This document shows, piece after piece, positions 1 through 64,000 of a stretch of DNA of 64,000 nt. The notes under the pieces were generated by a model. That model saw only the letters and a list, made by a program, of their open reading frames with translations. It searched no databases and had not been told where the DNA came from. Positions within the stretch are counted from its first letter, which is position 1; every line of letters begins with the position of its first letter. The DNA lies in NCBI GenBank assembly GCA_004379165.1, contig NKXK01000017.1, positions 46,646 to 110,645 of the forward strand. Reading direction: 5' to 3'. Both the position numbers and the translations under genes were made by a program. This DNA comes from Rhodocyclaceae bacterium (GTDB lineage: Bacteria > Pseudomonadota > Gammaproteobacteria > Burkholderiales > Rhodocyclaceae).

Positions 1-2
1 TT

Positions 3-2294
3 CCGCCAAACCGTATCGGCGAATTCCAGGCGATGTGCGAGCGCGAGCGCTGCCCGTTCGCGGTGGTTGGCGAAGCCACTGGCGACGGCCATCTGACCGT
101 CACCGACGCCCATTTCGGCGTCAATCCGGTCGATATGGAAATGGAAGCGCTGCTCGGCAAGCCGCCGCGCATGACGCGTGACGTCACCTCGCTGCCAGCC
201 AGCTTCGTGCCCTTCGATGCCGTGTCCTTCGAGCTGAAGGATGCCACCTACCGCCTGATGAAGCTGCCGGCGATAGCCGACAAGACCTTCCTGATCTCGA
301 TTGGCGACCGTTCCGTCGGCGGCATGACCGCGCGCGACCAGATGGTCGGTCCGTGGCAGGTGCCGGTGGCCGACGTGGCGGTGACGACCATGGGTTATCA
401 GACCAATCTCGGCGAAGCCTTCGCCATGGGCGAGCGGACGCCGGTCGCGGTGCTCGATGCCCCGGCGTCCGGCCGCATGGCCATCGCCGAATCGCTGACC
501 AATCTGGCCGCCGCCGATGTGGGTGACCTGAGCAAGGTCAAGCTCTCCGCCAACTGGATGGCGCCGTGCGGCGTGCCGGGCGAGGATGCGCGTCTGTACG
601 CGACCGTGGAAGGCATTTCCGAGCTGTGCAAGCAGGTTGGCGTGTCGATTCCGGTCGGCAAGGATTCGCTGTCGATGCGTACCGCCTGGGATGAAGTTGG
701 GGAAAATGGCGGCCAGAAGAAGCAGGTGGTGTCGCCGCTGTCGCTGATCGTGACCGCCTTTGCTGCCGTTAATGATGTGCGCAAGACGCTGACGCCGGAG
801 CTTAACCGCGATTGCGGCGAAAGCGACCTGATCCTGATCGACCTCGGCCAGCGCCGCCTCGGGGGTTCCTGTCTGGCGCAGGTTTATAACGCCACCGGCA
901 GCGATGCGCCGGATGTCGATCAGCCGCAGCAACTCAAGGCGCTGTTCAATACCGTCCAGAACCTCAATCGTGCCGGCCTGATTCAGGCTTACCACGACCG
1001 TTCCGATGGTGGTCTCTTTGCTGCCGCCGCCGAAATGGCCTTTGCCAGCCGCTGTGGCGTGACGCTGGACCTCGACGGCATCTGCTTCGACGCGCAGGCG
1101 CTCGATGTCGATGGCTCCGAAAAGCGTCCGGACCTGATGGCGGGCCGCGATTTTGAAAATGTCGTTCGTGCGCTGTTCAACGAAGAAGTCGGTGCGCTGA
1201 TCCAGGTCAAGCGTGACGACCGTTCGACGGTGACCCAGATGCTGCGCGAAGCCGGCTTGCCCTACCACTTCGTCGGCTACCCGAACATGAGCGACGAGAT
1301 CCGCGTCATCCGCAATGCCAAGAAGCTGCTGCGCGAAACACGCGTTAACATGCAGCGTGCCTGGTCCGAGACCAGCTACCAGATGCAGACTCTGCGCGAC
1401 AACCCGAGCTGTGCCCAGCAGGAATTCGACCGCATTCTCGACACCAGCGATCCCGGTCTGTCGCCGAAGGTCAATTTCGACCAGCAGGACGACTTCACCA
1501 AGGTCTACCTGCAGCTCGGCGCCAAGCCGCGCATCGCCATTCTGCGCGAGCAGGGCGTCAACAGCCATTACGAAATGGCCGCGGCGTTCGACCGTGCCGG
1601 CTTCGCCTCGGTCGACGTGCACATGAGCGACATCCTGTCGGGTCGCGTCAATCTCAAGGATTTCAAGGGCCTCGTGGCCTGCGGCGGCTTCTCGTATGGC
1701 GACGTGCTCGGTGCCGGTCAGGGCTGGGCCAAGACCATTCTGATGCACGAAGGCTGCCGTGACGAGTTCGCCGAATTCTTCAACCGCAAGGACACTTTTG
1801 CACTGGGTGTCTGCAACGGCTGCCAGATGATGAGCGCGCTGAAGTCGCTGATCCCGGGTGCCGAACACTGGCCGGCATTCCGCCGCAATAAGGTCGAGCA
1901 GTTCGAAGCCCGCTTCGTGATGACCGAAGTCCTCGATTCGCCGTCGCTGTTCTTCAACGGCATGGAAGGCTCGCTGATTCCCATCGTCGTTTCGCACGGC
2001 GAAGGGCGCGCGGTGTTTGCCAACGATGCCGACAAGGCGGGTGTTCTCTCAGCGTTGCGCTACGTCGATAACAAGGGAGAAGCCACCGAGGTTTATCCGT
2101 ACAACCCGAACGGCTCGCCGGGTGGCCTGACCGGTGTGACCACCGCCGATGGCCGTTTCACGATCATGATGCCGCACCCGGAACGTGTGTTCCGCAGCGT
2201 GCAGATGTCGTGGGCACCGAAGGACTGGCTGGCCGGCGAGGGCGATTCGCCGTGGATGCGCATGTTCCGCAACGCGCGGCGCTGGGTCGGCTGA
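3..2294 (+). CDS. purL: phosphoribosylformylglycinamidine synthase, C-terminal part (runs off left edge)
   Basis: Frame open to window start ([33 protein letters not shown]); C-terminal glutamine amidotransferase domain ([39 protein letters not shown]). Confidence 0.97.
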
Positions 2295-2312
2295 TCAACG
2301 TCGGCATGTACT

Positions 2313-2338
2313 AAAAAAGCGGCTCCGGCCGCTTTTTT
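2313..2338 (+). terminator. rho-independent terminator after purL
   Basis: AAAAAAGCGGCtccGGCCGCTTTTTT stem-loop with T-tract. Confidence 0.85.
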
Positions 2339-2410
2339 GTTGCCCTGAATCCGCTGCTGGGCGCTGACTACGAAGCCCCGGCAACGGCTTGCTTGGGGCG
2401 GCCCCGGAAA

Positions 2411-2438
2411 TTCGATGTTTTTCCCGGTTCGCCGCAGC
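2411..2438 (+). repeat. dispersed 31-bp repeat family, copy A (intergenic)
   Basis: TTCGATGTTTTTCCCGGTTCGCCGCAGC. Confidence 0.6.
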
Positions 2439-2456
2439 AGTCGGGAATTGGCTTAT

Positions 2457-2640
2457 TCAGCCGTTCCGGTGCTTGCCCGGGGTGACGATACGTTGCCGGC
2501 GGCGCCAGCAGGCCGGGGTTTGCAGGGCGGCGACATCCGGCCCGCTCTGGGCAAAGATGGCGCGGGCGCGCATCAGGCGGGCTTGTTCTTCATGGCAGAC
2601 GCCGGCAATGCGGTCGAACCAGACTTGTAGTTGTTTCATG
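2457..2640 (-). CDS. small hypothetical protein (about 60 aa), candidate SOS-regulated
   Basis: MKQLQVWFDRIAGVCHEEQARLMRARAIFAQSGPDVAALQ...; start preceded by CGGAGGATGCAAC (RBS); LexA-type boxes upstream. Confidence 0.55.
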
Positions 2641-2669
2641 TTGCATCCTCCGCGATAGGGGTTGATGTA

Positions 2670-2685
2670 CTGTATGAACGACCAG
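2670..2685. promoter_or_regulatory. near-consensus LexA (SOS) box
   Basis: CTGTatgaacgaCCAG within TACTGTATGAACGACCAGTT; one mismatch to CTGT-N8-ACAG. Confidence 0.45.
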
Positions 2686-2718
2686 TTGTTTTGGTCATGT
2701 CGCGAAGATACACAATAA

Positions 2719-2734
2719 CTGTACGGATGTACAG
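2719..2734. promoter_or_regulatory. LexA (SOS) box, perfect CTGT-N8-ACAG
   Basis: CTGTACGGATGTACAG, 6-bp inverted arms, between two divergent small ORFs. Confidence 0.75.
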
Positions 2735-2793
2735 TATTTTTGTTTTCCGGCATCGCGGGTAGCCTTGGCCGATATTTCAGCAAGAGGCTGCTT

Positions 2794-3006
2794 ATGGCGA
2801 AGATGCAAAAATCCTGGATGCCACCGGTCGGGACGCTGGTGGTTTATGCCGCGCGCAGCCGCAAGCTGACACGCAATGTCCGGGTCGTTGCCGAAGCGTC
2901 GGGCGGTCGGATGGTCGTTGAGGCCATCGGCCGGCAGGGCGTTTGCGTCCGCTTGACGGTCAAATGCGAAAATCTGCGGCCGATGGCACCGGACCTCTTC
3001 GCTTAG
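2794..3006 (+). CDS. small hypothetical protein (70 aa), candidate SOS-regulated
   Basis: MAKMQKSWMPPVGTLVVYAARSRKLTRNVRVVAEASGGRMVVEAIGRQGVCVRLTVKCENLRPMAPDLFA; AAGAGG upstream of ATG; SOS box about 60 bp upstream. Confidence 0.55.
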   Translation: MAKMQKSWMPPVGTLVVYAARSRKLTRNVRVVAEASGGRMVVEAIGRQGVCVRLTVKCENLRPMAPDLFA

Positions 3007-3122
3007 TCGGGGTGGCTGCGGCGTCCTGCAGTGCCGGGCCAATACAATCGGCCAGCCTGGCCTAGCCGGGCGAACTGCCGGCGAAATGCCGGCGAAATGC
3101 CGACATGAGCTGTTGCCTCTTT

Positions 3123-3356
3123 TCAGGCGCCTCGATCACAACCTGCGCCCGGTCCAGGGCATCGATCAAGATGCAGGCCGTCGCCATCACAGATCCACGA
3201 TTCACCCGGATCCAGAAAAATGTCCTCGCCCTGACCGCTGACGGTGATCCAGATGCGTCCTTCTGTACAACGAATGCAAACGCCCCGGGCGTGAACCGCT
3301 GCCAGCGGGTGGTTTTCCTTGAGCACGAATTCTGCGGATGCGTGTTTGAACTGCAT
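3123..3356 (-). CDS. DUF2917-like small protein
   Basis: MQFKHASAEFVLKENHPLAAVHARGVCIRCTEGRIWITVSGQGEDIFLDPGESWIC; characteristic GRIWIT...D..L..GE pattern. Confidence 0.6.
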   Translation of the reverse strand: MQFKHASAEFVLKENHPLAAVHARGVCIRCTEGRIWITVSGQGEDIFLDPGESWICDGDGLHLDRCPGPGAGCDRGA

Positions 3357-3408
3357 GGCTGACCTCCTTTCCTGAGATGCGTCCAGTGTAGAAGTTGCCT
3401 GCGGGACG

Positions 3409-3651
3409 GTGGCGGCACGTATTTCGCAGCCGCAGCGCGGCTATGTGCTGTGGGTGGAGTTGCCCGAACGCATCGACTCGACGGCCTGCTACGAGGCCGC
3501 GCTGGCCGAAGGCGTCGCCTATGCACCGGGCGAGCTGTTTTCGGCCAGCGGCCTGTACCGCAACTGCCTGCGGCTGAATTGCGGCAACCCGCACACGCCG
3601 GAAATCGAGGATGCCGTCCGCCGTCTCGGGCGTATCTTCTGTGCGTGCTGA
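3409..3651 (+). pseudogene. C-terminal remnant of a MocR/GntR-type PLP-dependent aminotransferase-like regulator
   Basis: PQRGYVLWVELPERIDSTACYEAALAEGVAYAPGELFSASGLYRNCLRLNCGNPHTPEIEDAVRRLGRI matches the C-terminal end of aminotransferase-fold MocR proteins; N-terminal about 400 aa absent. Confidence 0.65.
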
Positions 3652-3745
3652 ATCAAATCGGGGCATTGCAAACTACGGTATCATTGCCCCTTTTGGGCTG
3701 GGGTAATCCAGCCGGTCTGAACGCAATCGAAGGGTTTTTCCGCTC

Positions 3746-5632
3746 ATGTTCGACGCAGTCCGTAACAACAAGCGCATCGTCCAGGTCTTTCTGGCGCTGA
3801 TCGCACTGCCATTCGCCTTTTTCGGTGTCGAGTCCTACGTCCGCGATGCCGGCACCGGTGACAACGTTGCCAAAATCGGCGACATCAAGATTACCCAGCA
3901 GCAGTTCCAGCAGGCACTGCGGGACCAGCAGGAGCGCCTGCGTGCCCAGATGGGCGGTCAGCTGGATCCGAAGATGCTCGACAATCCGATGGCGCGCAAG
4001 GCCGTGCTCGACGATCTGGTCGACCAGCGCCTGCTGATGCTGGAAGCGAACAAGATGCGTATGTTCGCCAGCGACGATGCGATCCGCCGCGCCATCGGCA
4101 GCATCGACAGCTTCAAGATCGACGGCAAGTTTTCCAGTGAGCGTTACGAAGCGGCCTTGCGTAGCCAGGGCATGACGCCGGCCGGTTTCGAGGCCCAACT
4201 GCGTCAGGATCTGACGCTGCAGCAACTGGCAGGGGCCGTGGCGCAATCCGGCGTCGTGTCGCGTACCGTTGCCGAGCGTGTTCTGGCACTACAAACCGAA
4301 AAGCGGGAAGTGCGGGAATTCCGCCTCGACCTTGGCCGCTACCTCGATCAGGTCAAGCTGGCCGATGATGCCGCCCGCAAGTTCTACGACAGCAACGCCA
4401 AGCAGTTCCAGATTCCCGAACAGGCGCAGGCAGAATACGTGGTCTTCTCGATGGAGAGCATCGGTGCCCAGTTGGCGGTGACCGACGCCGAAATCAAGTC
4501 ATGGTACGATGGCCACAAGGATCGCTACCAGCAGGCTGAGGAGCGCCGCGCCAGCCACATCCTGATCGCCTCCGAAAAGGTGGGCAAGGACCAGGCGAAG
4601 GCCAAGGCCGAGGAATTGCTCAAGGAAGTGCGCAAGACACCGGCCAGCTTCGCCGATTTGGCCAAAAGGAATTCCGATGATCCGGGCTCGGCGTCCAAGG
4701 GCGGCGATCTGGGCTTTTTTGGTCGCGGCATGATGGTCAAGCCCTTTGAGGATGCCACTTTCGGCCTTAAGGAAGGCGAAATGTCCGGCGTTGTCGAATC
4801 CGATTTCGGCTTCCATATCATCAAGCTGACCGGCATCCACGCTGCCAAGGAAAAGCCGCTGGCCGAAGTCCGTGGCGAAATCGAGGCCGAGCTGAAGAAA
4901 ACCGCCGCCTCTCGCAAATTTGCCGAAGCCGCCGAAGCCTTTAGCAATATCGTCTATGAGCAGTCCGATAGCCTGCAGCCGGCCGCCGAGAAGTTCAAGC
5001 TGACGATCAAGAAGACTGAGTGGCTGGGGCGTCAGGCCAATCCGGCCAATGGCCCGCTGGGTAACGAGAAGCTGCTGGCCGCGCTGTTCTCGGATGATTC
5101 CGTCAAGAACAAGCGCAATACCGAAGCCGTTGAAACTGCTGCCAACACACTGGTTGCTGCCCGTATCGTCGACTACAAGCCGGCGACGCTGCAGCCGTTT
5201 GAAAGCGTCCAGGCCAGCATCGAAACCCTGCTCAAGCGTCAGGAAGCCCAGGCGCTGGCGAAGAAGGACGGCGAGGCCCGCCTCGAAGCGCTGAAGAAGG
5301 GTGAGGACAAGCTGGGCTGGGGTAGCGGCAAGCTGGTTTCACGCATGGATGCCCGTCTGATCCCGCAACCGGCGGCGCCGGCGGTCTTCCGTGCCGATAC
5401 CGGCAAGCTGCCGGCTTATGTCGGTGCCGAGTTGCCGGGTGCCGGTTACGGCTTGTTCAAGATCACCCGTCTCGAAAGCGGTGAAACACTCGACGATGCC
5501 CGCAAGCAGGCCATGCTGCGTCAGTTGGGTACCTTGCTGGCGCAGGAAGAGATCCAGCTGTATCTGGCGGCCTTGCGTGCCCGCTACAAGGTGGAAATCA
5601 ACCAGGCTGCGCTCGAGGTCAAGGACAAGTAA
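3746..5632 (+). CDS. ppiD: SurA N-terminal domain / peptidylprolyl isomerase PpiD
   Basis: [31 protein letters not shown]; parvulin domain [10 protein letters not shown]...[21 protein letters not shown]. Confidence 0.92.
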
Positions 5633-5651
5633 GCAGCCCGAGCCCCAATGG

Positions 5652-5679
5652 AAAAAGCGGACTTCGGGTCCGCTTTTTT
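5652..5679 (+). terminator. rho-independent terminator after ppiD
   Basis: AAAAAGCGGACttcggGTCCGCTTTTTT. Confidence 0.85.
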
Positions 5680-5706
5680 AATGTCTTGACGAAGCTGGTG
5701 CTGGCA

Positions 5707-5737
5707 ATCAAAAAGCCGGCAATGCCGGCTTTTTGAT
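5707..5737. terminator. bidirectional terminator between convergent ppiD and fabI
   Basis: ATCAAAAAGCCGGCaatGCCGGCTTTTTGAT symmetric stem-loop. Confidence 0.8.
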
Positions 5738-5759
5738 GGTTTTCCGGGTTCACCGCAGC
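5735..5759 (+). repeat. dispersed repeat family, copy B (3' of fabI)
   Basis: GATGGTTTTCCGGGTTCACCGCAGC; last 20 bp identical to copy F. Confidence 0.8.
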
Positions 5760-5776
5760 CGTGCTGCTGGAAGCGC

Positions 5777-6577
5777 TCAGGCGGGCAGCGGGTCGGCGTT
5801 GCCCAGGGCGACGGTGTTCATGCCGCCATCGACGTACATGATCTCGCCGGTAATGCCGCTGGCGAGGTCAGAGAGCATGAAGGCGGCGGCGTTACCGACT
5901 TCTTCGATGGTAACGTTGCGACGCAGCGGGGCGTTGTGCGAGTTGTAGGCGAGCAGCTTGCCGAAGTTGCCGATGCCGGACGCAGCCAGGGTCTTGATCG
6001 GGCCGGCAGAAATGGCGTTGGCGCGGATGCCTTCAGGGCCGAGGCAGAAGGCCAGGTAGCGCGTGGCCGCCTCGAGGCTGGCCTTGGCCAGACCCATCGT
6101 GTTGTAGTTGGGCATGGTGCGCTCGGCACCCAGATAGGACAGGGCGAGCAGCGAGGCATTCGGGCGGCCCTGCATCATCGGACGGGCGCCCTTGGCCAGT
6201 GCGGCATAGCTGTACGACGAAATATCGTGGGCGATGCGGAAGGCGTCACGGGTGATGCCATTGAGGAAGTCACCTTCGATAGCTTCGGTCGGCGCGTAGG
6301 CAATGGAGTGGACCAGACCGTCGAGACCGTCCCAGCGCTTGGCCAGTTCAACGAAAACATTATCGATCTGTTCGTCGCTGCTGACATCGAGTGGAATGGT
6401 GATGTCGCTGCCGAATTCGGTGGCGAACTTCTTGATGCGGTCTTCAAAGCGCTCGTTCTGGTAGGTGAAAGCCAGTTGTGCACCTTCACGGTAGCAGGCC
6501 TTGGCAATGCCATAGGCGATGGAGTGCTTGGACAGCAGACCGGTGATCAGAATTTTCTTGTCGGCGAGAAAGCCCAT
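5777..6577 (-). CDS. fabI: enoyl-[acyl-carrier-protein] reductase (NADH)
   Basis: [51 protein letters not shown]. Confidence 0.96.
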
Positions 6578-6680
6578 GTGTTTGTTCTCCCTAGGGGGTT
6601 AGCCTTTCGATTATAAAACAGAAACCGCACCGGGAAGCGCTTGCGGCGCCTTTTGGTACGGTTGTCTGTTGCCGGGAGGC

Positions 6681-8324
6681 TTACATGTTGGGGTAGGTCG
6701 GTCCTTCGCCGCCCTGCGGCACCACCCAGTTGATGTTTTGCGTCGGATCCTTGATGTCGCAGGTCTTGCAGTGCACGCAGTTCTGCGCGTTGATCTGCAG
6801 ACGGGGCTGACCTTCTTCCTGGTCGAGGATTTCATAGACGCCGGCCGGGCAGAAGCGCTGTTCCGGCGCATCGTAGGTGGCCAGATTGACCTTGATCGGG
6901 ATCGCCGCATCCTTGAGTTGCAGGTGGCAGGGCTGGTCTTCCTCGTGATTGGTGCTGGAGAGGAAGACAGAAGACAGGCGGTCGAAGGTGATGACGCCAT
7001 CCGGCTTCGGGTAGTCGATCTTCGGGCAGTCGGCAGCCGGTTTCAGTTTGGCGTGATCCGGGGTCTTGTGGCGCAACGTCCAGGGCGCCTTGCCGCCGAA
7101 GACGATCTGGTCGATGCCGAACATGATCGAGCCAAGCTTCAGGCCCTTGGCCATCCAAGGCTTGAAGTTGCGCGCCTTGTAGAGTTCGTCGTAGAGCCAG
7201 CTGTTCTTGTAGGCCTCGGGGTAGGCCACCAGTTCGTCACGCTCGCGCTCGGCGGTAAGGGCGTCGAAGCAGGCCTCTGCGGCGAGCATGCCGGACTTTA
7301 TGGCGGTATGCGAACCCTTGATGCGGGCGGCGTTGAGGAAGCCGGCATCGTCGCCGACCAGCACACCACCGGGGAAAACCAGCTTGGGCAGCGACTGGAC
7401 GCCGCCGGCCGTCAGGGCGCGTGCCCCGTAGGCAACGCGCTTGCCGCCTTCGAGGAACTTGCGGATTTCCGGATGCGTCTTGTAGCGCTGGAATTCCTCG
7501 TAGGGCGAGAGGTGCGGGTTTTCATAGCCGAGGCCAACGACGAAACCGACAGCGACCTGATTGTTCTCGAGGTGGTACAAAAAGCCGCCGCCGTAGGTGT
7601 CCGGCTGCATCGGCCAGCCGCCGCTGTGCACCACGAGGCCGAGCTGATGCTTGGCGGGGTCGATGTCCCACAATTCCTTGATGCCAATGCCGTAGGTTTG
7701 CGGATCGGCGCCGGCGTTAAGCTGGAAACGTTCCATCAGCGCCTTGCCGAGGTGGCCGCGGCAGCCTTCGGCAAAGAAAGTATATTTGCCGTGCAATTCC
7801 ATGCCCGGCTGGAAATTCGGGCCTTCACTGCCATCGTGCAGGCGGCCCATGTCGCCAGTGGCGACGCCCTTGACGGCGCCGTTCTCGTCGAACAGCACTT
7901 CGGCGCCGGCAAAGCCGGGGTAGATTTCGATGCCCAGGGCTTCGGCCCGTTCGCCCAGCCAGCGGCAGACGTTGCCCAGCGAAATGACGAAATTGCCCTC
8001 GTTGTGGAAACAGCCGGGGAGGAGGGCGTTGGGTACCTTGGTGGCGCCGGTTTCCGACAGGATGAGGAAACGGTCTTCGGATACCGGGGCGTTGAGCGGT
8101 GCACCTTCGGCCTGCCAGTTCGGCAGCAGCTCATTGAGGGCACGGGGGTCCATGACCGCGCCAGACAGGATGTGGGCGCCGATCTCGGCACCTTTTTCAA
8201 TCAGACAGACCGAGATGTCGCTGCCCTTTTCGGTAGCCAGCTGCTTCAGGCGAATCGCCGACGCCAGTCCGGACGGGCCGCCGCCAACGATGACGACGTC
8301 GAATTCCATGGCTTCGCGTTCCAT
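6681..8324 (-). CDS. electron transfer flavoprotein-ubiquinone oxidoreductase
   Basis: VVIVGGGPSGLASAIRLKQLA; C-terminal 4Fe-4S ferredoxin region INAQNCVHCKTCDIKDPTQNINWVVPQGGEGPTYPNM. Confidence 0.95.
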   Translation of the reverse strand: MEREAMEFDVVIVGGGPSGLASAIRLKQLATEKGSDISVCLIEKGAEIGAHILSGAVMDPRALNELLPNWQAEGAPLNAPVSEDRFLILSETGATKVPNALLPGCFHNEGNFVISLGNVCRWLGERAEALGIEIYPGFAGAEVLFDENGAVKGVATGDMGRLHDGSEGPNFQPGMELHGKYTFFAEGCRGHLGKALMERFQLNAGADPQTYGIGIKELWDIDPAKHQLGLVVHSGGWPMQPDTYGGGFLYHLENNQVAVGFVVGLGYENPHLSPYEEFQRYKTHPEIRKFLEGGKRVAYGARALTAGGVQSLPKLVFPGGVLVGDDAGFLNAARIKGSHTAIKSGMLAAEACFDALTAERERDELVAYPEAYKNSWLYDELYKARNFKPWMAKGLKLGSIMFGIDQIVFGGKAPWTLRHKTPDHAKLKPAADCPKIDYPKPDGVITFDRLSSVFLSSTNHEEDQPCHLQLKDAAIPIKVNLATYDAPEQRFCPAGVYEILDQEEGQPRLQINAQNCVHCKTCDIKDPTQNINWVVPQGGEGPTYPNM

Positions 8325-8410
8325 GATGTCTCCTTGTTTATTGTTAACTTATTCACAATACGCTACAGTATGGAGTCGCATAGATCAACCCCTTGAAGAA
8401 CAGACTGGCA

Positions 8411-8821
8411 ATGGAACATAAAAAGAAACTGATACACGTCACCACGATCCCGATGCGCTGGGGTGACATGGATGCCTACGGCCATGTGAACAATACGGTG
8501 TATTTCCGCTTTATGGAGCAGGCGCGCGTCGAATGGTGCGAGGAAGTGGGTGTCGAAGTGCGGCCGGGCGGCCTGGGGCCGGTGATCATCAATGCCAGTT
8601 GCACCTTCCTGATTCCGATGACCTATCCGGGGACGGTTGAGGTACGCACCTACGCCGGCCATCCCGGGCGCTCCAGCGTGCAGACCCATGTCGAGATGCG
8701 CATTGTCGGCGACGACGCACTTTACGCTGAAGGCGCGGCAAAAATGGTGTGGATGGATACGCAGACCGGCAAATCGGCGCCGATTCCCGATCACGTGCGG
8801 GCTGCGCTCGAAGCAGAGTAA
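8411..8821 (+). CDS. acyl-CoA thioesterase, hotdog fold (4-hydroxybenzoyl-CoA thioesterase family)
   Basis: IPMRWGDMDAYGHVNNTVYFRFMEQARVEW. Confidence 0.88.
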   Translation: MEHKKKLIHVTTIPMRWGDMDAYGHVNNTVYFRFMEQARVEWCEEVGVEVRPGGLGPVIINASCTFLIPMTYPGTVEVRTYAGHPGRSSVQTHVEMRIVGDDALYAEGAAKMVWMDTQTGKSAPIPDHVRAALEAE

Positions 8822-8857
8822 ACTCCGAGCCCATCGCAATCGCACAAATACACGCGC

Positions 8858-10210
8858 ATGGGCAAACGGAAAACCTGGGAAAAACTGCTGTCGAGCGAAC
8901 GCCTCGGCGCCGGCAAGGCGCCTGGGACGGCCGAGCGGACGGCCTTCCAGCAGGATTACGACCGCATCGTCTTCACCTCGGCCTTCCGCCGTCTGAAGGA
9001 CAAGACGCAGGTTTTCCCGCTCTCCAAGAGCGATTACGTCCGCACCCGCCTGACGCACAGCCTTGAAGCCAGTTGCGTCGGGCGCTCGCTCGGTGCCGTG
9101 GTCGGCCGTGAAATCATCGCTCGCCACGGGCTGAAGGATGTCGAATCCGGCGATTTTGGTGCCATTGTCGCCGCCGCCTGCCTTGCCCACGATATCGGCA
9201 ACCCGCCTTTCGGCCATGCCGGCGAGGATGCCATCCGCGAATGGTTCCGTACTTCCGGTCTGCTTGAACGCCACGACTTCACGTCGGCCCAGCGTGGCGA
9301 TTTCGAGCGCTACGAGGGCAATGCCCAGGGCTTTCGCATCGTCAGCCGTCTGCAGAGTCCGGCCAATCCCGGCGGTTTGCAACTGACCAGCGCGGTGTTG
9401 GCGACCTTTACCAAATACCCACGGCCATCTGCGGTGAACGCGGAATTACCGGGAAAAAGCGGCAAGAAATTCGGCTTTTTCCAGCAGGATGCCGACAACT
9501 TTGCGCGGGTCGCCCGGGCCACCGGCCTGATCGAGCGACTGCCGGGAACTGCCTGGCGGCGCCACCCGCTGGCTTTTCTGGTCGAAGTCGCCGATGACAC
9601 CTGCTATCTGATCGTCGATCTCGAAGACGCAGCCAAACTCGGCTTCGTGCCCTATCGCGATGCCGAATGCCTGCTTGCCGACCTCGCTGGCAACAGTGTC
9701 AGCGGCGGACGGCTCGACCGTTTGCATGACCCTAAGGAGCGCATCGAATACCTGCGTGCCAAGGCCATCGGTCGGCTGCTGGAGAGCGCGGCTGCGGTCT
9801 TCCTTGAAAACGAAAACGCCATTCTCGACGGTGAGTTCGATGAGGAACTGCTTGAACAGTCGCCCGTCGCGGTACCGTTGCAGGCAGTGCTCCGGGTGGC
9901 CAAGGAAACCATCTATACCGCCCGCCCGGCGCTGGAAATCGAAACTGCCGGCTTCGAGGTGCTGGGTGCTCTACTGGGTTTATTTACCGATGCCGTCGAA
10001 GCGGCTGCCGGTGTCGATGGCACGCGGTTTACTACCCGCGAACGCATGCTGATGAAGCTGCTGCCGGCGCAATTCCTCGGCCATCACGCCGAACCTGATC
10101 CCGATCCCTACGTGCGCCTGCTGCAGGTGGCCGACTTTGTCGCCGGGATGACCGATTCGTATGCGGTGGATATGTTCCGGAAACTGAAGGGTTTCGATCT
10201 GCCGACCTGA
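8858..10210 (+). CDS. dgt: deoxyguanosinetriphosphate triphosphohydrolase-like protein (HD domain)
   Basis: RTAFQQDYDRIVFTSAFRRLKDKTQVFPL...RLTHSLEASCVGRSLG...CLAHDIGNPPFGHAGEDAI. Confidence 0.93.
   Translation: MGKRKTWEKLLSSERLGAGKAPGTAERTAFQQDYDRIVFTSAFRRLKDKTQVFPLSKSDYVRTRLTHSLEASCVGRSLGAVVGREIIARHGLKDVESGDFGAIVAAACLAHDIGNPPFGHAGEDAIREWFRTSGLLERHDFTSAQRGDFERYEGNAQGFRIVSRLQSPANPGGLQLTSAVLATFTKYPRPSAVNAELPGKSGKKFGFFQQDADNFARVARATGLIERLPGTAWRRHPLAFLVEVADDTCYLIVDLEDAAKLGFVPYRDAECLLADLAGNSVSGGRLDRLHDPKERIEYLRAKAIGRLLESAAAVFLENENAILDGEFDEELLEQSPVAVPLQAVLRVAKETIYTARPALEIETAGFEVLGALLGLFTDAVEAAAGVDGTRFTTRERMLMKLLPAQFLGHHAEPDPDPYVRLLQVADFVAGMTDSYAVDMFRKLKGFDLPT
9429..9450 (-). repeat. dispersed repeat family, copy C (inside dgt)
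   Basis: rc GGTAATTCCGCGTTCACCGCAG. Confidence 0.65.
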
Positions 10211-10216
10211 TTGGTT

Positions 10217-10519
10217 TCAGTCGAAGGTCGCCAGAAAACGTTTACGCGCCGTGTCGAGTTCGGCTTGCCCTTTTTCATCGACCAGTCGCTGGCAGTGCCG
10301 GTAAAAAGTATCGAAGGCGGCGCGGACAGTTGCTTCGGTGAGCTTGCCACGGATCACCTTGTTGTCGCTGGCCGGGGCGTCGAGCGGCTTGAGAACGGCG
10401 TAGCGGGGGATGATCTGCTGGCCGCCGTTTTCGGATGAGGCGGTGAGCGGGCCGGTCTTGACGAAGGTCTTGCCCTCGTACTCGAAGCGGGCGCCGATGG
10501 CGAGATGTTGCAGTTTCAT
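10217..10519 (-). CDS. conserved hypothetical protein divergent from lexA
   Basis: MKLQHLAIGARFEYEGKTFVKTGPLTASSENGGQQIIPRYAVLKPL...; convergent with dgt, divergent from lexA. Confidence 0.65.
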   Translation of the reverse strand: MKLQHLAIGARFEYEGKTFVKTGPLTASSENGGQQIIPRYAVLKPLDAPASDNKVIRGKLTEATVRAAFDTFYRHCQRLVDEKGQAELDTARKRFLATFD

Positions 10520-10596
10520 GGGCTGGGGTGTGAATCAGGATGTCGGCGGAGTGTAGCCCAGTTTCGCTGTAATCTCCGCTTGCCAAAAACCGGCAA

Positions 10597-10612
10597 CTGT
10601 ACAAAAATACAG
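10597..10612. promoter_or_regulatory. LexA (SOS) box upstream of lexA
   Basis: CTGTACAAAAATACAG = CTGT-N8-ACAG, 25 bp before lexA ATG; nested in a 40-bp inverted repeat (10585..10624). Confidence 0.85.
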
Positions 10613-10637
10613 TTACCGGTTTTTAGTGGAGCAGGCC

Positions 10638-11246
10638 ATGAAACTCACCCCGCGACAGCAGGAAATTCTCGACTTCATCAAGAATACCGTCGAAGTCCTC
10701 GGCGCGCCTCCGACGCGGGCCGAAATCGCCTCGGCTTTCGGCTTCGCTTCCCCCAATGCCGCTGAGGATCACCTCAAAGCGCTAGCCAAAAAGGGCGCCA
10801 TCAACCTCGAACCCGGCTCGGCGCGCGGCATCCGGCTCGTCGAGCAGCTCGGTCTGCCGCTGATCGGCAGTGTGGCTGCCGGTTCGCCCATTCTGGCGGT
10901 GGAAAACGTGCAGGGGCGCTATGCCTTCGATGCTGGCATGTTCAGCCCGCGCGCCGATTTCCTGCTCAAGGTGCGTGGCTTGTCGATGATGGATGCCGGC
11001 ATTCTCGATGGTGACCTGATTGCCGTTCACAAAACCGACCAGGCGCGTGACGGCCAGATTGTCGTCGCCCGGCTGGATGAGGAGGTGACGGTGAAGCGGC
11101 TGGAGCGGCGCGGTAATTCCGTTCGACTGATCGCCGAAAACCCCGATTTCGAGCCGATTGTCGTCAATCCCGGCGAAGTCGAGTTTGCCATCGAGGGTAT
11201 TGCCGTCGGATTGATTCGCGGTGCCATCGCCAAGCTCGGTTCCTGA
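10638..11246 (+). CDS. lexA: transcriptional repressor LexA
   Basis: [54 protein letters not shown] cleavage region; [27 protein letters not shown]. Confidence 0.97.
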
Positions 11247-11374
11247 TTGACGCCATCCGTCTGAACCCGCTCTAAACGTTCCTGAATGCCCGTTCCGGGC
11301 AAGCCCAACCTGATGCCGCACGCTGTCGGGGCGGGCTTCTATCGCCTGAAATTTTCGAAAGTCCTGTCTGCATC

Positions 11375-12115
11375 ATGTCCGTGCTGTCGCCTCTTGCTGT
11401 CAATGATGTCGCCCTGGCCGATGTGCTGGCCCGCGGCGATATCTGGCGTGGGGATGCACTGGCGCGCCTGCCCGGCCAGTGCATCCCCAGCGGGCATCCG
11501 GAACTGGACGATGAACTGCCGGGCGGTGGCTGGCCTTGCGGAAATTTGACCGAATTTCTGGTTGACCGTAGCGGCATCGGCGAACTGACGCTGCTCCTGC
11601 CGGCGCTGGCGCGATTGGCCTCGGACGGCGGCTGGCTGGCGCTGGTGGCGCCGCCCTGGCTGCCACACGCACCGGCCTGGGCGGCCGCCGGCATTGCGCC
11701 GGAGCGGTTGCTGGTGGTGCGTGCCGGCAATGAGTCGGCATGGTGTATCGAAGCCTTGCTGGCCAGCGGCGGCTTTGCCGGCGTGCTGGCCTGGCCGGGC
11801 AGCACGCTGGATGCCAAAGCCTTGCGCCGGCTGCAGGTGGCAGCTGAGGGGCGGCCGGTGTTTGCCGCGCTCTGGCGCTCGGCCTCGGCGGCGGTTGCGC
11901 CATCACCCGCACCACTGCGCATTGCCCTCGGGCCGGATGCCGAGGCCCGTGCGCGGGGCTGGCTGGCCTTGCGCATACTCAAGCGCCGGGGACGGCCGGC
12001 ATCGCGACCGCTGTCGCTTGATCTTGCCCGTTCCGGAAATCGTTCTCGTGCTCTGGCTGGCCCTGCACTTTCCCTGCTTGCCGCTGGAAGCGCTGCCGCT
12101 GCGGCAGTCGCCTAG
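11375..12115 (+). CDS. imuA: translesion DNA synthesis-associated protein ImuA (RecA-like)
   Basis: QCIPSGHPELDDELPGGGWPCGNLTEFLVDRSGIGELTLLLPAL; directly upstream of imuB and dnaE2. Confidence 0.9.
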   Translation: MSVLSPLAVNDVALADVLARGDIWRGDALARLPGQCIPSGHPELDDELPGGGWPCGNLTEFLVDRSGIGELTLLLPALARLASDGGWLALVAPPWLPHAPAWAAAGIAPERLLVVRAGNESAWCIEALLASGGFAGVLAWPGSTLDAKALRRLQVAAEGRPVFAALWRSASAAVAPSPAPLRIALGPDAEARARGWLALRILKRRGRPASRPLSLDLARSGNRSRALAGPALSLLAAGSAAAAAVA

Positions 12116-13523
12116 CGCTGTCGTTGCCCGCGGCCGCATCGTGGTCTGCGATACGGCCGCGCGGGCCGGCGGAGTAGCAGCAGGGCAGAAGCTGTCGACA
12201 GCGCTCGGTTTGCTGCCGGCGCTGCGCGTGTTCGAGCGCGAGCCGGCGCGCGAGGCGGCGGCGCTGGACGAGCTGGCTTGCTGGGCCGGCAATTTCACGC
12301 CGACCGTCAGCCTGCAGCCTCCGGACGGATTGTTGCTGGAAATCGGCGGTTGTCTGCGGCTATTCGGCGGGGTGGCAGTGATCGTGGACAAGGCGCTGGC
12401 CGGCTGCGCCGAGCAGGGCTGGACGCCAAGCTGGGCGGTGGCACCGACGCCCTTGGGCGCCTGGTGGCTGGCCTTGGCCGGCGGCGGTGTGCTGGCGAGC
12501 GATTTGCCGGCGCTGGACAGCCTGCTCGCCGGCCTTGATTGCCGCGTGCCGCCGTGGCCGGCCGAGGTGGCGGTGCGGCTGGAAAGCTATGGCCTGCGCC
12601 GGCTGGGCGAGGTCATGCAGCAGCCGGCGGCCGGCCTGCGACAGCGCATCGGCAACACGCCGATTGATGAGCTGCTGCGGGCGCGTGGCGAGGTGCCCGA
12701 TCCGCAGCGCCTGTTTATCTTTCCGGAGCGCTTTTCCTCACTGCTGGAACTGCCATCGCGGGTTGAACACGCCGAAGGGCTGGCCTTTGCCGGCCAACGG
12801 CTGATTGTCGCGCTGGGCGGCTGGCTGCAGGCGCGGCAACTGCTGGCAAGTGCCTGCACGCTGCATCTCGGCCACGATGACGGTACGCAGAGTGCGCTGG
12901 TGCTGCGTTTCGGCGAGCCTTGCCGCGACGAAGCGCGCTTTTTGCGCCTGTTGCGCGAGCATCTGGGTCGGCTGCAACTGGCAGCCCCGGTCGAGTCCCT
13001 GCGCCTGACGGCGGATGAAACACTGGTCAGCGGCGGTGGCAGCGAATCACTGTTTGCCGAAGCGACGGCCGGGGAGGGCGCGGCCGCCTGTGTCGAACGC
13101 CTGCGCGCCCGACTGGGCGAGGCGGCGGTGCAGGTACTGGCACCGGTGGCGGAATATCGGCCCGAGTGTGCGACGCGCTGGCAAACACCCGATTTTCAGC
13201 GAAATTCCGGGTTCACCGCAGCTGCCGGTAGGCCTGCGGATGAGCGGCCCCCCGCTGCTCCGCCACGCCCGCTCTGGCTCCTTCCTTCACCACAGCCGCT
13301 GGGTGAACACGCCGACGGCCCGCACTGGCATGGCCCGCTGCAATTGCTGACGCGCGGGGAGCGGATAGAAAGCGGCTGGTGGGATGGTGGTGAATTCTGC
13401 GCTGAAACCCCGGCCACCGGCGACATCCGCCGCGAATACTTCATCGCCCGCAACCTCCAGGGCCAGCAGGCGTGGATTTTCCGCGATGCTACGGGCTGGT
13501 TCCTGCACGGCCTGTTTGCCTGA
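12018..13523 (+). CDS. imuB: Y-family DNA polymerase-like protein ImuB
   Basis: LWLALHFPCLPLEALPLRQSPSAVVARGRIVVCDTAARAGGVAAGQKLSTALGLLP; C-terminal PLWLLPSPQPL...GPERIESGWWDGG-like region; probable TTG start overlapping imuA. Confidence 0.9.
   Translation: MILPVPEIVLVLWLALHFPCLPLEALPLRQSPSAVVARGRIVVCDTAARAGGVAAGQKLSTALGLLPALRVFEREPAREAAALDELACWAGNFTPTVSLQPPDGLLLEIGGCLRLFGGVAVIVDKALAGCAEQGWTPSWAVAPTPLGAWWLALAGGGVLASDLPALDSLLAGLDCRVPPWPAEVAVRLESYGLRRLGEVMQQPAAGLRQRIGNTPIDELLRARGEVPDPQRLFIFPERFSSLLELPSRVEHAEGLAFAGQRLIVALGGWLQARQLLASACTLHLGHDDGTQSALVLRFGEPCRDEARFLRLLREHLGRLQLAAPVESLRLTADETLVSGGGSESLFAEATAGEGAAACVERLRARLGEAAVQVLAPVAEYRPECATRWQTPDFQRNSGFTAAAGRPADERPPAAPPRPLWLLPSPQPLGEHADGPHWHGPLQLLTRGERIESGWWDGGEFCAETPATGDIRREYFIARNLQGQQAWIFRDATGWFLHGLFA
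13191..13222 (+). repeat. dispersed repeat family, copy D (inside imuB)
   Basis: GATTTTCAGCGAAATTCCGGGTTCACCGCAGC. Confidence 0.8.
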
Positions 13524-13532
13524 GCGCCGGAA

Positions 13533-16500
13533 ATGACCACGCTCCCGGCGTATGCCGAGCTGCATTGCCTGTCCAATTTCAGCTTCCTGCGCGGCGCTTC
13601 GCATCCTGACGAGCTGGTGGAGCAGGCGGCGGTGCAGGGGTATGCTGCGCTGGCGCTGACGGATGAATGCTCGCTGGCCGGCATCGTCCGCGCCCATCTG
13701 GCTGCCAAAGCGGCGGGGCTTAAGCTGATTGCCGGTAGCGAGATGAGCACGGCCGACGGTCTGAAACTGGTTTTTCTCGCCGAAAATCGCGAGGGCTACG
13801 GTAACCTCTCGGCGCTGATCACGCTGGCCCGGCGGCGGGCGGCCAAGGGCAATTACCTGCTGCAGCGGCATGACCTCAATGCCGTATCGCCCAACGGCGC
13901 CTTGCCTGACTGCCTTGTGCTCTGGGTGCCGGGCGCGCAGCCGGCGGTCGAGGACGGGCAGTGGCTGGCTGCGCGTTTTCCCGGTCGCTGCTGGCTGGCG
14001 GTTGAACTGCATGCCGGGCCGGACGACGCCGCACGGCTGGTGGAATTGCGCGCCCTTGGTGCCGCCTGCGGCCTGCCGCTGGTCGCGGCGGGCGATGTGC
14101 ACATGCACGTGCGCGCCCGCCGGCCGGTGCAGGACACGCTGACGGCCTTGCGCCTGAAAACCACGGTTTTCGACGCCGGCCATGCGCTGTTTGCCAATGG
14201 CGAGCGCCATCTACGCAGCCGGCTGCGGCTGGCGCGGCTCTACCCGCCCGATCTGCTGGCCGAAACACTGGTGATTGCCGAACGCTGCCGGTTTTCCATC
14301 GACGAGCTGCGCTACGAATACCCGGAAGAAATCGTCGGCGACGGCCACACACCGAGCTCCTGGCTGCGCCACGAAACCGAGGCCGGCCTGCGCCGCCGTT
14401 ACCCGCAGGGCGCGCCGCCGGCGGTGCGGGAACGCATCGAGCACGAACTGACGCTGATCGCCGAGATGCGCTACGAGGCGTATTTCCTGACGGTGTACGA
14501 CATCGTCTGCTTTGCCCGCAGCGCCGGCATTCTCTGCCAGGGGCGCGGTTCGGCGGCCAATTCGGCGGTCTGTTACGCGCTCGGCGTCACCGAGGTCGAT
14601 CCCGCCCGTTCGGCGCTGCTCTTCGAGCGCTTCATCTCCAAGGAGCGCGGCGAGCCACCGGATATCGACGTCGATTTCGAGCACGAGCGGCGCGACGAGG
14701 TCATCGCCTACATTTACGACAAATACGGCCGCGAGCGCACGGCGCTGGCGGCGGCGGTGATCACCTACCGGACCAAGGGCGCGCTGCGCGATGCTGGCCG
14801 GGCGCTCGGCTTCGAGATAGCACGCATCGACGCGCTGACCGCCTCGCTCGCCTGGTGGGACAAGCGCGAGCAACTGCCCGAGCGCTTTGCCGAATGCGGC
14901 CTCGACCCCGCCGCGCCACGGGTGCAGAAATGGCTGTGGCTGGCCGAGCAACTGCTGGGATTTCCGCGCCATCTGACGCAGCACGTCGGCGGCTTCGTCA
15001 TGTCGCGCGGGCCGCTGGCGCGGCTGGTACCGGTCGAGAACACCGCCATGCCCGAGCGCACCGTCATCCAGTGGGACAAGGACGACCTCGACGCCGTCGG
15101 CCTGATGAAGGTTGATGTGCTGGCGCTCGGCATGCTCTCGGCCATCCGCCGCATGCTGGCCATTTTGGGCGAAATTTCAGGTCGACCGCAGACGATGGCC
15201 GACATCCCCGCCGAGGACGCCGACACCTACGCCATGCTCTGCCGCGCCGACAGCATGGGTGTCTTCCAGGTCGAATCGCGGGCGCAGATGGCCATGTTGC
15301 CGAGACTGAAACCCCGTCGCTTTTACGATCTGGTGGTCGAGGTCGCGCTGGTACGGCCCGGCCCGATTCAGGGCGACATGGTGCATCCCTACCTCAAACG
15401 GCGGCAGGGCAGAGAGCGCATCGAGCCGATTTCGCCGGCCGTCGACGCTGTGCTCGAACGCACCTACGGCGTGCCGATCTTTCAGGAGCAGGTCATGCAA
15501 CTGGCCATCGTCGCTGCCGGCTTCACGCCGGGTGAGGCCGACCAGTTGCGCCGCGCTATGGCCGCCTGGCGGCGCAAGGGCAATCTGCAGCGCTATCAGG
15601 ACAAGCTGCGCGCCGGCATGGCCGCCAACGGCCTGCCGGCTGAATTCGCCGAGCGTATTGCCTTGCAGATCCAGGGCTTTGGCGAATACGGCTTCCCCGA
15701 ATCGCACGCCGCCAGCTTCGCGCTGCTGGTGTACGCCTCCGCCTGGCTCAAGCGTCACCACCCGGCGATATTCCTCTGCGGCCTGCTCAACAGCCAGCCG
15801 ATGGGCTTCTACTCGGCGTCGATGCTGATTCAGGACGCCCGCCGCCATGATGTCATCGTCCGCCCGGCCGATGTGCTGCACAGCGACTGGGAAAGCCGCA
15901 TCGAGGCCGACGGTGCCCTGCGCCTCGGGCTCGGCGAGATCAAGGGACTGTCGCAGGCGGCGGGGGACCGGATCGCGGCATTGCGGCAAGCAGCTGCGGT
16001 GAACCCGGAAAAATGCCGAATTTCGAGTGTTGCCCAACTCGCCGCGCAGGCCGGCCTGCAGCGGCGCGACCTCGATCTGCTGGCCGCGGCTGATGCGCTC
16101 GCCGGTCTGGCCGGGCATCGCCGGCAGGCGGCCTGGGCCGTGGGCGCGGCGGCCCCGCCGCCGGCACCGGTGCAGCGCGATTTGTTTGCTGGCCAAGCCG
16201 TGGCCGAACCGGCCGTGGTGCTTACCGAACCGAGCGAGGGTGAAAACCTCGTCGCCGACTACCAGCGCCTCGGCCACACCCTGCGCCGGCATCCGCTCAG
16301 CCTGCTGCGCGATCGGCTGACCGCCCAGCGTTTCCTCACCGCCGGCGAACTGCCGCACATCGGCGACCGGGCCTTGGTGCGCGTCGCCGGCATCGTCACT
16401 GGCCGTCAGCGACCGGGCACCGCAACCGGCATTGTCTTTGTGACGCTGGAAGATGAAACCGGCTGGAGCAACATCGTCGTCCATCCGCAGCTCGTCGAAA

Positions 16501-16652
16501 AACAGCGCCGCGAACTCTTGGGGGCCAGTCTGCTCGGAGTCTACGGCCAGCTACAGAAGGAAGGCGAGGTCATCCACCTCGTCGCCAAGCGCCTGGTCGA
16601 TCTCTCGCCCTGGCTGGGCCGGCTGGCGACGAGCAGCCGGGATTTTCATTGA
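13533..16652 (+). CDS. dnaE2: error-prone DNA polymerase III alpha subunit DnaE2
   Basis: PHP domain YAELHCLSNFSFLRGASHPDELVEQAAVQGYAALALTDECSLAGIVRAH; GRGSAANSAVCYALGVTEVDP; GFGEYGFPESHAASFALLVYASAWLKRHHPA. Confidence 0.97.
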   Translation: MTTLPAYAELHCLSNFSFLRGASHPDELVEQAAVQGYAALALTDECSLAGIVRAHLAAKAAGLKLIAGSEMSTADGLKLVFLAENREGYGNLSALITLARRRAAKGNYLLQRHDLNAVSPNGALPDCLVLWVPGAQPAVEDGQWLAARFPGRCWLAVELHAGPDDAARLVELRALGAACGLPLVAAGDVHMHVRARRPVQDTLTALRLKTTVFDAGHALFANGERHLRSRLRLARLYPPDLLAETLVIAERCRFSIDELRYEYPEEIVGDGHTPSSWLRHETEAGLRRRYPQGAPPAVRERIEHELTLIAEMRYEAYFLTVYDIVCFARSAGILCQGRGSAANSAVCYALGVTEVDPARSALLFERFISKERGEPPDIDVDFEHERRDEVIAYIYDKYGRERTALAAAVITYRTKGALRDAGRALGFEIARIDALTASLAWWDKREQLPERFAECGLDPAAPRVQKWLWLAEQLLGFPRHLTQHVGGFVMSRGPLARLVPVENTAMPERTVIQWDKDDLDAVGLMKVDVLALGMLSAIRRMLAILGEISGRPQTMADIPAEDADTYAMLCRADSMGVFQVESRAQMAMLPRLKPRRFYDLVVEVALVRPGPIQGDMVHPYLKRRQGRERIEPISPAVDAVLERTYGVPIFQEQVMQLAIVAAGFTPGEADQLRRAMAAWRRKGNLQRYQDKLRAGMAANGLPAEFAERIALQIQGFGEYGFPESHAASFALLVYASAWLKRHHPAIFLCGLLNSQPMGFYSASMLIQDARRHDVIVRPADVLHSDWESRIEADGALRLGLGEIKGLSQAAGDRIAALRQAAAVNPEKCRISSVAQLAAQAGLQRRDLDLLAAADALAGLAGHRRQAAWAVGAAAPPPAPVQRDLFAGQAVAEPAVVLTEPSEGENLVADYQRLGHTLRRHPLSLLRDRLTAQRFLTAGELPHIGDRALVRVAGIVTGRQRPGTATGIVFVTLEDETGWSNIVVHPQLVEKQRRELLGASLLGVYGQLQKEGEVIHLVAKRLVDLSPWLGRLATSSRDFH
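15162..15192 (+). repeat. dispersed repeat family, copy E (inside dnaE2)
   Basis: ATTTTGGGCGAAATTTCAGGTCGACCGCAGA. Confidence 0.65.
15993..16023 (-). repeat. dispersed repeat family, copy F (inside dnaE2)
   Basis: rc AAATTCGGCATTTTTCCGGGTTCACCGCAGC. Confidence 0.8.
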
Positions 16653-16787
16653 GTCAGCGACCGGGAAGTCCCAGCCAGCTGAGCAGGGCTTCACCGTGAT
16701 CAGGCATTTTCAGAAACTTTGATCTGCATTCTGGCCGGCCGTTAGCTGTTGGGAATAATACGAATCTGCAAGGGAACAGGGCGCACG

Positions 16788-17402
16788 ATGAAAACAGTTG
16801 AGTTAGCCGAACTGTCAGTGGTGAAGAACGAGGGAGGACCATCGAGATCATCGCTCGTGCCCGGCAACAAGGGCATCTGGGTCGGCATTTGCTGCGAGTT
16901 CGTCGAATTCCTCGTCCTTTTCATCGTCTATTTCGTTGCCCGGGCGCATTTTCCTGATGCTTTCGAGCAAGGGGCCGAGCGACTATCACGCACTGCCGGG
17001 ACGACGATCACGCTGCTGATGATCACCAGCAGTTTCTTCATCGCCTGTTCAGTAGCAACGATGCGTGCCGGGCAGCGACGGGCATCACTGGTCTGGCTGG
17101 TGGCCGGCTTGCTGGTCGCCATGGGTTACCCGGTGGCCAAGTGGCTGGAAATCCAGTGGAATCTTGCGCAGGGCATCAATGGTGATTCGGGGATTTTTTT
17201 CACCGTCTATTACTACCTCACCTTCAACCATCTGGTGCATGCCGTCTGGGGCATCCTCGGCATCCTCTGGGTGCTGGCGCGGCATCTGGCCGGCGGTTAC
17301 AGCGCCGAGGACTACAGCGGCCTGGAGGCGCTGGCCAGCTATTGGCACGCCACCGACATCATCTGGCTGGTGATTTTTCCCTTCTTTTACGTCCTCGCCT
17401 GA
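16788..17402 (+). CDS. cytochrome c oxidase subunit III family protein (NorE-like)
   Basis: PGNKGIWVGICCEFVEFLVLFIVYFVARAHFPDAFEQG...YHATDIIWLVIFPFFYVL-type ending. Confidence 0.8.
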   Translation: MKTVELAELSVVKNEGGPSRSSLVPGNKGIWVGICCEFVEFLVLFIVYFVARAHFPDAFEQGAERLSRTAGTTITLLMITSSFFIACSVATMRAGQRRASLVWLVAGLLVAMGYPVAKWLEIQWNLAQGINGDSGIFFTVYYYLTFNHLVHAVWGILGILWVLARHLAGGYSAEDYSGLEALASYWHATDIIWLVIFPFFYVLA

Positions 17403-17404
17403 CC

Positions 17405-17707
17405 ATGACGCCCAGCCCACAAAGTGCCAATCTCCGACCGCTGCTTCTCGCCTGGCTGGCGCTGGTAGGGCTTACCCTGCTCGGTAATCAGCTCGGCATG
17501 CTGTTGCATGGTGCCGCGCGGCTCCAAATCGCCGTCGCCGGCATCGTCTGGCTCAAGGGCTACCTGGTGGCCGATCGCTTCATCGAAATGCGCGAGGCGC
17601 ATCCTTTCATCCGCAACGTGCTTCGCGGCTTCATCGCCTTTGCGCCGCTGGCGCTGGTGGGGACGGCATTTTTCGGTGCCCGGCTGGCGCGCTGGGCGAC
17701 GCTCTGA
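17405..17707 (+). CDS. cytochrome C oxidase subunit IV-like / NorF-like membrane protein
   Basis: Three predicted TM segments, GIVWLKGYLVADRFIEMREA motif; follows NorE-like gene. Confidence 0.65.
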   Translation: MTPSPQSANLRPLLLAWLALVGLTLLGNQLGMLLHGAARLQIAVAGIVWLKGYLVADRFIEMREAHPFIRNVLRGFIAFAPLALVGTAFFGARLARWATL

Positions 17708-17786
17708 GGATGTTATCCGGGCGACAGGCAGCGGATGGCGACCTATACTGCCTCAATGAAATCCGTCTTTGCCGATTGTTGATCCA

Positions 17787-19295
17787 ATGACTCCTTCGGC
17801 GCCCCTGGCCCGTTGGCTCGATGCCTTTATTCGCCGCCCAGCATGGTGGCTCCTGTTGATCGTCTTCTGGGCCGCGATTACAGCCTTGTCATTTGCCTGG
17901 CACCTCCGCGATTTGCATAACTACGCGTATGAAATGGCGGCGCTTCGCGGCCGGTTAGTATTCGAGATCGTTGAAACGACGCGTTTATGGGCAGCCGGAC
18001 ACGGTGGCGTCTATGCGCCGGAAACCGAGAAAACACCTTCCAATCCGTATCTGGATGTTCCAGAAAAAGATATCCGGACGCCTTCGGGTATCAGGCTGAC
18101 CAAGATCAATCCAGCATACATGACCCGTCAGTTGGGCGAATTGATGGCGAATGAGCGTGATTTGCGCATCCATATCACCAGCCTAAAACCCATTCGGCCG
18201 GAGAATGCCGCAGACGACTGGGAACGCGAGGCGCTGGCAGGGTTCGAAAAAGATGGGCAGGCGCGGATTTCGATCATTGGTGATGGCAAAGATGGGGTGT
18301 TCCGCTACATGGCGCCGCTGGTGGTGAGGAAACCCTGTCTGACGTGTCATGAAATTCAGGGTTACAAACTGGGCGACGTGCGCGGCGGGATCAGCGTCAC
18401 GTTTCCGGCCAGTTATATCTACGGCATCATCGATGCCCAGAAGCATGGCTATTTGCTAATCCACGTGGTGGCATTCATGCTTTTGTCAACACTGGTCTGG
18501 ATCAGTCTGCGCGCCATACGCCGCCATCTGCTGGCGCTGGAGGCGGCCCGCACAGAACTGATTGAAAACGAGAAAATGGCTTCGCTCGGGCGCATGGTGG
18601 CCGGTTTTGCCCATGAGGTGAATACACCGGTGGGTGTCGCCATTGGCGCGGTTTCGCAGACACAGGACATCTCCCGGGAACTGGGGCATTTGCTTGCCGG
18701 CGAGGAAGTATCGGAAGAGACCTTGCAAGCACAGCTGGCAATGCTTGACGAGGCCTCGGGCTTGGCAATGCGCAACCTCAATCGCGCCGCTGGATTGGTG
18801 AGAAGTTTCAAGCGCACGGCCGTGGACCAAAGTTCCGGGGTGGCGCGAGACTATGATCTCTCCGAGGTGATCGAGGACGTGGTGCGTACCCTCAGCGGGG
18901 AATTCAAGGCAACACCGATACGCATCGACGTTGATTGCCCGAGACTGAAATTGCATGGCGATGTCGGTGCGCTCGCGCAGATTCTCGGAAATCTGCTCCT
19001 CAACAGCCGGACGCATGCTTTCTCCGACGGTTCGCAAGCCGGTCTGATTTCGATCCGTGCCCATAGGCAAGAAGGGCGGGTGATCCTCGATTATCGGGAC
19101 AATGGCGCCGGATTGTCAGAAGGGCTGCAGGCGCACTTGTTCGAGCCGTTTTTCACGACCCGGCGGGGAAGTGGTGGCAGTGGCCTGGGCCTGTATATCG
19201 TCTACAACCTGGTCACTCAGCGCTTGGCGGGCCATATCCATTGCGAGAGCGCTCCCGGCGCCGGCATTCGTTTCGTCATTGATTTTCCGAGCTGA
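17787..19295 (+). CDS. membrane histidine kinase with periplasmic DUF3365/Tll0287-like c-haem (CXXCH) sensor domain
   Basis: PLVVRKPCLTCHEIQGYKLGDVRGGISVTFP; MASLGRMVAGFAHEVNTPVGVAIGAV H-box; GGSGLGLYIVYNLV G-box. Confidence 0.85.
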   Translation: MTPSAPLARWLDAFIRRPAWWLLLIVFWAAITALSFAWHLRDLHNYAYEMAALRGRLVFEIVETTRLWAAGHGGVYAPETEKTPSNPYLDVPEKDIRTPSGIRLTKINPAYMTRQLGELMANERDLRIHITSLKPIRPENAADDWEREALAGFEKDGQARISIIGDGKDGVFRYMAPLVVRKPCLTCHEIQGYKLGDVRGGISVTFPASYIYGIIDAQKHGYLLIHVVAFMLLSTLVWISLRAIRRHLLALEAARTELIENEKMASLGRMVAGFAHEVNTPVGVAIGAVSQTQDISRELGHLLAGEEVSEETLQAQLAMLDEASGLAMRNLNRAAGLVRSFKRTAVDQSSGVARDYDLSEVIEDVVRTLSGEFKATPIRIDVDCPRLKLHGDVGALAQILGNLLLNSRTHAFSDGSQAGLISIRAHRQEGRVILDYRDNGAGLSEGLQAHLFEPFFTTRRGSGGSGLGLYIVYNLVTQRLAGHIHCESAPGAGIRFVIDFPS

Positions 19296-19363
19296 AAGCC
19301 TCCGAGTGTGCATGATCTTTCATCTGCAGCGCCTTGGTGCCGCCTGGCGATCCTGAATCTGGT

Positions 19364-20011
19364 TCAGGGTGCGGTGAACCTGATTTCCTGCAGGTTTTTG
19401 TTGCGGCGCAGGAAAGGCAGCGTCCAGGGTGGGTTGTAGCGGGCGAGTTGCGGGCTGCCGATGGTTTCAATCTGCTGCGCCCTCAGCCAGTTGAGCAATT
19501 CCGTACTTTTTTCCTGCGCCGTGACTTCGTTGGTGGTGCCGGAGTAGGTCAGCGCAGCGAAGATCCTGGCGGGGATTTCGCGCAACTGGACTTCGGCGTT
19601 GAGCGGTTTGGGCAAGGTGACGAGTGTGTATTGGCTGGGCATCACAAAGTGAATCCGCCAACGTCGGGCGCTGGCAAACGAACTGATGTCATCAAGCTGT
19701 GGTTCGATAGTGACCGGTGTCGTCATGGCGATTTTTTCAGCGCGCTGCTGCGGTTCGGCGACGACGGGTACGGTCATCGCGATCTGCGCGTTGTCGCCAA
19801 AGATGTAGCTGGCGATCCGGCGAAACCCGGTACCGGAGGCGCTGGCCATGTCGCCGTCGACCCATGTTTCGGCGACGATCAGCGGCGCATAGCGGCGGAT
19901 TTCGATCTTGCCGTCCTTCCGCAGCGTTTCAAATTTTGGTTCTTCCGTAGCCATCAGTGTCGTCGTCCAGAACAGGCCTATCCACAACAATTCCCGGGGG
20001 AGGCGAATCAT
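19364..20011 (-). CDS. SOUL haem-binding family protein
   Basis: EEPKFETLRKDGKIEIRRYAPLIVAETWVDGDMASASGTGFRRIASYIFGDN. Confidence 0.85.
   Translation of the reverse strand: MIRLPRELLWIGLFWTTTLMATEEPKFETLRKDGKIEIRRYAPLIVAETWVDGDMASASGTGFRRIASYIFGDNAQIAMTVPVVAEPQQRAEKIAMTTPVTIEPQLDDISSFASARRWRIHFVMPSQYTLVTLPKPLNAEVQLREIPARIFAALTYSGTTNEVTAQEKSTELLNWLRAQQIETIGSPQLARYNPPWTLPFLRRNKNLQEIRFTAP
19371..19394 (-). repeat. dispersed repeat family, copy G (C-terminal codons of SOUL gene)
   Basis: rc CCTGCAGGAAATCAGGTTCACCGC. Confidence 0.45.
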
Positions 20012-22062
20012 TACGTTCCTTTGCTTCGGGTGACCTTGATTTCCGGTACGCGGGCTGGCCAGATGCCCTTGTCGATTGCGCGTCCTTGCTCGAAAACCAG
20101 CCAGCTCTGGCTGCCGTAATGTGGCAGGCCGCGTTGCAGGGCCAGAATCGCCGCTGCATCACGGCCGGAAATGACCGCCAGCGGGAAGGTGGTCCCCGGT
20201 ACCGTCCAAACCTGCGCGTGGCCTTTGTCCTTGAGTTGAGTCGGGCGCGGCGGCAAGCCGGCTGCGGCCAGTGTCTGGTCGACTTCGGGGTGCGTGCCGG
20301 CAATCAGCACCGGGCTGATGCCGGTAGCGGCAGCCAGTAACTGGGAGACGGTCAGGCGCGTAGGCCGGGCTTCGAAAAATCGCTCGGCAAGTTGATTGAC
20401 AGCGGCCTGGGTATCCCCTGCCGCCGCGACATTGATGACTTGCGGGCTTTTCGCCGCCAGCCATTGACGCAGGATGGGCGGCAACTGGTTAGCAGCGAGC
20501 CTGCGCCAGACACGCATTTCCGGGTCAAGGCGCAGGCTTTGCGGCGCAAAGGGTAGCGCCAGGGTTGCGCGATCGCTGTTCGGCGCCAGCGTAACCCAAA
20601 GGTTTTCCTGACGTCCGGGCGCACGCACCTCAATGGGCAGACGCAGCGGTAAGCTGGCGTTGCGTTTCTGGAAGGTGAGGCTCAGTCGCTGCTGCTTGCC
20701 GGCTTTCGTCAGCTCGGCGCTGGCGATGCGGATGTCGGGCAGGGTGGTTTCATCGAGCCAGGTGCTGAAAAATTCGCCAAGGCGCTGTCCGGACGCCTGT
20801 TCAAATGCGGCCTGCAGGTCATCCCAGTTCGCAACGCGAAATCGCTGTGTTGCCCAGAAGTTGCGGATCCCCTGGTCAAAGGTTTTTTTGCCCAGCTGAT
20901 CGCGCAGCGTGACAAAGAACATCGCGGCTTTGCTGTATCCCACGGTAGCGCCGGCGGCATCGGCACGGGCGCGGAATTCCCGGAGTGAACCGGTTTTCTC
21001 ATCAGCGAAGACGGCAGCATCGCGCAACCAGGACAAGCGCATTTCGCGGGCGGCCACTGTCGATTCATCCTCCTTGTACGCGTAGTCGGCCATGAAGGTG
21101 GTCAGTCCCTCGGACCAGTTACCCTGTTCGTAATCGACATAAACACCATTGCCCCACCAGTTGTGCAGAATTTCGTGGCCGAGCGAGGTATTGCGGATGA
21201 AGGGGAGGCGCAAGACATCGGCGCCGAGATAGGTCAGCGTCGGCATGCCGAAGCCGGTAGGCAAGGGGCTGGCGACGATGGAAAATTCACTGTAAGGGTA
21301 GGCGCCGATGTCGCGGCTGTAGCGTGCGATGTAGGCCTGAGTATCGTCAAGATAGCCCTGCACCAGCTCAGGGACGGCATCGAGTTCTGGCGTGAAGAAG
21401 GTTCTTAAATGTAATGGCTCCTGTCCGGGCCGAGGCACGGTTTTCTCGCGGACAATCCAGGGCCCGGCCATCAGGTCGATGCCATCGGTGGGTTGTATGA
21501 AGTCGAAGGTCGCCCGGTAGCTTTCTCCGGCTTTGGCGGGCAGGGTTTCGGCGGTCCGCTGCCCGGCAACGAGCGCGCGCTGGTCGTGGGGAACGGCCAG
21601 CGTGACCCGATACGAGAACATTGGGCCAGGGCGCGGATACCAGGCAGCACCGGCTGCCAGGAAGCTGCCTGCGGGGGCAGCCATCGGTGGCATGCCACCG
21701 AGGACGCTGCGATGGTCGCGGTTCTTTTCCAGTGCCGGCAGGATGCCTTCATAGCGTATGGTCAGCTTTTGATTCGGCTTGCCGATGTGAATGTGCCATT
21801 GGGGGTAACCCTTTTGACCACCACTGCGCTCTACGGCCAAGGCCTTGTCGCCGGCCCTTGCTTCGCTGATGCGCAACGACTCGTGCAGCGCAAAGCGAAA
21901 GATTGTTTCCCTGGATTCCAGTTCAGCGGTGGCCTTAAATTGCCGGGTTTTCGGGTCGAGTGTCACATCGAGCCGCAGGTCGGGCGCGGTGGCTGCCTGC
22001 GACAGCGGAATGACGAGGTTTAGGAGCAGGAGCGCAGGGTAGAAAAAACGCGGAATAATCAT
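20011..22062 (-). CDS. M1 family metallopeptidase/aminopeptidase
   Basis: NTSLGHEILHNWWGNGVYVDYEQGNWSEGLTTFMADY (HExxH-like HEILHNWW...E). Confidence 0.85.
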   Translation of the reverse strand: MIIPRFFYPALLLLNLVIPLSQAATAPDLRLDVTLDPKTRQFKATAELESRETIFRFALHESLRISEARAGDKALAVERSGGQKGYPQWHIHIGKPNQKLTIRYEGILPALEKNRDHRSVLGGMPPMAAPAGSFLAAGAAWYPRPGPMFSYRVTLAVPHDQRALVAGQRTAETLPAKAGESYRATFDFIQPTDGIDLMAGPWIVREKTVPRPGQEPLHLRTFFTPELDAVPELVQGYLDDTQAYIARYSRDIGAYPYSEFSIVASPLPTGFGMPTLTYLGADVLRLPFIRNTSLGHEILHNWWGNGVYVDYEQGNWSEGLTTFMADYAYKEDESTVAAREMRLSWLRDAAVFADEKTGSLREFRARADAAGATVGYSKAAMFFVTLRDQLGKKTFDQGIRNFWATQRFRVANWDDLQAAFEQASGQRLGEFFSTWLDETTLPDIRIASAELTKAGKQQRLSLTFQKRNASLPLRLPIEVRAPGRQENLWVTLAPNSDRATLALPFAPQSLRLDPEMRVWRRLAANQLPPILRQWLAAKSPQVINVAAAGDTQAAVNQLAERFFEARPTRLTVSQLLAAATGISPVLIAGTHPEVDQTLAAAGLPPRPTQLKDKGHAQVWTVPGTTFPLAVISGRDAAAILALQRGLPHYGSQSWLVFEQGRAIDKGIWPARVPEIKVTRSKGT

Positions 22063-23288
22063 GGTCGGGGTGGAAATTGAATGATGAAATCAAGCTGACT
22101 GTCGCCGCGGGCGATGCGCAGCGGCAGCCAGGTTCCGGGCGGTTGGCGACGGACGGTGAGAACTGCGTCGGCACTGCCACTGGCCGGGCGTCCCGCGATT
22201 TCGATGATGCGATCGCCGCTGCGCAGCCCCGTCTTGTCGGCCAGGCTGCCAGGGGTGACGGCGGTGATCTGCAAGCCGGTCTTGGTGTCTTCGAACACCA
22301 CACCGAGGCGTGGTGGTTCGGGCGGCGGCTCGGCTTTCTCCGGCGTTACGAAGACAGCCGTTGCGAGCCCTGCTTGCAGGTGGGCGCACTCTCCGTCAGC
22401 AGCTACCGGCAGCAGGCTGGCAATTCTGATGACACCTAACGAATTCAGTTGGTTAGGTACGCCATGGCCGAAGCGGATATGGCCACTGCCCATAATGCCG
22501 ACGACCAGCGGCGGCGGGGTGTTCCTCTCCAGGCTGCGCGCCCCATGCAGGCCTTCGGCCATGGCGCGATCCCAGGTCAGCTGGCTGTCGACGAAACCCT
22601 GGAAGGCGCGCTCAGGCGACGTATTGGTTTTTGAGGCGTGCGTACCTGAAGTCTTTTCATGCATCTCGTAGATTTCGCGCAGGTAGGCGAGGTAATCGGG
22701 CTGCGGTGGTGCCGGGCGGCCAACACCCTCCCGCAAGTTTTCCGGTACCTGCTCCCAGGTCTTTTCAGCGACCAGACGCGTCAGTTCGTTATCGACGTTG
22801 AGTGCGCGCATCGGAATCCTGTTCAACCTCGCAAATTCAAACAAGGGCAGATACATCTGCGCGGGATAACGCCAGACCTTGTCCCATTCGGACTGCTTGA
22901 GCAAGGCCTGTGGCGTCAGCGCCCCGGCGACCCACTGATCGAGCACCGCCTGCATGCGTCGGGGGAACATTTCGAAGCCGATCACCATGTCCGGCCTCAG
23001 CGCATGCAGCGCTGCCAGCATCTGCAACTGCCAACGGTGATGATCCTCGCTGTCGTGCTGCTCGCCAAGCAGCACAATATCCTGTTTGACGGAATGCGCA
23101 ACGATTTCCCGAATGTTGGTCTTGGCAGGCGATGCGCCGTTGAGCATCAGCCAGTTGCCACCCGGCTTGCAATAGCTTGGCGTTGTCGGCGGCATGGCCG
23201 GTTTTCGATTGGCCAGCGCGGCGATGGCGATGCCGGCGCTGATGACCATAAAACCGATGAGGAAGGACTTCAAACTGGTTTTCAACAT
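22059..23288 (-). CDS. ChaN family (haem-binding uptake protein-like) with C-terminal PDZ domain
   Basis: DIVLLGEQHDSEDHHRWQLQMLAALHALRPDMVIGFEMFPRRMQAVLDQW; C-terminal LQITAVTPGSLADKTGLRSGDRIIEIAGRP. Confidence 0.8.
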   Translation of the reverse strand: MLKTSLKSFLIGFMVISAGIAIAALANRKPAMPPTTPSYCKPGGNWLMLNGASPAKTNIREIVAHSVKQDIVLLGEQHDSEDHHRWQLQMLAALHALRPDMVIGFEMFPRRMQAVLDQWVAGALTPQALLKQSEWDKVWRYPAQMYLPLFEFARLNRIPMRALNVDNELTRLVAEKTWEQVPENLREGVGRPAPPQPDYLAYLREIYEMHEKTSGTHASKTNTSPERAFQGFVDSQLTWDRAMAEGLHGARSLERNTPPPLVVGIMGSGHIRFGHGVPNQLNSLGVIRIASLLPVAADGECAHLQAGLATAVFVTPEKAEPPPEPPRLGVVFEDTKTGLQITAVTPGSLADKTGLRSGDRIIEIAGRPASGSADAVLTVRRQPPGTWLPLRIARGDSQLDFIIQFPPRP

Positions 23289-23362
23289 GCGATGTGCTCC
23301 CGATTCTGGCCACCGTTACCCTGATTCGACCGCTTCCACGTACCGTGTTTCCCTGTGCTCAT

Positions 23363-24439
23363 TCAACCGATCCTGAGTTTTTCTCCATACCCCGCCAGTT
23401 CCAGATAGCCCTCACCGACGGGCTGGCCATTCTCGCTGGCCCGGATGGCACCTTCCCAATAGACCGCGCCGACCGTGCGCCGGCTGTCCAGTTCCTGGTC
23501 ATCGAACAGCGGATTGAGTTCAAACCGGCGGGGTCCGATGTGCAACTGCCAGGCAACCGGGTAGTCGATGCCGGTACGCGGCGAGCGCCAGCGGCGTTGC
23601 GGCAGGAAATCGACCGCTTGAGGCGGGTAAATTTGGTCGATTTTTCCGGTTGACCTCAGCGAAGCGGCGGCCCAGTGTGCATTGCCCCGGGTGTCGCGCA
23701 AGCGGAAGGCCATCAGGCCGCCACCGTCGTGCAGATTGATGCCGACCCAGTCCCAGCCCTGAGCGTCTGCGGGGAGCAACTCGCTGGACCACTCGTGATC
23801 GAGCCAGGCACGGCCGGTCACGGCTTCGGGGCGGCCAGCGAGCGAAACGGACCCACTGACTGCCAATTGGGGGCGGCTGTAGTAGTAGCTTGCATGCCGC
23901 GGATCGGATGATTTGCTGCTGTAACCGCCCTGGCCGTTGAGCAGGGGCGGGGCGTTGGTGGCAAGCTTCAGATCGTAGGCAAAGTCGCTGGCTTGAACAT
24001 TGGTCTGGTAATGATCGCCGTCCTGGGCGAGCCGCCAGTCGCCGATCCAGACCTGAGTGTAGCCCTCTCTGAAGCCGCTGTCGCCGACACCCACGCGGAC
24101 AGCTCGTTCGGCATGACGCAAGCGGCCCAAGGCCGGGTCGGCAATTGCGGCGTGTGCTAACAGCAGTTGGCGCGGCGCAAAGCGGCTGGCGCTGGTCTCA
24201 CCAATGCCCGTGCGCACCCGAAAAAAGGTGATCTGAAAGCCCAGCGGCCGGCCATCACTTCGCCGCAACCAACCGGTGGCGTACCACCATTCGGTTCGGA
24301 AATCCGGATGCGCGCCGAAGTCATTCGGAAACGCCAGTTTGCGCCCGGGGCGAACCGGCGGGAAATCGACCGCGGCAGACGGGCCGGTTAACAGGCCGTT
24401 TGTGGCCGCCAGTGCGAGAAGGAATTGCCGGCGTTGCAT
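23363..24439 (-). CDS. AttH/CrtC-like lipocalin family protein (carotenoid 1,2-hydratase-like)
   Basis: FPNDFGAHPDFRTEWWYATGWLRRSDGRPLGFQITFFRVR; RAWLDHEWSSELLPADAQGWDWVGINLHDGGGLMAFRLRD. Confidence 0.85.
   Translation of the reverse strand: MQRRQFLLALAATNGLLTGPSAAVDFPPVRPGRKLAFPNDFGAHPDFRTEWWYATGWLRRSDGRPLGFQITFFRVRTGIGETSASRFAPRQLLLAHAAIADPALGRLRHAERAVRVGVGDSGFREGYTQVWIGDWRLAQDGDHYQTNVQASDFAYDLKLATNAPPLLNGQGGYSSKSSDPRHASYYYSRPQLAVSGSVSLAGRPEAVTGRAWLDHEWSSELLPADAQGWDWVGINLHDGGGLMAFRLRDTRGNAHWAAASLRSTGKIDQIYPPQAVDFLPQRRWRSPRTGIDYPVAWQLHIGPRRFELNPLFDDQELDSRRTVGAVYWEGAIRASENGQPVGEGYLELAGYGEKLRIG
23631..23660 (+). repeat. dispersed repeat family, copy H (inside attH-like gene)
   Basis: ATTTGGTCGATTTTTCCGGTTGACCTCAGC. 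Confidence 0.6.
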
Positions 24440-26931
24440 CACCAGTCCTCGCGCACGGCAAACACTGCTGCCTGCTTCATCGCCTGTCGTCCGGCAAGGA
24501 CCGCGGCCAGGCTGGCCAAAAGGACAAGCATGCCGGCGAACAGCAGCAGGCTGCCCCAAGGAATATGCAGATCCATACTCCAGTGAAAGCTCTGACGATT
24601 GACGACCTCAATCAGGATCAATCCGATGCCGCCGCCGGCAAAAAGGCCGGTCAGCACCCCGATACTGGCCACCAGACCCCCTTCACAGGCCAGCATCCCG
24701 ACGATCTGGACGCGGCTGACGCCGAGATGACGCAGCATGCCGAACTCTTTGCGCCGAGTAGCCGCCAGCGAGGCAAAGCTGGCGGCTACGCCAGCCAGTC
24801 CAATCACAATTGCGACCGCTTCCAGCAAGTAGGTGACGGCGAAAGTACGGTCGAAAATCCTCAGGCTGAGTTGACGAATCTCGCCAGGGCGGGCAATTTC
24901 CAGCGCAGCGTCGGCGCCCAGTTGTTGTAGCCGATCGACCACTGCCCCTTCGTTAGCAAGCGATTCAAGATGAATAGCGGCATCGTTTACGTGCAAATCA
25001 CCGGTCATTTTGCGATAGAGCGCCAGGTCGATCATCACGGCGCCAGTCTGGCGCGAGTAATCACGCCAGATACCGTTGACATGAAACTCGCGAAGTTGGC
25101 CGCCCAAGGGCATGTGCACCGCCTTGCCCGGCTGCCAGGCGAACTGATCCGCCATCGCTTCCGATATCCAGAGCGCCGGCAGGGAAGAAAATCTTACCTC
25201 ACTGGCCAGCGGCAGCGTGTGGCCACCGTCTGGCAGCGGGCGGGCAATCAGCGCGACCGGGGCTTTGTCCGCGCCCAGCCGCAATTGCTCGTGGCGGGTG
25301 AATTCGACCTGACGGATGCCCGGCGTCCGCGCAATCGCTGCCTGCAATTCGGGATCCAGATAGGCCGAGCTGTGCGCCCGTCCGGCACGCAGGTAGAGGT
25401 CGGCCGGCAGGAGTTGCGCCAGCCACTCATCGACAGATTCCCGGAATGAGGCGACCATGATCGCCATCGCGACCGCCAGCGCAACACTGGTCAGGACACC
25501 GGCAGACGCAACGACGGCATAGCCGGGAGCGCTGATCAGGCGCGCCGCTGCCAAGCGCCAGGCGACTGATTGACTGATGCCGGCGAGTGATTGCGTGAGT
25601 CCTTGCGCAAAAAAAGGCAACAGACCGATGCCTCCAGTGAGCAACAAGGCAATCGCGAGATAACCTCCAAGCGGCAGGCCATCAATCGGTGGAATGAAGC
25701 AGGCAGCCAGACTCAGGGCCAGCGCAATCAGGCCCCACCATGGTCGGCGATGGGGCTCGATGCTCAGTGCATCCCCGGCAGATTTCAGGGCACGGGCAGG
25801 TGCAATGTCGGCGGCCTGCCGTGCCGGGACTAGCGCACCGGCCAGCCCGGCTAGCAAACCAAGCGCCACGTAAAACGCAGTCAATGCCGGCTTGAACTCA
25901 AGCCGTGGCTGCAAGCCGGAAAAATAGCCGGCACCGAGATCGCCGCCAAGCAGTCGCAACGCAGCCCAGGCGATGGCGTAGCCGAATGCGACGCCAATGA
26001 TGCCGCCGGTCAGTCCGATCAGGGCACCTTCGGCCAGCAGCCAGCGAATCAGGCTTGCTCTTTCCAGGCCGAGCGCCCTCAGGAAGGCAAACTCACTGCG
26101 TCGTTTGACGACGGAGAGCGCCTGTGCCGAGAACACCAGAAACGCACCCGTCAGCAGTGCAATCGCCGCCAGCATACTGAGATTGACCCGGTAAGCACGA
26201 CTGAGATTGCCCGCTTGCTGGCTGGCGGCGGCTGGAGATTCGAGCACGGTACCCGCCGGCAGCCGGTCCTGCAGCCTTTGCTTCAAACGTTCTGGGGTGC
26301 TTGAGACAGCTACGCTCAGGTCAATGCGTGACAGTTTGCCGATGCGGCCAAAACTATCCTGCGCCGCGGCGATGTCCATGACAGCCAGTGGCTGGCCATC
26401 GACCATCCCCGGCAGATCCCCGGCGACGCGCAGACTGATGCTACGGACGCCGTCCTGTAACTTCAGTTCGTCACCGATTCGCACAGCAAACGAATCCTGT
26501 GCCGCCTTGCTCAGAAAAACTGAACGCTCAGCCAGCGTCGCCATGCGATCGGTCGTATCGTGGCTTTGCGGCAGCAAGCGCGGCGCGACGCCCGCCAGCG
26601 TGAAGACATCGACGCCAAGAATGCGTAGCGGCTGTTCGTGGCCAGCGATTTTCGCTGCCACCTCGAGTATGGGCGTCGCTGCGGCGACATCAGGATGGCC
26701 AACGACTTCTTCAAAAAGGGTGTCAGCGAATCCGCTGGCCGGCCCCTGGATGCGCAAGTCTGCCTCGCCAGCCAGGGTGCGAACACCACGTTCAAATTCA
26801 TTGAGCGCCGCTTCATGGATCGCCTGTACGGCCATGCCCAGGGCGATGCCGAGGGTGATGGCCAGCAGCGAGAACAGGGTGGCCAGGCGCCGCTTGCCCA
26901 GGGAACCGATAAAGACTGGCGCCAGGGTCAT
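24439..26931 (-). CDS. FtsX-like ABC transporter permease
   Basis: FLVFSAQALSVVKRRSEFAFLRALGLERASLIRWLLAEGALIGLTGGIIGVAFGY; C-terminal ATRRKEFGMLRHLGVSRVQIVGMLACEG. Confidence 0.9.
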   Translation of the reverse strand: MTLAPVFIGSLGKRRLATLFSLLAITLGIALGMAVQAIHEAALNEFERGVRTLAGEADLRIQGPASGFADTLFEEVVGHPDVAAATPILEVAAKIAGHEQPLRILGVDVFTLAGVAPRLLPQSHDTTDRMATLAERSVFLSKAAQDSFAVRIGDELKLQDGVRSISLRVAGDLPGMVDGQPLAVMDIAAAQDSFGRIGKLSRIDLSVAVSSTPERLKQRLQDRLPAGTVLESPAAASQQAGNLSRAYRVNLSMLAAIALLTGAFLVFSAQALSVVKRRSEFAFLRALGLERASLIRWLLAEGALIGLTGGIIGVAFGYAIAWAALRLLGGDLGAGYFSGLQPRLEFKPALTAFYVALGLLAGLAGALVPARQAADIAPARALKSAGDALSIEPHRRPWWGLIALALSLAACFIPPIDGLPLGGYLAIALLLTGGIGLLPFFAQGLTQSLAGISQSVAWRLAAARLISAPGYAVVASAGVLTSVALAVAMAIMVASFRESVDEWLAQLLPADLYLRAGRAHSSAYLDPELQAAIARTPGIRQVEFTRHEQLRLGADKAPVALIARPLPDGGHTLPLASEVRFSSLPALWISEAMADQFAWQPGKAVHMPLGGQLREFHVNGIWRDYSRQTGAVMIDLALYRKMTGDLHVNDAAIHLESLANEGAVVDRLQQLGADAALEIARPGEIRQLSLRIFDRTFAVTYLLEAVAIVIGLAGVAASFASLAATRRKEFGMLRHLGVSRVQIVGMLACEGGLVASIGVLTGLFAGGGIGLILIEVVNRQSFHWSMDLHIPWGSLLLFAGMLVLLASLAAVLAGRQAMKQAAVFAVREDW

Positions 26932-27581
26932 TGCCGCAGACCCTCGGCGGTCAATTGCAGGGTGCGATCTGCGGTAGCAGCGGCCTCGCGGGAATGGGTG
27001 ACAAGGATGCCGATGGCGCCGAGCTTACGAATACTCTCCCCGAGTAGCTTGAGGACCCGGACGGCATTGGCCGGATCAAGATTGCCGGTGGGCTCGTCGG
27101 CGAGCACCAGTCGCGGGCGATGGACTAGCGCTCGGGCGATGGCGACGCGCTGCAATTCGCCGCCGGAGAGTTCATGTGGCCAACTGGCTACGCGCTCGCC
27201 GAGGCCGACGGCGTCGAGCATTGCTTGCGCAGCGGGGGCGGCATCACAACCCGATTTACCCTGCAACCAGAGTGGCAGGGCAACGTTCTGCAGCAGGTTC
27301 AGATGGGGCAGGACATGGAAGGCCTGAAAAACGAAGCCCAGCTTCTCGCGGCGCCATCTGGTCAGGGCGGCTTCATCGAGTCCGGCAAGATTTTCGCCAT
27401 CAACACAGATGGTTCCCCGATCCGGGCGATCGAGGCCGGCGATCAGATTGAGCAGTGTTGACTTGCCGACGCCAGATTCGCCGACTACGGCGACGTACTC
27501 GCCGTCGTTCAACGACAGCGAGGTGCTTTTGAGTACGATCCGGCCGTTGAAACTGCGGCACAAGTCTCGGATTTCAAGCAT
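26928..27581 (-). CDS. ABC transporter ATP-binding protein (LolD/MacB type)
   Basis: VVGESGVGKSTLLNLIAGLDRPDRGTI; LSGGELQRVAIARALVHRPRLVLADEPTGNLD. Confidence 0.93.
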   Translation of the reverse strand: MLEIRDLCRSFNGRIVLKSTSLSLNDGEYVAVVGESGVGKSTLLNLIAGLDRPDRGTICVDGENLAGLDEAALTRWRREKLGFVFQAFHVLPHLNLLQNVALPLWLQGKSGCDAAPAAQAMLDAVGLGERVASWPHELSGGELQRVAIARALVHRPRLVLADEPTGNLDPANAVRVLKLLGESIRKLGAIGILVTHSREAAATADRTLQLTAEGLRQ

Positions 27582-27600
27582 GTTCGGGAGGTGTTCTGAC

Positions 27601-28032
27601 TTAAAGTCTTAGCGATAGGTCGGAGGCGGGGGCACACGCGGGTTGCTGACTCAGATCGTACTGGATGCCAAGGTAGTAAATCACACGGTTGTCACGATCG
27701 ACGAGAGGACGGATCGACAAGCGATTTAGAAACAATTCGCCGTTCTTGCGGTAGTTGCGCAGCGTTACCGTGCAAGCCTGGTGCTCACGGATCGCAGCGC
27801 GCAAGATCTCGAGCTCGGGTTGGTCGTGATCCGCACCTTGCAGGAATCGGCAGTTCCTGCCAATCATCTCCTCCTGGCTGAATCCCGACATTTCCTGAAA
27901 TACACGATTGACATATACGAGAGGGCAGTCCGGAAGATCCGGATCGGAGAGGGTAACCCCGTTGACACATGAGTCGAGAATCTGAGTCAGGACGTAGGGA
28001 ATGAGACCGTCATCTTTACTTGTAATGAACAT
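27601..28032 (-). CDS. stand-alone short LOV (PAS) photoreceptor protein
   Basis: LVYVNRVFQEMSGFSQEEMIGRNCRFLQGADHDQPELEILRAAIREHQACTVTLRNYRKNGELFLNRLSIRPL: canonical LOV GRNCRFLQ plus N..N..L..Q pattern; GGGAG RBS before ATG. Confidence 0.88.
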   Translation of the reverse strand: MFITSKDDGLIPYVLTQILDSCVNGVTLSDPDLPDCPLVYVNRVFQEMSGFSQEEMIGRNCRFLQGADHDQPELEILRAAIREHQACTVTLRNYRKNGELFLNRLSIRPLVDRDNRVIYYLGIQYDLSQQPACAPASDLSLRL

Positions 28033-28100
28033 GATTGCTGCTCCCAAAAATTGGTCGGATGTGCCTTTGGATCGGGTTCTTACACAACGGAGCGGGGGGT

Positions 28101-28553
28101 TTAACCGTCATCGAGCATCTCTTTCTCAATTAAAAGCTTGAGGCGTTTGACGGTACGTTTGGCGCCTTCCTCGAGCGCCAGGCGGATCAGCTTCTCGAAC
28201 GGTCGGAACCTTGACTCAATTTCGCGCAGCTCGAAGGTGAAGGTCAGTCGGGTCGAGGCATTGAGATCCTGAAATTCATAGGTTGAAACGTAGGGGGCAT
28301 TCACGCCGCGAAAAACTACCCGGTGCGGCGACACCATCTCGCTCACCTCAAAAATCGAATCGCTTTTGTGCCCCTGGTCGACACGGATTTGCCGGGCCTG
28401 AAATCCGGCCTGCACCGGACCGGAACTCAGCGGCTCGAGACAGGTCACTTCGGGTGACCAGCGCGGGTAGTTCTTGGGAAATTCCTTCGCTACGAAGCGA
28501 AATACCTGCTCGACTTCGTGTAACACCAGCACGTCAGCCTTGGTTGCAATCAT
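28101..28553 (-). CDS. SRPBCC (START/polyketide cyclase-like) family protein
   Basis: MIATKADVLVLHEVEQVFRFVAKEFPKNYPRWSPEVTCLEPL...STYEFQDLNASTRLTFTFEL. Confidence 0.75.
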   Translation of the reverse strand: MIATKADVLVLHEVEQVFRFVAKEFPKNYPRWSPEVTCLEPLSSGPVQAGFQARQIRVDQGHKSDSIFEVSEMVSPHRVVFRGVNAPYVSTYEFQDLNASTRLTFTFELREIESRFRPFEKLIRLALEEGAKRTVKRLKLLIEKEMLDDG

Positions 28554-28603
28554 TTAGCTCTCCTCGACGCATCGTTACTTGATGATCGACCCAAAAGTAT
28601 TAA

Positions 28604-28616
28604 TTGTCTAGGACAA
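28604..28616. promoter_or_regulatory. palindromic box TTGTC-TAG-GACAA upstream of SRPBCC-LOV cluster
   Basis: TTGTCTAGGACAA, 5-bp perfect arms. Confidence 0.55.
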
Positions 28617-28723
28617 ATTAAGTTTTTGATGTTATCCGCTGTTAAGTCTGGAGTCGATTCTATGCAATATTTATCATGTAAATCGCGAATAAATCCGCGT
28701 ACCCTGAAATTCGCAATGTAGAA

Positions 28724-28736
28724 TTGTCATAGACAA
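28724..28736. promoter_or_regulatory. palindromic box TTGTC-ATA-GACAA upstream of the divergent alpha/beta hydrolase
   Basis: TTGTCATAGACAA, identical arms to 28604..28616. Confidence 0.55.
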
Positions 28737-28830
28737 CCTATTGATGGCCAGCTGTGGGTACATGATTTTGCCAAGCAGAAAATTTCGTTGTTGGCAGTCA
28801 TGGCGGAATGCATGAATCCGGAGGTTGAAA

Positions 28831-29880
28831 ATGAATTGTCGCTTTCTTCGCAAATGGCTAGGCATGGCGTTCGTCCCGCTGCTGCTGGTGTCATGCGCTG
28901 CGGATCCCGTCGCTCCGGGCAGCAATACCGCCTGGTCGCCTGCACGCCAGCAGATTGCGCTGACCGAGGCAAATCTGCTTCCAGCTTCCGCAGCGTTTGA
29001 AAGCAGCTACTTTGACTGGGTCGACAACGAACGCCGGCGCGAAGTGCAAGCCAAGCTTTACATGCCCCGATCAGCCAGTCCGGAAAAATCCGTACCCCTG
29101 ATCGTTTTCTCGCACGGCCTTGGCGGCTCGCGCGAGGGGTATTCCTACCTAGGCGCCAACTGGGCCGCCCAAGGCTATGCGAGTCTGCATCTCCAGCACG
29201 CTGGCAGCGACCGTCGCCTCTGGCTGGGTAATCCCTTCGATCTGGTCGCCCGCCTGCAAGGTGCCGCAAGTGAGGCAGAGGCCATAGACCGGGTTCGTGA
29301 CCTGCGATTTGCCATCGATCAGATACTGGCGGCGCCGGAAGTTGGCAGTCGATTGAACGCGCGACATATCGTCGCGGCTGGCCATTCCTATGGTGCGAAC
29401 ACGGTGTTGCTTGCTTCCGGGGCCGTCTTCGAGCGGCCTCAAGGGCAGTTGAGCTACGCCGAGAGGCGGCTGGTCGGGGCACTGGTGATCAGTGCGCCAC
29501 CATTTCACGGCGAGGCCAATAGCGGCGCGATTTTGCGGCCCATCGGTATTCCCATATTGCATATCACGGCAACGGGCGACGAAATCCGTTTGCCCGGCTA
29601 CCTGTCCAGCTACCAGGACAGAGTAAAGGTGTTCTCAGCCACCGGCAGTCCACGGAAGGCGCTGGTGGTTTTTCGTGACGGTTCTCACAGTATGTTTACC
29701 GACCGCCTAGCGCCAGGTGGCCATGATCTGAACGTACAAGTCAAGGCAGCAACCCGGGACTTGTCCCTGGCCTTCTTTGCCGAGGTGCTGGACGGTCAAT
29801 CCGGCATCTTTGAGCAGGGTTTGGCACGTCACAAGGATTTGATAGCCTATCGCGAATCCAATCTTGATCTTGGACGCTAA
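28831..29880 (+). CDS. alpha/beta hydrolase lipoprotein
   Basis: Lipobox VPLLLVSCA; VFSHGLGGSREGY, AAGHSYGANT nucleophile elbow. Confidence 0.8.
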   Translation: MNCRFLRKWLGMAFVPLLLVSCAADPVAPGSNTAWSPARQQIALTEANLLPASAAFESSYFDWVDNERRREVQAKLYMPRSASPEKSVPLIVFSHGLGGSREGYSYLGANWAAQGYASLHLQHAGSDRRLWLGNPFDLVARLQGAASEAEAIDRVRDLRFAIDQILAAPEVGSRLNARHIVAAGHSYGANTVLLASGAVFERPQGQLSYAERRLVGALVISAPPFHGEANSGAILRPIGIPILHITATGDEIRLPGYLSSYQDRVKVFSATGSPRKALVVFRDGSHSMFTDRLAPGGHDLNVQVKAATRDLSLAFFAEVLDGQSGIFEQGLARHKDLIAYRESNLDLGR

Positions 29881-29963
29881 TCAATTTACCAAAACCTTAC
29901 CGGCCCGAAAAATGCGGCCGGCCTGTATCGCCAACTAATCGCCAACCAGCAGAAGGACATCCC

Positions 29964-31037
29964 ATGTCAGATTTATTTTCACCATTGCAGCTCGGTGCCG
30001 TAACTGCGCCCAACCGTGTGTTCATGGCACCGCTGACGCGCTGCCGCGCCGGCGAAAGCCACATTCCGGACGAACTGATGGCCGAGTATTACGCGCAGCG
30101 GGCAAGCGCTGGCTTGCTGATTGCTGAAGCGACCATGGCGATGGGGGGCAATTCGGCCTTCTGGAAGGAACCGGGCATTTACTCGGATGCGCATGTTGCG
30201 GGCTGGCAGAAGGTCACTTCTGCAGTCCATGCGGCTGGTGGGCGGATTTTCCTGCAAGTCTGGCATGGTGGGCGTGCCTGTCACCCCGCGCTCAATGGCG
30301 GCAGACAACCGGTTGGCCCGAGCCCCATCGCAATTACCGGCGACGAAGTGCATACCCCCGAGGGCAAGCAGCCCTATGTCGTCCCGAGGGTTATTGCCGA
30401 CGAGGAAATTCCGGAGATTGTTGCCGGGTTCAGATCGGCGGCCGAGAACGCCAAAGCTGCTGGGTTCGATGGCATCGAAGTGCATTGTGCCAACGGCTAC
30501 TTGCTCGATCAGTTTCTCCGTGACGGCACCAATCGACGCGAGGGCGCCTACGGTGGCAGCCGGGAGAACCGGGCGCGGCTGTTGTTCGAGGTGCTGACAG
30601 CATGTTGTGCGGTTTGGGGCAGTGATCGCGTCGGTTTGCGCATTTCGCCGCTGAACAGCTACAACGACATTATCGACAGCGATCCGATCGGGCTGGCAAG
30701 CTGGCTCGCCGGTCGTCTCAATGATTTCAATCTGGCTTATTTGCATGTGATGCGTGCCGACTTTTTCGGCAAGCAGACGGGAGACGTCATGACTCCGATT
30801 CGGGAGAACTACCGTGGGACGCTGATCGGCAACATGGGATATACGGCCGATGAGGCCGATGTCGCCATCCAGCACGGCAAACTGGATGCCGTGGCTTTCG
30901 GCATTGCTTTCCTGGCCAATCCTGACCTGCCGGCGAGATTCAAGGCCAAGGCGCCGCTCAATACGCCGGATCCTGCAACTTTCTATACACCGGGCCCGGC
31001 GGGATATACGGACTATCCCGCGTTGACTTCACTATGA
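29964..31037 (+). CDS. alkene reductase, Old Yellow Enzyme family (NemA-like)
   Basis: MSDLFSPLQLGAVTAPNRVFMAPLTRCRA; FLQVWHGGRACHP; IEVHCANGYLLDQFLRDGTNRREGAYGGSRENRARLLFEV. Confidence 0.93.
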   Translation: MSDLFSPLQLGAVTAPNRVFMAPLTRCRAGESHIPDELMAEYYAQRASAGLLIAEATMAMGGNSAFWKEPGIYSDAHVAGWQKVTSAVHAAGGRIFLQVWHGGRACHPALNGGRQPVGPSPIAITGDEVHTPEGKQPYVVPRVIADEEIPEIVAGFRSAAENAKAAGFDGIEVHCANGYLLDQFLRDGTNRREGAYGGSRENRARLLFEVLTACCAVWGSDRVGLRISPLNSYNDIIDSDPIGLASWLAGRLNDFNLAYLHVMRADFFGKQTGDVMTPIRENYRGTLIGNMGYTADEADVAIQHGKLDAVAFGIAFLANPDLPARFKAKAPLNTPDPATFYTPGPAGYTDYPALTSL

Positions 31038-31046
31038 CCTTTTGAT

Positions 31047-31958
31047 TCACCCGAGGCTATACTTGGCCTCGGTGGCCCGGCCGGCATCGCCGATTGCGCG
31101 AGCCGGCACGGCGGCCTTTGACGAAAACGCGCCACCGATTACATCTGCCACGCTCAGGCCGCGATTCACATCCAGGCCGATCAGTCGCCAGTCATGCACG
31201 GGCAGGTTCGGGATCGGCTTGATCAATCGTTCGTAGAAGCGCGTCGGCCACACGATGCCGTAGATGCTCTGGTGGTCGAAGAAGTCAACTTCAGCGATCG
31301 CGCCCCGGGTGGATTCCAGACCTTCCATGGTGAAACGCAGGCGGCGCAGATAGTGATTTTCGCTATCGATAAACAACAGGTAACGATCTTCAGTGGCGTT
31401 GCCGTGGCCCGGGCGACGAACGACGAGCAAGGTTTGGCATGGCCGCCCGTTGACGGATTCAGCGCCGACAATGCTCAGACCGGCGTTGCCGTCGAGAAAA
31501 TAAAAGGGCCCGGTGAGGAACATCCGGTAGCCATCGGCGACCAGCGCTGCGGCATCGAGGACGTCGGCACGCGAATCGGCGACCTCGTTGTAATGGACCT
31601 GGATGGTGTCTGGTGTTCGAACTACCTGCTTCCGGCCCTTGGGCCCGGTATGTGACTGGGCCACGATGGGGGCGGGGTTTAAGATGATTCGTTCCTGTGA
31701 TTTTTGGCGGAAATCCGGGTCGACCAGCGTCGGTTGAATCTTGCCGACCAAACCGTGCCACTCGCCGGTATAGGCAACGCTGATGTCGGTGATCTCCCGA
31801 AAAGCACTTAGGCCGTGCACTTCGGCAGATTGCTGCAGCAGGGAGCGGGCCTCTGCCTGTATTTCCAAAGGGCCGATGGGCGGCATGCCGCGCGAGGCGC
31901 ATCCCGACAAAAGGATGACTGAGGCGAGCGTCAGTCCGCGGAAAATATGAAAACACAT
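31047..31958 (-). CDS. hypothetical lipoprotein
   Basis: MCFHIFRGLTLASVILLSGCASRG lipobox; intact 300-aa ORF. Confidence 0.65.
   Translation of the reverse strand: MCFHIFRGLTLASVILLSGCASRGMPPIGPLEIQAEARSLLQQSAEVHGLSAFREITDISVAYTGEWHGLVGKIQPTLVDPDFRQKSQERIILNPAPIVAQSHTGPKGRKQVVRTPDTIQVHYNEVADSRADVLDAAALVADGYRMFLTGPFYFLDGNAGLSIVGAESVNGRPCQTLLVVRRPGHGNATEDRYLLFIDSENHYLRRLRFTMEGLESTRGAIAEVDFFDHQSIYGIVWPTRFYERLIKPIPNLPVHDWRLIGLDVNRGLSVADVIGGAFSSKAAVPARAIGDAGRATEAKYSLG
31700..31729 (+). repeat. dispersed repeat family, copy I (inside lipoprotein gene)
   Basis: ATTTTTGGCGGAAATCCGGGTCGACCAGCG. Confidence 0.6.
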
Positions 31959-32097
31959 GGTGTAGCGCTCCCGTCGTAGTCGGCCAGAGCGCAATTTAAC
32001 ACCATCGAGAAGAGAGATTTTCATATTGGATAGCGGGCCATCCGCATATGGGCTGACGCTTGCAGGTGACGAGCACGCTTGCCAACGCGCCTGACCA

Positions 32098-32742
32098 TCA
32101 GGCCAGGAAGGACGGCAAACCGGGCAATGGGTGGGATTCGCAACCAGCTTCGGCTTTTGGCTCGCCCGGTCGCAGTGCCAACGGAATGACGCCCGCCCAG
32201 ACGCGACGGTCCAGATCATCGTTTTTATCCTCGACGCCCCAGTTGCGGATCTTGGCTGCGGCTTCGGCGATGGGCAGGCGGAGCAGGGTGGTGCCGGCGA
32301 GTTCGGCGGCGTCCGGTTCGCGGATCAGCTCGTTACGACCGATGCTGACATGCGCGATGAACGCGGCGAATGCCGATTTTTTGATGTTTTCCGCGTCAAC
32401 CGCAGCAAAGCGCCCGTAGATGACCACGGAGCGGTAATTCATCGAGTGGCGGAACGCCGAGCGCGCCAGGACCAGTCCATCAAGGTGGGTGATCGTGACC
32501 GCGCAATCGCTATCCTGCAGCGCCCGGGTGATCCGCGAATTCTTGGCGCCATGAATGTAGAGGTAATCACCATCGCGCCAGCAGGCCATGGGCAGGCAAT
32601 GCACCGAGCCCCCGTCCTGAAAGGCGATGTGGCAGAGCAGCGCTTCGTCGATGATGGCATTGATGGTGGCGGTGTCGTAATGGGCGCGTTGCGGCTTGCG
32701 GTGGATTTCGGTGCGTGCGCTGGGCGGGGTGGTGGGGTTCAT
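32098..32742 (-). CDS. pyridoxamine 5'-phosphate oxidase family (FMN-binding) protein
   Basis: ALLCHIAFQDGGSVHCLPMACWRDGDYLYIHGAKNSRITRALQDSDCAVTITHLDGLVLARSAFRHSMNYRSVVIYG. Confidence 0.85.
   Translation of the reverse strand: MNPTTPPSARTEIHRKPQRAHYDTATINAIIDEALLCHIAFQDGGSVHCLPMACWRDGDYLYIHGAKNSRITRALQDSDCAVTITHLDGLVLARSAFRHSMNYRSVVIYGRFAAVDAENIKKSAFAAFIAHVSIGRNELIREPDAAELAGTTLLRLPIAEAAAKIRNWGVEDKNDDLDRRVWAGVIPLALRPGEPKAEAGCESHPLPGLPSFLA
32376..32406 (+). repeat. dispersed repeat family, copy J (inside PPOX-family gene)
   Basis: ATTTTTTGATGTTTTCCGCGTCAACCGCAGC. Confidence 0.7.
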
Positions 32743-32790
32743 CGGTTTCTCCGGTCAAATCAAATGCGGTGACATCAGATTAACCTGAGT

Positions 32791-32835
32791 ATGGCACCAT
32801 GCATGGAGCCACGAATTATCGAAATTATGGAACCA
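32791..32835. promoter_or_regulatory. three phased direct repeats ATGGNRCCA, candidate MocR operator
   Basis: ATGGCACCA (32791), ATGGAGCCA (32803), ATGGAACCA (32827); 12- and 24-bp start spacing. Confidence 0.55.
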
Positions 32836-32836
32836 C

Positions 32837-34315
32837 ATGCTTGACAGTCACCTGCTGGCAGCACTTGCGGCACCGGATCTGACGGGACTGCCGCGCCAGG
32901 AACTTCTCTACAAACGCCTCAAGGCGGCAATCCTCGACGGTCGCTTGCCGGGTGGCTTGCGCTTGCCTGCTTCGCGGCAACTCGCGGCCGACCTCAAAAT
33001 GGCGCGAAATGGGGTAATCCATGCCTACCAGCAGTTGCTGGCAGAAGGCTTTCTTACCGCCGACCGTGGTGGTACGCGGGTGACACAACTGCCAGGCTTG
33101 GCGCGACAACCGGCGATGCCTTCGGAGGCGGTGACGCGTGGCGCCAGGCCTGAATTGTCTCAACGTGCCAGCGATCTAGCCGCACGGGCCGTGACTGGCA
33201 ACGCGTGGTTGCCATTTTCTCCGGGCGTTCCGGATTTGGCGTCCTTTCCATGGGCGGCGTGGTCGCGGGCTCTGCAGCGTGCCTGGTCCGGCGTAACGGT
33301 GCGGCAGTTGGCGTATGCCGAGCCCGGTGGCGAACCGGCGTTACGACAGGCGGTCGCGCATTACCTGGCGGCCCGCCGGGGCGTGGTGTGTACGCCAGCG
33401 CAGGTATTCCTTGTCGCTGGCAGCCAGATGGCTCTCGATGCCTGTGCCCGCCTGCTTGCCGACCCCGGCGATGTGGTCTGGCTGGAAAATCCTGGTTACC
33501 CCGCGGCACGGAATACGATGCTGGCCGCTGGCCTGACAGCAGTGCCTGTGACAGTGGATGAGTGCGGCATGGCGCCGTCGCCATCACTCTGGGAAACCCG
33601 GCCACCTCGGCTAATCTACCTGACACCATCACACCAGTATCCAATGGGAAGTGTGCTCAGCCTCTCGCGGCGTCTCGATTTTTTGCAAAAATCCGCGTCG
33701 ACCGCAAGCTGGCTGATCGAAGACGACTACGACTGCGAATTTCAGCATCTCCGTCATAGCCGGCGCCCACTACCGGCAATGCAGGGTCTGCATCCAGCCG
33801 CCGCGGTGGTTTATGTCGGCACGTTCAGCAAGCTGCTCTACCCGGGCCTGCGGATTGCCTACATGGTCGTGCCGCCGTGGGCCGTCGGTTCGATCGGGGA
33901 AGGTATTGCGGCGCTCTACCGTGGCGGACTGGCCATCGAGCAACAGGCGCTGGCGACCTTGCTCGAAAACGGCACGCTGACCCGCCACGAGCGGCGAATG
34001 GCACCGATCTACCGAGGGCGGCAGCAAGTGCTGCGTGAAGCCTTGACTGAAGCATTCGGAACATCGGCGACGATCACCGGCGGTGACGCGGGCTTGCATT
34101 TGACCCTGCACCTCGTGAATGGGCCGCCGGATGTCGCGGTTGCCAAGCACGCTGCGGCCTTGGGCGTGGTTGTCCGGCCGCTCAGCGAATATGCCGTTCA
34201 GGTGCCGGGGCAGCAGCGCTTGAATGGACTGGTGCTGGGCTATGGCATGGTCGATGCCGGACAGATTCCGGCGCTGGTCCAACGGCTGGCAGCGGCCGTC
34301 TCTCGCGCAGCTTGA
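32837..34315 (+). CDS. MocR/PdxR family regulator (GntR HTH + aminotransferase fold)
   Basis: LYKRLKAAILDGRLPGGLRLPASRQLAADLKMARNGVIHAYQQLLAEGFL; LIEDDYDCEFQ, VYVGTFSKLLYPGLRIAYMV. Confidence 0.93.
   Translation: MLDSHLLAALAAPDLTGLPRQELLYKRLKAAILDGRLPGGLRLPASRQLAADLKMARNGVIHAYQQLLAEGFLTADRGGTRVTQLPGLARQPAMPSEAVTRGARPELSQRASDLAARAVTGNAWLPFSPGVPDLASFPWAAWSRALQRAWSGVTVRQLAYAEPGGEPALRQAVAHYLAARRGVVCTPAQVFLVAGSQMALDACARLLADPGDVVWLENPGYPAARNTMLAAGLTAVPVTVDECGMAPSPSLWETRPPRLIYLTPSHQYPMGSVLSLSRRLDFLQKSASTASWLIEDDYDCEFQHLRHSRRPLPAMQGLHPAAAVVYVGTFSKLLYPGLRIAYMVVPPWAVGSIGEGIAALYRGGLAIEQQALATLLENGTLTRHERRMAPIYRGRQQVLREALTEAFGTSATITGGDAGLHLTLHLVNGPPDVAVAKHAAALGVVVRPLSEYAVQVPGQQRLNGLVLGYGMVDAGQIPALVQRLAAAVSRAA
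33678..33706 (+). repeat. dispersed repeat family, copy K (inside MocR regulator gene)
   Basis: ATTTTTTGCAAAAATCCGCGTCGACCGCA. Confidence 0.55.
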
Positions 34316-34340
34316 TGCCCTTGAATAGGGACAATTCGCC

Positions 34341-34604
34341 TTACAGCGTGCGCTGTTGCGTGACCAGTTCGGCCAGAGTGGTGATCGATCGCAGCATCGG
34401 CCGGCTTTTTTCATCGCCGGCTTCGATCACGATGCCGTATTTCTTCTTCAAGCCCAGCACCAGTTCCAGCGCGTCGATGGAATCCAGCCCCAGACCTTCG
34501 TCGCCAAACAGCGGCGCGTCGTCTGCAATATCTTCGGGCGTCAGGTCCTCGAGATTCATCGCTTCGATGATGAATTGCTTTAATTCCAGGTGCAGATCGA
34601 TCAT
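34341..34604 (-). CDS. acyl carrier protein-like (phosphopantetheine attachment site)
   Basis: DDAPLFGDEGLGLDSIDALELVLGLKKKYGIVI (DSI carrier motif). Confidence 0.85.
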   Translation of the reverse strand: MIDLHLELKQFIIEAMNLEDLTPEDIADDAPLFGDEGLGLDSIDALELVLGLKKKYGIVIEAGDEKSRPMLRSITTLAELVTQQRTL

Positions 34605-34669
34605 GTCGTGGTCTTTTTTGGCAGTGGGAGCAAATTTTAAGGCAATAAGCTCGAAACTTTTAAGGGTAA

Positions 34670-34694
34670 ATAGCTGACAAATTCAGTCGAGTAT
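34670..34694. promoter_or_regulatory. IscR type-1 binding site upstream of cysE
   Basis: ATAGCTGACAAATTCAGTCGAGTAT, 24/25 to ATASYYGACTRWWWYAGTCRRSTAT. Confidence 0.75.
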
Positions 34695-34731
34695 TTTACA
34701 CTTCGGCCTTTCAATCAGGAGATCTAGCTTC

Positions 34732-35481
34732 ATGTTCCGGCACTTGCGTGAGGATATCCGCGCGGTTTTCGACCGCGACCCCGCCGCCCGCTCGTTCTGG
34801 GAAGTCCTGACCTGTTACCCGGGTATCCACGCCCTGATCATGCACCGCATCGCCCACTGGTTGTGGGGGCATCGCTTGCGCTGGCTGGCGCGTTTTACCG
34901 CCCATCTTTCGCGCATGCTGACCGGCATCGAGATTCACCCCGGCGCTACCATCGGCCGCCGCTTTTTCATCGACCATGGCATGGGCGTTGTCATTGGCGA
35001 GACCGCGGAAATACACGACGATGTCACGCTCTACCACGGCGTGACACTCGGTGGTACCTCATGGAACAAAGGCAAACGCCATCCGACGCTGGAAAGCGGC
35101 GTCGTCATTGGCGCCGGGGCCAAGGTGCTTGGGCCGATTGTCATCTCAGCCGGTGCCAAGGTCGGCTCGAATGCGGTCGTCACCAAGCCGGTGCCCGCCG
35201 GTGCAACCGCGGTCGGCAACCCGGCTCGGATCATTGATCAGCAGGCGCGTGAGCGTGAGGCGCAAGCCGAAAAAATGGGCTTCTCGGCCTATGCGGTCAT
35301 TCGCGATCAGGACGACCCGTTAGCCAAGGCCATTCATGGCCTGCTTGACCATGCCGCGGAGACCGACCGCCGTCTGGCCTCCTTGCTGCGCGAACTGGAG
35401 GCGCAGGGCGTAAAGTGTGATGAAGAGGTGCTGGCTGCTGATCGCTTTGATCCGAAATACCTGAGCAAAATAGTTGACTAA
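34732..35481 (+). CDS. cysE: serine O-acetyltransferase
   Basis: [67 protein letters not shown]. Confidence 0.96.
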
Positions 35482-35498
35482 TTTGATCTGCCTTCGCT

Positions 35499-35523
35499 AT
35501 AGTTGAGCGTAATACTAGGTTAT
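35499..35523. promoter_or_regulatory. IscR type-1 binding site upstream of iscR
   Basis: ATAGTTGAGCGTAATACTAGGTTAT, about 20/25 to the type-1 consensus. Confidence 0.6.
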
Positions 35524-35539
35524 TAGCTGGGGAGCGAAC

Positions 35540-36049
35540 ATGCGTTTGACCACCAAAGGACGTTTTGCCGTAACTGCCATGATGGACCTTGCCCTACGGG
35601 GCGAGGACGGGCCGGTGGCGCTGGCCAGTGTCAGCGAGCGGCAGAAGATTTCGCTCTCCTATCTGGAGCAGTTGTTTGGCAAACTGCGTCGCCACAAGCT
35701 GGTCGATAGCGTCCGCGGTCCCGGCGGTGGCTACTGTATCGCCCGTCCGCTTGCGCTGGTCACGGTGGCCGACATTATCCGGGCCGTCGATGAGCAGCTG
35801 GATGCCACGCAGTGCGGCGGGCAGGAGAACTGTCACGACGAGCACCGCTGCATGACACACGATCTGTGGTCGACGCTGAATGCCCGCATGTACGACTACC
35901 TGGCCTCCGTGACGTTGGCCGAGCTGGTCAGCCGCGAGAAACTCAAGGCAGAAGGCCGCTTGCAGAATATCTTGGAAGACAAGCGGCCGCTCGGCCCGCA
36001 CCCGCAATCACGTCGCGGCAGCCGCGACAAGGCGGCCATTACCGCCTGA
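35540..36049 (+). CDS. iscR: Fe-S cluster assembly transcriptional regulator IscR
   Basis: MRLTTKGRFAVTAMMDLALR; three-Cys region CGGQENCHDEHRCMTHDLW. Confidence 0.95.
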   Translation: MRLTTKGRFAVTAMMDLALRGEDGPVALASVSERQKISLSYLEQLFGKLRRHKLVDSVRGPGGGYCIARPLALVTVADIIRAVDEQLDATQCGGQENCHDEHRCMTHDLWSTLNARMYDYLASVTLAELVSREKLKAEGRLQNILEDKRPLGPHPQSRRGSRDKAAITA

Positions 36050-36056
36050 TTACGCA

Positions 36057-37214
36057 ATGTTCCAACCTGTTTACCTCGATCACAATGCTACCACCCGGCT
36101 CGATCCGGCGGTGCTGGCGGCGATGATGCCGTTGCTTGAAGGCCAGTGCGGCAACGCGTCCAGCCGCCATGACTACGGTCGTCGGGCGCGACTGGCGGTT
36201 GATGAGGCGCGGCAGCGGGTGGCGGCGGTGGTGAATGCGCATCCGACCGAGGTCATTTTCACCAGCGGTGGCAGCGAGGCAAATAATCTCTTTCTGAAGG
36301 GTGCAGCGGCAACGATGAAGCCGGGCACCTTGGCGGTGAGCGCCGTCGAGCATCCTTGTGTGATCAAGCCAGCGGAACAGCTTGCACGGCAGGGTTGGGT
36401 GCTGCGCGAAATAGCCGTGGATGGCGATGGTCGCGTGCGTGCCGATGATTTCGCCGAGGTGCTGCTGACACGGCCCAGGTTGTTGTCAGTGATGCTGGCC
36501 AACAACGAAACTGGCGTGATCCAGGATGTGCCGGCGCTGGCGTCAGCAGCACGCAGTACCGGTGCCTGGTTTCACAGCGATGCTGTGCAGGCGCTGGGCA
36601 AGCGCGCCATCGATTTCCGCAGCCTGAATGCAGCCGGCGTGCATGCGCTAACGCTTTCGGCCCACAAGGCGCACGGCCCCAAGGGGGCGGCGGCGTTGAT
36701 TATCGACAAGCGTGTCGAGGTGCAACCGCAGATCGCCGGTGGCGGGCATGAGCGTGGCCTGCGTTCAGGTACCGAAAACGTGCCAGCAATCGTAGGTTTC
36801 GGCATTGCGGCGGAACTTGCCGCCCAACGGCTTGCCGAATCGTCAGCTCGGGTTCAGGCGCTTCGTCAGCGACTTGAAGCCGGCTTGAATGAACTCGGTG
36901 CGATGATTTTTGCGGTGAACGCTGAAAAGCTGCCCAATACGACTTACTTTGCGTTTGCCAATATCGACGGCGAAACGCTGGTCGGCAAGCTGGACCGCGA
37001 AGGCTTTGCGGTCGCCAGCGGCTCGGCCTGTTCCAGTGCCAATCCTGAGCCTTCGCACGTACTGCGAGCCATGGGCGTGGCGCCGGAGTTTGCCCGCGGC
37101 GCGGTGCGTGTCAGCCTGGGGGGTGACAATACCGAGACCGAAATCGACCAATTCATTCATGCCTTGCGGGCCACTGTCGGACGCCTGCAGGGACTGACGG
37201 CAATTGCCGTTTGA
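36057..37214 (+). CDS. cysteine desulfurase family protein (NifS-like paralogue)
   Basis: [61 protein letters not shown]. Confidence 0.92.
36911..36937 (-). repeat. dispersed repeat family, copy L (inside NifS-like gene)
   Basis: rc TTGGGCAGCTTTTCAGCGTTCACCGCA. Confidence 0.65.
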
Positions 37215-37242
37215 ACAACCCGACGACCTAGCGAGAATGACG

Positions 37243-38454
37243 ATGAAACTTCCCATCTATCTGGACTACTCGGCAACCACCCCGGTCGATCCGCGCGTCG
37301 CGGAAAAGATGATTCCCTACCTGTGTGAGTTGTTCGGCAACCCCGCCTCGCGTTCTCACAGCTTCGGCTGGGTCGCCGATGCTGCCGTCGAGGAGGCGCG
37401 CGAGCAGGTGGCGGCGCTGGTTAACGCCGACCCGAAGGAAATCGTCTGGACTTCGGGTGCGACCGAGTCCAACAACCTCGCCATTAAGGGCGCGGCCAAT
37501 TTTTACGCTGGTACCAAGGGCAAGCACATCATCACGGTCAAGACCGAGCACAAGGCTGTGCTCGATACGGTTCGCGAAATGGAGCGCCAGGGTTTCGAGG
37601 CCACCTATCTCGATGTTCAGGAAAACGGCCTGATCGATATTGAAGCCTTCAAGGCCGCGATTCGTCCGGATACCGTCCTTGCCTCGGTGATGTTCGTCAA
37701 TAACGAAGTCGGTGTCATCCAGCCGATCGCCGAACTGGGCGAAATCTGCCGTGACAAGGGCGTGATCTTCCACGTTGATGCGGCGCAGGCCACCGGCAAG
37801 GTCGAGATCGACCTGGGCAAGCTCAAGGTCGACCTGATGAGTTTCTCGGCACACAAGACTTACGGTCCGAAGGGCATCGGCGCGCTGTACGTGCGTCGCA
37901 AGCCGCGCATCCGTCTGGAAGCGCAGATGCACGGTGGCGGCCATGAGCGTGGTTTCCGTTCGGGCACACTGGCAGTTCATCAGATCGTCGGCATGGGCGA
38001 GGCTTTCCGTATCGCCAAAGAGGAAATGGCTGAGGAGAATGCCCGGATCGGCCAGCTCCGTGACCGGCTTTACAATGGCTTGAAGGAAATCGAAGCGACC
38101 TACGTCAATGGCGACCTTGAACAGCGCGTGCCGCACAATCTCAACATGAGCTTTGCCTACGTCGAGGGCGAGTCGATGATCATGGCGATCAAGGATCTGG
38201 CGGTTTCCTCCGGGTCGGCCTGCACCTCCGCCAGCCTGGAGCCGTCCTATGTGCTGCGCGCACTCGGCCGCAACGATGAACTGGCGCACAGCTCCATCCG
38301 CTTCTCCATCGGTCGGTTCACGACTGAAGAAGAAATTGACTATGCAATCAATCTATTAAAAGCGAAAGTTGGAAAACTACGTGAGCTTTCGCCATTGTGG
38401 GAAATGGTGCAGGAAGGCATCGATCTCGACACGGTGCAGTGGGCTGCACACTGA
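37243..38454 (+). CDS. iscS: cysteine desulfurase IscS
   Basis: [71 protein letters not shown]. Confidence 0.97.
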
Positions 38455-38520
38455 TCTCCGGTCGCGCCGGGAACCAAATTCGTTGGCCATAGACTAACGA
38501 CTGAATTAAGGAGAATTTAC

Positions 38521-38904
38521 ATGAGCTATAGCGTTAAAGTCATTGATCATTATGAGAATCCTCGAAATGTCGGTTCCTTCGGCAAGGAAGATGATGGCGT
38601 TGGCACCGGCATGGTCGGCGCCCCGGCCTGCGGTGACGTGATGAAGCTGCAGATCAAGGTCAACAAGTCCGGTGTGATCGAAGACGCCAAGTTCAAGACC
38701 TATGGTTGTGGGTCTGCCATCGCCTCGTCGTCGCTGGTAACCGAATGGGTCAAGGGCAAGACCGTCGATCAGGCTTTGGCGATCAAGAACACCGAAATCG
38801 CTGAAGAACTGGCCCTGCCACCGGTTAAAATTCACTGCTCGATCCTGGCTGAGGACGCCATCAAGGCGGCGGTCGCGGATTACAAGAAAAAGCACGGAGA
38901 ATAA
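38521..38904 (+). CDS. iscU: Fe-S cluster assembly scaffold IscU
   Basis: [66 protein letters not shown]. Confidence 0.97.
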
Positions 38905-38906
38905 GC

Positions 38907-39230
38907 ATGGCAGTCACCTTGAGCGACAAGGCGGCTAGACACGTCGCCAACTTCCTGACCAAACGAGGCAAGGGTGTTGGCCTGCGGCTTGGCGTACGGA
39001 CCAGCGGTTGTTCCGGCATGGCCTACAAGCTGGAGTTCGTCGACGAGGTGTCTCCGGACGATCTGGTTTTCGAGACCAATGGCGTCAAGGTCTTTGTCGA
39101 TGCCAAAAGCCTGCCCTATCTGGACGGTATGGAGCTCGACTATGCCCGCGAAGGCCTGAACGAAGGGTTCAAGTTCAACAACCCGAACGTCAAAGACCAG
39201 TGCGGCTGCGGCGAATCCTTTAACGTCTGA
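38907..39230 (+). CDS. iscA: iron-sulfur cluster assembly protein IscA
   Basis: [24 protein letters not shown]...[16 protein letters not shown]. Confidence 0.96.
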
Positions 39231-39283
39231 GGTGGAGCGGGGCATGCTTGCGTCCCGCCTGTCGTAAAATACGCATTGTCTGT

Positions 39284-39303
39284 GCGGGGTCGTCTGACCC
39301 CGC
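39284..39303. promoter_or_regulatory. stem-loop between iscA and hscB
   Basis: GCGGGGTC-gtct-GACCCCGC, 8-bp perfect stem, no long T-tract. Confidence 0.55.
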
Positions 39304-39362
39304 CTTTGCTTTGAGGATGGGCTCAATTTGAGCCACCTGAAGCTGCCGATGTGAGGTAAAGC

Positions 39363-39890
39363 TTGGACCTGACTGCCGATTTCTTCTCCCTGTTCGAATT
39401 GCCCCGGGCTTTCCGGTTGAACCTCTCTGAACTCGATTCCCGTTTTCGCGACGTTCAGGCGCAGGTGCATCCTGACCGTTTTGCTCATGCCTCCGAGGCG
39501 GAGCGGCGCTTGTCGATGCAGTGGGCGACCCATGCCAACGAAGCCTACCAGACGCTGAAGAAGCCGCTGGAGCGCGCGAAATACCTGTTGCACCTTGCCG
39601 GTCACGACATTCAGGCCGAAAACAATACGGCCATGCCCGCCGATTTCCTGATGGAGCAGATGGAATGGCGTGAAGCGGTGATGGAGGCCCGCGGCGGGCG
39701 CGATCACCATGAACTGGAGCATCTGTATCTGCGTCTGCAGAATGATATCCGCTCAAGATATGACGAATTGGGCGAGTTGCTCGACGATCGCCGGAACGCA
39801 GCTGAGGCGACCGATCGGGTGCGCCGCCTGATGTTCCTGGAAAAGCTTTTGTACGAAATCGACGACGCACTGGCGTCGCTGGAAGACTAA
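39363..39890 (+). CDS. hscB: Fe-S protein assembly co-chaperone HscB (TTG start)
   Basis: J-domain with [52 protein letters not shown] before TTG. Confidence 0.93.
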
Positions 39891-39894
39891 AACC

Positions 39895-41775
39895 ATGGCA
39901 TTGTTTCAAATCGCCGAACCCGGCGAATCCGCAGCACCACACGAACACAAGTTGGCGGTCGGCATCGACCTCGGCACGACCAATTCGCTGGTGGCCACCG
40001 TCCGCAGCGGCATCGCTGTCTGCCTCAACGACGATCAGGGACGGCCGCTGCTGCCCTCCATCGTCCGCTACCATGCCGACGGCAGTACCGACGCCGGTTA
40101 CGATGCGCAACGCCAGCAGGCGGCCGACCCGAAAAACACCATTGTTTCGGTCAAGCGCTTCATGGGCCGCGGGCTGAAGGATATTGCTCATGTCGAGTCC
40201 ATGCCTTACGACTTCGTCGAAGCGCCGGGCATGGTTCGCTTGAAAACCGTTGCCGGCGTCAAAAGCCCGGTCGAGGTTTCGGCGGACATCCTGAAAAGCC
40301 TGAAAGTCCGTGCCGAAGCCGCGCTGGGCGGCGAGCTGGTCGGTGCCGTGATCACCGTACCAGCCTATTTCGACGATGCCCAGCGCCAGGCAACCAAGGA
40401 TGCGGCGCGTCTGGCGGGCCTGAACGTGCTGCGCCTGCTCAACGAACCGACGGCCGCCGCCATCGCTTACGGCCTCGACAATGCCGCCGAGGGCGTCTAT
40501 GCGGTTTACGACCTTGGTGGCGGCACCTTCGACATCTCGATTCTCAAGCTGACTAAGGGCGTGTTCGAGGTCATGGCTACCGGTGGCGATTCGGCGCTGG
40601 GCGGCGACGATTTCGATCACCGGATTTTCTGCTGGGTGATCGAGCAGGGCAAACTGCAGCCGCTGTCGCCGGGCGATGCACGCCTGCTGATGATGCGTTG
40701 CCGCGAAGCCAAGGAATTCCTCACCAATAACCCGGAAGCGCCGATCACAGCTCGCTTATCCACGGGCGAAATGGTGGACCTCAAGCTCGATGTCAGTACC
40801 TTTGCCGAAATCACCCAGACGCTTATCTCGAAGACGCTGCAGCCGGTCAAGAAGGCGCTGCGCGATGCCGGTCTGCGCGTCGATGACGTCAAGGGCGTGG
40901 TCATGGTCGGTGGCGCAACGCGCATGCCGCAGGTACAGAAGGCGGTGGGTGACTTCTTCCGTCAGGAGCCGCTGACCAATCTTGATCCGGACAAGGTCGT
41001 GGCCTTGGGCGCGGCAACGCAGGCCAACCTGCTGGCCGGCAACAAGACCGGCAAGGATGACTGGCTGCTGCTGGATGTGATTCCGCTGTCGCTGGGTCTG
41101 GAGACGATGGGCGGCCTGACAGAGAAGGTCATCGTCCGCAACTCCACCATTCCGACCGCGCGCGCCCAGGAATTCACGACCTACAAGGACGGCCAGACGG
41201 CGATGGCCATCCATGTCGTGCAGGGGGAACGTGAAATGGTCGCCGACTGCCGTTCGCTGGCGCGTTTCGAACTGCGCGGCATTCCGCCGATGGTCGCCGG
41301 TGCGCCGCGTATCCGTGTCACCTTCCAGGTCGATGCCGATGGCCTGTTGTCGGTTTCGGCGCGCGAGCAGACCACCGGCGTCGAGGCGAGCATCAACGTC
41401 AAGCCGTCCTACGGCCTCTCAGATGACGAGATTGCCGGCATGCTCAAGGATTCGATGGCACACGCCAAGGATGACGCCATGGCGCGTGCCTTGCGCGAGG
41501 CGCAGGTTGAGGCCGAGCGCATGATCGAAGCCACCGAGGCGGCGCTGGCGGTGGATGCCCATCTGTTGAGCGATGCCGAGGCGGCAAAGATTCGCGCCAC
41601 CATCGCCAAGCTGCAGGAAGCGGCCGCCGGCGACAACCGCCGGATCATCAACATCGCCATGGACGATCTCGGCTACGACACCCAGGAATTTGCACATCGC
41701 CGCATGGATCAAAGCATCAAGAGAGTGCTTTCCGGCCGTAAGGTCGACGAGATCAACACGGGAGAAGAAGCATGA
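39895..41775 (+). CDS. hscA: Fe-S protein assembly chaperone HscA
   Basis: [56 protein letters not shown]. Confidence 0.97.
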
Positions 41776-42116
41776 CCCAGATCGTTGTTTTACCGCATGT
41801 CGAACTCTGCCCGGACGGCGCCGTGATCGAGGCCGACGCCGGCCAGTCGATCTGCGAGGCGCTCCTCGCCAACGACATCGAACTCGATCACGCCTGCGAG
41901 ATGTCCTGTGCGTGCACCACCTGCCACGTCATCGTCCGTGAGGGTTTCAGCTCCCTGGAGCCGGCCGAGGATACTGAGGAAGACCTGCTCGACAAGGCCT
42001 GGGGCCTGGAGCCGAATTCGCGTCTGGGCTGTCAGGCGCTGGTTGCCGGCACGCCGCTGGTCGTCGAAATTCCGAAATACAGCATCAACATGGCGAAGGA
42101 GGGGCATCGCAAATGA
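41772..42116 (+). CDS. fdx: ISC system 2Fe-2S type ferredoxin
   Basis: [49 protein letters not shown]. Confidence 0.97.
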
Positions 42117-42307
42117 AGTGGACCGACATCAACGATATCGCCATCGAACTCAGCGACGCCCATCCAGACAAGGATCCGCTGAAGGTCAATTTCGTCGATC
42201 TGCGCAACTGGGTCATGGCATTGCCCGGTTTTGATGACGACGCCAACCGCTGCGGCGAGAAGATTCTCGAAGCCATCCAGCAAGCCTGGATCGACGAAGT
42301 CGCCTGA
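42113..42307 (+). CDS. iscX: Fe-S cluster assembly protein IscX
   Basis: [43 protein letters not shown]. Confidence 0.95.
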   Translation: MKWTDINDIAIELSDAHPDKDPLKVNFVDLRNWVMALPGFDDDANRCGEKILEAIQQAWIDEVA

Positions 42308-42317
42308 ACCACCGCCG

Positions 42318-42713
42318 ATGAAAACCCGTGACTTTCCCGGCCGTGGCAGCCAGCTCAATGTCCTCGGCGGCCCCTTGCTGACCTGTAGCGATCAGCCGAA
42401 GACCGGATTTTTCAGGGACGGCTGCTGTAATACCTCGGAAGAGGATTTGGGCAGCCACACCGTTTGCGTGGTGCTCACTGCCGACTTCCTGGAATTCTCG
42501 AAGTCGCGGGGCAATGACCTGAGCACACCACGACCGGAATTCGGCTTTCCCGGCCTGCAACCGGGACAGCGCTGGTGCCTCTGCGCCGCCCGCTGGCTGG
42601 AGGCCTACCGCGCTGGCAAAGCGCCGCATGTTTCGCTGAACGCAAGCAATCAGGCGGCACTGGAAATCGTGCCGCTGGAACTGCTCAAACAGCACGCTAT
42701 GGATCTGCACTGA
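42318..42713 (+). CDS. DUF2237 family protein
   Basis: QLNVLGGPLLTCSDQPKTGFFRDGCCNTSEEDLGSHTVCVVLTADFLEFSKSRGNDLSTPRPEFGFPGLQPGQRWCLCAARW. Confidence 0.85.
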   Translation: MKTRDFPGRGSQLNVLGGPLLTCSDQPKTGFFRDGCCNTSEEDLGSHTVCVVLTADFLEFSKSRGNDLSTPRPEFGFPGLQPGQRWCLCAARWLEAYRAGKAPHVSLNASNQAALEIVPLELLKQHAMDLH

Positions 42714-42733
42714 ACGCCACGGAGGCGAAACGC

Positions 42734-42940
42734 ATGGATACCCTGACCATCAAGATTTCCGGCATGAAGGACGCGGGGTGTGTTCGCACCGTCGCCAATG
42801 CGATCCAGGATCTGCCGGGTATCGGTTATCTGGAGATTTCGCTGGAAAAAGGCGAAGCCGAGCTTGAACACGGCAAGTTCATCAGCCCGGGCGATATTCT
42901 TCAGGCCATTGAGGATGCCGGTTACCCGGCATCCTGCTGA
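42734..42940 (+). CDS. heavy-metal-associated (HMA)-fold protein with altered metal motif
   Basis: MDTLTIKISGMKDAGCVRTVANAIQDLPGIGYLEISLEKGEAELEH...AIEDAGYPASC. Confidence 0.75.
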   Translation: MDTLTIKISGMKDAGCVRTVANAIQDLPGIGYLEISLEKGEAELEHGKFISPGDILQAIEDAGYPASC

Positions 42941-42943
42941 GAC

Positions 42944-43783
42944 TCAGTCGAACAAATTCAGCAGGGCGTCGAGGCCGCCGAAATTGATGGCGATGTCGGC
43001 CTTGGCGCGGGTGGCCGGTTTGGCACGGAAAGCCACAGAGAAGCCGGCTTCCGCCATCATCATCAGGTCGTTGGCGCCGTCGCCACAGGCGATGACCTGA
43101 TCCTTGCGCAGACCCAGTTCGTCGCGCAGGCGGGCGAGGTGATGCGCCTTGGCAGCGGCATCGACGATGTCGCCGACGACGCGCCCGGTCAGCTTGCCGC
43201 CGGAGATCTCCAGTTCGTTCGAGGTGGCGAAATCGAAGCCCAGTTCGATGCGCAGGCGCTCGGTGAAGTAGGTGAAACCGCCGGAGAGGATGGCGGTGCG
43301 CAGACCGGCGTTCTGGCAGGCCTCCAGTAACTCGCGCGCGCCATCGGAAAGTAGCAGGCGTTCACCGAACACACGCGCCAACACGCGGGCATCCAGCCCG
43401 GCCATCAGTGCCAGTCGACGGCGCAGGCTCTCGCGGTAGTCGATCTCGCCGCGCATCGCCGCTTCCGTCACCTCGGACACTTCGGCCTTTTTGCCGGCAA
43501 AATCGGCCAGCTCATCGATGCACTCGATGGTGATCAGCGTTGAATCCATGTCGAAACAGATCAGGCCGAAGTCCGAGAGCTTGCGGCCTTCTGGAACGAA
43601 GGCCCAGTCAAGCTTTTCCGCTTCGATCAGCGGAATCAGCGCATCAAAATCCGGAGTCCGTGTGGCTCCGGTGAGGCGTACGACCTGCGGTGGACGGGGC
43701 TCGACGCCTTGGGCGCCGGTGGCCTTGACAATGTTTTCAAGCAGAAAGGTGGGCAGGGCGCCGCCCTGGATGACCAGATTCAT
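42944..43783 (-). CDS. serB: phosphoserine phosphatase
   Basis: GLICFDMDSTLITIECIDELADFAGKKAEVSEVTEAAMRGEIDYRESLRRRLALMAGL; CGDGANDLMMMAEAG. Confidence 0.96.
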   Translation of the reverse strand: MNLVIQGGALPTFLLENIVKATGAQGVEPRPPQVVRLTGATRTPDFDALIPLIEAEKLDWAFVPEGRKLSDFGLICFDMDSTLITIECIDELADFAGKKAEVSEVTEAAMRGEIDYRESLRRRLALMAGLDARVLARVFGERLLLSDGARELLEACQNAGLRTAILSGGFTYFTERLRIELGFDFATSNELEISGGKLTGRVVGDIVDAAAKAHHLARLRDELGLRKDQVIACGDGANDLMMMAEAGFSVAFRAKPATRAKADIAINFGGLDALLNLFD

Positions 43784-43790
43784 GGGCTGC

Positions 43791-44864
43791 TCAGGAGAGA
43801 CGCAGCGGCAGTACGTCCCGCAGCAGCACGGCCGCGTCGCGGATCATCTTCTCGGTGGTGCCCCAATCGACGCAGCCGTCGGTGACAGAGCAGCCGTACT
43901 TGAGCTGCGACAGGTCGGCCGGAATCGGCTGATTGCCTGCCTCGATGTTCGATTCGATCATCACGCCGATCAGCGACTTGTTGCCGAGGCGAATCTGGTT
44001 CACGACATCGGCCATGACCAGCGGCTGTAGCTCGGGCTTTTTGGAGCTGTTGGCATGCGAACAGTCGACGACAATATTGGCCGGCAGCTTGGCCTTGACC
44101 ATAGCCTGTTCGGCAATGGATACCGAGACGGTGTCGTAGTTGGGGCGACCGTCGCCGCCGCGCAGCACGACATGGCCGTAGGCATTGCCCTTGGTGCGGA
44201 CGATGGCGACCTTGCCGGCGCCGTTGATACCGAGGAAGGAGTGCGGGCGCGACGAGGACAGGATGGCATTGACCGCGACGCTGAGATCGCCATTCGTGGC
44301 GTTCTTGAAACCGACGGGTGTCGACAGGCCGGAGGACATCTCGCGGTGGGTTTGTGATTCAGTGGTACGGGCGCCGATGGCGGTCCAGGTGATCAGGTCG
44401 CCGTAGTACTGCGGCGAAATCGGGTCGAGCGCCTCGGTGCCTGTCGGCAGGCCAAGTTCGTTGACCTGCAGCAGGAATTCACGGGCCTTCTGCATGCCGA
44501 TGTCGACGCGGAAGCTGTCATCCATGAACGGGTCGTTGATGTAGCCCTTCCAGCCGACGGTGGTGCGCGGCTTTTCGAAATAGACGCGCATGATGATCTG
44601 CAGCACATCGCCGACATCGTCGGCCAGTGCCTTCAGGCTGCGGGCGTAGTCGAGGCCGGCGACCGGGTCGTGGATCGAGCAGGGGCCTACGACCACGAAC
44701 AGGCGCGGATCCTGGCGGTCGAGTATCTTGCGCAACAGGGTGCGGCCGTGGGTCACGGTCTTCGTTGCCTTGTCGGAAATCGGCAGCCGGGCGTGGATTT
44801 CCTCCGGCGTCGGCATCGTGTCGAAGGTGTCTACGTTGAGGTTTTCGGTGTTCTTGGTTGTCAT
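43791..44864 (-). CDS. aroG: 3-deoxy-7-phosphoheptulonate synthase
   Basis: RLFVVVGPCSIHDPVAGLDYARSLKALADD; MRVYFEKPRTTVGWKGYINDP; VDCSHANSSK. Confidence 0.96.
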   Translation of the reverse strand: MTTKNTENLNVDTFDTMPTPEEIHARLPISDKATKTVTHGRTLLRKILDRQDPRLFVVVGPCSIHDPVAGLDYARSLKALADDVGDVLQIIMRVYFEKPRTTVGWKGYINDPFMDDSFRVDIGMQKAREFLLQVNELGLPTGTEALDPISPQYYGDLITWTAIGARTTESQTHREMSSGLSTPVGFKNATNGDLSVAVNAILSSSRPHSFLGINGAGKVAIVRTKGNAYGHVVLRGGDGRPNYDTVSVSIAEQAMVKAKLPANIVVDCSHANSSKKPELQPLVMADVVNQIRLGNKSLIGVMIESNIEAGNQPIPADLSQLKYGCSVTDGCVDWGTTEKMIRDAAVLLRDVLPLRLS

Positions 44865-47800
44865 TTGGTTAGCTCGCGTAGCATGTCCTTGACCGCAGCA
44901 ACCTTGTCGCTGAGGTTAGGGCAATGGCGTAAAAGTGAAATTTTATCCTGTCCGGCCAGCTTATAGCTGCGGTTCTTCTGGATCAAATTGATGATCCTGA
45001 TCGGTTCGATAGGCGGATTCTTTGAAAATTCCGGGCTGAACTGCAGCGTGATCTGGTCGTTGGTCGCATCCAGCTTCTGGATCAGCAGCGGTTTGACCAT
45101 CAGGCGCAGGCGGTGATTGGCCAGCAGTGACTGGGCCTGCAGCGGCAATTCGCCGAAACGGTCGATCAGTTCTTCCTGCAGCGCATCGAGTTCCTCGTCG
45201 GCTTCGCAGTTGGCAAGGCGCTTGTACAGCGTCAGTCGCTCGTGCACATCCGGGCAGTAGGCATCCGGCAGCAGAGCCGGCGTGCGCAGGTTGATCTCGG
45301 TGCCGACGCCGAGCGGCTGCGTCAGGTCGACGGCATCCAGCGTCTTGCCCTGCTTGAGGTGGGCGACGGCGCGGTTGAGCATCTCGGTGTACATGTTGAA
45401 ACCGACTTCCTGCATCTCGCCCGACTGGTTGTCGCCCAGCACCTCGCCGGCACCGCGGATTTCGAGGTCGTGCATGGCGAGGAAGAAGCCGGAACCGAGT
45501 TCCTCCATCAGCTGGATCGCCTCCAGCCGTTGCTTTGCCTGCTTGGTCATCGCCTTTTCGTCCTGCACCAGCAAGTAGGCATAGGCCTGGTGGTGCGAGC
45601 GGCCGACCCGGCCGCGCAACTGGTGCAGCTGAGCGAGGCCGAACTTTTCCGAGCGGTTGATCAGGATGGTGTTGGCGTGCGGGTTGTCGATGCCGGTCTC
45701 GATGATGGTCGTACACAGCAGCAGGTTGGCGCGCTGGCCGGTGAAATCGCGCATCACGCGCTCCAGTTCGCGCTCATTCATCTGGCCGTGGCCGATAACG
45801 ATGCGTGCTTCCGGCACCAGCTTTTCCAGCTTCTCGCGCATGTTGTCGATGGTGTCGACCTCGTTGTGCAGGAAATACACCTGCCCGCCGCGCTTCAGTT
45901 CGCGCAGCACGGCTTCGCGGATGATGCCGTCGGAGAATTTGCTGACGAAGGTCTTGATCGCCAGACGCTTCTGCGGCGCGGTGGCGATCACCGAAAAGTC
46001 GCGGAGGCCTTCCATCGACATCGCCAGCGTGCGCGGGATCGGCGTCGCGGTCAGCGTCAGGACATCAACTTCGGCGCGCATCGCCTTCAGCGTTTCCTTC
46101 TGGCGCACGCCGAAACGGTGCTCCTCGTCGATGATGACCAGGCCCAGTCGGTTGAACTTGACGTCCTTGCCGATCAGCTTGTGGGTGCCGATGATGATGT
46201 CGATCTTGCCTTCCGCCAGCTCCTGCAAGGCCTGTGCCGATTCCTTGGCGGTCTTGAAACGCGAGATTTCGGCAACTTTCACTGGCCAGTCAGCGAAGCG
46301 GTCGGCGAAGGTCTGGTAATGCTGTTCGCAGAGCAGGGTGGTCGGGCAGAGTACCGCCACCTGCTTGCCGCCGGCCACCGCGCAGAAGGCTGCTCGCAGC
46401 GCTACCTCGGTCTTGCCAAAGCCGACATCGCCACAGACCAGCCGGTCCATCGGCTTGCCGGATTTCATGTCCTGGATCACCGCCGCGATGGCCTGCGCCT
46501 GATCGGCGGTTTCCTCGAAGCCAAAACCATCGGCAAAGGCTTCGTAGTCGGTTTCCTTGAAATCGAAGGCATGGCCCTGGCGGGCAGCGCGGGCGGCATA
46601 GAGCGCCAGCAGCTCGGCCGCGGTGTCACGCGCCTGCTCGGCAGCCTTGCGCTTGGCCTTTTCCCACTGGCCGGAGCCGAGCGTGTGCAGCGGTGCGGCG
46701 TCGGGGTCGGCGCCGGAGTAACGCGAAATGACGTGCAGTTGCGCCACCGGCACAAAGAGCTTGGCCTCGCCCGAGTAGTGCAGTTCGAGGAATTCCTGCT
46801 CGCCGAGGCCGAGATCCATGCGCACCAGCCCCTGATAGCGGCCGATGCCATGGCTTTCATGAACGACCGGGTCGCCGACCTTGAGCTCGGTGAGATCCTT
46901 CAGCCAGTTGTCGAAGGTTGCCTTGCGCGCGGCTTCGCGGCGGGTGCGGCGCGGGCTGCCGGCGAACAGTTCGGTTTCGGTGACAAAGGCGAGGCCGGCA
47001 AGGGCAAAGCCGGCCTGCAAGGGGCCGACGCCGAGCGCCAGCCGGACATCGCCGTCGATAAATGCAGCAGGGTCGGCACTGGCGGCAATGCTCAGGCCAT
47101 GTTCGGCGAACATCGCGGCCAGCGTTTCGCGGCGGCCGGCACTTTCGGCCACCAGCAGCACGCGGCCCGCGTAGTCAGTGAGAAAGCGCTTGAGCGCGCC
47201 GAGCGGCTCGTCGCTTCTGCGGTCAACGGCGATATTGGGCAAAAACCGGGCAGGGCTGTTGGTGGCTTCGCCGGTGGTATGGCCGATTTTGGCCGGAATT
47301 CCGAGTCGACCGTAGCCCTTGGCCGCGGTGAAGAACTGCTCGTCGGTGAGGAAAAGCTGATCCGGCGGCAGCAGTGGCCGCGCCTTGTCGCCCTGCAGCA
47401 GGTTGTAGCGCGAGCGGGTGTCGCCCCAGAAGGCGGTAATTGAGGCCGCGGCATCGCCATGCGTAACGAGCAGCGCATCCTTGGGCAGGTAATCGAAGAG
47501 CGTCGCCATCTCGTCGAAGAACAGCGGCAGGTAATACTCGATGCCGGCGCTGGCAATGCCCTGCGAAACGTCCTTGTAGATGCCGGACTTGGCCGGGTCG
47601 CCCTCGAATACCTCGCGGAACATCTGTCGGAAATGCGTGCGCCCCTTGTCATCCATCGGGAATTCGCGTGCCGGCAGCAGACGGACTTCCGGCACCGGGT
47701 AAATGGTGCGCTGGGTATCGACATCGAAGGTCTTGATGCTCTCGATTTCGTCATCGAAGAGATCGAGCCGGTAAGGCACCGGCGAGCCCATCGGAAAAAG

Positions 47801-48331
47801 GTCGATCAGCCCGCCGCGGATCGAATATTCGCCCGGCGACACCACCTGAGTGACGTGCGCGTAGCCGGCCAGCGTCACCTGACTGCGGAATTTCTCGGCA
47901 TCAATGGTTTCGCCCTTTTTGAAGGCGAAGGTATAGGCCGCCATGAAGGCCGGCGGCGCCAGCCGGTAAACCGCGGTCGAGGCCGGCACCAGCAGGATGT
48001 CCAGTTCGCCCTGCATCACCGCCCACAGCGTCGCCAGACGTTCCGACACCAGATCCTGGTGCGGCGAAAAATGGTCGTAGGGCAGGGTTTCCCAGTCCGG
48101 CAACTGGCGCACGCGCAGATCCGGCGCAAACCACGGGATTTCTTCCAGCAGCCGCTGCGCATCCGCCGCGCTGGCCGTCACGACAGCCAGCAGGCGACCG
48201 CGATTGCCCGCCGCCAGTTCCACCAGCGCCAGCGCATCGGCCGCGCCGGGCAGTGGCGGTAAATCAACACGCAGGCCGGGTTTTGGCAGTGAGGGCAGGG
48301 AGAGTAGGGATTTAGGCACGGCAGGCAGCAA
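44861..48331 (-). CDS. mfd: transcription-repair coupling factor
   Basis: DRLVCGDVGFGKTEVALRAAFCAV; IIDEEHRFGVRQKETLK; QLRGRVGRSHHQAYAYLL. Confidence 0.97.
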   Translation of the reverse strand: MLPAVPKSLLSLPSLPKPGLRVDLPPLPGAADALALVELAAGNRGRLLAVVTASAADAQRLLEEIPWFAPDLRVRQLPDWETLPYDHFSPHQDLVSERLATLWAVMQGELDILLVPASTAVYRLAPPAFMAAYTFAFKKGETIDAEKFRSQVTLAGYAHVTQVVSPGEYSIRGGLIDLFPMGSPVPYRLDLFDDEIESIKTFDVDTQRTIYPVPEVRLLPAREFPMDDKGRTHFRQMFREVFEGDPAKSGIYKDVSQGIASAGIEYYLPLFFDEMATLFDYLPKDALLVTHGDAAASITAFWGDTRSRYNLLQGDKARPLLPPDQLFLTDEQFFTAAKGYGRLGIPAKIGHTTGEATNSPARFLPNIAVDRRSDEPLGALKRFLTDYAGRVLLVAESAGRRETLAAMFAEHGLSIAASADPAAFIDGDVRLALGVGPLQAGFALAGLAFVTETELFAGSPRRTRREAARKATFDNWLKDLTELKVGDPVVHESHGIGRYQGLVRMDLGLGEQEFLELHYSGEAKLFVPVAQLHVISRYSGADPDAAPLHTLGSGQWEKAKRKAAEQARDTAAELLALYAARAARQGHAFDFKETDYEAFADGFGFEETADQAQAIAAVIQDMKSGKPMDRLVCGDVGFGKTEVALRAAFCAVAGGKQVAVLCPTTLLCEQHYQTFADRFADWPVKVAEISRFKTAKESAQALQELAEGKIDIIIGTHKLIGKDVKFNRLGLVIIDEEHRFGVRQKETLKAMRAEVDVLTLTATPIPRTLAMSMEGLRDFSVIATAPQKRLAIKTFVSKFSDGIIREAVLRELKRGGQVYFLHNEVDTIDNMREKLEKLVPEARIVIGHGQMNERELERVMRDFTGQRANLLLCTTIIETGIDNPHANTILINRSEKFGLAQLHQLRGRVGRSHHQAYAYLLVQDEKAMTKQAKQRLEAIQLMEELGSGFFLAMHDLEIRGAGEVLGDNQSGEMQEVGFNMYTEMLNRAVAHLKQGKTLDAVDLTQPLGVGTEINLRTPALLPDAYCPDVHERLTLYKRLANCEADEELDALQEELIDRFGELPLQAQSLLANHRLRLMVKPLLIQKLDATNDQITLQFSPEFSKNPPIEPIRIINLIQKNRSYKLAGQDKISLLRHCPNLSDKVAAVKDMLRELTK
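47286..47316 (+). repeat. dispersed repeat family, copy R (inside mfd)
   Basis: ATTTTGGCCGGAATTCCGAGTCGACCGTAGC. Confidence 0.7.
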
Positions 48332-48416
48332 CGACGATGGGGGGCAGATTATAACGGTTGCCTCACCAAGCGCCCCGTTGACGCGGAATCCTTCGCGGTG
48401 ACGCTCAAGCGGCCGA

Positions 48417-48794
48417 TCAGGCGAGTTGCATGATTTGATTCAAAATCGCAAGCACCTCGGCAAAGCGGGCTTCCGGAACCTTCTTCATTGGGTGCGGCGC
48501 ACCCCCCCGTAGCCGCCAGTCGAATGATTTCGGCTGGTGGCAAAGAACATAGCTGGTTTGTCCCGCCTTGCGCCCGCCCGCTTGGCCGACAGAGACCGCA
48601 AAGGGATTGTCGGCGTTATAGGTGGCGGTGGTCATTGGCAGACCAATTACCAGCGACGTGCGTTCGTTGAATGATTTCGGCGAAAGCACCAGAAACGGGT
48701 GGATATCCCGCATTTCCTGCCCACGCTGCGGGTTGCAGTCGATCCAGATCACATCGCGGCGATCCGGAATCCACAGCGCGCTGGCTTTCACCAT
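48417..48794 (-). CDS. mazF: MazF/PemK family toxin
   Basis: IPDRRDVIWIDCNPQRGQEMRDIHPFLVLSPKSFNERTSLVIGLPMTT; overlaps upstream antitoxin. Confidence 0.85.
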   Translation of the reverse strand: MVKASALWIPDRRDVIWIDCNPQRGQEMRDIHPFLVLSPKSFNERTSLVIGLPMTTATYNADNPFAVSVGQAGGRKAGQTSYVLCHQPKSFDWRLRGGAPHPMKKVPEARFAEVLAILNQIMQLA

Positions 48795-49042
48795 TTTTCG
48801 GCACCCAGCGCTTCGCAGGTAGCCATTGCTTCGCCACCGTGACGTTCAGGATCAAAGCGTGCCAGGCGTTGGGCCAGAGTCAGCGGTTCGTCGTGGATCG
48901 GCGTGATGATGACCCGTTCGCCTTCCACTGTGATGCTCACCCGCTGGTCGGCGTGGAGATGTGCTGCCTGAGCGATTGCTGCAGGCAGGCGGACACCGAG
49001 ATTGTTTCCCCAGTGTTTGATATCGAGTACGGTCGAAGGCAT
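48788..49042 (-). CDS. mazE: MazE family antitoxin (AbrB/SpoVT fold)
   Basis: LDIKHWGNNLGVRLPAAIAQAAHLHADQRVSITVEGERVIITP. Confidence 0.85.
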   Translation of the reverse strand: MPSTVLDIKHWGNNLGVRLPAAIAQAAHLHADQRVSITVEGERVIITPIHDEPLTLAQRLARFDPERHGGEAMATCEALGAEKW

Positions 49043-49176
49043 GGCCTCTGCTCCAGCGTGGTTTATACGCAGTTTAAACATCAGTGACTTGGCCGGCAAG
49101 CCTGGTGTGCCCCTTGCGCCCAGCCCGCAGCGTTTCAGGCAGAATGACGGCAGAACAGCACGCAGGAGAGAACAAG

Positions 49177-50505
49177 ATGGCAGTCAACGATCTGGTCAAC
49201 AAGTTGCGTTCGCTAATGAAACCGGGCGCGGCGCGCAGCAGTCTGAATGCACGCAGCCTTGACCGCTTGCGCGTGCAGTTGCAGGAGTGTGCAGCGGGCC
49301 AAGGGGGCGAGGTGTCGGCTCGGACGCGGGCGGCGAGGCTGACGGAGACTTATCTCGGGCTCAACGACGAGGGCCGGCAGCAGTTCCTGAAGCTGATCGC
49401 CCACGATTTCGGCCCGGACCCGGCGCGCGTCGCCGAGGCGCATGCGGCGTACCAGAAGGCGGTCGGCACGGACGAGCAATGGAAGGCGGAGGCGGCGCTG
49501 CGCAGCGCCATGCGCTCGTCGCGCATCCGCATCCTGACGCAGTTCAACGCCATCCCGCAGGGGGTAAAGTTCCTCGTCGATCTGCGCGCCGACCTGCTGC
49601 GCTATCTGGAAAATGACCGCGAACTGGCGGTGCTCGATCGCGAGCTTGAATCGCGGCTGAGTGCCTGGTTCGACGTTGGCTTCCTTGAATTGCAGCGCCT
49701 GACCTGGAGTTCGCCGGCTTCGCTGCTCGAAAAGCTGATCGAATACGAGGCGGTACATGAAATCCGCTCGTGGACGGATCTCAAGAACCGCCTCGATTCC
49801 GACCGCCGGCTCTACGCTTTCTTCCACCCGCGCATGCCGGCGGAACCGCTGATTTTTGTCGAAGTCGCGCTAACCGACGATCTGGCCGGCGATGTGCAGG
49901 CGCTGCTCGACGAAAATGCGCCGGTCTTCAACCACCGCAAGGCGAACACGGCGATTTTCTATTCCATCTCCAATACGCAGGTCGGCCTGCGCGGCGTGTC
50001 CTTCGGCAGCTTCCTGCTCAAACGGGTGATCGACGATCTGAAGCGCGATTTCCCGAAACTGGAGAATTTTGCGACGCTGTCGCCGATTCCGGGCCTGTCG
50101 GCCTGGGTGAAAAAGAATCCGCAGGTGCTGGCCGAGTGCGGCGTCAATTTGCCGCTGGATCAGCTATCGACCGCCACCTGGGCAGACGACAAGGCGCAGG
50201 CGCGGGCGCTACGCGAGCCTTTGCTGCGTTTGGGCGCGCGCTATCTGGCGACCGCAAAGCAGCGCGGTGGCGACAGCGGTCCGCCGTTCGACCCGGTGTC
50301 GCGCTTCCACCTTGGCAATGGTGCCCGCGTCGAGCGCCTCAACTACCTCGGCGACATCTCGGCCAAGGGATTCCGCCAAGCCTTTGGCCTCATGGTGAAT
50401 TACCGCTACGAACTCGATGAACTGGAAGCCAACCTCGAAGCCTTCGCCGCCGAGGGAAAAATTGCCATGTCGGCGCCGGTCCGACGGCAGGCACGGGGCA
50501 AGTGA
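49177..50505 (+). CDS. malonyl-CoA decarboxylase
   Basis: RSWTDLKNRLDSDRRLYAFFHPRMPAEPLIFVEVALTDDLAGDVQALLDE; FATLSPIPGLSAWV; DPVSRFHLGNGARVERLNYLGD. Confidence 0.92.
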   Translation: MAVNDLVNKLRSLMKPGAARSSLNARSLDRLRVQLQECAAGQGGEVSARTRAARLTETYLGLNDEGRQQFLKLIAHDFGPDPARVAEAHAAYQKAVGTDEQWKAEAALRSAMRSSRIRILTQFNAIPQGVKFLVDLRADLLRYLENDRELAVLDRELESRLSAWFDVGFLELQRLTWSSPASLLEKLIEYEAVHEIRSWTDLKNRLDSDRRLYAFFHPRMPAEPLIFVEVALTDDLAGDVQALLDENAPVFNHRKANTAIFYSISNTQVGLRGVSFGSFLLKRVIDDLKRDFPKLENFATLSPIPGLSAWVKKNPQVLAECGVNLPLDQLSTATWADDKAQARALREPLLRLGARYLATAKQRGGDSGPPFDPVSRFHLGNGARVERLNYLGDISAKGFRQAFGLMVNYRYELDELEANLEAFAAEGKIAMSAPVRRQARGK

Positions 50506-50550
50506 GACGCCCGCGCCGCTGCTGCGACCATAAACCCAACGGCTGGCCCC

Positions 50551-50578
50551 AGGGTGAACCCGGAAAACCGCCCAAAAT
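50551..50578 (-). repeat. dispersed repeat family, copy M (intergenic)
   Basis: rc ATTTTGGGCGGTTTTCCGGGTTCACCCT. Confidence 0.8.
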
Positions 50579-50593
50579 TGACAGGGTTGAAAC

Positions 50594-51829
50594 GTGACAC
50601 ACAGCGCCGAACTGACACCGCGTAACGAGCGGCTGTTGCTGCTGACGCTCGCCGGCATCCAGTTCAGCCACGTGCTGGATTTCATGATCATGATGCCGCT
50701 GGGGCCGGTGCTGATGCGGGCATTCGGCATTGGAACGCACGAATTCGGTCTGCTGGTAGCCTCCTACAGTTTCAGCGCCGCCGCCTCCGGCATCCTCGCC
50801 GCCACCTTTGTCGACCGCTTCGAACGCAAACGTTTGCTGTTGCTGTGTCTGACGTTGTTTTGTCTGGCAACACTGGCCTGCGGCCTGGCGCCCGGCTATT
50901 CGCTGCTGTTGGTGGCGCGCGGCCTCGCCGGGGTGTTTGGCGGCGTGCTGGGCGCGATGATCCACACCATGATCGGCGACGCGATTCCCTTTTCGCGCCG
51001 GGCAACGGCCAGCGGCGTCGTCTCGACTGCGTTTTCAGTCTCGACTATCGCCGGCGTGCCGCTGTCGCTGTGGCTGGCCAATCATCTCGGCTGGCGCGCC
51101 CCCTTCATCGCCATAGCCGTGTTTGCGGCGCTGTTCATCGCCGTCAGTGTCCGGACATTGCCCGTGCTCAACCGGCATCTGGCCCGCGACAAAGGAGCGC
51201 ATCTGCTCTCCGATCTGTTCGGCGTGCTGGCGGCCGCCAATCACCGGCGGGCGCTGCTCTTCTCGGCGCTGCTGATCTTCTCCGGCTTTACGGTTATCCC
51301 CTACATCACGGTTTTTGCGGTCAACAACGTCGGCATTCCCCTGGACGACATCCCCATCGTTTACCTCGTCGGCGGTAGTGCCACCTTCGTCTGTGCACGC
51401 CTGATCGGTCGCTGGGCGGACCGGCGCGGCAAGGTCGAGGTCTATCGGCGGCTGGCGCTGCTGGCCATGCTGCCGCTGCTGGCGGTTACGCATGCCGGGC
51501 CGTTGCCGCTTTGGGGCTGGCTGATCTGCTCGACCAGCTTTTTCGTGTTGATTTCAGGACGCATGATCCCGGCGATGGCGGTGATCACCTCGGCGTCCGA
51601 GCCGCGGCTACGCGGTACCTTCATGTCGCTCAACGGCACCGTCCAGTCGCTGGCCATGGGCCTGGCAACGACGCTGACCGGCAGCCTCACCACCATCGAC
51701 GCCAGCGGCCGCCTGGTCGGGTACCCGGTCGTCGGGTACGTTGCCATCGCCGCCAACATCCTCGCCATGGCCTTTATCGGGCGCATCGTGATGCACGGTC
51801 GCCCCGCCGCGGAGCCCGTCAAACCATGA
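50594..51829 (+). CDS. MFS transporter
   Basis: Twelve-TM-like hydrophobic pattern; FVDRFERKRLLLLCLTLF. Confidence 0.88.
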   Translation: MTHSAELTPRNERLLLLTLAGIQFSHVLDFMIMMPLGPVLMRAFGIGTHEFGLLVASYSFSAAASGILAATFVDRFERKRLLLLCLTLFCLATLACGLAPGYSLLLVARGLAGVFGGVLGAMIHTMIGDAIPFSRRATASGVVSTAFSVSTIAGVPLSLWLANHLGWRAPFIAIAVFAALFIAVSVRTLPVLNRHLARDKGAHLLSDLFGVLAAANHRRALLFSALLIFSGFTVIPYITVFAVNNVGIPLDDIPIVYLVGGSATFVCARLIGRWADRRGKVEVYRRLALLAMLPLLAVTHAGPLPLWGWLICSTSFFVLISGRMIPAMAVITSASEPRLRGTFMSLNGTVQSLAMGLATTLTGSLTTIDASGRLVGYPVVGYVAIAANILAMAFIGRIVMHGRPAAEPVKP

Positions 51830-52590
51830 AGCAGGACGCCTGCTGGATTCTTCGTTGCGAGCACAAGCTGCTCGTTCTTACCGGCAAAGACAGCCTGTTC
51901 CCGAGCCGCCTGCCGGCCGAGCACGAGGCAGTGTCGGATGCGCTTGCCGTCGGTGACTGGCAAGGACGACCGGCGTTTGCCGCCGATATCGCGGCCTGGC
52001 CGCAGCTGCCGGGGGGCGAGGTGGTATCGCTGCGCCAGGTATTCGAGATTGGTGGCGAGGCGGCGTTCGCCCTCGCCGGGCGCGCCGTGCAATTGCTCGA
52101 CTGGCGCCAGCAGCACCGCTACTGCGGCCGTTGTGCGACGCCAACCGACGCCGCCCGCGGCGAGCATGCCATGCGTTGCCCCGCCTGCGGCCTGCTGGCC
52201 TATCCGCGCCTGTCGCCGGCGATCATGGTGCTGGTGCGCGACGGCGAACGCCTGCTGCTCGCCCGCAGCCCGCGCTTCAAACCCGGGGTTTACAGTGCCC
52301 TGGCTGGTTTTGTCGAACCGGGCGAGACGCTTGAGCAGTGCGCGGTGCGCGAAGTGCGGGAGGAGGTCGGCATCGAAATCGCCAACCTGCGCTACTTTGC
52401 CAGCCAGCCCTGGCCCTTCCCCAATTCGCTGATGATTGCCTTCTTTGCCGACTACGCCGGTGGCGATTTGCGGCTGGATCCAGTGGAAATCGAGGCAGCG
52501 GCATGGTTCATGCCCGACCGGCTGCCGCTGCTGCCGGAACCGATCAGCATTTCAAGACGGCTGATCGATGCGGCATGTCGTCTGCGATGA
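51826..52590 (+). CDS. nudC: NAD(+) diphosphatase (Nudix)
   Basis: YCGRCATPTDAARGEHAMRCPACG zinc ribbon; GFVEPGETLEQCAVREVREEVGIE Nudix box; SQPWPFPNSLMIAF. Confidence 0.93.
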   Translation: MKQDACWILRCEHKLLVLTGKDSLFPSRLPAEHEAVSDALAVGDWQGRPAFAADIAAWPQLPGGEVVSLRQVFEIGGEAAFALAGRAVQLLDWRQQHRYCGRCATPTDAARGEHAMRCPACGLLAYPRLSPAIMVLVRDGERLLLARSPRFKPGVYSALAGFVEPGETLEQCAVREVREEVGIEIANLRYFASQPWPFPNSLMIAFFADYAGGDLRLDPVEIEAAAWFMPDRLPLLPEPISISRRLIDAACRLR

Positions 52591-52599
52591 GCGTCTGAC

Positions 52600-53280
52600 T
52601 CACATCCCCAGCGACTTCAGCAACTCATCCTGTTCGCTGTCGCCACCGCTCTGCGTGGGGGCCTGCGCTTCGGGTTGCTGGACCGAATTCATCAGTTCAT
52701 CCGGATCGACCGTTTCTTCGGCGTCGAAGTCGTTGAGTTTGATGAATTCCGTGCGATCGATCGCCAGCTCGAGATAAAAGATGTTGTTGCGGGCGGTAAA
52801 GAAGGTGACGCGGCGTGATTCGGGCTGGTCGAGGTGGGTATCCACGCTGAGCATGACCTGCTTGTTCAACGCCAGCATTTTCGGCTGGTTCTGCGTGATG
52901 TGCGTTTGCAGCTCACGGGCGATCTTGCCGGTGAAGTCGCCGACCATCTGGTTCATCAACTCGCCCATGACATTGCCGACATCGTCGGATGTGTGGCGGG
53001 TAGCGAGTTCCTCGCGGGCCATGCCCATGTGGATCATGTAGTTCTCGTAAAGCTCCATGGCCGCGGCCGCCGAGAAGTTGATGACGACGAGGCCGGAAAA
53101 GCCGCCGTCGAACAGTACGAAGCAACCGATGTCCGGCTTGAGGCAGGTTCGGGAGATGCGCTGGACCATGCCGGAGTAGCTGACCGGGCTTTGCGTGGCG
53201 ACCGACAGCACCTTGGTGACGGAGTTGCACAGGCTGCGCAATATGTCTTCAGTGCCAAAGACGACGGGTGCGTTGGACAT
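52600..53280 (-). CDS. DUF3334 / CheX-like chemotaxis-associated protein
   Basis: MSNAPVVFGTEDILRSLCNSVTKVLSVATQSPVSYSGMVQRISRTCLKPDIGCFVLFDGGFSGLVVINFSA; VMGELMNQMVGDFTGKI. Confidence 0.7.
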   Translation of the reverse strand: MSNAPVVFGTEDILRSLCNSVTKVLSVATQSPVSYSGMVQRISRTCLKPDIGCFVLFDGGFSGLVVINFSAAAAMELYENYMIHMGMAREELATRHTSDDVGNVMGELMNQMVGDFTGKIARELQTHITQNQPKMLALNKQVMLSVDTHLDQPESRRVTFFTARNNIFYLELAIDRTEFIKLNDFDAEETVDPDELMNSVQQPEAQAPTQSGGDSEQDELLKSLGM

Positions 53281-53397
53281 GATTATTTTTCTTCCGGTAG
53301 TCAATCAATATCGCATATATACCACATTGGCTGATTTTGCTTGTGGCTGCCAGACAAAGCGGCGATGATGCGCGCCGATTGGATAAGGAGACAACCG

Positions 53398-53922
53398 GTG
53401 ACGGCCACGAGCGACCCGCACATGATTTACCTGGCCGGATACCCGGAACGCCTGAGCGGACCGGTGCGGACGATGATTGCCGAGCAGCGCCTGGCCGACT
53501 GGTTGCGACAGAAGTACCCGCAGGCACACGGCATCCGCAGCGACAGCGCGCTTTACGCCTACGTCGATGCGCTGAAAAACGACGGCATGCGCAATGCCGG
53601 GCCATTGGCCAGGGTGTGCTACGACGGCAAGCTGCAAAGCGTGCAAAAGGCGCTGGGCACACATGCCCGAATCGCTAGCGTGCAGGGCGGCCGCATCAAG
53701 TCGCGGCGTGAGATCCGCGTCGCTGCGGTATTCCGCGAGGCACCGGCGGCCTTCCTGCACATGATCGTCGCCCACGAACTGGCCCACCTCAAGGAAAGCG
53801 GGCACGACAAGCCTTTTTACCAGCTTTGCTGCCATCTGCTACCGGACTACCACCAGCTTGAATTCGAAGTCCGCGCCTGGCTCTGCCATCTGGCGGCGGG
53901 TAGCGAGGCGGTCTGGTCGTAA
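53398..53922 (+). CDS. YgjP-like M48-family metallopeptidase domain protein (GTG start)
   Basis: FLHMIVAHELAHLKESGHDKPFYQLCCHLLPDYHQLEFEVRAWL (HELAHL...H); AAGGAG upstream of GTG. Confidence 0.75.
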   Translation: MTATSDPHMIYLAGYPERLSGPVRTMIAEQRLADWLRQKYPQAHGIRSDSALYAYVDALKNDGMRNAGPLARVCYDGKLQSVQKALGTHARIASVQGGRIKSRREIRVAAVFREAPAAFLHMIVAHELAHLKESGHDKPFYQLCCHLLPDYHQLEFEVRAWLCHLAAGSEAVWS

Positions 53923-53947
53923 TGGCAGGGATGTGAAACTGCCCCTG

Positions 53948-53978
53948 ATTTTGGGCGGTTTTCCGCGTTGACCGTGGC
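53948..53978 (+). repeat. dispersed repeat family, copy N (intergenic)
   Basis: ATTTTGGGCGGTTTTCCGCGTTGACCGTGGC; first 18 bp identical to copy M. Confidence 0.8.
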
Positions 53979-53986
53979 CGCTGCGG

Positions 53987-54313
53987 TCAGGCCGGTAAAA
54001 GTGCCTTCAAGCCCAGCAAGACTGCCATGCCGACGATGAAGGGCAGCCAGGGATTGCGCCAGCGCATGGCGACGAGGATGGCGGCGATGCCAGCAGCCAG
54101 TTTCGGATTGACTGGGTCGATCTGGCCGCTGACGACCACGATGTCGGGCACGACAATGGCTGCCAGCGCCGCGGCCGGGGCATAGCGCAGGGCGCGTTGC
54201 AGCGTCGGCGGCAGGCTGAAGCGGTTGCCGAGGACGATGAAGCTGGCGCGGGGCAGGGTGGTGGCCAGCCCGAGCAGGATGAAAATCAGCCACAGCGACG
54301 CGTCGTAATTCAT
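53987..54313 (-). CDS. azlD: AzlD family branched-chain amino acid transport protein
   Basis: ASFIVLGNRFSLPPTLQRALRYAPAAALAAIVVPDIV; paired with azlC. Confidence 0.85.
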   Translation of the reverse strand: MNYDASLWLIFILLGLATTLPRASFIVLGNRFSLPPTLQRALRYAPAAALAAIVVPDIVVVSGQIDPVNPKLAAGIAAILVAMRWRNPWLPFIVGMAVLLGLKALLPA

Positions 54314-55029
54314 GCGGTTTTCTTCTCCTGCCAGTGTTCGGCGGCAAAGCCGGCGGCGATGCCGAGGCAGATGGCGGTGACGACGCCGAGGCGCAGCGGC
54401 ATGCCGCGCAGCATTACCGCGCCGCCGCCTCCGACGATGGCGGCCACCAGCATCGGCCGCGATTTCGCCATCGGCACCAGCAGCACGATCAGCGCAATGG
54501 TCGCCATGAATTCCAGCGACCAGCTTTTGGGGACGATGCCGGCGGCGAAGATGCCGATCAGCGCAAAAGTCTGCCAGAGCAGCCAGGACCAGGCGCCGGT
54601 GATGACGTAGTAACCGAGGCGCCAGCGCGGGTCGTCGACCTGCATCAGCTTGTCGTAGCAGACGGCGAAACTGCCATCAGTCAGGAAATGGCCGCACAGC
54701 CAGCGCCAGCCGGTTCCGATGCCGCGAAATCCCGGGGCGATGCCGGCGCTGAAGATCAGGAAACGCAGGTTCAGCGCCAGCCCGGTGGCGAGGATCAGCC
54801 ACAGCGGCGCGTTATCGGCGATCAGCGGCAGCGTGCCGAGCTGGGCGGTGCCGGCAAAGACGATGATGTTCATGCCCATCGCCTGCAGCGGGCTGAAGCC
54901 GGCGCTGGTCATCGCCATGCCGACCACCAGCGCCCAAGGGATCAATCCGACCGACACCGGCAGGAAGGCGATGAAACCCTCCCGCACGCCGGCGGTGAAA
55001 CCGCGTCGTTCAAAATCCGTCGCGTGCAT
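54310..55029 (-). CDS. azlC: AzlC family ABC transporter permease-like protein
   Basis: LGLIPWALVVGMAMTSAGFSPLQAMGMNIIVFAGTAQLG-type; FLTDGSFAVCYDKL. Confidence 0.88.
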   Translation of the reverse strand: MHATDFERRGFTAGVREGFIAFLPVSVGLIPWALVVGMAMTSAGFSPLQAMGMNIIVFAGTAQLGTLPLIADNAPLWLILATGLALNLRFLIFSAGIAPGFRGIGTGWRWLCGHFLTDGSFAVCYDKLMQVDDPRWRLGYYVITGAWSWLLWQTFALIGIFAAGIVPKSWSLEFMATIALIVLLVPMAKSRPMLVAAIVGGGGAVMLRGMPLRLGVVTAICLGIAAGFAAEHWQEKKTA

Positions 55030-55040
55030 TGTTTGACGCT

Positions 55041-55071
55041 GCTGCGGTCAACCCGGAAAAGCGGCCAAAAT
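55041..55071 (-). repeat. dispersed repeat family, copy O (intergenic)
   Basis: rc ATTTTGGCCGCTTTTCCGGGTTGACCGCAGC. Confidence 0.85.
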
Positions 55072-55073
55072 GC

Positions 55074-56309
55074 TCATTGCTCCGCCGCCGGTTTCGGCAG
55101 CAGGAAATTGAGCGCCACCGCCAGCACGCCGCACAGGCTGATGCCCTGCAGCGAGAAGCTGCCGATATGCACGCCGAGGCCACCGATGCCGGTGACCAGC
55201 GTCACCGAGACGATGCACAGGTTGCGCGGGCTGGCGAGATCGACCTTGGCGTCCATCAGCGTCTTCAGGCCGATGCCGGCAATCGAGCCGAAGAGCAGGA
55301 CCATGATGCCGCCCATCACCGGCATCGGGATGGTCTGCAGCAGCGCGCCGAACTTGCCGACGAAGGCCATCAGGATGGCGAAGCCGGCGGCCCAGGTCAT
55401 GATCGCCGGGTTGTAGTTCTTGGTCAGCATCACCGCGCCGGTGACTTCGCCGTAGGTGGTGACCGGCGGGCCGCCGAAGAGGCCGACCACGTTCACCGCC
55501 AGCCCGTCGCCGAACAGCGTGCGGTGCAGGCCGGGGCTGTCGGTGTAGTCCTTGCCAGAGACCGAGCCGATGGCGAGAATGCCGCCGACGTGTTCGACAA
55601 TCGGCGCAATTGCCACCGGGATCATGAACAGGATCGCGGCGAGGTTGAATTCCGGCTTGCCGAACTCAGGGATGGCGATCCACGCGGCGTTGGTGACCTT
55701 GCTGAAATCGACGATGCCGACGAACAGCGAGGCAATGTAGCCGACGGCGACGCCGACAAGGATCGGTACCAGCTTGAGCAGGCCGCGGGCGCGGATGGCG
55801 GTCAGCATGGTCGCCAGCAGCGAGATCGCGGCAATGGCAATCGCCGTTTCGTAAGGCACAACCTGTGCGTCGCCGGCTTTACCGGTGGCCATGTTGACCG
55901 CCACTTGTGCCAGTCCGAGGCCGATGACCATCACCACCGGGCCGATGACGACTGGCGGCAGCAGGCGGTGGATGAAATCGACACCACGCCATTTCACCAG
56001 GCCGGCGGCGACGTAATAGAAGAAGCTGGCGGCGGCCAGCGCGCCGAGCGTCGCCGGCATGCCCCAGGTCTGCACCGAGTAGATCACCGGGGCGATGAAG
56101 GCGAAGCTGGAGCCGAGGTAGATCGGCACCTGGCGCTTGGTGCATAGCTGGAAGATCAGCGTGCCGACGCCGGCGCCGAGCAGCGCCAGGCTGGGGTTGA
56201 GGCCGGTCAGCAGCGGCACCAGCACGGTGGCGCCGAAGGCGACAAAGAGAATCTGGGCACCGGACAGCGCGGTGCGCCAGGTCGGTTCGTGGGCGTAAGC
56301 AGTCATCAC
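55074..56309 (-). CDS. uraA: uracil permease / xanthine-uracil symporter
   Basis: [48 protein letters not shown]; adjacent to upp. Confidence 0.9.
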
Positions 56310-56938
56310 GCCTCCTTGGTGCCGAAGATCTTGTCGCCGGCATCGCCGAGGCCGGGGATGATGTAGCCGACTTCATTGAGATGGCTGTCGACGGCGGCGG
56401 TGTAGAGCTGCACGTCGGGATGCGCGGCGGTGAGTGCCGCGATGCCTTCCGGCGCCGCCACCAACACCAGCGCCTTGATGTGCTTGCAGCCATTGCGCTT
56501 GAGCATGTCGATGGTGGCGATCAGCGAGCCGCCGGTGGCCAGCATCGGGTCGATGATCATTGCCAAGCGTTCGTCGAGCTGGCCGACGAAGCGCTCGAAA
56601 TACGGCTCCGGCATCAGCGTGTCGTGGTTGCGGGCGATGCCGACGACGCTGACCTTGGCATTCGGGATCAGGTCGAGGACGCCGTCGAGCATGCCGAGGC
56701 CGGCGCGCAGGATGGGCACGACGGTGACCTTCTTGCCCTTGATCTGGTCGATCTCAACCGGACCGGCCCAGCCGGCGAGGGTGACCTTTTCCAGCTCGAA
56801 ATCGGCGCAGGCCTCGTAGGTGAGCAGGCGGGCGACTTCGGCCGTCAGCTCGCGGAATTTCTTGGTGCTGATGTCGCCTTCGCGCATCAGGCCGATCTTG
56901 TGTTTGACGAGAGGGTGTTTGACTTCGATGACCGGCAT
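56306..56938 (-). CDS. upp: uracil phosphoribosyltransferase
   Basis: [58 protein letters not shown]. Confidence 0.97.
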
Positions 56939-57033
56939 GGCTGTTCCCGGGAGTGTTTTTTACGGAAGCCGCAAGGGTAGCCGAAAGCGCCCAATGCCGC
57001 ACTTCGGGATTTCACGTGCCGCAGGCGCCGGCA

Positions 57034-57065
57034 ACTGCGGTCAACGCGGAATATGCAGCGAAAAC
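57034..57065 (-). repeat. dispersed repeat family, copy P (spans stop codon of hydrolase gene)
   Basis: rc GTTTTCGCTGCATATTCCGCGTTGACCGCAGT. Confidence 0.65.
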
Positions 57066-57640
57066 CAGGCGGCAACGCGCAGCACCGGGTCTTCACCAGG
57101 GCCGAGAACGCGGGTCTCGTGGAGGCAGCGCAAGCGGGCACCAGCCCGCTGGGCAGCGGTTTGCGCCAGGGTGTCTTCGTGATCGAAAATCAGCAGCAGC
57201 GGCGCTGAAAGCAGTTCCAGCGCCTGGCCGCCAGCGCGGTCGATCAGCCCGCCGTGGCAGGCCAGCACCTTGACCTGCGTGTCACGCTGGGCGGCACAGC
57301 GGATCGCGGCGGGCGTCACATCGCCGGTCGCAAAAATGGCCAGCTGCAGATCCTGCATGTCGCCATCGTGGCGGATCAGGTCCAGAATCTCGATCAGTCG
57401 CGTCGCCAGTCGCGGCACATTCTGCGTCGCATCGGAAAACTGCGCTTCCTGCGCCGTCAGCAACTCCATGACCAGCATCGCATGGCCCCGCGCTGCCAGA
57501 TTGGCGGCAATCGTCGTATCCACCGGCGCATGATGTGATCGTGCCAGCAAGACCAGCCCGCGTGGCTGCTCGGGCAGATCGAGCGTACCGTGCAGGTGGC
57601 CGTGCGGCGTGGTCAGGCTGAGGTGGCGGTGGAGGCTCAT
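57041..57640 (-). CDS. alpha/beta hydrolase (dienelactone hydrolase-like)
   Basis: PRGLVLLARSHHAPVDTTIAANLAARGHAMLVMELLTAQEAQF. Confidence 0.65.
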   Translation of the reverse strand: MSLHRHLSLTTPHGHLHGTLDLPEQPRGLVLLARSHHAPVDTTIAANLAARGHAMLVMELLTAQEAQFSDATQNVPRLATRLIEILDLIRHDGDMQDLQLAIFATGDVTPAAIRCAAQRDTQVKVLACHGGLIDRAGGQALELLSAPLLLIFDHEDTLAQTAAQRAGARLRCLHETRVLGPGEDPVLRVAAWFSLHIPR

Positions 57641-57771
57641 TCCGATATTATGGTGCGCGTGCCGATTGATTTCCAACTCGAACTCCTCGGATGTAGGTGG
57701 CGTACGCAATGAATTGTTGTTTTTGTGATATTGTTAATTACTCTCGCTCTCGTCATTTCTGACAAAGGAAG

Positions 57772-58605
57772 ATGATGGATCTGGAAAAACGCTATCAATC
57801 AATCGCAGCCAGCATTTCGGACGGCAGTCTGAGTTTTCCGACCAGTGTCGGCAATGCGCTCAAAATACAGCAGATCCTCGATGATCCCGATTGCGCACTC
57901 GACCAGGCGGCGCGCCTGATTCAGGGGGAGCCACTGTTGGCCGCCCGCGTGGTCGCGACAGCGAATTCCGTTGCCTACAACCGCTCCGGGCGGGAAATTA
58001 CCGATCTCCGCACGGCAGTATCCCGCCTTGGCTTCCGTACGCTGCGTTCATTGACCATGGCCGTACTGACCCGGCAGATGGCCGGCAATCCGTCCGGCGC
58101 AACCCAGAAGCTGATCGGGCAACTCTGGACGCACACCGCCTACGTCGCTGCCATTGCCCACCTGCTGGCCCGCCGGGTGACGCATGTTGACCCCGAGGCG
58201 GCCTTGTTCGCCGGCGTCGTTCATGAAGTCGGGGGGTTTTACCTGCTTTCGCTGGCCAGTCAGTCGCCGGAGTTGATTGGAGACGATCATCTGCCCTGGC
58301 TCGAGGGCGGTGAAGCACTGATTGGTCGCGCTGTACTGGAGAAAATTGGCGTGCCGGCAAACATCCTCGAGGCCATTGCCGGCTATTGGGAGGGGTATCT
58401 GGCCATCCCCCCCGTCTCGCTGGCAGACACCCTGCTGCTCGCCAAGCAACTGGCACCCGTTCCCTCGCCACTGCGGCAGCCTGAAACTTCCGAGGCGCCG
58501 GCCTTGTCTGCACAGATCGACATGATCGTCGGCGAAGACATGCTCAGCAGCATCCTTCAGGATGCACACGAGGAAGTTTCGTCGTTGATGCAGGCCCTCC
58601 AATGA
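57772..58605 (+). CDS. HDOD domain protein
   Basis: SFPTSVGNALKIQQILDDPDCALDQAARLIQGEPLLAARVVATANSVAYNRSGREITDLRTAVSRLGFRTLRSLTMAV. Confidence 0.88.
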   Translation: MMDLEKRYQSIAASISDGSLSFPTSVGNALKIQQILDDPDCALDQAARLIQGEPLLAARVVATANSVAYNRSGREITDLRTAVSRLGFRTLRSLTMAVLTRQMAGNPSGATQKLIGQLWTHTAYVAAIAHLLARRVTHVDPEAALFAGVVHEVGGFYLLSLASQSPELIGDDHLPWLEGGEALIGRAVLEKIGVPANILEAIAGYWEGYLAIPPVSLADTLLLAKQLAPVPSPLRQPETSEAPALSAQIDMIVGEDMLSSILQDAHEEVSSLMQALQ

Positions 58606-58680
58606 TCAATGAATTGATCCTGGTCAACATTTAACCCTTACAATTGGCATACCCTGACATTCTCCATAAGTGACACAATC

Positions 58681-59046
58681 ATGAAAACGATCTTTCTGGT
58701 CGACGATTCCGCGACAATCCTGCTCAGTATTTCCAATATTCTGGCCAAGGCCGGTTATGCCACCGAGAAGGCAGCCAATGCCGAAGAAGCGCTGCGTAAA
58801 TTCAATGCCGGCGTGAAGGTCGATCTGCTGATTACCGATCTCAACATGCCCGGCATGAACGGCATCGATCTGATCAAGGAAGTACGCAAGCTGCCGGCCT
58901 ACAAGTTCATGCCCATCCTGTTCCTGACCACCGAGTCGCAGCAGTCCCGCAAGCTGGAAGCCAAGGCAGCAGGCGCTTCCGGCTGGATTGTCAAACCGGC
59001 CACTGCCGACGAATTGCTGAACACGATCAAACTGGTTCTTCGGTAA
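58681..59046 (+). CDS. CheY-like response regulator
   Basis: MKTIFLVDDSATILLSISNILAKAGY; LLITDLNMPGMNGIDLIKEVR; FLTTES; GWIVKPATADELL. Confidence 0.93.
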   Translation: MKTIFLVDDSATILLSISNILAKAGYATEKAANAEEALRKFNAGVKVDLLITDLNMPGMNGIDLIKEVRKLPAYKFMPILFLTTESQQSRKLEAKAAGASGWIVKPATADELLNTIKLVLR

Positions 59047-59055
59047 AGGCAAGCC

Positions 59056-60336
59056 ATGTCCCCCGCCAACCTCAAGACTCGCCTCGTCACGACAGGTGCT
59101 GCAGTCGCGCTGGCCGTGTTCCTGACGGTGTATTTCTTCAACGACTGGTTTCACAACAGCTTCCTGAATGCACTGGGGCTGCCCTATCCACTGGGGGATG
59201 CCGTCGGCTCGGTGCTGATCGTGGTCGTTGCGTTCATCGCCCAGCGTGCTGTCTCGCTCGCGTTCTACCGTGACATGATGTTCGGGCTGGCGAACGATCA
59301 GAAAGAGATCATCAGCAAGGTCAATGATGTCGAGACGGTTGGCGAGGAAGTGGCGCGGGAGCTTTCCCACGTACGCAACTACAACGATGTGCTGTGCAAG
59401 CAGCTGGACGGCATTGTTCAGGAAACGGAAAAGGCCGCCTACGACATTGCCGAGCGCCTGCAGGCCATCGATGCCGTGGTGACCCGTCTCGACCAGTTCG
59501 TCAGTGAAACCACGCAGGCCTCCAGCGCACTGGCGAGCAGCTCCGAACAGGATATCGAGAGCAACAAGGCGATGATTGCCCGCATGGAGTCCTATGTGCG
59601 CAACCGGATCGACGAAGCAATGCGTGACCAGCAGCGTATCGAACAGATCGTTGCCGAGGCCCAGGGGCTCGGCACGCTGGTCCAGCTGATCAAGGCCATT
59701 TCGAGCCAGACCAATCTGCTGGCCCTCAACGCAGCGATCGAAGCGGCCCGTGCCGGCGAAGCCGGGCGAGGCTTTGCCGTCGTCGCCGATGAGGTGCGCA
59801 AGCTGTCCACAGAAACTGACGCGGCCGTCAACAAGATCAATGAAGGCATCAACGGGGTCGCCCAGTCCATCCGCCAGCAGTTCCAGGACAAGCTGGCCCA
59901 CAGCAACGTCGAGGCCGAGCGGAATGCGCTGACTGAAATTTCCAATCAGCTTTCGCATCTGGGTCACGGGTACCAGCAACTGCTCGACCATGACCTCAAC
60001 GTCCTGCAGAACGTCCGTGAGGCCAGTGGCGAACTGGCCAGCATGTTCATGGATGTGCTCGCCAGCGTGCAGTTTCAGGACATCACCCGGCAGCAGATCG
60101 AAATCGTTGTCCGCGCTCTGCGCAAGCTCGATGATCACGCCGAAACCCTCGCGCGTCGCATTACCGCCTCGGAGGCGGCCGATTTCACCTACACGCCGCT
60201 GGCAGAACATCTCGACCAGCTCTACGGTACCTACGTGATGGATACGCAGCGTGTTTCCCACCAGCAGGCCCTGCATCAGCCGTCGTCAGCGGGGGCCAAG
60301 CCGGCCGCCAGCTCGGCAAAAATTGAACTGTTCTGA
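59056..60336 (+). CDS. methyl-accepting chemotaxis protein lacking a large periplasmic domain, with CheZ-like motif
   Basis: Two TM segments near N-terminus; [50 protein letters not shown]. Confidence 0.88.
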
Positions 60337-60345
60337 GGAAGCGAC

Positions 60346-60651
60346 ATGGCCAGCCAAAATCGCCTGAGTATTGTCGACGACATGACGATCTACAACGCGC
60401 TCGACCAGAAGAACCGCCTGATGTCGGCGCTTGCCGAGGTCGACATGCTGGAGCTCGATCTGTCGCATGTCGGCGAGATCGATACCGCCGGCCTGCAACT
60501 GTTGATCCTGAGCAAGCGTGAAGCGGCGCGGCTCAACAAGTCGGTCACCATCGTCGCCCATAGCCCGGCGGTTCGGCAGACGCTCGATTTTTGCCAATTG
60601 GCCAAGTTTTTTGGTGACCCGGTGGTGATTACCGCCCACGAAACGGCCTGA
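60346..60651 (+). CDS. STAS domain protein (anti-sigma factor antagonist-like)
   Basis: LELDLSHVGEIDTAGLQLLILSKREAARLNKSVTIVAHSPAVRQTLDFCQL. Confidence 0.85.
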   Translation: MASQNRLSIVDDMTIYNALDQKNRLMSALAEVDMLELDLSHVGEIDTAGLQLLILSKREAARLNKSVTIVAHSPAVRQTLDFCQLAKFFGDPVVITAHETA

Positions 60652-60660
60652 GGAGCAGAG

Positions 60661-62862
60661 ATGGACGAACTCACCAGCGTATTCATCCAGGAAGGCCGCG
60701 AGCAATTGCAGGCCATGGAAACGGGGCTGCTCGACCTGGAGCAGCAGCCCGACAACCACGACAACATCAACGGCATCTTTCGCGCGGCCCACACCATCAA
60801 GGGGGCGTCCGGTGTCATTGAATGCCATTACATCGAAGCCTTCATGCACAAGGTCGAGAACGTGCTCGATCGCCTGCGTAACGGCGAGATCGGGGTTTCG
60901 GACGAACTGACCGGGTTGCTCTTGCGTTCCTGCGACCATCTCGGACGCCTGATGGACGTGCTCGAATCCGGCGCCGCCGCGCCTGAAGCCGATGTCCAGC
61001 AGGCCGGCGATGCCTTGCTGGTCGAACTTGCGGTCTACACCAATTCGGGGCAGAAACCGGCAACCGGCGGCGGTCTGGTCGAGATGGATGCCGATGTCGA
61101 AGCCAGCGGAGGCGGCGTCGTCAATACCGACAGCTGGCACATCTCCGTCCGCTTCGGCCCGCACATGCTGCGTGGTGGCATGGACCCGTTGTCCTTCATT
61201 CGCTTTCTCAGCTCCCTCGGCGAGATCGTGGCACTCGAAACCATCCCCGATGCCATGCCGACGGCAGCCGACATGGATCCGGAATCCTGTTACCTGGGCT
61301 TCGAGATCCGCTTGCAGACGCGTTCATCGAAGGCCGATATCGAGCGTGTCTTCGATTTCTGCCGCGATGACTGCGACCTGCGCATCCTGCCACCGAACAG
61401 CAAGCTCTCCGAATACCTCAAGCTGATCCACGACCTGCCCGAAGACGAAATGCGTCTGGGCGAGATTCTGGTCCGCTGCGGTGCGCTGACAGCAGCCGAA
61501 CTGGAAGCCGGGCTCGATTCGCAGCACGATGCGCTGAAAGCCGATCAGGATGCGGAAAGCGAGGCGCCACAGATCGGCGAGATTCTCGTCGAGCAGAAAG
61601 TCGTGCACAAGGCGGTGGTCGAGGCGGCCGCGAGCAAGCAGGCCAGCGTCAGCGAGAAGAAAGCCGTTGAAGCCCGCCTGATCCGGGTTCAGGCCGACAA
61701 GCTCGACCAGCTGATCGATCTCGTCGGTGAGCTGGTCATTGCCGGCGCCTCCGCCAACCTGCTGGCACAGCGCAGCGGGCAGAGCGAACTGGTCGAATCG
61801 ACCTCGATTCTCTCCCGGCTGGTTGAAGACATCCGCGACTCGGCATTGCAGCTGCGCATGGTCCAGATTGGCGAAACCTTCAATCGTTTCAACCGTGTCG
61901 TGCGCGACGTCGCCAAGGAACTGGGCAAGGAAATCGATCTCGTGATCACCGGCGCCGAGACCGAGCTCGACAAATCGGTCGTCGAAAAAATCGGTGATCC
62001 GTTGATGCACCTGGTCCGCAACTCCATGGACCACGGCATCGAATCGCCCGAGGTGCGCGAGGCCGCTGGCAAGGTTCGCCATGGCACCGTCGGGCTCAAC
62101 GCCTATCACGACTCCGGCAGCATCGTCATCGAGGTCGTCGATGACGGCGCCGGCTTGCCGCGCGACAAGATCTTTGCCAAGGCCGTTGAAAAAGGCCTGG
62201 TCCAGCCAACCCAGACCCTGACTGATCAGGAAATCATCAACCTGATCTGGGAACCGGGTTTTTCGACCGCCGAGAAGGTGACCAACCTTTCCGGGCGCGG
62301 TGTCGGCATGGATGTCGTTCGCCGCAACATCCAGAGCCTGCGCGGCAGTTGCGAGGTGTCATCCATCGAAGGGGCAGGTACCACCTTCACCATTCGCCTG
62401 CCGCTGACCCTGGCGATCATCGACGGTTTCCTCGTCGGCGTCGGCCGGGCGGCCTATGTCATCCCGCTGGACATGGTCATCGAGTGCATCGAACTCAAGG
62501 ACAACACCGCCGAACGCGATTTTCTCAATCTGCGCGGCGAGGTGCTGCCCTTTGTCCGCCTGCGCGAAATGTTTGAAATCGAAGGCGAGCGACCGGTTCG
62601 GGAAAACATCGTCGTCGTCCAGTACGCCGGGCAAAAGGCGGGCATCGTGGTCGATCAGCTGATGGGGGAATTCCAGACCGTGATCAAGCCGCTTTCCAGC
62701 ATTTTCCGCCACTTGCGCGGCATTGGCGGCTCCACCATCCTGGGCAGTGGCGAAGTGGCCCTGATCCTGGATGTGCAGTCACTGGTGCAGCGCAATGCTC
62801 GGAGTGAAGAACGTGAAATGAGCGCGTCAGCAGCCCTGCCGCGGTCTACGCAGATTCAGTAA
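60661..62862 (+). CDS. cheA: chemotaxis histidine kinase CheA
   Basis: HPt IFRAAHTIKGASGVIE; HPLMHLVRNSMDHGIE-type N-box (DPLMHLVRNSMDHGIESPEVREAAGK); C-terminal CheW-like domain. Confidence 0.95.
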   Translation: MDELTSVFIQEGREQLQAMETGLLDLEQQPDNHDNINGIFRAAHTIKGASGVIECHYIEAFMHKVENVLDRLRNGEIGVSDELTGLLLRSCDHLGRLMDVLESGAAAPEADVQQAGDALLVELAVYTNSGQKPATGGGLVEMDADVEASGGGVVNTDSWHISVRFGPHMLRGGMDPLSFIRFLSSLGEIVALETIPDAMPTAADMDPESCYLGFEIRLQTRSSKADIERVFDFCRDDCDLRILPPNSKLSEYLKLIHDLPEDEMRLGEILVRCGALTAAELEAGLDSQHDALKADQDAESEAPQIGEILVEQKVVHKAVVEAAASKQASVSEKKAVEARLIRVQADKLDQLIDLVGELVIAGASANLLAQRSGQSELVESTSILSRLVEDIRDSALQLRMVQIGETFNRFNRVVRDVAKELGKEIDLVITGAETELDKSVVEKIGDPLMHLVRNSMDHGIESPEVREAAGKVRHGTVGLNAYHDSGSIVIEVVDDGAGLPRDKIFAKAVEKGLVQPTQTLTDQEIINLIWEPGFSTAEKVTNLSGRGVGMDVVRRNIQSLRGSCEVSSIEGAGTTFTIRLPLTLAIIDGFLVGVGRAAYVIPLDMVIECIELKDNTAERDFLNLRGEVLPFVRLREMFEIEGERPVRENIVVVQYAGQKAGIVVDQLMGEFQTVIKPLSSIFRHLRGIGGSTILGSGEVALILDVQSLVQRNARSEEREMSASAALPRSTQIQ

Positions 62863-62889
62863 TTTTTGAGCTTCATTGAGGAGAATCAG

Positions 62890-64000
62890 ATGTTGAATAA
62901 CCTGAAGGTCGGTACGAAGTTGGCATTGGGATTTGCGCTGACAATACTCGCCTTAATCATTGTTGCCGCGCTCGGCTTGAGCCGAATCAGTTCTATTGCT
63001 GGCGAAGTGAATGTCATGGTCAATGACCGTTTCCCAAAGGTTGTTTGGGCAAATGACATTATTGACAACGTCAACGTTGTAGCGCGAGCAATTCGGAACA
63101 CCCTGCTTGTGAAATCTGAAGATGAAACGAAGCGGGAAATGGATCGGATCATTGATGCCCGTAAGATAATCAGTGATCGTCTTGAAAAACTGGAAAAATC
63201 GATAGTCTCAGAAGATGGAAAAGCGAAGCTCAAAGTAATTAAAGAAGCACGTAGTGTCTATGTTGGTTACCAAGACAAGTTTCTGGAACTGCTGAAGGCC
63301 GGAAAGAAGGATGAAGCGCTTTCGCTCATGTTGGGCGATCTGCGTAAGTCGCAAGCAGCGTATCTGACTTCCATCAATGATCTGATTGCCTTCCAGACAT
63401 CGCTCATGGAGAAGGCGGGTAAAGAAGCTGGAGAATTGGCAGATTCAACTAAAACGCTGTTGGTGACTATGTCGGTACTAGCCGTTGTTTTGTCTGTGCT
63501 CTTTGCTTTCTTGATTACTCGTAGCCTGACTCGCCCCATCAACGAGGTATCTGGTGCTGCCAAGAAAATGGCTTCGGGTGATTTCAACTTCAAGCTGGAA
63601 AGTAATGCCAAGGACGAAGTCGGCGAGGTGGTTCGCGCCGTGGCGTCTGTCCAGCACGCCGTCCAGGCCATGACCGCCGATGCCAACCTGCTGGCCCAGG
63701 CCGCCGTTGAAGGCAAGCTGGCAACCCGTGCCGATGCCAGCAAGCACCAGGGTGATTTCCAGAAGATTGTGGTTGGCGTGAACAACACGCTGGATGCGGT
63801 GATTGGCCCGTTGAACGTGGCTGCCAATTACGTCGATCGTATTTCCAAGGGCGATATCCCGGCCAAGATCACTGACAGCTACAACGGTGATTTCAACCTG
63901 ATCAAGAACAACCTGAACACCTGTATCGATGCGGTGAACAAGCTGGTCGCCGACGCCAACACGCTGAGCAAGGCCGCGGTTGAAGGCCGTCTGGCCACCC
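62890..64000 (+). CDS. methyl-accepting chemotaxis protein, partial (4HB sensor + HAMP repeats; runs off right edge; absent from the ORF track)
   Basis: Manual translation MLNNLKVGTKLALGFALTILALIIVAALGLSRISSIAGEVNVMVNDRFPK...ITRSLTRPINEVSGAAKKMASGDFNFKLE...; no stop before 64000. Confidence 0.9.
   Translation, partial: MLNNLKVGTKLALGFALTILALIIVAALGLSRISSIAGEVNVMVNDRFPKVVWANDIIDNVNVVARAIRNTLLVKSEDETKREMDRIIDARKIISDRLEKLEKSIVSEDGKAKLKVIKEARSVYVGYQDKFLELLKAGKKDEALSLMLGDLRKSQAAYLTSINDLIAFQTSLMEKAGKEAGELADSTKTLLVTMSVLAVVLSVLFAFLITRSLTRPINEVSGAAKKMASGDFNFKLESNAKDEVGEVVRAVASVQHAVQAMTADANLLAQAAVEGKLATRADASKHQGDFQKIVVGVNNTLDAVIGPLNVAANYVDRISKGDIPAKITDSYNGDFNLIKNNLNTCIDAVNKLVADANTLSKAAVEGRLAT

Follow-up and report, generated by a model that had tools for sequence, protein, structure and literature searches.

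A genome-wide repeat family in a Rhodocyclaceae bacterium as probable uptake signal sequences

A short sequence recurs on both strands of a 64-kb stretch of DNA from a Rhodocyclaceae bacterium (the window), and raises the question of what kind of element is dispersed so densely. The sequence-only reading listed 17 copies and three weaker candidates, and left the choice among an uptake signal, a nucleoid or architectural site, and a non-autonomous mobile element. We scanned the window with a 34-column profile (PWM) at a cut-off of 15 bits, above which a Markov null contained no site. The motif is 34 bp long, and its reverse complement reads TGCGGTSAACSCGGAAAA-N6-AAAAT. Sixteen of the listed copies scored 19.8-44.7 bits and lay within a few bases of the positions first given, but 19371(-) was doubtful at 12.6 bits. 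The weaker candidate at 11551 was real (33.8 bits, 11541-11574), in contrast to those at 45026 (-4.8) and 48373(-) (-12.8), and one copy had been overlooked at 47214-47247(-) (34.5 bits), in the same gene as the 47285 copy. The window therefore holds 18 good copies, listed here with their PWM scores:

2407-2440 (+), 32.9; intergenic, downstream of a purL-like gene (33-2294)
5728-5761 (+), 36.8; intergenic, between convergent ppiD-like (3746-5632, +) and fabI-like (5777-6577, -) genes
9426-9459 (-), 33.6; in gene 8858-10210 (+), no gap compared to relative L143
11541-11574 (+), 33.8; in ORF 11375-12115 (+), which we take to be imuA-like by position (no Pfam match)
13191-13224 (+), 40.7; in an ORF in the frame of 11694-13523 (+), presumably imuB-like, likewise by position (no Pfam match)
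15161-15194 (+), 38.9; in a dnaE2-like DNA polymerase III alpha gene (13533-16652, +)
15991-16024 (-), 43.0; in the same dnaE2-like gene
23629-23662 (+), 32.8; in an uncertain ORF (23363-24559, -)
31699-31732 (+), 19.8, a weaker copy; in ORF 31047-32219 (-)
32375-32408 (+), 31.3; in a pyridoxamine-phosphate-oxidase-like gene (32098-32742, -)
33677-33710 (+), 28.2; in a PLP aminotransferase-domain gene (32837-34315, +)
36907-36940 (-), 28.7; in a class-V aminotransferase gene (36057-37214, +), no gap compared to relative L081
47214-47247 (-), 34.5; in mfd (44861-48331, -)
47285-47318 (+), 37.1; in mfd, 71 bp from the inverted copy at 47214-47247
50546-50579 (-), 27.3; intergenic, between malonyl-CoA decarboxylase and MFS genes
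53947-53980 (+), 40.2; intergenic
55039-55072 (-), 44.7, the highest score in the window; intergenic, between azlC-like and permease genes
57032-57065 (-), 31.5; at the 3' end of ORF 57041-57709 (-)

The family is real and genome-wide. In 864 kb (800 kb of sequence from the same genome plus the window), the profile matched 269 sites compared to 0 in the Markov null; counts no higher than a null had been named beforehand as grounds for abandoning the family. This density, 1 per 3.2 kb, extrapolates to approximately 950 copies in the whole genome. An 18-bp core, TYCSGSGTYSACCGCAGC, was found with at most 1 mismatch 243 times in 3.06 Mb (122 on the + strand and 121 on the -), compared to 1 match for a reversed-pattern control. 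The earlier estimate of one copy per 3-4 kb on both strands, beyond chance, is thus upheld, and uptake sequences likewise occur in hundreds to thousands of copies, above chance and on both strands. Phage carriage of the motif was considered and rejected, since only 13 exact matches to the 18-bp core were found among 2.9 million viral contigs.

Copies were both coding and intergenic, as first read: 149 of the 269 lay inside genes, 21 partly inside, and 99 outside. A simple gene caller assigned 83% of the DNA as coding, so that approximately 55% of copies in genes and 45% wholly or partly outside them amounts to intergenic enrichment; uptake sequences also combine non-coding enrichment with many genic copies. 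Spacing was more even than random (CV 0.75), with 33 gaps of 100-1000 bp compared to 65 expected, and the 7 close pairs (<100 bp) were all in opposite orientation. Regular spacing with some close inverted pairs is a further property of uptake sequences. One 20-kb stretch with a GC of 0.55 held no copies and looks recently acquired. Orientation against replichore, a check that had been proposed, gave strands that were balanced overall with a marginal skew (151 vs 118), and a polar, KOPS-like replication motif was rejected for that reason.

Intergenic enrichment would also suit intrinsic terminators or some other RNA-level signal. Stem formation is conceivable for a few inverted pairs, and the copy at 5728-5761 adjoins a terminator-like hairpin, AAAAAGCCGGCaatGCCGGCTTTTT, with the distal T-tract of the motif doubling as the T-run. 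However, most copies are single and genic, with both orientations and every reading phase represented, and single copies folded no better than shuffles, for which reason we rejected a terminator or RNA hairpin as the explanation for the whole family; it is scarcely credible. Termination may be a secondary use of copy pairs, by analogy with USS and DUS. The remark that the repeat is no clean palindrome was borne out, as the motif has neither a palindrome nor a stable fold.

Orthologue alignments showed no gap compared to the closest relative at 20 of 24 coding sites, and we conclude from this that coding copies mostly replaced existing codons, by substitution and not by insertion. Uptake sequences also arise by point mutation, and the same gap test of homologue alignments has been applied to USS and DUS (PMC1626085). 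The sample here is small and its gap rate somewhat above background (4 of 24 sites, or 17%, vs 5.6% of random windows), which suggests that a minority of coding copies may have come with an indel. Amino acid identity was lower at motif sites (58%) than in their flanks (73%); the copies are not merely conserved protein motifs, the other ground on which the family was to be given up.

A non-autonomous mobile element of the REP/BIME or RPE kind, spread by copying, could account for near-identical dispersed copies in the hundreds, and it could account for one of the two copies in the dnaE2-like gene, 15991-16024, where relatives lack approximately 7 residues. The other, 15161-15194, shows no gap compared to the closest relative. 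The 20 gap-free coding sites, spacing that is even and not clustered, the lack of a stable hairpin, and genome-wide shifted dialects in relatives all argue against copying. Of the functions first proposed, the mobile element is contradicted by the gap-free alignments and by a motif that is neither palindromic nor stably folded, and we consider it highly improbable. REP/BIME and Rickettsia palindromic elements are likewise short repeats dispersed in the hundreds, and RPE also sit in genes; however, our motif is not palindromic, mostly not inserted, and not clustered, and the description of REP/BIME as palindromic, extragenic, and spread by transposition does not fit it.

Counting from the first G of GCGG, AT content in this genome peaked at approximately 13-16 and 24-27 bases, forming two AT tracts approximately 11 bp apart, 3' of the core, and the bases upstream of GCGG read CTGCTGCGGT. 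Among sites selected by their AT tracts, with the core ignored, 71 had perfect cores and 28 had a single mismatch, compared to 0 and 0.7 at control offsets. Uptake sequences share this excess of perfect over singly mismatched cores, which is unusual for intracellular sites (PMC1626085). It therefore counts against binding by an abundant chromosomal protein, such as a nucleoid organiser or condensin-like loader, with sites kept for chromosome architecture. A dense, regular distribution on both strands is what such a protein might require, and the AT-tract layout would fit one that bends DNA. However, coding sequence was overwritten at a cost in protein similarity, there is no replichore polarity beyond the marginal skew, and the low-GC stretch is devoid of copies. 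Nearly half of the genomes in the genus also lack the motif, and overall we regard this alternative as improbable.

In four congeners, over-represented 10-mers contained GCGGTCGAC/GCGGTCAAC, with two AT tracts approximately 11 bp apart in nearly the same register as in this genome; the congeners carry dialects of one motif. Of 61 genomes sampled from the genus, 29 had 71-441 copies of a dialect-tolerant pattern, 6 had intermediate counts (22-40), and 26 had almost none; the motif-rich genomes clustered on a tree. No clear AT-phased GCGGTSRAC motif was found in the motif-poor congeners G344 and G258, and the pattern was about absent from the other genera and families sampled. Of two genomes from other Rhodocyclaceae genera, both lacking this motif, G190 had different over-represented 10-mers and G288 had none of note.

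The genome has comEA, comEC, and dprA with open frames, as well as minor pilins. The intermediate counts and near absences among congeners suggest repeated loss, and the copies could be relics of an uptake system that once worked in a strain that no longer takes up DNA. However, this genome retains more perfect than singly mismatched cores and its comEC, dprA, and comEA frames are open, making relics very unlikely. We found comEC in 37 of 41 genomes, and motif-poor genomes showed no clean loss of it; a few had broken frames (G018, G036), but the frame of motif-rich G008 is also broken or split, so the comparison is uninformative.

Taken together, substitutive origin, strong consensus, even spacing on both strands, dialects, a USS-like layout, and the competence genes strongly favor the uptake signal among the functions first proposed, and on this sequence evidence the repeats are very probably uptake signal sequences for natural transformation. 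We infer that a receptor on the cell surface, probably one of the type IV minor pilins, would bind DNA at its TGCGGT(S)(R)AC core. The two A/T tracts, which lie 3' of the core and are spaced by one helical turn, would make the DNA easier to bend or melt while the pilus draws it through the secretin, after which ComEA, ComEC, and DprA would bring a strand in for recombination. Fragments with a good signal would enter more often, and point mutations that improve a site would spread by biased uptake and recombination, which could explain the build-up of copies by substitution genome-wide, on both strands, within and between genes.

USS and DUS share the traits found here (PMC1626085). Our motif resembles the Pasteurellaceae USS (Hin, AAGTGCGGT; Apl, ACAAGCGGT) in its GCGGT core, which contains the USS inner core GCGG (PMC12616744), and in two AT-rich tracts 3' of it, separated by approximately one helical turn (11 bp in our motif and 12 bp in Hin-USS). 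Occurrence on both strands, even spacing, coding copies with intergenic enrichment, substitutive origin, strong consensus, and dialects are also common to both (PMC1626085, PMC12616744). In contrast to USS, it lacks the full 9-bp core (AAGTGCGGT or ACAAGCGGT), its own core continuing as GCGGTSRAC, and its first AT tract lies further from the core, at 13 bp when counted from the first G in GCGG; the first tract of USS is just 3' of the core. Haemophilus and Neisseria carry roughly 1 copy per kb (PMC1626085), approximately 3-fold the density seen here. The host is a betaproteobacterium, not a member of the Pasteurellaceae, the nearest named DnaE2 matches being Azonexus/Rhodocyclaceae assemblies, and common descent with USS is unlikely.

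We found no report of uptake signals in Rhodocyclales, Dechloromonas, or Azonexus, or of the motif sequence, in open-licence PMC papers, so this would be a third independent case. It is likely that sequence-specific uptake of self-DNA arose a third time in this Rhodocyclaceae genus, converging on the Pasteurellaceae layout, with dialects and repeated losses. If so, the case would reveal what such signals essentially need: a GCGGT core with two phased AT tracts, shared by lineages that are unrelated, would suggest that the uptake machine requires them for mechanical reasons. A single genus with several dialects, in which genomes range from motif-rich through intermediate to poor, would make the cause of uptake bias testable, whether kin choice or a by-product of receptor preference, and would allow receptor-signal co-evolution to be traced at the species scale.

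The Neisseriaceae DUS (GCCGTCTGAA and its dialects) occurs in the same class, if Betaproteobacteria is taken in its older sense, and also has genome-wide dialects, but it is a 10- to 12-mer whose CTG core is invariant and which lacks flanking AT tracts; neither applies here. A pilin of the ComP_DUS family is present in our genome (1 above cut-off). The competence genes and this pilin family have a wide distribution that extends to genomes lacking the motif, so they do not discriminate. The pilin was rejected as a marker of the motif, since most families of the order that are free of the motif also have it. In this genome, the ComP_DUS-type pilin adjoins a GspH/FimT-type pilin.

The sequence-only reading had listed 17 copies of the motif in the window and three weaker candidates. 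Rescoring against a genome-derived profile bore out 16 of the 17 and left the copy at 19371 doubtful (12.6 bits); one of the three weaker candidates proved real, and the other two were not copies. The profile also found an unlisted copy at 47214-47247 on the minus strand. The 18-bp core TYCSGSGTYSACCGCAGC, allowing at most one mismatch, occurred 122 times forward and 121 times in reverse in the source assembly of the window (3.06 Mb, 44 contigs, 95% complete), and its reversed control matched once. A refined 34-column profile was applied to the window and further DNA of the same genome (864 kb, 28% of the genome). It placed 269 sites over the 15-bit cut-off, compared with zero in fourth-order Markov sequence, and the scores of genuine sites formed a distinct peak of their own. 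Density in these 864 kb was 1 per 3.2 kb, which extrapolates to ~950 per genome. Counts were controlled by one Markov null and reversed patterns, and the assemblies are of metagenome type.

The consensus is GATTTTgGCC-nn-TTTTCCGSGTTSACCGCAGCmG in the direction first used and TGCGGTSAACSCGG-AAAA-n6-AAAAT in the other. Core positions GT..ACCG were 95-99% conserved; in both tracts it was A/T composition, not an exact sequence, that was kept, and the spacer separating the two was loosely conserved. With GCGGTSRAC alone as the anchor, AT content showed two peaks ~11 bp apart, at ~13-16 and 24-27 bases counted from the initial G. Among sites selected by their AT tracts, ignoring the core, the core was perfect in 71, had a single mismatch in 28 and had two mismatches in 12; the corresponding counts at control offsets were 0, 0.7 and 6.

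By a simple codon-usage caller, whose rough calls make these numbers approximate, 149 of the 269 sites lay within genes, 21 across a gene end and 99 outside, in DNA that was 83% coding. Sites occurred in either orientation and in each of the six phases. They were spaced more evenly than chance would give (coefficient of variation 0.75), with 33 gaps of 100-1000 bp observed and 65 expected. Seven pairs lay less than 100 bp apart, all in opposite orientation, and four of these overlapped by exactly 17 bp, sharing their AT tracts. Each of the four forms a near-palindrome of ~51 bp with a fixed offset.

Overlapping inverted pairs on two contigs of the source genome, C35 and C21 (within sampled pieces L057, L059 and L064)
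C35:116828-116878, both strands, overlapping inverted pair
C35:159209, both strands, overlapping inverted pair
C21:80848, both strands, overlapping inverted pair
C21:88087, both strands, overlapping inverted pair

Every 10-kb bin with GC above 0.57 carried at least one copy, and one 20-kb stretch of the sampled DNA (GC 0.55, foreign codon usage) carried none. On contig C11 (L038-L051), copies were 27 plus and 54 minus across 280 kb, biased in every 40-kb bin; overall, orientation relative to GC skew showed a marginal tendency (151 vs 118).

The motif resembles the Pasteurellaceae uptake signal sequence (USS) in its GCGG core and two AT tracts separated by roughly one turn, a layout closer to USS than to the DNA uptake sequence (DUS) of Neisseriaceae, a family in the host's own class. 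Published traits of USS and DUS are occurrence on both strands, regular spacing, close inverted pairs, origin by mutation, a non-coding preference with many genic copies, and a consensus stronger than that of regulatory sites, with AT tracts given for USS (PMC1626085). Each was tested, and the motif showed all of them. These data suggest that the motif works like an uptake sequence, and we consider it quite probable that it is one; the main rival, a chromosome-architecture site, appears improbable. Because its flanking core bases, core-to-tract distance and lineage differ from those of USS, we file it as uptake-sequence-like, neither USS nor DUS.

An alignable relative was available for 24 coding copies; in 20 of these the alignment ran across the motif without gaps. 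Residue identity was 58% where the motif codes vs 73% in the flanks; the motif has therefore mostly replaced codons in place. In one dnaE2 copy the motif reads AILGEISGRPQT where a relative has SMLSETTGRRWH, at unchanged length. The gap rate at the motif (4/24) was higher than in random windows (5.6%), and a second dnaE2 copy sits where about seven residues are missing from relatives, so some copies may have arrived with an indel. Redfield and colleagues used this gap test to argue that USS are not insertions, and the outcome here was similar (PMC1626085).

The genome encodes ComEC, DprA and ComEA, and a run of pilin genes adjoining glmU includes a ComP_DUS-family pilin and a GspH/FimT-type pilin; FimT has a role in Legionella DNA uptake (PMC12616744). 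The same genes were found in motif-free relatives, so they do not discriminate.

The closest named matches of the window's DnaE2 were Azonexus and other Rhodocyclaceae metagenome assemblies. In four congeners, TGCGGTCGAC, CGCGGTCGAC or TGCGGTCAAC stood at or near the top of over-represented 10-mers, a count independent of the profile; in two of the four, a parS-like CACGTGAAAC word was also high-ranking. In G035 (L158-L167), a CTCTGCGTCT / AGGCGCAGAG repeat family ranked first, above the uptake-like motif. Each congener has its dialect: C or T precedes GCGGT, CGAC or CAAC follows, and the distal tract is AAAAT or AATTT. Of 61 genomes of the genus, 29 had 71-441 matches to the dialect-tolerant pattern GCGGTSRACN{13,15}AAWWT, six had 22-40 and 26 had 0-18 (our own grouping), with 0-4 matches for its reversed control. 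Two motif-poor congeners had no clear AT-phased motif. Motif-rich genomes cluster on a glmU tree but occur on both its sides, a distribution that fits ancestral presence with losses. A stricter pattern matched 0-3 times in 147 sampled genomes of the family's other genera, and in other families of the order matches about equaled the control. G190 (L220-L226), from a different genus of the family, had another over-represented 10-mer family, centred on AAAAGTCGGCGCTGGCGGGACGGCA and present in 11-31 copies over 140 kb, which may be a further repeat or uptake-like motif. Words ACAGCTTCACCTA / ACTACAACGGC, strongly over-represented in G258 (L290-L299), probably stem from an array or from a large gene for a repetitive protein.

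Within the window, two copies lie in a dnaE2-like gene and two in mfd, both DNA-repair genes by Pfam domains; two further ORFs with copies are, from their position, taken as probable imuA and imuB. A bias toward genome-maintenance genes is reported for DUS, and in the window the six of 18 copies in these apparent repair genes (11375-16652 and 44861-48331) are reminiscent of it.
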